31,959 nucleotides of DNA from Alphaproteobacteria bacterium (GTDB lineage Bacteria; Pseudomonadota; Alphaproteobacteria; Micropepsales; Micropepsaceae), in assembly GCA_025935155.1 (NCBI GenBank), contig JAICVV010000001.1, positions 1 to 31,959 of the forward strand, given 5' to 3'. A program made the position numbers and the translations under genes. Below, in pieces: positions 1 to 31,959 of this stretch (position 1 is the stretch's first letter; every line of letters starts with the position of its first letter). The notes under the pieces are model-generated. The model made no database searches. It was not told the DNA's origin and was given only the letters and a program-made list of their open reading frames with translations.

Positions 1-227
1 CCGTAGCGCAGCAGGTACCGGGCAATCCGATAGGCCAGCGTCGCCTTGCCGGTGCCGGCCGGCCCGGTAATCAGCCAGGCTTGCGGCGGCCGCCCGGAAC
101 GGATGGCGCGCGCCGCGCGTGTCAGCGCTTCCTCGTGGCCCGCGAGACGAAAGGTTTCGCGCGGATGCGGGAATCCTTCGAGCCGATCGGTCTCTTCGAT
201 ATCTTCGCTGCGCGCGCGTTTCGCCAT
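1..227 (-). CDS. holB: DNA polymerase III subunit delta', N-terminal part (cut by window edge)
   Basis: Seventy-five codons are visible from an ATG at 227 and read off the left end of the window. Delta' is a clamp-loader subunit that helps load the beta sliding clamp during replication. The visible part has a Walker A-like loop GPAGTGKAT preceded by PPQAWLITG, which is typical of the delta'/DnaX AAA+ fold. It begins two bases after the tmk stop codon, and tmk-holB adjacency is very common in bacteria, so the assignment rests on both motif and context. Only the N-terminus can be judged; zinc-binding and C-terminal domains lie outside. Confidence 0.85.
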   Translation of the reverse strand, partial: MAKRARSEDIEETDRLEGFPHPRETFRLAGHEEALTRAARAIRSGRPPQAWLITGPAGTGKATLAYRIARYLLRY

Positions 228-229
228 GG

Positions 230-868
230 CTACAGCTTAAACCGCGCACCGACGGCATTCCAGATTTGTTGCGCCACGTCGTCCGGCGGCGCGCTGGTAT
301 CGATCAGAACGCAGCGTTGGGGCTCACGTTGCGCGAGCTCCCGAAAGTAGCTGCGCAGACGCTCATGAAAGGTGCGATCGAACTTTTCGAAACGATCTTC
401 GGCGTGATGCCGCGAACCGATGCGGTTCATCGCCTCATCAACCGGAACATCGAGAATCAGCGTGAAGTCGGGACGGAACCCGCCTGTAGAAACGTGCTCG
501 ATTTCCCGGATGGTGTCGTAACCCATGCCGCGGCCCGCTCCCTGATAGGCGAAAGTGGAGTCGGTGAAGCGGTCGCAGATCACCCACTTTCCGGCATTCA
601 AGGCCGGCCGGATGGTGTGCGCCACATGATCGGCGCGCGCGGCGAACATCAGCAGGGTTTCGACCAGCGGACCCCAGCGCCCAGGCTCGCCTTCCACCAG
701 CAGCGTACGGATGCTCTCCGCGCCTTGCGAGCCGCCGGGCTCGCGCGTGACGCTGTTATCAATGCCATGCGAGGCCAGCGCCTGCGATAGCCGCTGCACG
801 TGCGTTGATTTCCCCGCGCCCTCCCCACCTTCGAGCGTGATGAAGCGGGGGGGAGAACGCACATTCAT
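230..868 (-). CDS. tmk: Thymidylate kinase
   Basis: 212 residues, the normal length for dTMP kinase, which phosphorylates dTMP to dTDP in the dTTP pathway. The P-loop GGEGAGKST is at residues 14-22. A DRF motif followed by TFAYQGAGRGM lies near residues 95-115 and matches the nucleoside-binding DR(Y/F)xxSxxAYQ region of the family. The start codon overlaps the stop of the upstream carboxypeptidase gene as ATGA, and holB follows two bases after the stop, so the three genes are probably co-transcribed and translationally coupled. Confidence 0.96.
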   Translation of the reverse strand: MNVRSPPRFITLEGGEGAGKSTHVQRLSQALASHGIDNSVTREPGGSQGAESIRTLLVEGEPGRWGPLVETLLMFAARADHVAHTIRPALNAGKWVICDRFTDSTFAYQGAGRGMGYDTIREIEHVSTGGFRPDFTLILDVPVDEAMNRIGSRHHAEDRFEKFDRTFHERLRSYFRELAQREPQRCVLIDTSAPPDDVAQQIWNAVGARFKL

Positions 869-2055
869 TTTCGCCCGGCGATCAGCGCGTGCAGGCCCGT
901 GAAAATGCGGCTGATGAATCCGGCGGCGCCGACATCGGTTGCGGCATAGAGTGGCACATTCAGGTCCGGCGCATTCGGCGCCGTCATTTTCAATGTGCCG
1001 ATGCGCTGGCCCTTGCTGACGGGTGCTTTTACGGGGCCATCGTAATTCACAGTGACTTTCATGCCGGCGCGGGCTTCCGGCGTGAGCGTGACGGCAAGCG
1101 GCTTTCCTGTCGTCAGCGGAACCGTGCCGCGATCGCCCTGCCAGACCTGCGCTTCTGCAACCGTGTCGGTGGGCGAAAACAGTTTGTATTGCCGGAACTC
1201 GCGAAACGCGAGGCCCAGAATGCGCGCCGCTTCATCAGCGCGGCGCTGCTCGGCGAACCAGTCCTTCGATTTGCTGTCGCGTTTGGCAAGATCGGGATAG
1301 CGCAAGCCGTTCAGCACGAGAATAAGGCGGCGGCCGTTCTGCACGGCGGAAACCGTGATGCCGTAGCCGGAGGATTCCAGATGTCCAGTTTTCAGCCCAT
1401 CGGCGCCAGGGAATTTCTCCAGCACCAGATTGCGGTTGTGCTGGTGGATGTTGCTCCACACGAAGTCCCGTTCGCTGAAATAATGGTAGTATTCGGGGTA
1501 ATCCTTGATCAGATGGCGCGCCAGTTTCGCCAGATCGAACACCGACATGAGCTGGCCCGGCGGCTGATCGAGGCCGTTTGGATTCACAAAGTGCGATTGC
1601 GTCAGGCCGATCTGCTTCGCGCGCGCGTTCATCATGGCGACAAAGTTCTCGACCGTACCGCCCAGTCCCTCCGCGATCACGATACAGGCGTCGTTGCCCG
1701 ACATAATGATCACGCAGCGAATGAGATTTTCCACGGAAATCTTCCCGCCGATATTGACGAAGCATTCGGAGCCGGATCGCTCCCGCCAGGCACGTTCCGA
1801 TACCGGGAACGTGTCCGTCAGCTTCACGCGATGGTCCTTCAGCCGCTGAAACAGCAGCTCGAGCGTCATCAGCTTGCTCATGGAAGCGGGTGGCACCGCC
1901 ACATAGGCATCCTTGGCCCACAGCACCTGGCCCGTGTCTGCATCCATGATGATGGCGTGTTCGGCAGAAGTCTGGACGGCTTCAGCCATGGCGGGCGAGA
2001 CAGAAACCAGCGAAGCGAAAAAAAGAAGAACGGCTGCAAGGCGAAAACGCCGCAT
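865..2055 (-). CDS. D-alanyl-D-alanine carboxypeptidase (low-molecular-mass PBP, DacA/DacC type)
   Basis: 396 residues from the ATG at 2055. I chose this start because it opens directly with a signal peptide (MRRFRLAAVLLFF... ending AMA-EA near residue 25) and lies 25 bases after the rlpA stop; an upstream in-frame ATG at 2118 would run into rlpA. All three penicillin-binding motifs are present: SMSK (S58-K61, nucleophile serine), SGN (119-121) and KTG (222-224). The enzyme trims the terminal D-Ala from peptidoglycan pentapeptides in the periplasm. A C-terminal beta-rich domain (about 290-375) and a terminal hydrophobic/amphipathic tail fit the PBP5/6 layout. The gene is coupled to tmk by a four-base overlap. 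Confidence 0.95.
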   Translation of the reverse strand: MRRFRLAAVLLFFASLVSVSPAMAEAVQTSAEHAIIMDADTGQVLWAKDAYVAVPPASMSKLMTLELLFQRLKDHRVKLTDTFPVSERAWRERSGSECFVNIGGKISVENLIRCVIIMSGNDACIVIAEGLGGTVENFVAMMNARAKQIGLTQSHFVNPNGLDQPPGQLMSVFDLAKLARHLIKDYPEYYHYFSERDFVWSNIHQHNRNLVLEKFPGADGLKTGHLESSGYGITVSAVQNGRRLILVLNGLRYPDLAKRDSKSKDWFAEQRRADEAARILGLAFREFRQYKLFSPTDTVAEAQVWQGDRGTVPLTTGKPLAVTLTPEARAGMKVTVNYDGPVKAPVSKGQRIGTLKMTAPNAPDLNVPLYAATDVGAAGFISRIFTGLHALIAGRK

Positions 2056-2080
2056 CGGGAGAACTCCAGCGAAACTGATT

Positions 2081-3028
2081 CTATTGGTCGACGACGATCC
2101 TGGCGCCGTTATTACCAAGCTCGCTCAGCCGCGCCAACGCGGCATTTGCGGTCTCCAGGTCGTCGTATGGGCCGGAACGGACGCGGTAAAGTTCCCTGCC
2201 CTGCCGTTCGGACGCAGAAATAAAGAGATCGCTGGCCGGACCGAGATTTTCCCTCAGCCGCTCGGCGTTTTCCCGCGACGCAAAGGTGCCAGCCTGGACG
2301 TAGAGATGTGCCGTGTCGGGAACTTGAGCCCGATCATCCGGTTCGGCAGCATCCGCCATTTCGCCGGCGCCGGGCAGCGGCTGCGCTGCCGGAGAAGGCG
2401 GAGCACTCCGTGGAAGGCGCGCAGGCCGCGGGACAACTCTCGGCCTGTTTGCGTTCAGCGCCGCAGCCTGAACCGCTGCCGCGGGCGCCGCGCGCGCATT
2501 GCCGGCAAGCGCCGTCCCCAGTTCATCGGCAGGCGTAGGCTGATCGGAGCGGCCCAGATAGGTGACGCGCACCTTCGCGGTACCCTTGGCATAGAAGCCC
2601 AGCAGCTCGGCAGCGTGCTTAGACACATCGATGATGCGGCCGTTCGCAAACGGTCCGCGATCATTCACGCGCAGGACCAGCGACTTGCCGTTTTCCAGAT
2701 TTGTGACGCGCACATTGACCGGCATCGGCAACGTGCGATGTGCCGCCGTCAGCCCTTCGCCGTCGTAGATTTCGCCGTCGGCCGTTTGCTTGCCGTAGAA
2801 CGTCGGGCCGTACCAGGACGCGACCCCAACTTCATCGTAGTCCGGCTGCTCGTGCGGATAGTACCAGTTGTCCCCGATTTGATAGGGCACGCCGACCCGG
2901 TAGGCGCCGCCATGCGCTGTGCTTCCAACGCTGGCGCCGGTCATGGGCGTTGAAGGTTCAGTTGCGCAACCGGCGGCGAACCCCGACAGCGCAGCCACGC
3001 TCAGCACTTTGCACGCGGTACGGATCAT
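2081..3028 (-). CDS. rlpA: RlpA-family septal ring lytic transglycosylase lipoprotein with SPOR domain
   Basis: 315 residues. The N-terminus is a lipoprotein signal with lipobox FAAGC, Cys21 being the predicted acylated residue. A double-psi beta-barrel RlpA domain spans about 66-160, with the conserved VASWYGP start and the NDRGPF motif at 122-127 containing the key Asp123. A linker rich in Ala and Pro (about 165-235) leads to a SPOR domain (240-315) beginning HLYVQAGTFAS, which binds denuded septal glycans. The family cleaves denuded peptidoglycan at the septum. It is the first gene of the leftward cluster with the carboxypeptidase, tmk and holB. No strong Shine-Dalgarno is obvious before the ATG. 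Confidence 0.93.
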   Translation of the reverse strand: MIRTACKVLSVAALSGFAAGCATEPSTPMTGASVGSTAHGGAYRVGVPYQIGDNWYYPHEQPDYDEVGVASWYGPTFYGKQTADGEIYDGEGLTAAHRTLPMPVNVRVTNLENGKSLVLRVNDRGPFANGRIIDVSKHAAELLGFYAKGTAKVRVTYLGRSDQPTPADELGTALAGNARAAPAAAVQAAALNANRPRVVPRPARLPRSAPPSPAAQPLPGAGEMADAAEPDDRAQVPDTAHLYVQAGTFASRENAERLRENLGPASDLFISASERQGRELYRVRSGPYDDLETANAALARLSELGNNGARIVVDQ

Positions 3029-3182
3029 CCCGGCCGTCCACAGTTTGGAGTGGCAGGCCCGCCCGACCTCCGGCCCCGCGGGAGAATCCTAGGGGCGCGC
3101 CCGGTTTACAAAACGTTAACGCGGGCATCAGCCCCCGTCCTGACAAGCGCCGCAACTGCTACAATCGAATCGCCGCCTGCAA

Positions 3183-4199
3183 CTAAAGATCCCGCGTGCC
3201 GACACTGTGCGACATGCATTCGAGCTGATGGCGGGCAAGGTTTCGCAGCAGCATGCCGAGGCGCGGTGCAGCCGCTTCGGAGGCTTCAATCAAGCCGTAG
3301 AACTGCATTCGATTCAGGTGCTGGATCAGGTCGAACGTCTCCTCCGCGTCCTGAACGCCTGCCTGCCGCATGAGCTTGTAGAACATTCCACGGGCAAACC
3401 TCGGATAATGTTTGTGCCCGAGAAGCACATGCGACAAGCCCAACCTTCCGTTCTCCATGGAAAGTTCAGGCCATCGCGGCGGCCCAAGCTGGGCATTGCG
3501 CGCCTTCTCAAGATCGCGATTGATGCGCAATGAACCAGACTTCCGCTCCAGCCCAAGAGGCATGCTCAGCGCAAACACCTCAGCGCCACTGGCGAAGCCC
3601 CAAGCCCCGAAAATGCCCAGCGGATCGGAATCGCTGTAGCGAACCAGAACCTCGTCTTCAAAGTGGCCGCCGAGTTCAAGCCGGTCGTCATAGAGTTGGT
3701 ACGAGGTCGCGTGGCCATGATTGGCGAGTTCAATGATCGGCATTACCCGCGTCTCGCCCTTGAAACCTATGGTGCGGGAGCCGAGGAAGCGTTCCTGAAC
3801 TGCCGCGGGCGCAAGCCCTGCGAACCATTGGCCAAGGCCGAACACATTTTCCAGCATCGCCCGTAGCTCCGGGGGCGCTTCCGCAAGCATCGCCAGCAGA
3901 TCTTCCGTATCGCCGCGGCCGGTACCCCAGGAGAAATCCCGCTCGTAATTTTCGAGGAATGCCCGCTCCCTTGCGGCCACGGGAGCTTCCGGCGCCACGC
4001 GAAATTCGCTGCTGGAGAATTGCACATACTTTTTTGGAAGCAGCAGGGATTCGGGAATGCAGATTCGGATTGGCTTCGATTTATCTATCGGGAATAATCC
4101 GCGGCCGAAGCGGCCCTCCGCCAACTTCACATTATCGGCGATGCCACCCAGGGCACGAAACTCATCGAGCATCTCATCCCATCGCGCATCCCCGGTCAT
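3183..4199 (-). CDS. SET-domain protein of the Rubisco-LSMT/SETD3-like class (copy 1)
   Basis: 338 residues, paralogous to the gene just upstream. Features matching LSMT/SETD-type SET domains are: FGRGLF at 31-36 followed by an IPESLLL strand (the split SET start, GRG contacting S-adenosylmethionine in the family); ELANHG (N160-H161-G162) corresponding to the NHS/NHC motif; and EVLVRYSDSD then AWGF (Y188, W200-F202), corresponding to E(Q/E)VxxxYG...SN...YGF. The Tyr of the final YGF motif is Trp here. The C-terminal third is helical and may be a substrate-binding domain. Family knowledge suggests protein lysine or histidine methylation; the substrate is unknown. The gene starts 9 bases after the upstream paralog, so the pair is probably an operon. 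The fold assignment is by motif reading only. Confidence 0.6.
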   Translation of the reverse strand: MTGDARWDEMLDEFRALGGIADNVKLAEGRFGRGLFPIDKSKPIRICIPESLLLPKKYVQFSSSEFRVAPEAPVAARERAFLENYERDFSWGTGRGDTEDLLAMLAEAPPELRAMLENVFGLGQWFAGLAPAAVQERFLGSRTIGFKGETRVMPIIELANHGHATSYQLYDDRLELGGHFEDEVLVRYSDSDPLGIFGAWGFASGAEVFALSMPLGLERKSGSLRINRDLEKARNAQLGPPRWPELSMENGRLGLSHVLLGHKHYPRFARGMFYKLMRQAGVQDAEETFDLIQHLNRMQFYGLIEASEAAAPRLGMLLRNLARHQLECMSHSVGTRDL

Positions 4200-4208
4200 G
4201 GCCTGTCC

Positions 4209-5228
4209 TCAAAGCCCTCGAACGCCGAAACAGAAAGACATCGCCCGCAACTGATGGCGAGCCATAGCACGCAAGGTTCGCGCGATGGCGAGATCGAAGC
4301 CCTCCAGCTCGTCAAGCAAGCTCAGGAACTGGAGCCTGTTGCAATGGTGTATGTGGTCGAACGCTTCTTCAAATCCCTGATGTCCGCCTTCCCGCATCAG
4401 CTGGTAAAATATGCCCTTGGGCAAGCGGGGAAATTGAATGTTGCCCAACAAAACGAAGGTCAATTGCACGGGATCGCGATTGCGCTTCACCTCGGGAATC
4501 CAGTTCCGCTTTGAAGTCACACGCGCGTTGAACGCTTGTCCCACTTCCAGACGCTCTTTGCCCAGCGTCCCCTCGAGAGGAAGGCTGAAAGCGACCGGGC
4601 GTTCGGTGGCAAATCCCCACGACAGAAAGTAGTCGAAGGAATCCACATCGGAGTATTGAACCAGGACCTCGCCCGTGAAGTTTCCGCGCAATCCCACCGC
4701 CTGCGAAAGATCGTATCTCACTCCGCCCCCGTGGTTCACCATTTCCACGATGGGCATCACCACCGACTTGTTCTGGTACGTAATCGACCGCATCTGGAAA
4801 AACCGCTGCTGGATCAATTCATCGTCCGGTTCATGGAACAAGTGTCCCAGCCCGTACCGGGTTCGCAGCGTCTCTCTCATTTCCGGCGGAAGTGCGCTCG
4901 CCGCTTCGAACATGCGATTGACTTCGTCACCGCCCCCACCGCCCCATCCGAACTGGTCCTGATATCGATTGAGCCAGGTCCGCTCCCGGTCACCTACAGC
5001 GGCAGCTGGGCCGACCCGCGGCACGCCGTTCACGAAGATCATGTGGCTGGCTTCAACCAGCAGATTGTGCGGAATTTGGATGGCGACAGGCCTGGACGGA
5101 TCGGCCGGAAAAATGCCGCGGCCGAATTGGCCCTGGCCCACGCAAATGTTCTCGGCCGTTCCTCCGAGCGCGCGAAATTCCTCAAGCAGATCGTCCCAAG
5201 CAGTCAAAAGGGGCACCTTTTCGTTCAT
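4209..5228 (-). CDS. SET-domain protein of the Rubisco-LSMT/SETD3-like class (copy 2)
   Basis: 339 residues from ATG 5228, chosen because it aligns with the paralog's N-terminus; in-frame ATGs at 5243 and 5267 are alternatives, and none has a convincing Shine-Dalgarno. It carries the same motif series: FGRGIF (35-40) then IPHNLLV; EMVNHG with N165-H166; EVLVQYSDVDSFDYFLSWGF with Y192 and W204-F206. Both copies share the leading D-(D/E)-x-L-(D/E)-EFRALGG stretch and the C-terminal pattern of MFYKLMR/IFYQLMR, a Phe/Asp-rich helix, LNRMQF/CNRLQF and ARHQL. They are clear tandem duplicates that have since diverged. The likely role is protein methylation; the target is unknown. The gene lies immediately outside the integrated element. 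Confidence 0.6.
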   Translation of the reverse strand: MNEKVPLLTAWDDLLEEFRALGGTAENICVGQGQFGRGIFPADPSRPVAIQIPHNLLVEASHMIFVNGVPRVGPAAAVGDRERTWLNRYQDQFGWGGGGGDEVNRMFEAASALPPEMRETLRTRYGLGHLFHEPDDELIQQRFFQMRSITYQNKSVVMPIVEMVNHGGGVRYDLSQAVGLRGNFTGEVLVQYSDVDSFDYFLSWGFATERPVAFSLPLEGTLGKERLEVGQAFNARVTSKRNWIPEVKRNRDPVQLTFVLLGNIQFPRLPKGIFYQLMREGGHQGFEEAFDHIHHCNRLQFLSLLDELEGFDLAIARTLRAMARHQLRAMSFCFGVRGL

Positions 5229-5371
5229 CCGCGTGGCCGCCATCCACCGGAAGCAAGAGCATCGCAAACTCAGCCGCGCGCGTCACGCCCGCAGGAGTAC
5301 TCCGCTTATTGGAGGCGCAGGATTGCGCAGGTTGCAGCCGGAAAGCCCGGAAAGTATCTGATTTCCGGCAA

Positions 5372-5461
5372 GGATGGGTGGCCGAGCGGTTGAAGGCACC
5401 GGTCTTGAAAACCGGCAGGCCCGCAAGGGTCTCGTGGGTTCGAATCCCACCCCATCCGCCA
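5372..5461 (+). tRNA. tRNA-Ser (anticodon TGA), CCA encoded
   Basis: The acceptor stem GGATGGG (5372-5378) pairs with CCCATCC (5451-5457), with discriminator G5458 and genomic CCA at 5459-5461. The anticodon stem CCGGT/ACCGG (5399-5403/5411-5415) closes a seven-base loop CTTGAAA with anticodon TGA at 5406-5408. A long variable arm (about 5416-5433) and a T arm containing GTTCGAATC fit a class II serine tRNA. The 3' end is the insertion site of the downstream element, which leaves the tRNA intact. Confidence 0.97.
5448..5461 (+). repeat. attL core (tRNA-Ser 3' end)
   Basis: CACCCCATCCGCCA, the last 14 bases of the tRNA gene including CCA, is identical to 23674-23687. The identity stops abruptly on both sides. 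It fits the usual core position for integrases that use tRNA 3' ends. Confidence 0.8.
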
Positions 5462-5558
5462 GCAACATTATTTCGCACGCTCTCTCACTCTCTCACAACC
5501 TCGCAAAATGCTAGGCCAACTCTGGCATCCATCGCGTCTTACTCGCGCACATTCTCTC

Positions 5559-5587
5559 TTGACCTATCAGGCAATCGCAACCATGTT
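5559..5587 (+). promoter_or_regulatory. Possible integrase promoter
   Basis: TTGACC (5559-5564) could be a -35 box, 17 bases before a poor -10 candidate CATGTT (5582-5587). Only the -35 resembles consensus, so this is weak. The site lies beside the paired TGTGGGA motifs, which would let the integrase repress its own gene. The rest of 5462-5640 holds no gene. Confidence 0.25.
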
Positions 5588-5606
5588 TGTGGGAACATCT
5601 GTGGGA
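5588..5606 (+). repeat. Left paired TGTGGGA motifs, putative integrase arm sites
   Basis: TGTGGGA occurs at 5588-5594 and 5600-5606, 12 bases apart start to start. The right end of the element has TGTGGGT and TGTGGGA in the same orientation with the same 12-base spacing (23582-23600). Short direct repeats placed inside both ends of a tRNA-targeted element fit arm-type recombinase or excisionase binding sites; the function is inferred. Confidence 0.5.
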
Positions 5607-5640
5607 CCATAGTTCGGTGGATGCCATCGGGAGGACAGCA

Positions 5641-6879
5641 ATGGGGCGCAGCATCGAACGCCTGAAGGCGCTGACGGTAGAGCGGTCACTGAAAAAGCCG
5701 GGCATGTATTGCGACGGTGGCGGGCTATGGCTGTGCGTGTCGTCGCCGTCGGCCGCCTCGTGGGTGTTCCGCTATCAGCTTCAAGGCAAGGCGCGCGAAA
5801 TGGGCCTTGGATCGGCGCGCGATATCACGCTTCAGGAGGCCCGCACGGCCGCAGCAGCGGCTCGCAAGGTGAAGGCGATGGGATGCGACCCATTGCAGGA
5901 GCGCGAGCGTATCGCTGCCGAAAGACGCGCTGAGGCCGCTCGTGCGATCACATTCCGGCAGGGCGCGGAAGCCTACATTGAAGCGCATCGCGCCGGCTGG
6001 AAGAACGCGAAGCACGCGGCCCAATGGAGCGCCACACTGGCCGCCTATGCCTATCCGACAATCGGGACATTGCCGGTCGCGGCGGTAGACGTTTCGCTTG
6101 TCCACAAGGTGCTGCAACCGATTTGGACAACAAAGCCGGAAACCGCGAGCCGCCTGCGGGGACGCATTGAGTCGATCCTCGATTGGGCAACGACCCGCGG
6201 TTATCGGACTGGCGAGAACCCGGCGCGCTGGCGCGGGCATCTGGAAAACCTCTTTCCGCGCCGCTCCAAGGTCCGCAAAGTCGAACATCACGCCGCGCTA
6301 CCCTACGCCGATATTCCCGCCTTCATGGAGGATTTGCAGAAGCAACCCGGCGAAGGCGCCCGTGCACTTCGCTTCGCGATCCTGACGGCAGCGCGTACCG
6401 GCGAGGTGATCGGCGCAAAATGGCAGGAGATCGATTCTAAGGCCCGTGTGTGGACGGTACCAGGCGAACGTATGAAGGCCGGTCGCGAGCATCGTGTGCC
6501 GCTCTCTACGGCCGCTATGGCCGAAATCGAGGAAACGGGCGAAGCACAAGCCTATCTGTTCAAGGGCGCGAAGAAGGACCGCCCGCTGAGCAACATGGCG
6601 ATGCTCGCCACACTGCGGCGCATGGACCGGGACGATCTGACGGCGCACGGCTTCCGCAGCTCGTTCCGCGATTGGGCGGCCGAGCAGACCAGTTTCCCGA
6701 GCGAGGTTGCAGAGGCCGCCCTTGCCCATGTCGTGGGCGATAAGGTGGAGGCCGCCTATCGCCGCGGCGATCTCTTCGAGAAGCGCAAGGCGCTCATGGA
6801 AGCGTGGGCGCGGTATTGCACGACGCCTGAGCAGACTGCGGACGTTGTGCCGCTTCGCCGCGAGGCTGCATTCGCTTAG
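5641..6879 (+). CDS. int: P4-type tyrosine recombinase / integrase
   Basis: 412 residues from ATG 5641, which has a strong GGGAGG eight bases upstream; an upstream in-frame ATG at 5587 lacks this. The N-terminal arm-binding domain (about 1-95, with GLWLCVSSPSAASWVFRY) is of the DUF4102 type. A SAM-like core-binding region covers about 105-200, then the catalytic domain. Catalytic residues readable by alignment to the family are R252 (TAARTGE), H336-x-x-R339 (HGFR), H363 (LAHVVGD) and the nucleophile Y373 (AAYRRGD). The enzyme integrates and excises the element at the tRNA-Ser 3' end, which lies 180 bases upstream. The catalytic set is complete, so the element may still be mobile. Confidence 0.96.
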   Translation: MGRSIERLKALTVERSLKKPGMYCDGGGLWLCVSSPSAASWVFRYQLQGKAREMGLGSARDITLQEARTAAAAARKVKAMGCDPLQERERIAAERRAEAARAITFRQGAEAYIEAHRAGWKNAKHAAQWSATLAAYAYPTIGTLPVAAVDVSLVHKVLQPIWTTKPETASRLRGRIESILDWATTRGYRTGENPARWRGHLENLFPRRSKVRKVEHHAALPYADIPAFMEDLQKQPGEGARALRFAILTAARTGEVIGAKWQEIDSKARVWTVPGERMKAGREHRVPLSTAAMAEIEETGEAQAYLFKGAKKDRPLSNMAMLATLRRMDRDDLTAHGFRSSFRDWAAEQTSFPSEVAEAALAHVVGDKVEAAYRRGDLFEKRKALMEAWARYCTTPEQTADVVPLRREAAFA

Positions 6880-6889
6880 GCTGCGATTC

Positions 6890-6946
6890 GCGCTGAGCTA
6901 GGGCGACGGCCCGAACGCTGGATCACACCGCCAGTCCGCTCAGCGC
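6890..6946. terminator. Possible hairpin after the integrase gene
   Basis: GCGCTGAGC (6890-6898) and GCTCAGCGC (6938-6946) are perfect 9-base inverted repeats. Between them GGGC (6901-6904) and GCCC (6909-6912) form a smaller stem. There is no T-run, so it is not a classic intrinsic terminator, but its place directly after the integrase stop suggests a transcription boundary. Confidence 0.35.
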
Positions 6947-6979
6947 ATCTTCCTTCGCGGTGTGGGCACGAGGTGTGCG

Positions 6980-7714
6980 ATGCGCAGGAAATCTGCGGCT
7001 CGAAAGCCGGCCAAGCGACAACAGCGCAAACGGGCCGAGTTGCTCACTGCCCCGGCATTTTGCTTCTTGCATCTCAATCAAGCCGACAAGGCTAAACTGA
7101 GTGAATTGATCGCGGGTGACAACCTGGACGATCCGGCCTCCCTCGTTGAGCAGATCGAGGAAGCAGTACACGGTTATCTTCATCCTGAAGCCATCGTGCC
7201 TACCCGGACTCAGAGTGCCGAAATGGCGAGACTGTTCCAACAATTTGCCCTGCGCGCAAACAAGGATGCCGCCGCCGCTCTATTTGTCGCTTCTCGCCTG
7301 GATGTCGATTTTGGGAGCCCAGCGCAACTCGAAACGCTTGCGGACCGCGCCCGCATCCATGCCGAGCGATGGGAAAAGGCTGATCCAAGCACGCCCGATC
7401 CCGATCTCGACGGGTACGGCGATCTTCAGCAGAAATCGGCCAAGCCACTCGAAGACCGATCTGGCAATCGCTTTCTTGCTGTGGTCGCGGACGTTTGGGA
7501 AGGACACTCTGGCAGTCCGCCAAGCCGCGAGAAGCTTGCTGCTCTCGCCGGGGTTTGCTGGGCCGCAGTTGGGCGCCCTTACACGATAGGCGCGTTGGAA
7601 AGCCGAGCAAGGCGAGTGCTTGCAGACCCCGACAAATTCCGGCCACCAAGCGACACGGAATGCTTCCGGGAGCCAGAGAACGACTTAGAGCGAGCGCGCG
7701 CAAACCGGCTATAG
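6980..7714 (+). CDS. Hypothetical protein of the integrase-proximal module
   Basis: 244 residues from ATG 6980, preceded by GAGG at 6970-6973; a GTG at 6962 is an alternative. I do not recognise the family. The N-terminus is very basic (RRKSAARKPAKRQQRKR), suggesting nucleic acid contact. The rest is mainly helical, with an acidic linker near residues 140-155 and a C-terminal segment containing REKLAALAGVCWAAVGRPYTIGALESRARRVLAD. There is no signal peptide or membrane segment. It is transcribed with the downstream HTH gene but separated from it by 121 bases that hold a palindrome. Codon use resembles its neighbours, which supports a real gene. Confidence 0.65.
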   Translation: MRRKSAARKPAKRQQRKRAELLTAPAFCFLHLNQADKAKLSELIAGDNLDDPASLVEQIEEAVHGYLHPEAIVPTRTQSAEMARLFQQFALRANKDAAAALFVASRLDVDFGSPAQLETLADRARIHAERWEKADPSTPDPDLDGYGDLQQKSAKPLEDRSGNRFLAVVADVWEGHSGSPPSREKLAALAGVCWAAVGRPYTIGALESRARRVLADPDKFRPPSDTECFREPENDLERARANRL

Positions 7715-7793
7715 CACCCCCAAAAATCGCGCACTTATGGCCGTTGTCACGCAGCTGTGTTCGGCCAATCCTTTGCCTCGTTAGCGCACGCTG

Positions 7794-7818
7794 TCTCTGC
7801 GGGTCAGACCCACAGAGA
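7794..7818. promoter_or_regulatory. 25-base imperfect palindrome before the HTH gene (possible operator)
   Basis: TCTCTG (7794-7799) and GGGTC (7801-7805) mirror GACCC (7807-7811) and CAGAGA (7813-7818) around A7806, with a single C/A mismatch in each arm. It ends 17 bases before the HTH start codon. Dyad symmetry of this length upstream of a small DNA-binding protein suggests an autoregulatory operator; a small hairpin is the alternative. Confidence 0.4.
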
Positions 7819-7835
7819 AGGCCAAAGAGGCAAAA

Positions 7836-8048
7836 ATGAGCGAACCTGCACAAGCGATTCAACCGAGTGGCGATCAAAGCGCGCCACTACTCTGCACGGT
7901 CCGCGAGACTTGCCAAAAACTGCGCGTCTCCGAAGCCAGCGTGTATCGGTGGCTTGCGGACGGCACACTGGACTCGGTGAAGATCGGTAAGTCGCGGCGC
8001 ATCAAATACGCGTCGATTGTGCGCCTTGCCGAGAGCGGGGCGGCATGA
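7836..8048 (+). CDS. Excisionase-family / MerR-like helix-turn-helix protein
   Basis: 70 residues with a good ribosome site (AGAGG, about eight bases before the ATG). Residues about 22-66 follow the DNA-binding excisionase pattern: TVRETCQKLRVSEASVYRWLAD gives the helix-turn-helix, and GTLDSVKIGKSRRIKYASI gives the wing. Such proteins direct the integrase toward excision or control early transcription of mobile elements. The gene overlaps the next by ATGA and has a palindrome just upstream that could be its operator. I infer an Xis or regulator role from context and cannot tell the two apart. Confidence 0.8.
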   Translation: MSEPAQAIQPSGDQSAPLLCTVRETCQKLRVSEASVYRWLADGTLDSVKIGKSRRIKYASIVRLAESGAA

Positions 8049-8533
8049 GCAACGAAGCTCACAACGATCCCTGCGACCCCTTCGACTCGGTCAGTGTGGA
8101 AGCGGCGCGCGTGCGCTTAAGTCTCGAAGCTCTCTGTGCGGAAGGCGCGGCGATGGCCGAAAAGCGCGGCCGGGCGCTGCATAACAGTTTGTTGAATCTG
8201 GGTGTCATCCACAGCGATTTGCCGACGGCGGCCATGCCGTGGCCGCAAGTGCTCGCACAACTCAATTTCGAGTACGATGTCGACGGCGTGCGCTATCGCG
8301 CGGCGGTTTCGAGATTCGAAGATGGGCATTTGGCCGAAATCTTCCTCGATGGCCCCAAGACCGGCAGTGCCGCATGCATCTCGGCGCATGATGCTGCTGT
8401 CGCTGCCAGCCTTGCCCTGCAATTTGGCTGCCCCGCCAAAACTCTGCGCCATGCACTCCTAAAGGTGCCTGGCGGCGAGAGCGCCGGACCATTGGGGCGC
8501 GCGCTCGATCTGACAATGGAGGCTTCACCATGA
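8045..8533 (+). CDS. TSCPD-domain-like protein
   Basis: 162 residues, translationally coupled to the HTH gene (ATGA). From about residue 75 it reads FEYDVDGVRYRAAVSRF, then GHLAEIFLDGPKTGSAA, then AHDAAVAASLALQFGCPAKTLRHAL and a GGESAGPLGRALDL ending. This strongly resembles the TSCPD domain found at the C-terminus of B12-dependent ribonucleotide reductases and in free-standing proteins of proteobacterial mobile elements, here without the reductase. The N-terminal 70 residues are helical and unrecognised. The function of free-standing copies is unknown to me. The Cys pair typical of reductase tails is not evident. Confidence 0.65.
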   Translation: MSNEAHNDPCDPFDSVSVEAARVRLSLEALCAEGAAMAEKRGRALHNSLLNLGVIHSDLPTAAMPWPQVLAQLNFEYDVDGVRYRAAVSRFEDGHLAEIFLDGPKTGSAACISAHDAAVAASLALQFGCPAKTLRHALLKVPGGESAGPLGRALDLTMEASP

Positions 8534-8817
8534 ACGCGGTCCACCCAGACGCGCCCGACGAGCGGGTTGTTCGGGATATCCGAAAAAATGCCCGAGAGGT
8601 TGCACGTATCCAGCTTCGCACCTTCAAAGGCGCGCGGCTCATCGACATTCGGGCGCATGCCCAACAGCCTGACGGTTCGACGGTGCCAACGCCGAAGGGC
8701 ATTGCACTCGGCGTGAATAGTCTTCGCGAGATGATCGATGCACTGACTGAGGCGGAGCGCTGCGCGCGGCAGATGGGATGGCTTGCGGCCGATTCTCCGC
8801 AGCGGAAAACGGCCTAG
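8530..8817 (+). CDS. PC4/p15-like single-stranded DNA-binding protein
   Basis: 95 residues, ATGA overlap with the upstream gene. Residues about 22-75 (VARIQLRTFKGARLIDIRAH, then TPKGIALGVNSLREMIDAL) follow the PC4 pattern of two beta strands, FxGxxxxDIR, then TxKGIxL and an amphipathic helix. The family binds single-stranded DNA and acts in transcription or replication. Sitting before the RepA-like ATPase, it may help open or protect single-stranded DNA at the element's origin; that role is inferred. Confidence 0.7.
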   Translation: MNAVHPDAPDERVVRDIRKNAREVARIQLRTFKGARLIDIRAHAQQPDGSTVPTPKGIALGVNSLREMIDALTEAERCARQMGWLAADSPQRKTA

Positions 8818-8828
8818 CGCCACAAGCC

Positions 8829-10379
8829 ATGCGCCGCGTGAGCGAAACCCCAAAAGTCGAAAAGGAGGGCCCGGCACTTACCGTGGTGCATCCTCCATCC
8901 AGGCCCGCACGTGACGAGTTGGAAGCTGTCCTGATCGGATGGCAGCTGCGCAAGGCAGAGTGGACAGGGGGCAAGGCGGCGAACGCCATATTCCGCGAAC
9001 TGAAGGGCAAATTCGCTTTCTCCGATCCACTTTTGGAAGCGTGCCAGGCCGCGATTGATCACGCGGCCGACAATGACCTGCCGCTTACGCCTCAGCATGT
9101 CGCCGCCGGCATCGCGGCGGAGAACTCCGATGTTTCAGAGGGTGAAATCTTTGGGTTTCTTCGCTCGTGGTCGTTGGGGGCGCCAGCTTCAGGGTCGGAA
9201 AGCGGCTTGCGCCGCGAAATGGCGCACACGCTCGACCTTCTGCGCCAGGGCGAGGCTGCTGATAAGCGGCGACAGGCAGACGAGATGCTGCGCGCGCAAG
9301 GCGTCGATGTGTTCGATGACGTGCGGTCGCTGCTCGATGACTGTACTCCTGCGAAAGCCACTCTGCTTAGTAGTGCCGATTTTGTCGCGAGTTATCAGCC
9401 CCTCGATTACCTGTGGGATGGGATCCTGCAACGCGGCTTCCTCTACAATCTGACCGGCCAAACTGGGGCGGGCAAAACAGCTTTCGCGCTCCGCTTCATG
9501 GTGCACGTTGCCGAGGGGCGGCCGTTCGGTGGCCGCGATGTCGAGCAAGGCCGGGTGTTGATGCTCGCTGGCGAGAACCCCGACGACGTGCGCATGCGGT
9601 GGATTTTACTTTCGGAGCAGGCGGGCTTCGTCATCGCGGAAATCCCGGTGACATTCCGGACGGGCCTATTCTCGATCAAATCTGAACTGCCCTCTCTCAA
9701 AGCGCAGGCACAAGCGATCGGCGGCTTCGCGCTGGTCGTCGTCGATACCGAGAACGCTTTTTTCACCTGCGAATTCGTGGATGAGAACGACAATGCGCAG
9801 CGTGGTGCATGGGGCAGAGTTCTTCGTGACCTCACATCGCTGCCGGGCAGACCTACGGTGCTCGCCCTTGGCCATCCCGTCAAAGGCGCAACCGAGGTGA
9901 ACCTCTCGCCGCGCGGCGGTGGTGCGTATCTCGCTGAATTGGATGGCAACCTCACGGCGTCCGCGGAAAACGGCGTAGGCAAGATTCACTGGCAGGGGAA
10001 GTTCCGCGGCCCGGAGTTCGAGCCCGTTCCATTCGAGATGGTGGAGGAGACCAGCCCGCGCTTGGTGACACGGACCGGCCGCTCAATTCCAAGCGTCATT
10101 GCCCGGCCACTTTCCCATTCCGAGCACGAACAAAGGGTCGAGGCGGGCAACACCGATCTTCAGCGGTTGCTTGCTGCGCTCGTTGAAAACGAAGGCGCCT
10201 CGATGTCCGCACTCGCGGAAGCACTGGGCTGGTTCTCCAAAAAGACCGGCGCGCCCCAGAAGTCCAAGGTCCAAAAGCTCTTCGGCAAGCTGCAAAAACA
10301 GAAGCTGGTCTGCAATCAGGCGGGGGTGTGGTCACCGACTCCATCCGGTCTGAAGACTGCAAAAAAGGTGCGCGCCTGA
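8829..10379 (+). CDS. RepA-like AAA family ATPase with C-terminal winged-helix-like region
   Basis: 516 residues from ATG 8829, 11 bases after the PC4-like gene; an in-frame ATG at 8778 would overlap that gene by 40 bases, and neither has a clear ribosome site. Walker A GQTGAGKT is at about residues 210-217 and Walker B (LVVVDTEN) at about 300-307. The surrounding sequence, including YLWDGILQRGFLYNLTG and VLMLAGENPDDVRMRW, fits the RecA-fold RepA/DnaB-like helicases of plasmids and phages. The last 90 residues look like a winged helix. A residue near the ATPase sensor region, LALGHPVKG, matches the family's HxxK-like site. It probably unwinds or initiates replication of the element; the gap just downstream carries repeats suited to an origin. 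Confidence 0.8.
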   Translation: MRRVSETPKVEKEGPALTVVHPPSRPARDELEAVLIGWQLRKAEWTGGKAANAIFRELKGKFAFSDPLLEACQAAIDHAADNDLPLTPQHVAAGIAAENSDVSEGEIFGFLRSWSLGAPASGSESGLRREMAHTLDLLRQGEAADKRRQADEMLRAQGVDVFDDVRSLLDDCTPAKATLLSSADFVASYQPLDYLWDGILQRGFLYNLTGQTGAGKTAFALRFMVHVAEGRPFGGRDVEQGRVLMLAGENPDDVRMRWILLSEQAGFVIAEIPVTFRTGLFSIKSELPSLKAQAQAIGGFALVVVDTENAFFTCEFVDENDNAQRGAWGRVLRDLTSLPGRPTVLALGHPVKGATEVNLSPRGGGAYLAELDGNLTASAENGVGKIHWQGKFRGPEFEPVPFEMVEETSPRLVTRTGRSIPSVIARPLSHSEHEQRVEAGNTDLQRLLAALVENEGASMSALAEALGWFSKKTGAPQKSKVQKLFGKLQKQKLVCNQAGVWSPTPSGLKTAKKVRA

Positions 10380-10381
10380 TG

Positions 10382-10565
10382 CGGTACGGCCGAGCAGCCC
10401 GCAACAGCGTATCCAACCGAGAGGGTACGTATAGATACGTCGCCGCTAAATCCCTTACATTTGCTGCCGTATCCGAGGATACGGGTACGCGGTACGGAGG
10501 GGCATTCAAGCCCTCCTTACAGCCGTACCGTATCTCCCTCTTTCTTTGGATGGGTACGGGGTACG
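10382..10565. repeat. Cluster of GGTACG repeats and GTATCC palindromes (possible origin/iterons)
   Basis: The 219-base gap after the ATPase gene contains seven copies of (C/G)GGTACG: at 10382-10388, 10423-10429, 10483-10489, 10490-10496, 10552-10558 and 10559-10565, plus one inverted at 10524-10530. It also has the palindrome CCGTATCCGAGGATACGG (10467-10484) and ACGTATAGATACGT (10427-10440), with a further GTATCC at 10409. Repeats of this density next to a RepA-like ATPase suggest iterons or a regulator-binding array. I see no good small gene within the gap. Confidence 0.55.
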
Positions 10566-10598
10566 ATTGGGCACCGCCTGCGCAGCTTGGGTGGTGCC

Positions 10599-11138
10599 GT
10601 GGCTGAGAAGAACACCCGGATAAGCAAGCGGCTACGTGAGGCAATTCGCCTGATGGTGGAGGATGGTCTCACGAGAGCCAAAGCCGCCGAAACCGTGGGA
10701 ATGACAGATCACGGGCTCTATTCGGCATTGCGCAAGCCTCATGTCCGAGCGCTGAGGCGGGAATTGGTAGGTGCTTTGCGCGAGAGCGCGGCCTCAAGAA
10801 CAATCGCGAGGGCCGAGCATCTGGCCGATAGCGCCGAATCCGAGCATGTGCGGAATGACGCGAACAAGTGGTTGGCAAGCCTCGATCCTTCCACCGCGCC
10901 TGTCGATCGCTCCGAGGTCGCGGTTACGCACCGCAATCTCGGACCTGGGCTGATTATCCACATCACCAGCGGTGAACCTGCGGCGCTCGATGTGACGCCA
11001 GTGCGGCCGCCGCTGCACGAGTTCGCCAGCCGCGAGAAGCACGGCGCCTTGCCGGTGCCGCATCCGGCTTGGGGCGCACAGCACGCGCAGCCAGCAGCGG
11101 CAGAGCAATTCGAAGGCATGGAGCGCGACGATGAATAG
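10599..11138 (+). CDS. HTH protein resembling phage terminase small subunits
   Basis: 179 residues from GTG 10599 (GGGTGGT close upstream). The open frame extends back to 10461, but that part runs through the repeat cluster and is compositionally unlike coding sequence. Residues about 7-50 (LREAIRLMVEDGLTRAKAAETVGMTDHGLYSALRKP) form a helix-turn-helix of the terminase-small-subunit type. A central helical part and the tail (LGPGLIIHI, then a Pro/His-rich end) resemble proteins that precede large-terminase genes in alphaproteobacterial phage islands. No large terminase follows here. It could instead be a regulator binding the adjacent repeats. Confidence 0.6.
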   Translation: MAEKNTRISKRLREAIRLMVEDGLTRAKAAETVGMTDHGLYSALRKPHVRALRRELVGALRESAASRTIARAEHLADSAESEHVRNDANKWLASLDPSTAPVDRSEVAVTHRNLGPGLIIHITSGEPAALDVTPVRPPLHEFASREKHGALPVPHPAWGAQHAQPAAAEQFEGMERDDE

Positions 11139-11403
11139 CGCGCTGCAATCGGTTGGGCTTCTCCCTCATCCGCCAATCGGCGGCGGAAAACTGAGGCAAT
11201 GTCTGGCATCTCTGCCGGCTGACCATCCTTTCCCACTATGGGTCCCACAATCCAGCGGCGAAATCCTCGGGCGAATGCCGCGGCGCGGCTTGCAGAACCC
11301 GGGGGAAAAATTCGGCGGCCACTCGTTGGCTGACCTACCCCGCACGCGGGTCTGCCGAAAAACCGCTGTTGATTTTTTCTCCCACTTTGGAGGGCTTTCG
11401 TAA
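11131..11403 (+). CDS. Small hypothetical ORF at a possible deletion junction
   Basis: 90 residues. It starts inside the stop region of the HTH gene (8-base overlap), and its TAA overlaps the next start as TAATG, the same coupling seen at every later junction of this block. That arrangement is the main argument for translation. The protein is rich in Pro, Gly and basic residues (VGLLPHPPIGGG; RMPRRGLQNPGEKFGG) and matches nothing I know. In related phage clusters this is where terminase and portal genes would be expected, so it may be a remnant. A motif resembling the left integrase arm lies inside on the minus strand. Confidence 0.4.
   Translation: MNSALQSVGLLPHPPIGGGKLRQCLASLPADHPFPLWVPQSSGEILGRMPRRGLQNPGEKFGGHSLADLPRTRVCRKTAVDFFSHFGGLS
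11235..11249 (-). repeat. Internal copy resembling the left arm motif
   Basis: On the minus strand this reads TGTGGGACCCATAGT. The left arm region has TGTGGGACCATAGT at 5600-5613. The two differ by one inserted C. It lies in the poorly coding stretch between the HTH gene and the virion-protein block. It could be a recombination scar or chance. Confidence 0.35.
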
Positions 11404-11822
11404 TGGGCTGGGCGGCTCCCATCGTCGCTGGCTTCGGCCAGTATCAGGCGGCGCAAGGTGAAAAAGCGCAGTACGAATTCAATGCGAAGACGGAGCGGAT
11501 TGCTGCCGATCAGGCGGACGTGCAGCGGCGTGACGATCTGCTCAACACGCTCTCGTTGACCAACGCGATTCGGAGTTCGAACGGGCTGTCGCTGACATCG
11601 CCAACGGGCATGGCGATTGCGCAAGGGCTGACGCGAACGGCCGAAAGAAACATTGGGACGGCGCGGCTGAATTATCTCACGCGTGCCCAATCGGACATGT
11701 TCGGGGCATGGGGAGCCGGACAGGCGGGGACGTATGACCTCCTCGGCGGCTTCCTGAAGGGCTTCGATCAATTCGAGAACCCGCCGGGTGCCGCCCAGGC
11801 AGCCCAGATGGCAGGTGGCTAA
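11403..11822 (+). CDS. Podovirus gp14-like internal virion (ejection) protein
   Basis: 139 residues with a strong GGAGGG eight bases before the ATG. The start APIVAGFGQYQAAQGEKAQYEFNAKTERIAADQA and the long Ala/Gln-rich helix resemble small internal core proteins of T7-like podoviruses (gp14 class), which are ejected into the cell and line the DNA-entry conduit. A central LTNAIRSSNGLSLTSPTGM turn separates two helical halves. The gene is coupled on both sides: TAATG from the ORF before and TAATG into the next. The family call is by pattern and position next to other internal virion-like genes. It has no signal peptide. Confidence 0.6.
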   Translation: MGWAAPIVAGFGQYQAAQGEKAQYEFNAKTERIAADQADVQRRDDLLNTLSLTNAIRSSNGLSLTSPTGMAIAQGLTRTAERNIGTARLNYLTRAQSDMFGAWGAGQAGTYDLLGGFLKGFDQFENPPGAAQAAQMAGG

Positions 11823-14458
11823 TGTCGGAGCTTGGCGCTTCAAAACTCGGTGTTCTTCCCAGCCTGTCTTACGGGCCTGTGACTGCGGAAGCGCCCCCGG
11901 TCGTCAGCTACGATGGGGTGGCCGATGCTTTCACGAAGCTGGCGGACGATGCGGGCGACATCGCAAACCACTATTTCGGAAAGAAGGCTGCGACAGAAGG
12001 CTATGCGGCGGGCGATCCGGGCGCCGTCGCGGTCGATGCGAGCGGCAAGCCGCAGATGCCGTCTCCCTCGTGGGAAGCCGTGCTGAGCGGCCAGAGCGCG
12101 GTGTTCGAGAATGCGGCGAAGTTCCGGTTTCTCTCGGACTCGGCCGTTGCCGCACGCCCCCAAGTCGAGGACCTGAAAGGTCAATACCCGCAGGACCCAA
12201 TCGGGCTCAAAGGCGCGCTCGATCGATTCACCGGCCAAAAGCTTTCGCAAACGCCATCCGAGTTTCAACCCGCGGTCCGGGACATGCTGAACAAACTCAG
12301 CGCGGATGCGCTGGCGGATGTCACGAAGCAGAAATGGGAAGGCGATGCGAAACGCACACAGGGCAGCGCCGATGCGCTTTTGTCCGATCTCAATAATCAG
12401 CTGACGCCTTACGCCGCCGCGAACAATCTTCAAGACCCTCGTGCGCTGGGGTTAATGCAGCAATATCGCGCTGTCCTCGATAACAAGCTGAAAAATCCGA
12501 TCTTCAATTATTCGCCAGAGCAGGCGAACAAGGATTGGAACGACTTCACCACCAATCTTGAAGGGCAAGCCGCCGTAGGCCAGGCGCCCCGCATTTTGCA
12601 GGACGCTGGCGGCAACCGCGCGCTCGCGGAACAGCGCTTTACGAATCTTATCGACGGCCTGCCGCTGCCGTTCGATAAGGCGGAAGCGTACAAGGCCAAG
12701 GGCCTTGCCGCGATCCACGAGCAGGACACGCTCGCCCGTCAGGCGAATACGGCCGCCCAGCAGGCTGTCACCTCCAAGGTGGATGACGCGAAGGCTTACG
12801 CGCTCTCGGGCGGCGCCGGTGGCTGGCGCGCGAAAATACCGGAAACGCAGATCAGGAGCCTGTGGCCCAAACCGGTTGCTGACCAGAAGGTCGAAGCGCT
12901 GGACGAAGCCGACCGGCAAGGGGCGATGCTGAAGACCCTGGCGCTGTCGAGCCCGGCCGAGATCGAGGCCATGAAACCGCAATACGCGGCTCCGGGGGGC
13001 CCGGCGCCTGCGCCCGGCGGCTTCGACAAGGCGTGGCAGTTCACGCTTCAGCACGAGGGCGGGTATGCGGCGCACGACGCCAACGGCGCGCCGGTCAATT
13101 TCGGGATCAACCAGGCCGCGCACCCCGGCGTGGACGTGAAGAATCTGACTCCGGCCCAAGCGAAGCAAATTGCGAAGACGGATTATTGGAACGCGATTCA
13201 CGGCGACAGCCTGCCACCGGCCATGCAAGCGGCGGCCTTCGATACGGCCTACATCTTCGGCCCGAAAGCGGCACAGTTGATGGCCGACCAAGCCGACGGC
13301 GATCCGCAGAAACTGATCGACATCCGCGAGCAGCGGATGCAGCAGATGATCGCCGATGACCCGGCGAAGTTCGGCAAGTTCGCCGATGCGTGGCAGCAGC
13401 GGAACGACGATCTGCGCAGTTTCGTGACCGGCTCGGGCACTGAAGCGGCACAGCTGAAGCTGCACAATGCATTCACCGAGGCGGTGAAGCAGCGGCAAAC
13501 GGCCATTGCGGATGACCCGGCGTCCTATGTTCGCGCCAATGTTCAGAGTGTCGGTCCACAACTGGATTCGGCAGACCCGGCGACGCGCCGGCAGGGCGCC
13601 GCTGCGATGCTGTTCTGGCAGTCGCATATCGGCGTGCCGCCGGCCGAGCAGACGATCTTCACGAAATACCAGGCGAAGGGCGTGCACGACATGCTGCTCT
13701 CCGGCGACCCGCAGCAAGCCGCCAGCGCACTACAAGGCATCGCTTCAGGGCTCACGGATCAGCAGCTGCGCATCGCGGCACGTCAAATTGCGCCAAATAA
13801 CGCCGCATTCGCCGCCGCGTTTTCCACGGTCTCTCACGATCCGGGGCTCGCTCGGAATATCATCGTGGGCGAACGCTATTTGCTGGCTAACCCGGACGTG
13901 AAGCCGAACGGAATCACGCCAAAAACGGACTTCGACAGTTACACGGGCAATCTGTTCCAGTTCGCGCCAGAGGCGCGTGCGCGTGCCGTCGCCACAGCGA
14001 ACGCGCTCTATGCCTATGGGAAGATCGGAATGGCATCGGCCTACGATTCAGATGCCTATCGGAAGGCGATTAGCGCAGCGGTCGGTAATATTTTCAGCTT
14101 CCGGGGCGGCCAGACCATCCCCGCGCCCGCCCCAGGAATGGATTACAGTGCGACCGAGGACATGATGCAGGGCCTGACCGCAAGCGATGTTGCGCGCTAC
14201 GGCAACGGCCAGCCGATATATGCGAACGGCAAGGCCGCTGACATTGGCGATATTGCGCGCAACGGCGTTCTGAGTTGGACCGGCACACCCGGCATTTACC
14301 GGGTTTCGTTGCCCGGCCAGGGCTTTCTCGGGGCGACAAAGAACCCGTATTCGCGCCAATTCATGCTGAATCTTGGTGCCAAAGCATCCGGCGCACTGCC
14401 GCCGATCCCGGCACCGCCGCCGCCGGTTCTTTCCAGTGCCGGGACATGGAGCCAGTGA
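11822..14458 (+). CDS. Large internal virion-like protein with embedded GH108-type muramidase domain
   Basis: 878 residues; TAATG coupling sets the start. The first 390 residues are long helical segments rich in Ala, Gln and Asp. Residues about 401-530 form a GH108-like lysozyme domain: FDKAWQFTLQHEGGY puts the catalytic Glu at position 412, followed by NFGINQ, ACQ-free helices with DYWNAIHGDSLP, and AAAFDTAYIFGPKAA. The canonical DPGGATNxGI stretch is altered to ANGAPVNFGI. The rest is helical with no further recognised domain. A muramidase inside a virion-interior protein fits local digestion of the cell wall during DNA entry, as known for T7 gp16 and similar proteins. Ends TGATG into the next gene. 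Confidence 0.7.
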   Translation: MSELGASKLGVLPSLSYGPVTAEAPPVVSYDGVADAFTKLADDAGDIANHYFGKKAATEGYAAGDPGAVAVDASGKPQMPSPSWEAVLSGQSAVFENAAKFRFLSDSAVAARPQVEDLKGQYPQDPIGLKGALDRFTGQKLSQTPSEFQPAVRDMLNKLSADALADVTKQKWEGDAKRTQGSADALLSDLNNQLTPYAAANNLQDPRALGLMQQYRAVLDNKLKNPIFNYSPEQANKDWNDFTTNLEGQAAVGQAPRILQDAGGNRALAEQRFTNLIDGLPLPFDKAEAYKAKGLAAIHEQDTLARQANTAAQQAVTSKVDDAKAYALSGGAGGWRAKIPETQIRSLWPKPVADQKVEALDEADRQGAMLKTLALSSPAEIEAMKPQYAAPGGPAPAPGGFDKAWQFTLQHEGGYAAHDANGAPVNFGINQAAHPGVDVKNLTPAQAKQIAKTDYWNAIHGDSLPPAMQAAAFDTAYIFGPKAAQLMADQADGDPQKLIDIREQRMQQMIADDPAKFGKFADAWQQRNDDLRSFVTGSGTEAAQLKLHNAFTEAVKQRQTAIADDPASYVRANVQSVGPQLDSADPATRRQGAAAMLFWQSHIGVPPAEQTIFTKYQAKGVHDMLLSGDPQQAASALQGIASGLTDQQLRIAARQIAPNNAAFAAAFSTVSHDPGLARNIIVGERYLLANPDVKPNGITPKTDFDSYTGNLFQFAPEARARAVATANALYAYGKIGMASAYDSDAYRKAISAAVGNIFSFRGGQTIPAPAPGMDYSATEDMMQGLTASDVARYGNGQPIYANGKAADIGDIARNGVLSWTGTPGIYRVSLPGQGFLGATKNPYSRQFMLNLGAKASGALPPIPAPPPPVLSSAGTWSQ

Positions 14459-17400
14459 TGCCGGCGGCACCGTACACCTTCGACGATGTGAGCGACGGCA
14501 GCGCGGAGGCGATCGCTTCCCAGCAACCTGTTGCCATCGGCCCAACCACAGACTTCGGACAGAACTTCGAAGCGCAGTGGAACGCGATGCTGCATGCCAA
14601 CAGCACCATGAGCTACGATCTGGCGCTGTCGGACGAGTACGCCAAGGTCAACGAAGCGGTCCGGAAAGCGCATGGCGACGTTCTGGAAAATCCGATTGAG
14701 CAAGCGCTGAGTGCAAACGAGGGCGAAGCCGGGCGCCAATACTATCTCGATCAATACTACGAATACGCGAATCAGCGCGGCATTGGCGTGCCTTCCGCGG
14801 ACGAAATGTCGGCGCGCGCCAGAGCGCAGATGCGTCTGTCGGAAGCGAACGCGGCGAATGTCAGCGCGCGAGCATCGGGCACATGGGCCAGCACGGGCGG
14901 CTTTCTGGGCACGATGGCGGGTAGCGTTGCCGATCCGCCGGTGATTGCCTCGATGCTGGTTGGCGGTGGCGAGTCCGCAACCGTGTTGCGCACTATCGGC
15001 CGCGAAGCCCTCACGGCGGGGGCGACGGAAACGATAGCTCAGCCGGTGATCCAAGCCGAGCGCGTGCAGGCGGGCTTGCCTGGTGGCGTGACGCAAGGCG
15101 CCGAGAATGTTGCTTCCGCTGCGGTTGGCGCCGGTGTTCTCGGTGGTGTTGCGCGCGGCGTAGCGGCAGGGGTTGGTGCTGCCTATCGGGGATCCACGAA
15201 AGCCTATCAGGCGATGCGCGATGCTGCCCGATTCGCCAAACCGGCAACTGCGGCAGAAGAGGACGCGGCGCGCTACACCGAGCGCCTCGCCGATCTTCAA
15301 GGCGCAAACCCGCTCGCCGAGACGCCGGAAGGTGCTCAAGAGCATGTGGAGCGCCTCACGGATGCGCAGACGCGGCTCTACAACCCCGAAACGGATGTTC
15401 CCGAAACGCAGCTGCCCGATGCCCCCGCAAGCCCTGTACAGCTGCCCGAGCCCTTGGCTGAGCCCAGCGAACCGATAGCGACACGCGCCGCTGTGGGTCC
15501 ACAGAGCGCTGCCAGCGAAGCCGATACCGCGGTGACGGCAACCGGGCGTCAGGTGCCGGTAAAATATGCGGTGGTCGAAGCGTCTGACCTCATTCCGTCC
15601 CAAACCGCAGAAGGCGCGGCGAACCCGGATTATCCTGTTGAGCTGCAGCCGCGCGATCGCACGCGAGCCGTCAGCCAGGCGCAGGTTTCGAGCATTGCGC
15701 AGAACCTCAACCCCGCGCTCCTCGAGCGCTCACCCACGGCTTCCGATGGTGCGCCAATCGTTGCGCCGTCCGGTGTTGTCGAAAGCGGCAATGGCCGCGT
15801 GCTGGCAATTCAGCGCGCGTATGCGGACAATCTGCCAAGCGCGCGCACCTATCGCGCACACCTCGAAAAGCAGGGCTATCCCACTCAGGGCATGCAGCAG
15901 CCGGTGCTCGTGCGTGTGCGTCAGGGCGAGATGGCGCCAGCCGAGCGGCAAGCCTTCGTGCGCGAAGCAAATCAGACGCACACGCTCGGCTATTCCGCCA
16001 CCGAGCGCGCAATGAGCGATGCGGCGGCCCTACCCGATTCCGCGCTCGACCTTTACCGCGGCGGCGATGTGGAGCAGGCGCAGAACCGCGAATTCGTCAA
16101 AGCCTTCATGTCTCGCCTGCCGCAGTCCGAACACGCGGGCATGATCGACGCCAACGGCGCGCTGTCTCAGGACGCAATCCGGCGCATTCGTGGCGCACTG
16201 CTCGCGAAGGCTTACGGCGATCCCGATCTCGTCTCTGGCGTGGTGGAAAGCGCAGACACCAACATCAAGGCCATAGGCGGGGCACTCACCGATGCGGCTG
16301 CCGATTGGGCCAAGATGCGAGCCAAGGCTGCGCGTGGAGAAATGCCGGACGATCTCGATACCACGACAAAACTCCTCGACGCGGTGCGGCTCGTGCAGCG
16401 CGCGCGCAATGAGGGGCGCAACGTGGCCGAGTTTGTCGGCCAGGGGGACATCTTCGGCGGCTCCCTCGATCCGCAGACCGAGGCGTGGCTGCGGCTCATG
16501 TTCCGCAACACGAAGGACTGGACGCAGCCGGTGGGTCGCGAGCGCTTCGCGGATTCGGTTCGATACTACGCACAGGAAGCGAGCAAGGCGGAAGGCGGGA
16601 AAGGCCTGTTCGGCATGGAGCCGTCGCAGCCGTCAGATATACTGGCGCTCGCCAAGGAGAAGCAGCATGGCGGACAATCCGCAGATTCAGGCAATCTGGC
16701 GTTCGATTATGGCAAAGGTGTTTCAGCACGACGCGCTCCGGGAGAAGAATTCGGCTCTCAAGAAACAGCGGCAACTCGAAGCGCAGACTTTGCTCGCGTC
16801 TCTGGATATGGCCCCGCCGGCGCAGGACTGATTCCGCGGCGCACGCCGTTCTCAGGCGAGTTCCCCGACGTTGTGGTGCAACAGCCGCACGACAGCGACA
16901 TTCGCCTTGTCAAACAGCCGGGCTATGAAGCCGCGAAGGCGGGCGATGCACGGGCAGCGCGCGACGTTGTGCGCGAAATGCTCGATCCGGATGCGGTTGC
17001 ACACCTACGCGAGATGATCGGCGACAGAAAGCCGGTGATCGTCTTCGTTCACGCGGAGGAAGCGGCTGGCAAGAACGCGCTGCCCGGCGCCTATGCTCAC
17101 GCGCTCGGCAAGGAACTTGGTCTGCCGGTGGATCGCGACATCGTGCAGGCGAATAAGCCACAGCGCACGGGCAAGGATGCGCTCTACCGCCTGACCACGC
17201 CGGTTGAATTCGATGGCCCGGTGAAGCGCGGGCAAGACTATCTGCTCGCGGATGACATGGTGACCCAGGGCGGAACGCTCGCGGACCTCAAGGGCTATAT
17301 CGAAGCACGCGGCGGGAAGGTGATCGGCGCAACCTCCCTTGCTGCCGCAAGGAACAGTGAAGAATTTGCCGTCCGGGCCGCCACACTCTACAAGCTGCGT

Positions 17401-18825
17401 CAGCGGTTTCCGGGCCTCGATGAAGCATGGAAGGACACCTACGGCCATGACCTCAGCGGCCTCACCCAAAGCGAAGCCCGTCAGCTCCTCCGGTTCAAAT
17501 CGACTGACGACATCCGAGATTCAGTCCTTGCGCCAGAACAAGCACGAATTGCTGGATCAACTGGACCGGCTGGCGGCCGAGGACTCGAAGAAGGCGAAGG
17601 CGCGGCAGAAGCGCCGTTCGGAGTAAGCCCTGCCGCCATTGCCTCTGCGCGGGCCGTAGGTGGGCGTTTGGCGCAGCAAGCGCGGGAAGTTGCCGCGAGC
17701 GAAGGTGCCCAGCGTAGCCTTGTGGAAACGGCCCAGCGGCTCAATCTGACAGGACTGCCCGATGCTGCGCTGGACAGCGCCCGCGGTCCTGCCCCACGGC
17801 CACCGGCCGATGATCCATCGCTGTCTCAGTTCATCGTCAGCCGCGGCGGAATTAAGGACAGTGATCGCGTACTCGCGAACCTTGGCCTTAGCCCGCGCGC
17901 GCGGCCCGGCCTAATCAAGCGCTCCGGCGCGACCGTTCAGGATGTGGCGCATGCCGCCACCGACGCCGGTTATTTCACCCGCAGGCCGAGCCAGCAGGAA
18001 CTCGCGACGGCGATCCGAGACGATCTTGCCGGGCGCAAGATTTACGCGCGGAACGGCACGTTCGGGAATGCTGAAGCCCGCGCGGCTTACGACGGCGCCA
18101 TTGCATCGCGGAACGGACTGCGGAGTGACCTGCAGCGTCTCGGCCTCGATCTGGATGGCACCACCAACGACGATCTGCGCGATGCTGTGCACGCAATGGC
18201 TGCGGACGCTCAAGCCACGCCAGCGGTGCGGACGGATTACACCGGCCAAGCGGTGCGCGATGCCGAACAGGCCGACCACGATCTGACTTCCTCGGCCACG
18301 ACAGAGGCTTCAACGACCGACGCGGCGCTTCGCGATCTGCGGACAGCATACGAAGGCAAGCAGGAATTGCGGGTCGCTCGGAAACTTCCCAGCGGACAAA
18401 TTGTAATAGGGCAGCGCGGCCAAATACATGCCGCGCTGCTTGCTGACGAAGAGGGATTCGGCGGGGCCAACAAGATTGCGCCAGCCGATTACGAAGCTCA
18501 AATGGGTTTCGTGACATCCGGCGGGGAATTCCTCACCCGCGACGAAGCGCTGAAATGGGTGGAGCGAAATCGGCCCGAACTAATCGCGGCGATGGATGAT
18601 GTTTTTAAGCAGTCTCGCCGTCCGCACTACCCGGACGAAGGACTGATCGCGGAGCCATATCGCATCGCACTCGACAGCGAGCCTCGATCCATTAGCCGCA
18701 TGGATGATCCGGTTCTTCTGGATGACAAGACCGGTCGCACGGTAACGGCTGGCGATCTCTTCAAGGAAATCGACGAGGACGAGAAGCTTGCCGATGAATT
18801 CGGCAAATGCGTGGGAGGCGAATAA
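14458..18825 (+). CDS. Polyvalent phage protein: DdrB-like ParB, phosphoribosyltransferase-like and other regions
   Basis: 1455 codons from ATG 14458 (TGATG coupling; an open extension upstream to 14275 lies inside the preceding gene). Glycine-rich hydrophobic stretches lie at about 140-245. A DdrB-like ParB region spans about 360-530, with SGNGRVLAIQRA and an FVREANQTHTLGYSATERA segment, followed by its usual helical partner ending in NVAEFVGQGDIFGG. A phosphoribosyltransferase-like region covers about 815-1010, with LLADDMVTQGGTL as the PRPP loop near 930. From about 1118, DPSLSQFIVSRGGIKD begins a domain recurrent in phage polyvalent proteins; near 1350, GFVTSGGEFLTRDEA is another. Such multi-domain proteins are thought to be injected with DNA and to counter host defences. 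Codon bias leaves this frame at 16667-16831 and about 17504-17623, so this may be several cistrons read as one. Confidence 0.7.
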   Translation: MPAAPYTFDDVSDGSAEAIASQQPVAIGPTTDFGQNFEAQWNAMLHANSTMSYDLALSDEYAKVNEAVRKAHGDVLENPIEQALSANEGEAGRQYYLDQYYEYANQRGIGVPSADEMSARARAQMRLSEANAANVSARASGTWASTGGFLGTMAGSVADPPVIASMLVGGGESATVLRTIGREALTAGATETIAQPVIQAERVQAGLPGGVTQGAENVASAAVGAGVLGGVARGVAAGVGAAYRGSTKAYQAMRDAARFAKPATAAEEDAARYTERLADLQGANPLAETPEGAQEHVERLTDAQTRLYNPETDVPETQLPDAPASPVQLPEPLAEPSEPIATRAAVGPQSAASEADTAVTATGRQVPVKYAVVEASDLIPSQTAEGAANPDYPVELQPRDRTRAVSQAQVSSIAQNLNPALLERSPTASDGAPIVAPSGVVESGNGRVLAIQRAYADNLPSARTYRAHLEKQGYPTQGMQQPVLVRVRQGEMAPAERQAFVREANQTHTLGYSATERAMSDAAALPDSALDLYRGGDVEQAQNREFVKAFMSRLPQSEHAGMIDANGALSQDAIRRIRGALLAKAYGDPDLVSGVVESADTNIKAIGGALTDAAADWAKMRAKAARGEMPDDLDTTTKLLDAVRLVQRARNEGRNVAEFVGQGDIFGGSLDPQTEAWLRLMFRNTKDWTQPVGRERFADSVRYYAQEASKAEGGKGLFGMEPSQPSDILALAKEKQHGGQSADSGNLAFDYGKGVSARRAPGEEFGSQETAATRSADFARVSGYGPAGAGLIPRRTPFSGEFPDVVVQQPHDSDIRLVKQPGYEAAKAGDARAARDVVREMLDPDAVAHLREMIGDRKPVIVFVHAEEAAGKNALPGAYAHALGKELGLPVDRDIVQANKPQRTGKDALYRLTTPVEFDGPVKRGQDYLLADDMVTQGGTLADLKGYIEARGGKVIGATSLAAARNSEEFAVRAATLYKLRQRFPGLDEAWKDTYGHDLSGLTQSEARQLLRFKSTDDIRDSVLAPEQARIAGSTGPAGGRGLEEGEGAAEAPFGVSPAAIASARAVGGRLAQQAREVAASEGAQRSLVETAQRLNLTGLPDAALDSARGPAPRPPADDPSLSQFIVSRGGIKDSDRVLANLGLSPRARPGLIKRSGATVQDVAHAATDAGYFTRRPSQQELATAIRDDLAGRKIYARNGTFGNAEARAAYDGAIASRNGLRSDLQRLGLDLDGTTNDDLRDAVHAMAADAQATPAVRTDYTGQAVRDAEQADHDLTSSATTEASTTDAALRDLRTAYEGKQELRVARKLPSGQIVIGQRGQIHAALLADEEGFGGANKIAPADYEAQMGFVTSGGEFLTRDEALKWVERNRPELIAAMDDVFKQSRRPHYPDEGLIAEPYRIALDSEPRSISRMDDPVLLDDKTGRTVTAGDLFKEIDEDEKLADEFGKCVGGE
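16667..16831 (+). CDS. Nested out-of-frame small gene 1 inside the polyvalent ORF
   Basis: 54 residues from ATG 16667 with AAGGAG at 16654-16659, seven bases upstream, an ideal ribosome site. The protein begins MADNPQIQAIWRSIMAKVF and continues as a charged amphipathic helix (ALREKNSALKKQRQLEAQ), which looks like a natural small coiled-coil protein. By hand count, 39 of 54 codons end in G or C in this frame, against 20 of 54 in the long frame over the same bases, whose sequence here is a Gly/Ala/Ser-rich linker. So the coding signal is in this frame. It could be a true nested gene or the ancestral frame of a small gene between two cistrons now fused. Confidence 0.5.
   Translation: MADNPQIQAIWRSIMAKVFQHDALREKNSALKKQRQLEAQTLLASLDMAPPAQD
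17447..17626 (+). CDS. Nested out-of-frame small gene 2 inside the polyvalent ORF
   Basis: 59 residues if started at ATG 17447 (AAGGA about 12 bases upstream, weak). The last 40 codons (17504-17623) read LTTSEIQSLRQNKHELLDQL then DRLAAEDSKKAKARQKRRSE, a plausible basic coiled coil. There, 34 of 40 codons end in G or C, against 15 of 40 in the long frame. The first 19 codons overlap the well-formed end of the phosphoribosyltransferase-like region in the long frame, so the true start is uncertain. It lies in the same frame as nested gene 1 and again sits between two recognisable domains of the long ORF. Confidence 0.45.
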   Translation: MTSAASPKAKPVSSSGSNRLTTSEIQSLRQNKHELLDQLDRLAAEDSKKAKARQKRRSE

Positions 18826-21413
18826 TGGGTGCGCGCGATTGCATCGGGCGGAAAGCGGCGGCCGGCATTGTCTCGCAAGATCAAGCGAAGGCTGCTCGCG
18901 ATCTGTACGATGAGCAGCTTGCTGAGTTGAACCGGCTGAATATCCCGGATGCCGAGGCCGAAGCCGAGCGGCGCACAGCTCAAGGTCTGCGCAATCGCGC
19001 CCTTGCCAACAAGAAGCTCGCTGTGGCCGCTCTGAAGGCCCAGGAGGCCGCTCGCGTGCGGATCGAGGGAACACGCGACCGAGCCTCAGAAGCCGCTCTG
19101 GCGATGACCAGCCCTGACCCTCGCGGCCGGTTCCACGGCCCGAACCTGCTCAACGATCAGCGGATGATCGCCAACCAGGCGCTTGCCATCATGCACGGCT
19201 TTGTGGAGCGATTCCGGACACGCTTCGCTAACGCGGATAAGCTGCCTTCGCCAGCGCTCAAGCAGCGCAAGGCCGTGTTGCGCGATGTCGTTCGCGAATT
19301 GAAGGGCGAGACGAGCGGCAGCGCCGAAGCGAAGGCGCTTGCCGAAGGCGTGGACGCTGCGTTCGAGCATCTGCGCAAGTTGGCGAACGCCTCCGGGTTC
19401 ACGATCCCAAAACTCGACAATTGGGGCCTTCCGCATCAGTGGTCGCGGCGCCTGCTGGCCGGCATCACAGAGGACGGGCTCGACAAACTTGCCCCGGCAG
19501 AAATTCGCGCGCGCAAGGCGCAGATTTTCGCGGATTTCATCAAGCCGCTGCTCGATCGTTCGAAGATGCTGGATTTCAGCACCGGCCTTCCACTTTCCGA
19601 TCCGTCGCTAAACAAGCTGCTCACGGACGCTTACGAGAGCATCGTCACTGGTGGCTTGAGCGACCTGAAGCCTGGAAACTCTCTCGGTGGAATAGGTGGC
19701 CGTCACATGCAGGCGCGGCGGCTGTTCTTCAAGGATGCGGATTCATGGCTTGCGGCCAATGACCGGTTCGGCGAAACGAATCTGATCGACACAATCTACG
19801 GCCACATTCACGGCATGGCGCGCGATATTGCCATGATGCGCCTCTTTGGCCCCACGCCGGAGGCGACGGCGCGATACGTCGAGCGGCTCATCGCCAAAGA
19901 GCGCGGCGAAACTGCGTTGGAAAGTATCGGCCCCAAGGCGTCACGGCAGGCAGGCAATCTGTTCGGCCCGGCAGCCAAGTTCCGGCGCAATTTCGATCTA
20001 CTCGCCGGACGGTTGAGCGGTCCAGAGCACTCCGGCTGGGCGGTGGCGGATGAAGCGAATCGAAACGCGCTGTACGCCGCAACACTCGGCGGCGCTGTGT
20101 TCTCGGCGCTGTCGGACCGCGCGACCGCAGCGGCACAGGCGACCCTCTGGCAGATCCCGCAGTGGCGCGTCATGGGCCGGTTTCTCAAAGAGCTAAACCC
20201 GTTCTCGGTTGCCGATCAAAAGCTGGCCCTGCAAATCGGTCTTGGCGCTGAGGACATGGCCGGCGCAATGGTGGCGACTGCGCGCTACACGGGCGAGATT
20301 CTAAACCCAACCACAAGCCGCGTCATTGCCGATAGCGTGATCCGCTCGTCTGGCCTTGTGAGAATGACGACGGCGGGCCGCGATGCTTTTCAGCTTGAGC
20401 TTCTCGGCTTGCTCACGCGCAATCGGGACAACGCGTTCGCCCAGCTGCCACAGGGCATTCGGAGCGGCTTCAGGCATTACGGTGTGACGGCCGCGGACTG
20501 GGACGAATTCCGCTCGCTGCAACCGTGGAAGGCCGATAATGGCGCGGAGTTCTTGCGGCCTCGCGATCTCATAGGCGATCCGGCTCAGCTTGAAGCAGGC
20601 CCGCTGTTCGACCGCCGCTTTGAGCTCGCGCAGAAGTTCAACAACATGCTGGAAGCCGAGAAGGATCAGGCGGTGATTACCGTCTCGCCTCGCGCCCGGG
20701 CCGATGCGCTGGCGGCCACTCGTCCAGGCAGTCCGCTCGGCATCCTTGCGCGCAACGTGCTCGCCCTGAAGTCATTTTCCCTGACCTTGGCGTATCAGAA
20801 CCTCAACCGGATGATCTTCTCTGACATGCCGATGTGGAACCGTGCAAAATTCGTCGGCTATCTCGTGATCGGCAGCATGGTCATGGGCGGCCTCGGTGAA
20901 CAGCTACATCAAATCGCCATCGGCCGGGATCCGATGGACATGGACCCGACCACGAGTCTCGGGCGGAAGTTTTGGGTCCAAGCAGCACTGCGCGGTGGCG
21001 GCCTCGGCATCTTCGGCGATTTCATCTTCAGCGACCTGAACCGCTTTGGCGGCGGGTTCCTCTCGACGCTGCCCGGCCCTGCGGTCACCGAAGCGGAGAA
21101 GTTCTCAAAGCTGACCTTCGGCAACCTTCAGGAGCTTGCGCAGACCGGCCACGCAAAGAATGCCGGCCGGGAGCTAAACGATTTCCTGCGCTACATGACG
21201 CCGGGGCATTCGCTGTGGTACGGCACGCTCGCCTTCGACCGGCTCATTTACGACCAAATCCAGAAGCAGCTGGACCCGAATTATGCCGAGAGTTTCCGGC
21301 GCATCGAGCAGAAGGCGCGGCACGACACGGGGCAGAATTATTATTCACCACCGGGCTCAGGCTTCCCGCCTCCGCGACCGCCGCACCTCTCGGCGGCGAC
21401 CGGCGGGCCCTAG
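18825..21413 (+). CDS. Large virion-interior-like phage protein
   Basis: 862 residues from ATG 18825, with GGGAGG eight bases upstream and TAATG coupling to the polyvalent gene; an open extension to 18807 is less likely. It starts with a short region containing CIGRKAAAGIVSQDQAKAA and a long charged coiled coil (about 25-95). A long mostly helical body follows, with repeated Ala/Leu-rich helices and one clear hydrophobic stretch near 685-700 (KFVGYLVIGSMVMGGLGEQL). The C-terminus is Pro-rich. Together with its neighbours it resembles the giant internal proteins of podovirus-like prophages that are ejected with DNA. I see no enzymatic motif. It is the last gene of the rightward block and overlaps the end of a convergent small gene by four bases. 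Confidence 0.6.
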   Translation: MGARDCIGRKAAAGIVSQDQAKAARDLYDEQLAELNRLNIPDAEAEAERRTAQGLRNRALANKKLAVAALKAQEAARVRIEGTRDRASEAALAMTSPDPRGRFHGPNLLNDQRMIANQALAIMHGFVERFRTRFANADKLPSPALKQRKAVLRDVVRELKGETSGSAEAKALAEGVDAAFEHLRKLANASGFTIPKLDNWGLPHQWSRRLLAGITEDGLDKLAPAEIRARKAQIFADFIKPLLDRSKMLDFSTGLPLSDPSLNKLLTDAYESIVTGGLSDLKPGNSLGGIGGRHMQARRLFFKDADSWLAANDRFGETNLIDTIYGHIHGMARDIAMMRLFGPTPEATARYVERLIAKERGETALESIGPKASRQAGNLFGPAAKFRRNFDLLAGRLSGPEHSGWAVADEANRNALYAATLGGAVFSALSDRATAAAQATLWQIPQWRVMGRFLKELNPFSVADQKLALQIGLGAEDMAGAMVATARYTGEILNPTTSRVIADSVIRSSGLVRMTTAGRDAFQLELLGLLTRNRDNAFAQLPQGIRSGFRHYGVTAADWDEFRSLQPWKADNGAEFLRPRDLIGDPAQLEAGPLFDRRFELAQKFNNMLEAEKDQAVITVSPRARADALAATRPGSPLGILARNVLALKSFSLTLAYQNLNRMIFSDMPMWNRAKFVGYLVIGSMVMGGLGEQLHQIAIGRDPMDMDPTTSLGRKFWVQAALRGGGLGIFGDFIFSDLNRFGGGFLSTLPGPAVTEAEKFSKLTFGNLQELAQTGHAKNAGRELNDFLRYMTPGHSLWYGTLAFDRLIYDQIQKQLDPNYAESFRRIEQKARHDTGQNYYSPPGSGFPPPRPPHLSAATGGP

Positions 21414-21595
21414 TCGTGCGCTTTGTCAGCCAACTCCTTAAACACATGCTCTGCCTGAGAAAGATCGGGCCCCGCGTAGTAGGTCTCGCCCGGCGCGTCG
21501 ATAACAGAATATCCGCGGATGATTTCGCCGCCGCCGTGCAGTTCCGCCATCGTGAGGCGATACCCGTTTCTTGCCTTCAAGACTCGCACTGTCAT
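21410..21595 (-). CDS. Small hypothetical protein, right arm
   Basis: 61 residues with GGAGCGG about eight bases before the ATG. It reads as a compact beta-rich soluble protein (TVRVLKARNGYRLTMAELHGG, GYSVIDAPGETYYAG) ending in an acidic helix (LSQAEHVFKELADKAHD). No family recognised. It is convergent with the large phage protein, overlapping its last four bases, and lies downstream of the leftward S24-like gene, so it may belong to that transcript after a 94-base gap. Confidence 0.6.
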   Translation of the reverse strand: MTVRVLKARNGYRLTMAELHGGGEIIRGYSVIDAPGETYYAGPDLSQAEHVFKELADKAHD

Positions 21596-21689
21596 TGCTG
21601 GCCGCTCCGTCGTCTGGCCTGCACATCATACACCCGGGTTCGAGCGCTGAAAACGAAAATGCCCGCCGTCGCCAGCGGGCCTCGCATGT

Positions 21690-21893
21690 TCAGTTCAGCG
21701 CCATCAGCGGGGCCAGCTTGCATCCCCATCCCCGCGCGCATTCGCCGGCCGCCCATTGCGCGTCTTTCGCTGTCGCGGCGTAGCAGCCGAACAGCATCGG
21801 CTTGAGCCCGGGTTGCTCCGCCATGATGCACCAGCCTTCGCCATCGTGGTACGCGCGCAAGACCGTGTTTGGCGTGATGTCCTTGAAGTTCAT
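21690..21893 (-). CDS. Small hypothetical protein coupled to the S24-like gene
   Basis: 67 residues; its ATG overlaps the stop of the S24-like gene (ATGA), so it is translated from the same message. The sequence MNFKDITPNTVLRAYHDGEG, then WCIMAEQPGLKPMLFGCYAA and an alpha-helical segment TAKDAQWAAGECARGWGC resemble small phage proteins that I cannot place in a named family. Four cysteines are present. No signal peptide. Confidence 0.6.
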   Translation of the reverse strand: MNFKDITPNTVLRAYHDGEGWCIMAEQPGLKPMLFGCYAATAKDAQWAAGECARGWGCKLAPLMALN

Positions 21894-22318
21894 GGGCCGC
21901 GATCCACCGCGATGAATCTTCCCTGCCGCACGATCCCGACCACGGGACGCACAAATTCAACCGCGCTGGCTTCAAGGAAGAAAGATTGGGGCGGGTTCAG
22001 CGTTTCGCAGCCGAGCAGGTATGCAATCTCGCTGCCCTTCGGGAGCGCGCGGCCAAGCACCGGCGGAACTGCATTGGTCAGGCGCTTGACCGTGTGCATG
22101 CCGTCCGTGCGTTTGATGTGGACGATCTCGCCCCCCTTCGCTGGCGTAGCGGGAGAGATAACGATGCGATCGCCGTCGCGGATCGTGGGCGCCAGACAAT
22201 CGCCGCGCACGGCCATTGCGTACAGGCCGGGGTCGTCTGGCAGTGGTGCTCCTTTGGGAAGCTTTATCGTGCCGAGCGGCGGATTTGCTGTGATAGGTTT
22301 GCGTTTAGCCTGTGGCAT
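21890..22318 (-). CDS. S24 (LexA/UmuD-like) peptidase-fold protein with Cys at the nucleophile position
   Basis: 142 residues from ATG 22318, chosen because GGAGG lies five bases upstream; an in-frame ATG at 22330 would put that site inside the gene. The core reads MAVRGDCLAPTIRDGDRIVI and later HTVKRL, matching the S24 pattern GDSMxPxIxxGD ... xTVKRL. Lys78 is the general base and the nucleophile Ser is replaced by Cys41; the 37-residue spacing equals that of LexA (S119/K156) and UmuD (S60/K97). There is no N-terminal HTH, only a basic leader (MPQAKRKPITANPP). It may be a regulator partner, a self-cleaving protein using Cys, or an inactive fold. It is divergent from an RHH gene. Confidence 0.7.
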   Translation of the reverse strand: MPQAKRKPITANPPLGTIKLPKGAPLPDDPGLYAMAVRGDCLAPTIRDGDRIVISPATPAKGGEIVHIKRTDGMHTVKRLTNAVPPVLGRALPKGSEIAYLLGCETLNPPQSFFLEASAVEFVRPVVGIVRQGRFIAVDRGP

Positions 22319-22397
22319 GGGTTCCTCCATGTTGCCGGTTAGGGCCGGGCGGGAGTTCGCGCTTCCGTCCGGTTCGCTTTCGTGTTAACAGTAAATC
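22319..22397. promoter_or_regulatory. Divergent control region between the S24-like and RHH genes
   Basis: This 79-base gap must hold promoters for both directions. TGTTAACA at 22383-22390 is a perfect 8-base palindrome seven bases before the RHH start. The RHH gene has no visible Shine-Dalgarno and may have a very short or absent leader. Either regulator could bind here. No further boxes were convincing. Confidence 0.4.
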
Positions 22398-22619
22398 ATG
22401 CCACCGTCAATTCGTGATAACACAAAAAAGCGGGGCCGCCCCAAGACGACGGGAACCGGGACGTTGATCGGCGTGCGGTTACAGGAAGGAACGCTTGCTG
22501 AGGTTGACCACTGGGCTCAGCGGCAATCCGATTTTCCATCGAGGCCGGAAGCTATGCGGCGGCTTATCGAGCACGGGCTCGCATGCTTCGACATGGCGAA
22601 CAGAAGGAAGCGGCGATGA
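22398..22619 (+). CDS. Ribbon-helix-helix-like regulator
   Basis: 73 residues. After a basic leader with an AT-hook-like KKRGRPK comes a strand TLIGVRLQ, then two helices (TLAEVDHWAQRQSDF; SRPEAMRRLIEHGLACFDMA), the layout of an RHH/Arc-CopG DNA-binding protein. It heads a rightward set of four small genes and is divergent from the S24-like gene, so it probably controls the right arm. It lacks an obvious ribosome site. It overlaps the next gene by ATGA. Confidence 0.7.
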   Translation: MPPSIRDNTKKRGRPKTTGTGTLIGVRLQEGTLAEVDHWAQRQSDFPSRPEAMRRLIEHGLACFDMANRRKRR

Positions 22620-22786
22620 GTGCAGTCGAAAATCCTGCCCGCGAGGTCTCCAGGCAAAAGGTTCACCAACTCCTGAAGAACCTCCTTCGAGGCGAATCGT
22701 GGATCGGCCGCGCCGCTGTAGTGGCTGCGCAACCCATCTTCAAACGCGAACAGCATATTGAGATTCCTAAAGAGACCAGCACATGA
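22616..22786 (+). CDS. Small hypothetical protein of the RHH operon
   Basis: 56 residues from ATG 22616 (ATGA with the RHH stop). It is helical and basic: SAVENPAREVSRQKVHQLLK then NLLRGESWIGRAAVVAAQPI. No family recognised. It is coupled to the genes on both sides by ATGA overlaps, the strongest argument that it is real; an in-frame ATG at 22583 inside the RHH gene is less likely. Confidence 0.5.
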   Translation: MSAVENPAREVSRQKVHQLLKNLLRGESWIGRAAVVAAQPIFKREQHIEIPKETST

Positions 22787-23043
22787 GCGGCCGGCGCATG
22801 AAGTGCCAGTTCGCAGTTAGCATCGCAATCTGGTCCCTGGGTGCACTTGTCCTGTACGTGATGTGGCACTGGCACATTCGGTCGAGCGGCCTCGACCAGC
22901 TATATGGCTTCGCGCTCTACGTGGTCGTATATTTCTATGTGTTTGCCATCTACCCGATCCTTGCGGCCGTCCAGTGGAACTGGCCCGGCGCCAGGCGCGA
23001 GCGCGAGGCGGGGATGCGACGGTTATTCGGAAGTGGGTCTTGA
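22783..23043 (+). CDS. Small membrane protein, two predicted helices
   Basis: 86 residues, ATGA overlap with the gene before. Two hydrophobic segments (about 10-28, FAVSIAIWSLGALVLYVMW; about 41-62, YGFALYVVVYFYVFAIYPIL) are separated by a short polar loop. The C-terminal tail is basic (ARREREAGMRRLFG), so by the positive-inside rule both ends probably face the cytoplasm. Not a recognised holin, but size and topology would allow a holin or superinfection-exclusion role; I have no direct evidence for either. Confidence 0.6.
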   Translation: MSGRRMKCQFAVSIAIWSLGALVLYVMWHWHIRSSGLDQLYGFALYVVVYFYVFAIYPILAAVQWNWPGARREREAGMRRLFGSGS

Positions 23044-23055
23044 TGGAGGCGGACC

Positions 23056-23262
23056 GTGACCGAGGCGGAAATCCGTAGCGCTTTCGTCGTGTTCATGGGC
23101 GCCGTAGCCGGCACGCTCGAAGGGCGGGGCATCCCGCTCCCTGAGTTTGCAGACGAGGTGCGGGCCGTGGCGGATCGGCCAGGCAACGACCCGCGGGTGA
23201 CCGTGCTGCTGCGAAACTTCGCGGACGGGCTTGTGCTTGCCCACCCTGTCACAAAGAACTGA
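23056..23262 (+). CDS. Small hypothetical protein, last gene of the RHH operon
   Basis: 68 residues from GTG 23056, with GGAGG about seven bases upstream. A soluble, mildly acidic helical protein (TEAEIRSAFVVFMGAVAGTL; EFADEVRAVADRPG). No family recognised. It follows the membrane protein by 12 bases and is the end of the rightward set. Confidence 0.55.
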   Translation: MTEAEIRSAFVVFMGAVAGTLEGRGIPLPEFADEVRAVADRPGNDPRVTVLLRNFADGLVLAHPVTKN

Positions 23263-23296
23263 AAGGGCTCAGGGCTCCGAAGGCTTCCGGCACTTT

Positions 23297-23542
23297 TCAG
23301 CGAATCTCGTCAGTTCCGCCTTTGTGTGGCCCCTGCGCACGCTCATCGAATAGCCGCTGTCCGTCTGCCTCCCGGTGAGCCTCGCAGAAGTAGTGCGCGC
23401 CACGAAGTAGCGAAACCTCGAAAACAGCAGGTTCGCCGCACCAGCAGGAGGGCATCTGCGGACCGGGGGCGCGCTCTGCCCTCGTGGCAGCCATTCGTGG
23501 TACCCAAGCCCTGCGTGCGTCCCGCTTCGAATAGTTTGCCAT
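23297..23542 (-). CDS. Small CxC...CxxH protein, possible zinc ribbon
   Basis: 81 residues, convergent with the RHH operon. After a basic N-terminus it contains CWCGEPAVFEVSLLRGAHYF followed by CEAHRE: a CxC pair and a CxxH pair about 18 residues apart, a typical small zinc-binding arrangement. A competing overlapping frame on the same strand (23269-23613) gives an Arg/Ser-rich product without motifs, so I prefer this one. The ribosome site is weak. It lies just inside the right end of the element; function unknown. Confidence 0.5.
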   Translation of the reverse strand: MANYSKRDARRAWVPRMAATRAERAPGPQMPSCWCGEPAVFEVSLLRGAHYFCEAHREADGQRLFDERAQGPHKGGTDEIR

Positions 23543-23581
23543 CGACTCAAGAGAACGCGAGTCGCTGGCCCGTGTGCAAAT

Positions 23582-23600
23582 TGTGGGTCTGATTGTGGGA
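23582..23600 (+). repeat. Right paired TGTGGG motifs, putative integrase arm sites
   Basis: TGTGGGT (23582-23588) and TGTGGGA (23594-23600), 12 bases apart, match the left pair (5588-5606) in orientation and spacing. They lie about 75-90 bases inside the right core repeat. Region 23543-23751 holds these sites and the core but no gene that I support. Confidence 0.5.
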
Positions 23601-23673
23601 AGGGTCGCGACACGTCGTCAAAGTCGTCCGAAAACCCAGCAATTCAGCGGATGTTGCGAATGGGTATGCCGGA

Positions 23674-23687
23674 CACCCCATCCGCCA
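23674..23687 (+). repeat. attR core (copy of tRNA-Ser 3' end)
   Basis: CACCCCATCCGCCA is identical to 5448-5461. Upstream, TGGGT at 23661-23665 matches the tRNA T-arm bases 5435-5439 at the same offset, so a decayed tRNA 3' end may extend further. It marks the right border of the element. Confidence 0.75.
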
Positions 23688-23751
23688 TCTATCGATTCCG
23701 CCGTTGATCATGCGGGGGCGACTTTCCGGGCGGGCGGCGGGAACTGACGGC

Positions 23752-25827
23752 ATGACGGAAACAGCAGCGCCACCCCACAACAGCCTTGCCGGCGCGATCA
23801 TCGAAGTCGCGCGGCTGCTTGAGAACGATCCGGCATCCGCCGGCGAGCGGGCGCTTGCCATTCTGAAAAAAGCTCCGGGCCAGAAGGACGCGCTCGCGCT
23901 GCTGGTTGCCGCGCGTTGCCTTAACCACGATCCTGATGGCGCGCGCGAGACCCTGCAAGCCATGGCGCAAGCGATGCCGAAGCTTGCCGCCCTTCAGTAT
24001 GAATTGGGAAGGCTGCTGCAGGAAATCGGCGAAAGCGATGCCGCGGTTGCGACGCTCTCCCGTGCCGTCGAAATCGAACCCTTGCATGCAGGCGGCTGGC
24101 GCGATTTGGCTGAGGCGCTCGTGGAAGCGGGCCGGCGAAGGGAATCCGCCCGGGCTTACGCGAAATTCCTGGAACTTTCGACATCGGATCTCCAGCGGCT
24201 GGAATCCGCTGCGGCCGCAGATAAAGGCCACCTTCCCGAAGCCGAAGCTACGTTACGCGCATGGCTGCAGAAGCATCCCACAGACGCCTTTGCGCTTCAG
24301 TTGCTCGGCTCCGTGTATCTTCGCCTGGCCCGGTACGAAGAAGCTGCGGAGCAGCTTTCAAAAGCACTGGAGCTTGCGCCGGATTACACTGCAGCACGCT
24401 TCAATCTTGCGGGCACGTTTGTGTACCGCGGCGATTGGCAAGGCGCTCTCGAAACAGCCGGAGAGTTGTTGCAGCACGATCCGGACGATATCCGTTATCT
24501 GGATCTGAGGGCCTTTTCGCTGCTGCGCCTCGGTGAATTGGCCGCGGCAGCCACGGCCTACGAGGCGCTGCTCGCCAAACGTCCCAATGCCGAAAGCTGG
24601 AAAACATATGGGCAAACGCTGAAAGCAATGGGCCGAACCGAAGAGGCAATCGCCGCATACCGGCAAGCAGTTGCGCTGAGAGCCACGTATGGACTGGCCT
24701 ATTGGTGCCTTGCGGAACTCAAGACCTTCCGTTTTGAGCCGGATGAGATCGAGGCGATGAAACAGGCGCTGGAGGTAAAGGATACCAGCCCGCGCAATCG
24801 CGCACTGATCTTTTTCGCGCTGGGGCGTGCATATGAAGACGCGCGCGCATACGAAGATTCGTTTGAGCAATTTCGCGTGGCCAACGCCACGGTGCGCACC
24901 TTCGTGAAGCACAGCCCGGAACAGCGGGCAAATTTTGTCCAGCGCAGCAAGGCGGTGTTCACGCCGGAGTATTTTCGCGCGAGGTCCGATTGGGGAACCC
25001 CGGGCACGGGCCCAATCTTCATCGTTGGCCTGCCCCGTTCCGGCAGCACGCTCATCGAGCAAATTCTCGCCAGCCACAGCCGCGTTGAGGCGACCAGCGA
25101 ATTGCAAATTCTGGAATCCGTGATTCGCGAGTTGCCAAGGGGTGAACATCGCCGCCCCTACCCAGAGCTGATGCAGGATTTGCCAGCCGGAGGGGTGGAG
25201 CGTGCCGGCGAAGATTATCTCCGGCGTACCCTGCCCTATCGCAAGCTCAACCGGCCATTCTTCATCGACAAAATGCCGAACAATTTCAGCTATCTCGGAA
25301 CGATCCTGACGGCTCTACCGAAAGCGAAAATCATCGATGCGCGGCGGCATCCGCTCGGTGGCGGTTTCGCGATCTTCAAGCACTATTTCGTGGACGCCTA
25401 CACGTATGCATTCGACCTCGCCGATATCGGCCGCTACTATCGCCAGTATGTGGAGTTGATGGCGCATTTCGATCGCGTGCAGCCCGGCCGCGTGCATCGC
25501 GTGATTTACGAGAACATGGTGGCCGATCCGGAGCGCGAAATCCGAAAGCTGCTCGATTATTGCGGTCTGCCGTTCGAGGCGGCGTGCCTGAAATTCTACG
25601 AGAGCGGACGCGCGGTGCTGACGCCCAGCGCCGAACAGGTACGCCGGCCAGTTTATTCGGAAGCGGCAGAGCTGTGGCGGCGATACGAGCGTTGGCTCGA
25701 TCCGCTGAAGTCCACCCTGGGCGATGTGCTGGACCAATATCCGGAGGCCCCGGACTTCACGCAGAGCGTGCAACCCGTGCACTGGGGCGTGCCGCGGCCA
25801 ATCCTCTGGAAAGGCACGGGGGCATAA
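23752..25827 (+). CDS. TPR-repeat sulfotransferase family protein
   Basis: 691 residues from ATG 23752 (GGCGGGAA upstream; ATG 23710 is an alternative). Residues about 20-330 are tandem tetratricopeptide repeats, e.g. AEEQLSKALELAPDYTAARF and TEEAIAAYRQAVALRATYGL types. The sulfotransferase domain starts near 420 with PIFIVGLPRSGSTLIEQIL, the 5'-phosphosulfate loop for PAPS. The 3'-phosphate region near 529 reads RRHPLGGGFAIFKHYF, where many relatives have RHPLDxxxS. The C-terminal part includes VIYENMVADPEREIRKLLDY, usual for the family. It is presumably cytoplasmic and transfers sulfate to an unknown acceptor. It is the first chromosomal gene right of the element. Confidence 0.9.
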   Translation: MTETAAPPHNSLAGAIIEVARLLENDPASAGERALAILKKAPGQKDALALLVAARCLNHDPDGARETLQAMAQAMPKLAALQYELGRLLQEIGESDAAVATLSRAVEIEPLHAGGWRDLAEALVEAGRRRESARAYAKFLELSTSDLQRLESAAAADKGHLPEAEATLRAWLQKHPTDAFALQLLGSVYLRLARYEEAAEQLSKALELAPDYTAARFNLAGTFVYRGDWQGALETAGELLQHDPDDIRYLDLRAFSLLRLGELAAAATAYEALLAKRPNAESWKTYGQTLKAMGRTEEAIAAYRQAVALRATYGLAYWCLAELKTFRFEPDEIEAMKQALEVKDTSPRNRALIFFALGRAYEDARAYEDSFEQFRVANATVRTFVKHSPEQRANFVQRSKAVFTPEYFRARSDWGTPGTGPIFIVGLPRSGSTLIEQILASHSRVEATSELQILESVIRELPRGEHRRPYPELMQDLPAGGVERAGEDYLRRTLPYRKLNRPFFIDKMPNNFSYLGTILTALPKAKIIDARRHPLGGGFAIFKHYFVDAYTYAFDLADIGRYYRQYVELMAHFDRVQPGRVHRVIYENMVADPEREIRKLLDYCGLPFEAACLKFYESGRAVLTPSAEQVRRPVYSEAAELWRRYERWLDPLKSTLGDVLDQYPEAPDFTQSVQPVHWGVPRPILWKGTGA

Positions 25828-25881
25828 ATTCGAATCGGGCGTTAACCCAAAATTTGCTCACCATGGGATATCCGTCAGCCC

Positions 25882-26025
25882 ATGTCCGAGAGAGAAACCA
25901 TACGTTTCGTCACGGCGCCCGACCGCGAGCGGCTTGCGTGGCTATGGAACGCCGTTTTCATCGCCGGAGGGGCCCTGGGGGGCGTGGCGATCGCCTTGAT
26001 TATCGGCTTGATCGGATTTCGATGA
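25882..26025 (+). CDS. Small single-pass membrane protein
   Basis: 47 residues. A charged start (SERETIRFVTAPDRERLAW) precedes one strong hydrophobic helix (VFIAGGALGGVAIALIIGLI). No Shine-Dalgarno is evident, so support is from composition alone. It lies in the gap between the sulfotransferase and the Tad pilin-like genes. Family unknown. Confidence 0.4.
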   Translation: MSERETIRFVTAPDRERLAWLWNAVFIAGGALGGVAIALIIGLIGFR

Positions 26026-26205
26026 TTTCGCCGGCGATCTTGAGGCAAATCACGATCTCTAAAAAAGCACTCTTTATTGTCCGGTTAAGAATTCTCTTAC
26101 CGCTTTTTTCAAGAGGCTGTTAAGCGCCCGCATATAGCCTTCCGTCATATCTTTATCATGGACTTTCCGCAGCCAATACGCGCGAAAGTTATGGAGCCGA
26201 AGCGC

Positions 26206-26697
26206 ATGCGCACGAACGGTGGAGTCAGGAAAACAATTCTCCGGTTTCGGCGGCTGCCAAATCTTGTCGCGAGGGACAGGCGCGGCGTAGCGGCAATGGA
26301 ATTCGCAGTTCTGGTTCCGGTACTGGTTCTTGTGGCCCTCTGCACAGCGGATCTCGGCCTCGCGATCTACTCGGAAATGCAGGTTCAAAATTCAGCCGAA
26401 GCAGGTGTCGGCTACGCCTTTCTGCACGGGTACAATGCCACCGCGATATCGAGCGCCATCACCAGCGCGGGGCAGGTTTCGGGCCTTACCGCCTCGCCGT
26501 CGCCCAGCGAGTTCTGCGGCTGTCCAGGCAGCAGCGGCGTGGTCAGCGCGACCTGCGGTTCCACCTGCAGCAACGGCAATGGCGCCGGCACCTATGTCAC
26601 AGCTTCAGCGACGTTGGTGTATCACACGCTGATCTCGTACCCGATCATTCCCAATCAATACACGTTTGTGCGCCAGTCGACGGTGCGGATCAAATGA
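26206..26697 (+). CDS. TadE/TadG-like pilus assembly protein
   Basis: 163 residues from ATG 26206 (GGAG nine bases upstream); in-frame ATGs at 26158 and 26191 are possible. A basic leader is followed by RRGVAAMEFAVLVPVL and a hydrophobic helix, the TadE-like hallmark of G-x-x-A-x-E-F-A at the start of a pseudopilin-like membrane anchor. The periplasmic part is small, rich in Ser/Thr/Gly, with five cysteines in a short cluster (EFCGCPGSSGVVSATCGSTC) that may form disulfides. Its stop overlaps the next gene as ATGA, so the pair is coupled. The family works in Flp/Tad pilus biogenesis; no other tad genes are visible in the window. Confidence 0.8.
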   Translation: MRTNGGVRKTILRFRRLPNLVARDRRGVAAMEFAVLVPVLVLVALCTADLGLAIYSEMQVQNSAEAGVGYAFLHGYNATAISSAITSAGQVSGLTASPSPSEFCGCPGSSGVVSATCGSTCSNGNGAGTYVTASATLVYHTLISYPIIPNQYTFVRQSTVRIK

Positions 26698-27068
26698 AAC
26701 GCTTTTCCGACGATAGCAGGGGCGTGACCGCGATCGAATTCGCGATGACGGCACCGCTGTTCATGCTGCTTCTGTTTGGTATCATCCAGGTTTCGCTTGC
26801 CTTGTGGACGCAACTTGGAATCGCCCACGGTGCTGCTCTGGCCGCACGTTGTGCCAGCCTGACGCCAAGCACCTGCAGCAGCAGCGATACCACGCAAACC
26901 TACGCGGTGAGTGAAAGCTTCGGCCTTAGCATCCCGAAAACTACCTTCACGGTCACTACGCCGGCCTGTGGGAACCAGGTCAGCGCCAGCTATGTGTATA
27001 CGTTTATGACGCTGGCCTTCGGCACGCCCAGCGTTACCCTGACCGCTCAGTCGTGTTATCCAAAGTAG
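26694..27068 (+). CDS. TadE-like pilus assembly protein
   Basis: 124 residues, ATGA overlap with the gene before. SRGVTAIEFAMTAPLFMLLL followed by FGIIQVSLALW is the TadE motif with its single transmembrane helix, and the first residues MKRFSDD are a short cytoplasmic leader. The rest is a small periplasmic domain with four cysteines. It is probably a minor pseudopilin partner of the upstream protein. The gap 27069-27221 to the next gene shows no convincing gene; GCTGCG/CGCAGC at 27082-27102 is a small hairpin. Confidence 0.85.
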   Translation: MKRFSDDSRGVTAIEFAMTAPLFMLLLFGIIQVSLALWTQLGIAHGAALAARCASLTPSTCSSSDTTQTYAVSESFGLSIPKTTFTVTTPACGNQVSASYVYTFMTLAFGTPSVTLTAQSCYPK

Positions 27069-27221
27069 GGCCTTTTCATCTGCTGCGGCTGGAATTCGCA
27101 GCCTCCTGACCGGGGATGCCACCGCGTTCCTTCGGAATAGGCCCGTGTCACGCCGCGTCAGATGACAGACGGCGGCATCCCGACTAAAAGGCCGTCCACA
27201 GATTGCCGAAGGGGGGTTTCC

Positions 27222-28712
27222 GTGAGAGCGATTTTGCTTGTGTCCGCAGCTGTACTGGCTTTTGGCGCGCCCGCAATGGCGCAGAATGTGCCGTGGCATG
27301 GCTATGCCGGCGACGCGCAACACAACGCACAGGCCCCCACGGCAGGACAGCCGCTTTCGAAAGTCCATTGGAACATCTCTGTCGATCAGGCGCCGCCGGG
27401 ATTTTTGGGCGTCCATTACGCCGAGCCGATGATTACCGCGGCGAATACTGTGCTTGTGCCTTTCAAGGTGGACTCTGCCGGCACGTATCGGATGGAAGCC
27501 CATTCCGCGGCCGATGGCTCGCTCCTCTGGACGGACTCGGTAAGCTACCGCTTCCCGCCCTATGACTGGATCCCGAGCATCCCCGCCCATCTGACGGAAC
27601 AGAACCGGCTTTACTTCGCCGGCCCTGGCGGCACAGTCCGCTTCCGCGACACGCCAGATTCAGCATCCGGCGACGAAGGCACCGTCGTGTTCTACGGCAA
27701 GAAGAATTACAGGCAGGACAAGATCGCCTACGACAACAATGTGATGGTGAGCACGCCGATCACGGCGGATGCGAACGGCAACATCTATTTCGGCTTCACG
27801 GTTACCGGCACCACGCCGCTTGGCCTGAAGAGCGGCATCGCGCGTATCAGCGCCGGCGGCAAGGGTACCTGGATTGGTGCCACGACGGCTGCCAACGATC
27901 CGCAGATCGATTCGGTGCCGACCAACTGCGCGCCGGCGCTCTCCCGCGATGGCAAGACCGTCTACATCGCGGTTGCAGATGACAACACCGGCCGCGGCAT
28001 TCTGCTCGGTTTGGATAGCAAGACGCTGGCGACGAAATACAGCGCGGCGCTGACCGATCCTTATTTCCAGGCACCGGCTATCGTGTTCGACGATTCCTCG
28101 GCGTCGCCGACCGTCGGCCCCGACGGCGATGTGTATTACGGCGTGGTCGAATCCGACTTCGTCACGCATAACGATCGCGGCTGGCTGCTGCATTTCGACG
28201 CCAAACTGAGGAAAAGCAAAACCCCGGGATCGTTCGGATGGGACGATACCGTGTCTGTGGTGCCGGCCAGCGCGGTTCCCTCCTATACAGGCTCGTCCAC
28301 ATATCTGCTGATGTCCAAGTACAACAATTATTATGAGGTTGGCAGCGGCGACGGGCACAACAAGATCGCCATCCTCGATCCAAATGCGAAGGAGAACGAT
28401 CCGGTTCTGCCATCGGTAAAAGTTATGAACGAGGTGCTCACGATCCTTGGCCCGACGCAGGAGCCCGGTGAGCCGAAAGGCGTCGTCTACGAATGGTGCA
28501 TCAATTCGGCTGTGGTCGATGTGGCGAACAAGTCCGTCATCGCCAACAGCGAGGACGGTCACACCTATCGCTGGGATCTGACAACCAACACGTTGTCATC
28601 TGTCGTATCGCTGACCCAGCCCACCGCAGAGGCCTATACGCCAACCCTGATGGGACCTGACGGACAGCTGTACGCAATCAACAACGCTCACCTGTTTGCC
28701 CTCGGTAACTGA
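27222..28712 (+). CDS. Secreted beta-propeller-like (PQQ-repeat-like) protein
   Basis: 496 residues from GTG 27222, with GAAGGGGGG about eight bases upstream; an in-frame ATG at 27162 would place an implausible leader before the signal peptide. Residues 1-20 are a signal peptide ending AMA-QN. The mature protein has recurring blade-like blocks such as PITADANGNIYFGF, SPTVGPDGDVYYGV, TLMGPDGQLYAIN and ADGSLLWTDS, the pattern of PQQ-like/BamB-type propellers. I see no cofactor ligands, so a quinoprotein enzyme is not supported. It is likely periplasmic or exported, with a binding or structural role. Confidence 0.7.
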   Translation: MRAILLVSAAVLAFGAPAMAQNVPWHGYAGDAQHNAQAPTAGQPLSKVHWNISVDQAPPGFLGVHYAEPMITAANTVLVPFKVDSAGTYRMEAHSAADGSLLWTDSVSYRFPPYDWIPSIPAHLTEQNRLYFAGPGGTVRFRDTPDSASGDEGTVVFYGKKNYRQDKIAYDNNVMVSTPITADANGNIYFGFTVTGTTPLGLKSGIARISAGGKGTWIGATTAANDPQIDSVPTNCAPALSRDGKTVYIAVADDNTGRGILLGLDSKTLATKYSAALTDPYFQAPAIVFDDSSASPTVGPDGDVYYGVVESDFVTHNDRGWLLHFDAKLRKSKTPGSFGWDDTVSVVPASAVPSYTGSSTYLLMSKYNNYYEVGSGDGHNKIAILDPNAKENDPVLPSVKVMNEVLTILGPTQEPGEPKGVVYEWCINSAVVDVANKSVIANSEDGHTYRWDLTTNTLSSVVSLTQPTAEAYTPTLMGPDGQLYAINNAHLFALGN

Positions 28713-28734
28713 GTCCGCCGATCGCACTGGACGC

Positions 28735-28787
28735 CGGCAGTAATCCCAAATCTTGGCCGCGGGCGGAAGCGGCAAATATTACTGCCG
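28735..28787. terminator. Nested stem-loop after the propeller gene
   Basis: CGGCAGTAAT (28735-28744) pairs perfectly with ATTACTGCCG (28778-28787). Inside, GCCGC (28756-28760) pairs with GCGGC (28769-28773). It starts 22 bases after the stop codon. There is no T-run. It could be a transcript end structure or a small dispersed element; the rest of 28713-28941 holds no gene. Confidence 0.4.
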
Positions 28788-28941
28788 TGTAACCTGCTAG
28801 TTGGCGGGCGCAGTAGAAATCGGCGCCCTGCCCTCCATTTCCTGCATGGCTGTTATTGTTGGTCTCACGCAGGTGTGACGCCACATTCTCCTGAAACTGC
28901 GGGCAATAATACGACTCGCAGCCCAACATTCGAGGGAGCCG

Positions 28942-31900
28942 ATGCGGGCGCTCACCCAAGCCAGCATCCGAAGTCCGGCCGCAGTCGCGGTGGGCATCGC
29001 CATCACAATTCTGTTTGGCGCGTTCGCGCTGAACGCCCTGCCTGTTCAGCTTTTCCCTGACATCGACCGGCCGCAAATTGGAATCGGCACGCAGTGGCGC
29101 GCGGAGACGCCGCGCGAAATCGAATCGCAGATTCTCGAGCCGGAAGAAGAAGTGCTGCAGGGCATTCCTGGCCTGCAGGAGATGGACGGCTACTCGAACG
29201 CCGGCGGCGCCTATGTAGCGCTGACCTTCGCGCTCGGCACCGATATGAAGAGTACGCTGGTAGATGTGATCGGGAGGCTCAACCGCCTGCCGCCGCTTCC
29301 CGCCGACGCGCAGAAGCCTTTCGTGCAGCTTGCCAGCACGCAGGATTCGAACGCTACCCTGCTCTACGTGTTCATGCAGCAATTGCCGGGCAACAAGCGC
29401 AACATCAACGATTACGAGCAGTTCCTGAAGGACGTGGTGATTCCGCGGCTGGAGGCGGTGCCCGGCGTCGGCAGCGCGCAGATTAATTCAAACGGCGGCA
29501 ACGCCGAGCTGGATGTCGTGTTCGATCCGGTGCGCGCGGCGGAGCTAGGGATACAAATCCCCCAGATGGCGCAGCAAATCAGCGGCTCTGAAGATGTATC
29601 GGGCGGGACCATCGATGTGGGGCGGCGGCAATACGGACTCGAGTTCCGCGGCCGCTATTCGGTGGCCGATCTCAAGAATCTGATTCTTGAATGGCGCGAT
29701 GGCAAGCCGGTGCATCTGGGCGATATTGCCGACGTGCATATCGGGCGCAGCAAGGCGCAGGGCTTCGCCTATCAGAACGGCAATCCCGCGCTGGGAATAC
29801 AGGTGTATCGCGCTTCGGGCGCCAATGTTCTGGCCACCGTGAATGCTGTGAAAGCGGAGCTGACGAAAATCAACGAAGGGCCTGCAAAGGAGCAGCACGT
29901 TTTCCTGCAGTATTCCTTCGATCCCTCCCACTTCATCAATCAGGCCGTGGGGATGGTCACGTCGGATCTGTTCCTGGGAATTTTGCTGGCGGTCGGGGTG
30001 TTGTGGTTTTTCATGCGGGAATGGCGCGGCACGCTGATCATTTCGTCCGCCATTCCGATCTGCCTGTTCGCGGTTGTTATCCTGCTCAATATCGCGGGCC
30101 GCACGCTGAACGTGGTGTCGCTGGCCGGCCTTGCCTTCGCGACCGGCATCGTTCTGGACGCGGCGATTGTCTGCTTTGAAAACATCCTGCGGCTTCGGGA
30201 ACGCGGCACGCCCGCCGCGGAAGCCTCGCAGAAAGGCACCGATCAGGTTTGGGGCGCGTTGCTCGCTTCCACCGCCACCAATGTCGCCATCTTCCTGCCG
30301 GTGATTTTCCTGAAGGACGTGGAAGGCCAGCTGTTTGCCGATCTCGCCCTCACCATCGCGTTTGCGGTGCTGGTCTCGCTGATTGTGGCGATTACGGTGG
30401 TACCGGTTGCGTCCGTGCTGTTCCTGAAAACGCGGCCTAAGGTGGCGCATCTCACCAATGTCTGGCACCGCATTACCAATGTGGTGATGAATCTCACCGA
30501 TACCCCGCGCAAGCGGCAGCTGTGGATTGGTGGACTGATCGCCGGCTCGCTTGCCGGCACGTGGCTGTTAATCCCGAGCCTGCAATATCTGCCTCAGGTG
30601 AAACGCGCCGCTATCGATGGTTTCATCCAGTTTCCCGCCGGCGCGACCGTGGATTTTGCCGACAAGAACTTTGCGAAGCCGATTATGAATTCGCTGCAGC
30701 CTTACATGACCGGCAAGAAACAGCCGAAGCTTCTGAATTACTACGTCAAGATGGACGGACCCGGCTTCATGGACATGGCAGTGCGGGTGCCGAACGACGA
30801 GGACTTCCCGCAGCTTGAGCAGATCGTGCGGTCCCAGGTTATCAAGGATCTGCCGGATGCGCAGGCCTTCGCGCAGATGGGCAGCCTGTTCGGCGGCTTC
30901 AGCGAGGGAGGCGGTATTTCCATCAATCTGCAGTCGAACGATCCCGAAGCCATGCGCAACGCAGCAAAAGCCGGGTTCAAACTCTTGACGGACAAATTTC
31001 CCGAAGGCGTGGTGAATTCCAATCCGACGCTCGACTACGACCAGCCACAACTCAAGATGATGCCGGACGACCGCTCCATTGCGGAGGTTGGGTGGAAGCG
31101 GCCGGATGTCGGCAATCTGGTGCAAGCGTTCGGTGAGGGCCTTTATGTCGGCCAGCGTTACGATGGCGAGCGGCAGCTGTTTCTTATCCTGAAATCCCGC
31201 ACGCTTGATTCCCCTGAGGCAGTGAACGGCGCGCCCGTGGCGACGCCGAAGGGTGGCATCGTGCCATTCGGGCATCTGGTGTCGATGCAGGAAACGTTGG
31301 CGCCAAGCGGAATCTACCGCCTTGACCGGCGCCGCACCTTTGCGCTGAACCTCCAGCCGCCGCGCGGCATGGCGCTCGAAGATGCAATGAAGATCATCAA
31401 GAAGGATGTCGAGCCTGGCATCAAGAAACTGCTTCCGCCCGATGGACAGGTGACCTATGGCGCAGCGGCCAACCATCTTGATAACGCGCTTTGGAACATG
31501 GGCAAGAACTTCGGGCTCGCCGTGCTCTTGCTGTTCCTCATCATGGCGGCGCTGTTCAAATCGGTGAAGGATTCGGCGATTGCTACGATTGCGCTGCCGC
31601 TGGGCACGGTGGGCGGTATGGCGGCGCTGCGTATCCTGGGGCTGTTCGTGTTCCAGCCGCTCGATCTGCTCACCATGATCGGCTTCATCATCGTGCTTGG
31701 GCTGGTGGTGAATAACACGATCCTGCTGGTGGCGCGCACCCGGCAGGCGGAAGCAGAAGGCATGACGCGAGTGGAAGCGGTGCGTTCCAGCCTTGAAACG
31801 CGGCTGCGGCCGATATTCTCCAGCACGTTGACCGCGATTTTCGGCATGCTTCCGCTCGTCCTCGTGCCGGGGCCCGGCGCGGAAATTTATCGCGGCCTCG

Positions 31901-31959
31901 GCGCCGTAATCGTAGGGGGCATTCTGGTCAGCCACGTGTTCACCCTGATATTGATCCCG
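28942..31959 (+). CDS. RND-family efflux transporter permease (C-terminus cut by window end)
   Basis: 1006 codons are visible from ATG 28942 (GAGGGAG just upstream) and stay open to the window end. The start follows the AcrB/HAE pattern: a first membrane helix, then LPVQLFPDIDRPQI, porter-domain repeats, and a second helix bundle from about 330. TM4 reads GIVLDAAIVCFENI (402-415): the first proton-relay Asp of AcrB (D407) is kept as D406, the second (D408) is Ala. In TM10, LGLVVNNTILLV (919-930) has Asn where AcrB has Lys940. Similar variants occur in other RND branches, so it is probably active. No membrane-fusion partner gene lies upstream in the window; it exports an unknown substrate using the proton gradient. 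Confidence 0.93.
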   Translation, partial: MRALTQASIRSPAAVAVGIAITILFGAFALNALPVQLFPDIDRPQIGIGTQWRAETPREIESQILEPEEEVLQGIPGLQEMDGYSNAGGAYVALTFALGTDMKSTLVDVIGRLNRLPPLPADAQKPFVQLASTQDSNATLLYVFMQQLPGNKRNINDYEQFLKDVVIPRLEAVPGVGSAQINSNGGNAELDVVFDPVRAAELGIQIPQMAQQISGSEDVSGGTIDVGRRQYGLEFRGRYSVADLKNLILEWRDGKPVHLGDIADVHIGRSKAQGFAYQNGNPALGIQVYRASGANVLATVNAVKAELTKINEGPAKEQHVFLQYSFDPSHFINQAVGMVTSDLFLGILLAVGVLWFFMREWRGTLIISSAIPICLFAVVILLNIAGRTLNVVSLAGLAFATGIVLDAAIVCFENILRLRERGTPAAEASQKGTDQVWGALLASTATNVAIFLPVIFLKDVEGQLFADLALTIAFAVLVSLIVAITVVPVASVLFLKTRPKVAHLTNVWHRITNVVMNLTDTPRKRQLWIGGLIAGSLAGTWLLIPSLQYLPQVKRAAIDGFIQFPAGATVDFADKNFAKPIMNSLQPYMTGKKQPKLLNYYVKMDGPGFMDMAVRVPNDEDFPQLEQIVRSQVIKDLPDAQAFAQMGSLFGGFSEGGGISINLQSNDPEAMRNAAKAGFKLLTDKFPEGVVNSNPTLDYDQPQLKMMPDDRSIAEVGWKRPDVGNLVQAFGEGLYVGQRYDGERQLFLILKSRTLDSPEAVNGAPVATPKGGIVPFGHLVSMQETLAPSGIYRLDRRRTFALNLQPPRGMALEDAMKIIKKDVEPGIKKLLPPDGQVTYGAAANHLDNALWNMGKNFGLAVLLLFLIMAALFKSVKDSAIATIALPLGTVGGMAALRILGLFVFQPLDLLTMIGFIIVLGLVVNNTILLVARTRQAEAEGMTRVEAVRSSLETRLRPIFSSTLTAIFGMLPLVLVPGPGAEIYRGLGAVIVGGILVSHVFTLILIP

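Follow-up and report, generated by a model that had tools for sequence, protein, structure and literature searches.

Phage satellites have a size range of about 7-20 kb and, according to the accessible part of a 2026 paper, are defined by the absence of structural genes (PMC13376191). Another source describes cfPICIs as satellites that make part of the virion themselves while the helper gives the rest, and names VEIMEs, tycheposons and PLE satellites among the integrated elements using phage particles (PMC11389934). The element analysed here would, like a cfPICI, provide part of a virion and leave the remainder to a helper; cfPICIs, however, make a capsid, whereas in our element no capsid or portal gene was found and a terminase small subunit (TerS) and DNA-entry proteins are present instead. 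For VEIMEs, tycheposons and PLE satellites, an ejection module is not known to be a defining feature. P4-like satellites carry the P4 alpha primase together with the psu/delta/sid set, and polyvalent proteins, one of which is found in our element, are also known from conjugative and mobilizable elements.

Gram-negative PICIs and PICMIs (phage-inducible chromosomal islands) resemble our element in size class, integrase, AlpA-like regulator, replication gene and, for several of the elements described below, a TerS without a large subunit (TerL). Some of the PICI features used in this comparison belong to the general knowledge of the field. The others come from the accessible portions of PMC6092414 and PMC10803314; unlike our element, PICIs and PICMIs are not reported there to have ejection proteins, the word "ejection" being absent from that portion of PMC10803314. 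The epsilon15/SPN1S-type phages (Uetakevirus) share with the element the gene order gp14-gp15-gp16-gp17, which corresponds to its genes iA-iB-iC-iD, and iD belongs to the gp17-type family (phrog_684). Yet these phages have TerL, portal, capsid, protease and tail tubes, none of which was found in the element. From its sequence, we consider it probable that the element is a tRNA-integrating phage satellite rather than a dead prophage, one that would excise, be packaged and depend on a helper.

An element integrated in a tRNA-Ser gene

The window, that is, the whole stretch of 31,959 nucleotides analysed, contains a tRNA-Ser(TGA) gene called by both ARAGORN and Rfam, the last 14 nt of which are repeated exactly downstream, enclosing 18.2 kb. 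When the 26.5 kb downstream were shuffled by mononucleotide 2000 times, this 14-mer appeared in one shuffle. An earlier note on this DNA had described an element at 5448..23687 bordered by a tRNA-Ser core repeat, and both its coordinates and its borders proved correct. Size, integrase and direct repeats fit a phage satellite in general. Of the 69 genomes of the same genus, its own included, 44 contain a match to the gene that flanks the element on the right; in a search for the empty attachment site, no tRNA-Ser was present in ten stretches taken from these matches. The features of the element are the following:

5372..5461, + strand: tRNA-Ser(TGA), the last 14 nt being the left attachment core 5448-5461 (ARAGORN, Rfam, repeat search)
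5587..6879, + strand: tyrosine integrase with domains Arm-DNA-bind_3, Phage_int_M and Phage_integrase (Pfam, phrog_1)
6962..7714, + strand: 250-aa protein, no Pfam family, a single weak PHROG of unknown function (0.0061)
7836..8048, + strand: HTH_17/AlpA-like regulator or excisionase (Pfam 4.7e-11, phrog_66 2.7e-6)
8045..8533, + strand: 162-aa protein, weak sub-cut-off TSCPD match (Pfam)
8530..8817, + strand: PC4-type DNA-binding protein (PF02229 3.3e-10)
8778..10379, + strand: AAA_25 RepA-like replicative ATPase, exact start uncertain (PF13481 2.2e-25; phrog_2850, helicase-primase families)
10599..11138, + strand: TerS, likely GTG start at 10599, ORF 10461-11138 (phrog_2538 5.8e-6; family and context)
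11139..11402, no strand: 264-bp spacer between TerS and iA with no convincing gene; possible packaging site
11403..11822, + strand: iA, 139-aa small internal virion protein in the place of epsilon15 gp14 (Bauldia iA homologue)
11822..14458, + strand: iB, 878-aa protein with GH108 muramidase domain (PF05838 2.2e-14, phrog_315 2.9e-24)
14458..18825, + strand: 1455-aa polyvalent protein in the place of iC, ddrB-ParB domain (PF18763 3e-36, phrog_5143 7.3e-86); start set by our own gene call
18825..21413, + strand: iD, 862-aa virion protein of the epsilon15 gp17 family (phrog_684 "virion structural protein" 1.3e-132)
21410..21595, - strand: 61-aa ORF without family match (Pfam, PHROGs)
21690..21893, - strand: 67-aa ORF without family match (Pfam, PHROGs)
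21890..22330, - strand: S24 peptidase-like regulator of CI/LexA C-terminal type (PF00717 3.1e-9, phrog_4 1.6e-8)
22398..22619, + strand: small ribbon-helix-helix-like repressor (phrog_4738 4e-7; RHH_1 sub-cut-off)
22783..23043, + strand: 86-aa ORF, Pfam matches all sub-threshold (Pfam, PHROGs)
23056..23262, + strand: 68-aa ORF without family match (Pfam, PHROGs)
23674..23687, + strand: right attachment core, exact 14-nt copy of the tRNA-Ser 3' end (repeat search)

The integrase is complete, with arm, core-binding and catalytic domains, as the earlier note had it, and the RepA-like ATPase named there is borne out by the AAA_25 match. Together with the HTH_17/AlpA-like, PC4, S24-like and RHH-like genes, this ATPase forms the element's own replication and regulation set. 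The 250-aa protein matched solely its own entry in the window at E up to 0.001. Among the 17 window proteins scanned, Pfam gave no match to relaxase or type IV secretion genes, and neither of the general libraries Pfam and PHROGs matched the P4 alpha primase or psu/delta/sid. The right repeat is only 14 nt long, which we counted against the satellite reading, as we did the failure to find an empty site.

Packaging and virion genes

By profile and by gene context, the ORF at 10599-11138 is a terminase small subunit. Within its family, phrog_2538 is matched by 18 of 21 members (best 1.9e-11), and TerL lies 0.2-2.2 kb downstream in all eight IMG/VR loci that carry the family, two of which (L349 and L350) are apparent copies. 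The element had previously been described as having no terminase, a statement to be withdrawn for the small subunit; TerL was still not found. A search of 50,697 phage records gave no match to the window's TerS, and all PDB matches of the predicted TerS structure (161 aa, pLDDT 72) were insignificant, the top one being 2ao9 (E 0.79, probability 0.87), which we take to be a small terminase, with the NV1 small terminase 7joq at E 8.4. With TerS, the window has a packaging-redirection gene as PICIs do; PICIs in the strict sense have no virion structural genes, and the window carries ejection-type ones.

We found that four consecutive genes of the window are arranged like the ejection module of epsilon15-type podoviruses, in agreement with the earlier description of four such genes including a muramidase and a polyvalent protein. 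GH108, ddrB-ParB and phrog_684 matches identify the last three. No direct match to iA was found in Pfam or PHROGs, and it was assigned via its Bauldia homologue (BLASTP 1.6e-10), itself matching phrog_418 "internal virion protein" at 3.8e-6. Relatives of iD occur in 107 phage records.

Searches of the window with Pfam, PHROGs and our own profiles detected none of TerL, portal, capsid and tail tube, and the first two showed neither a tail spike nor a separate lysis gene. The absence of portal, capsid and tail genes noted earlier holds for these searches. Because our capsid profile missed the capsid of one control prophage and our TerL profile missed a Rhodospirillales TerL detectable by phmmer, a very divergent head gene may still be present in the window. 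No complete virion gene set was found, in line with a phage satellite in general; the searches showed neither the TerL, portal, capsid and tail of a complete podovirus prophage nor the own capsid and portal of a capsid-forming PICI.

In ordinary podoviruses, the TerL-portal-capsid-tail block sits exactly between TerS and the ejection genes. A podovirus prophage that lost this block, by a single deletion, and was left stranded in tRNA-Ser would thus show precisely what is seen here. We give this explanation a small share of the probability. Int, Rep, TerS and the four ejection ORFs (up to 1455 aa) are all open in the window, and relatives of its integrase adjoin ejection genes elsewhere, in Burkholderiaceae L075 (1e-130) and in contig L363 (3e-125), both of which argue against it.

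Related elements in other bacteria

A search of other genomes for the same layout, suggested in the earlier note, revealed that similar TerS/ejection layouts recur, in Bauldia, L363 and others. The Bauldia element spans 15.6 kb between 47-nt tRNA-Gln repeats and carries TerS, iA, iB, iC and iD in the window's order, with 31% identity for TerS and for iA, 31% over 156 aa for iC and 28% for iD; the two iB proteins gave no BLASTP match. Between TerS and iA lie 456 bp with two small ORFs and no TerL. Contig L363, from a genome of Bauldia's order, reads Int, Rep, TerS and iB up to the contig end, with 250 bp and again no TerL between the last two. In two further genomes, G1238 and G1152, the TerS family is present with no ejection gene seen alongside.

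Besides Bauldia, six repeat-bounded elements have iD, with or without further ejection genes, and showed no portal, capsid or tail tube: those of Sphingopyxis italica (16.3 kb, 17-nt tRNA-Arg repeat, order Int, iB, iC, iD, iA), Aromatoleum (47-nt repeat), Castellaniella (20 nt), Teredinibacter (46 nt) and two alphaproteobacterial genomes, one rhodobacterial (49 nt) and one a Rhodospirillales MAG (51 nt), the latter with TerS and TerL. We read a 172-aa ORF ahead of the Sphingopyxis ejection genes as a putative Sf6-type TerS from a PF20901 match, obtained in one of 67 ORFs scanned (of 144 in the Rhodospirillales and Sphingopyxis set) and with the ORF chosen by eye. Among 85 further ORFs from six related elements (81 of 99 plus four re-cut ones), Bbp16, a cement protein, and T7_gp14 were the sole virion families in Pfam.

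The related elements are not uniform: iD alone was recognised in two, TerL occurs in one and perhaps two, and several lack clear borders. In Azonexus AZO7, TerL follows iD and may or may not lie inside the element. No border repeats were found for the two Azonexus elements and the Magnetospirillum element, and G153 has a weak 14-nt T-arm repeat. In L075, the window-like integrase lies 0.5 kb past iD, the arrangement expected of a circular or tandem form; as no tRNA-like core longer than 13 nt was found in the interval, we draw no conclusion from it. Two Paracoccus loci (L055/L054) have no upstream tail genes, but no integrase or TerS was seen and they were excluded from the count.

The iD tree and selection

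Among 97 loci gathered, 91 with an iD ORF of at least 600 aa entered the tree; a tail gene lies upstream in 64, none in 11, and 16 have too little sequence. In one set of 80 IMG/VR loci, 53 have a tail or capsid gene upstream, 26 are too short and one (L197) has none, and in another 80 a tail-tube match was obtained in 72. One iD clade unites six loci from five families, two of these loci being bounded by repeats, and was recovered in both a quick tree and a careful one with IMG/VR relatives (support 94/98). No upstream tail gene is present in the five loci with at least 8.5 kb of sequence, the sixth being short, and dN was lower than dS in 38/38 pairs of iA-iD genes (ratios about 0.09-0.42), indicating purifying selection in this clade. 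Seven IMG/VR relatives of the clade (57-67%) include three with upstream tail genes (L139, L141 and L143, two of them also with capsid), three that are too short, and L142, with Int, an iA-like gene and iD and no tail genes in 7 kb.

The maintenance of a tail-less state across five families, and the recurrence of the layout at other tRNA sites, in distant elements whose proteins share about 30% identity, make a one-off deletion an unlikely origin of the window's layout. Given the position of the TerL-to-tail block in podoviruses, this arrangement has probably come about through loss or through fusion of modules, at an early date and on more than one occasion. What speaks for a deletion is the company that the window keeps: its own iD clade (P0002-P0011, 41-71% identity) is metagenomic and of unread gene context, so that its nearest kin may include full phages. 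The earlier note had named capsid or terminase genes exactly between 11138 and 11403 in close relatives as the sign of such an event; none was found in the relatives that could be read, all of them distant. Its choice between a satellite with its own entry apparatus and a deletion derivative is tipped by our comparison towards the satellite, since the layout recurs, with the terminase statement corrected as above.

In 96 genomes of the host family, the window's own included, iD has one other occurrence (28%), and when 385 genomes of the class were searched, the window aside, two matches came up, on contigs of 6.8 and 3.2 kb. No iD relative exceeded 35% in IMG/VR, and none exceeded 36% in genome contigs among the matches listed, save 40% and 37% on two short pieces.

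Discussion

Our reading draws on the borders, the gene content, the lack of detectable head and tail genes, the recurrence of the layout and purifying selection in one clade. These elements are best read as a polyphyletic kind of satellite that would redirect packaging to a helper's capsid and supply its own DNA-entry proteins. A broader claim, that "ejection satellites" are widespread and repeatedly evolved, with the helper's shell, portal and tail, an own TerS (of at least two families), sometimes a cement protein and an own entry machinery, stands in our estimate evenly balanced.

For the window we infer excision, replication, packaging, helper dependence and chimeric virions, which may proceed as follows. 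The element would sit in tRNA-Ser via its own integrase, silenced by its own regulators. When a short-tailed, epsilon15-like helper grows, it would excise and replicate with the RepA-like ATPase, and its TerS would steer the helper's large terminase to satellite DNA. The satellite's iA, muramidase iB, polyvalent iC and iD would enter helper procapsids, replacing or competing with those of the helper. The resulting chimeric particle, its shell, portal and tail coming from the helper, would then deliver satellite DNA via a satellite-made entry channel, and the polyvalent protein would enter the new host together with the DNA.

Alternatively, the elements might spread otherwise and use the ejection proteins as a weapon that enters the procapsids of an infecting short-tailed phage and spoils its particles, with TerS serving interference too. 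Made by an element that has no shell, such proteins should compete with the infecting phage's own set, and defence-related matches exist: Abi_alpha in a single ORF from the Rhodospirillales and Sphingopyxis set, and toxin or antitoxin families in ORFs of other elements (for PHROGs, among 25 of 54 families listed). Nevertheless, the window and several relatives retain their ejection genes alongside TerS and an integration-replication module, as transfer predicts, and interference alone would presumably require fewer genes. We therefore regard the weapon as improbable.

Known satellites steal shells or make their own; a satellite as proposed here would limit itself to a packaging selector and an entry apparatus. 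If true, infection by chimeric particles would be driven by satellite proteins, which may reach or protect the satellite where the helper's ejection proteins fail, and DNA delivery, besides packaging, would be a target of the satellite-helper contest. One could then ask whether one particle's ejection proteins can be exchanged for another's and whether they shape host range. This would also account for prophage-like islands possibly discarded as broken. The idea is testable now in the cultured environmental hosts of related elements (Sphingopyxis, Aromatoleum, Azonexus and Magnetospirillum).

Regarding possible helpers, just two of the 12 host genomes gave an SPN1S-type tail-tube B match, which means that in most hosts no resident helper can be seen; the sensitivity of this test is limited, since it missed the Bauldia prophage. 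With ten genomes, the window's own included, giving no such match, we consider it very improbable that these are phages split over two loci, in which the missing genes come from one particular prophage resident in the same genome, even though a second contig in the Bauldia MAG holds TerL, portal, tail tubes, iA and an iD with one stop, and the Sphingomonas turrisvirgatae contig of candidate L028 also holds prophage L026 with tail-tube and spike genes.

Organization of the element

The reading best supported by our analysis, and one we consider fairly probable, is that the element represents a kind of satellite carrying its own entry module. The window is the entire contig C256, 31,959 bases long, of a draft genome that is 82% complete (465 contigs, 2.46 Mb).

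Features of the element (window coordinates)
5372-5461: tRNA-Ser(TGA), whose last 14 bases form the left repeat
5587-6879, +: tyrosine integrase
then, + strand, in this order: 250-aa protein, HTH_17/AlpA-like gene, 162-aa gene, PC4-type gene, AAA_25 RepA-like ATPase
10461-11138, +: ORF of the small terminase subunit (TerS), directly after the ATPase
264-bp spacer between the TerS ORF and the four ejection genes
11403-11822, +: iA, no direct family match; homologue of the iA of the Bauldia element
11822-14458, +: iB, GH108 muramidase
14458-18825, +: iC, polyvalent protein, ddrB-ParB
18825-21413, +: iD, phrog_684 'virion structural protein' (1.3e-132), relatives in 107 phage records
21890-22330, -: S24-like regulator
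22398-22619: ribbon-helix-helix-like gene
23674-23687: right repeat, exact copy of the last 14 bases of tRNA-Ser(TGA)

Between the repeats, all genes lie on the + strand as far as 21413, and the 14-mer occurred once in 2000 mononucleotide shuffles of all downstream sequence. On the right flank, a TPR/sulfotransferase-like gene (24121-25827, named by eye) is one of a family that has 10 matches within the same genome and as many as 15 in a related one.

In their order, iA to iD correspond to the ejection module of short-tailed phages of the epsilon15 type, and the Bauldia iA matches phrog_418 'internal virion protein'. Ejection proteins of podoviruses, including those of epsilon15, are among the subjects of a review (PMC8954989).

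The earlier note had described a mobile element with ejection-type genes and without terminase, portal, capsid or tail genes. Its borders, integrase, RepA-like ATPase, ejection genes and lack of a portal, capsid or tail match all hold, but the claim of no terminase was wrong, since the gene directly before the spacer is identified as TerS by phrog_2538 and by relatives lying upstream of the large subunit, TerL. The 225-aa ORF matches phrog_2538 at 5.8e-6; 18 of 21 family members scanned singly match it too (best 1.9e-11); a 161-aa cut of the window protein gave no match to it at 1e-3, and the predicted TerS model gave no significant PDB match. The likely start of the gene is GTG 10599, which lines up with the starts of its relatives. 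TerL lies 0.2-2.2 kb downstream of this TerS family in all eight IMG/VR loci (two of which, L349 and L350, look like copies), followed in several by portal, capsid or tail genes.

None of the 17 element proteins scanned against Pfam and PHROGs matched a TerL, portal, capsid or tail family. Likewise, profiles that we built from the corresponding proteins of fetched phages (TerL, portal, capsid, tail tubes A and B, protease) found no match in the window; these recovered TerL, portal and both tubes in the Bauldia prophage and the tubes in loci L026 and L038, and missed the capsid of that control prophage and a Rhodospirillales TerL detectable by phmmer. Judging by size, TerL or portal is not likely to be any of the unassigned window proteins, nor is the capsid protein, except for the 250-aa one.

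Related elements

A profile built from the iD clade of the window, run against genome contigs, gave at least 77 loci; with 20 more from IMG/VR, 97 were read. Among the matches listed, the genome-contig loci are at most 36% identical to the window iD, two short pieces apart. In the 91 listed loci whose iD ORF reaches 600 aa or more, a tail gene lies upstream in 64 and none in 11, with too little sequence in 16. We examined the surroundings of most of these 11 and a few others.

Related elements (repeat, tRNA, length; genes)
Bauldia MAG: 47 nt, tRNA-Gln, 15.6 kb; integrase, TerS, iA, iB, polyvalent iC, iD
Aromatoleum toluolicum: 47 nt, tRNA-Arg, 21.0 kb; iB, iC, iD
Castellaniella MAG: 20 nt, tRNA-Leu, 15.5 kb; iA, iB, iC, iD
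Teredinibacter sp.: 46 nt, tRNA-Pro, 12.6 kb; only iD recognised, protease-like and CHC2 primase genes
Uncultured rhodobacterial genome: 49 nt, tRNA-Arg, 12.7 kb; only iD recognised
Sphingopyxis italica: 17 nt, tRNA-Arg, 16.3 kb; iB, iC, iD, iA
Rhodospirillales MAG: 51 nt, tRNA-Lys, 33.4 kb; with TerS and TerL
Loci to which no repeat pair is assigned: two Azonexus, Magnetospirillum aberrantis, genome G153, a truncated Burkholderiaceae contig, L363
L363 (G1165:C208, from Bauldia's order): window-like integrase (3e-125), Rep, TerS, iB, then contig end

SPN1S and epsilon15 have the order TerS, TerL, portal (annotated head-tail adaptor), protease, capsid, tail proteins, gp13/14, gp15, gp16, gp17. 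The earlier note had named a deletion derivative of a podovirus-like prophage as the simpler alternative and proposed looking for the same layout elsewhere; this layout recurs in the repeat-bounded Bauldia element, with integrase, TerS, iA, iB, iC and iD, and a one-off deletion in the window itself is unlikely. In the Burkholderiaceae contig, a window-like integrase begins 0.5 kb past iD (L075:7022-7490), an arrangement that a circular or tandem form would give; a search of the stretch between the two found no tRNA-like core.

A further 85 ORFs from six elements (Bauldia, Aromatoleum, Castellaniella, Teredinibacter, rhodobacterial, G153) matched 18 Pfam families, with T7_gp14 and Bbp16 as the only virion ones, and no portal, capsid or terminase appeared among the 25 families listed of the 54 matched in PHROGs. 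In Sphingopyxis and Rhodospirillales (67 of 144 ORFs scanned; 16 Pfam families), the sole virion-related family was Sf6-type TerS, assigned by eye to a 172-aa Sphingopyxis ORF (L366:17258-17773). Our own profiles matched only TerL in one Azonexus locus and the protease in Teredinibacter. The former, in Azonexus hydrophilus (L117:5803-7602, -), follows iD, and no repeat pair marks the element edge there. The latter (L127:14138-14860, -; phrog_458, protease profile 1.5e-10) precedes iD and is possibly a scaffold or capsid-size factor.

In one Azonexus element, a gene is related (2.6e-7) to the one that comes next after the capsid gene in SPN1S, and Magnetospirillum has related genes; at that place epsilon15 has gp8, annotated like the BPP-1 cement protein. 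We infer that the Bbp16 match belongs to the G153 copy of this gene. A Bbp16/gp8-like cement protein adjoins iA at L125:17704-18105 (-), and relatives occur in MAGa (L119) and G153 (L223). The cement-like protein in some elements hints at modification of a borrowed shell. Finally, one ORF of the Sphingopyxis or Rhodospirillales elements (L130, L131, L366-L368) matches Abi_alpha (5.7e-23) and ORFs of other elements match toxin or antitoxin families; these likely represent defence cargo.

Phylogeny and selection

A quick tree of 131 iD rows grouped the Castellaniella, two Azonexus, Burkholderiaceae, Magnetospirillum and Aromatoleum loci, from five families, and a second, careful tree with added IMG/VR relatives retained this six-locus clade (94/98). 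Members share 71-94% with the first member, and five of the six have no tail gene in at least 8.5 kb upstream, the Burkholderiaceae locus being short. The sister of the clade, L137, has too little context to be read, and the group beyond it contains the podovirus L139, which has tail-tube and capsid genes. Among seven IMG/VR relatives (57-67%), three have tail genes (two with a capsid gene too) and three offer too little sequence; the seventh, L142 (3300003154_001818), is a viral contig of 11 kb with integrase, an iA-like gene and iD, where tail genes were not seen in 7 kb.

The label "no tail gene upstream" requires 8 changes on the 131-row tree versus 11.7 in shuffles, which fits several origins or losses. 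Since G153 pairs a related integrase and iB with a distant iD (38%), modules have been swapped. The Bauldia row forms a long branch of unsure placement. All 38 pairs of iA-iD genes from the six-locus clade had dN below dS, with ratios of about 0.09-0.42 (Nei-Gojobori; the larger dS near saturation).

Surrounding the window iD are eight metagenomic proteins (52-71%) and two more distant ones (41-44%), which may come from satellites or from phages. Within the family, the gene was found in one of 95 other genomes searched, at 28%. The window element looks like a rare guest among these hosts.

Possible helpers and proposed mode of action

In phages, internal proteins enter the procapsid ahead of DNA packaging. 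A podovirus helper already has ejection genes, and it is puzzling why a satellite would carry its own. Its ejection proteins might suit recipients that those of the helper do not, the polyvalent protein might shield incoming satellite DNA, or insertion of satellite ejection proteins might damage helper particles. In some elements iD alone was recognised, which suggests that it is the one part they cannot do without.

The full-text literature covered, subscription papers and most preprints lying outside its scope, yielded no description of satellites with ejection or internal virion proteins. The small marine 'Charybdis' elements (PMC12324425) are unrelated; further sources are PMC11389934, PMC10803314, PMC13376191 and PMC10386132.

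The SPN1S tail-tube B protein was matched in two of 12 host genomes, in a search that missed the Bauldia prophage found by other queries. A podovirus-type prophage accompanies an element or candidate in Bauldia and Sphingomonas turrisvirgatae. The Bauldia MAG (G096; L113/L114, L115/L116) has its tail-less element on C1 and, on C9, a prophage with TerL, portal, tail tubes and an iD containing one TAG; the two are possibly a helper pair. In S. turrisvirgatae (NZ_MDDS01000006.1), prophage L026 carries genes for tail tube and spike; L028, at a distance of about 105 kb, is an iA-iB-iD cluster with no upstream tail genes and a tRNA-Asn downstream.
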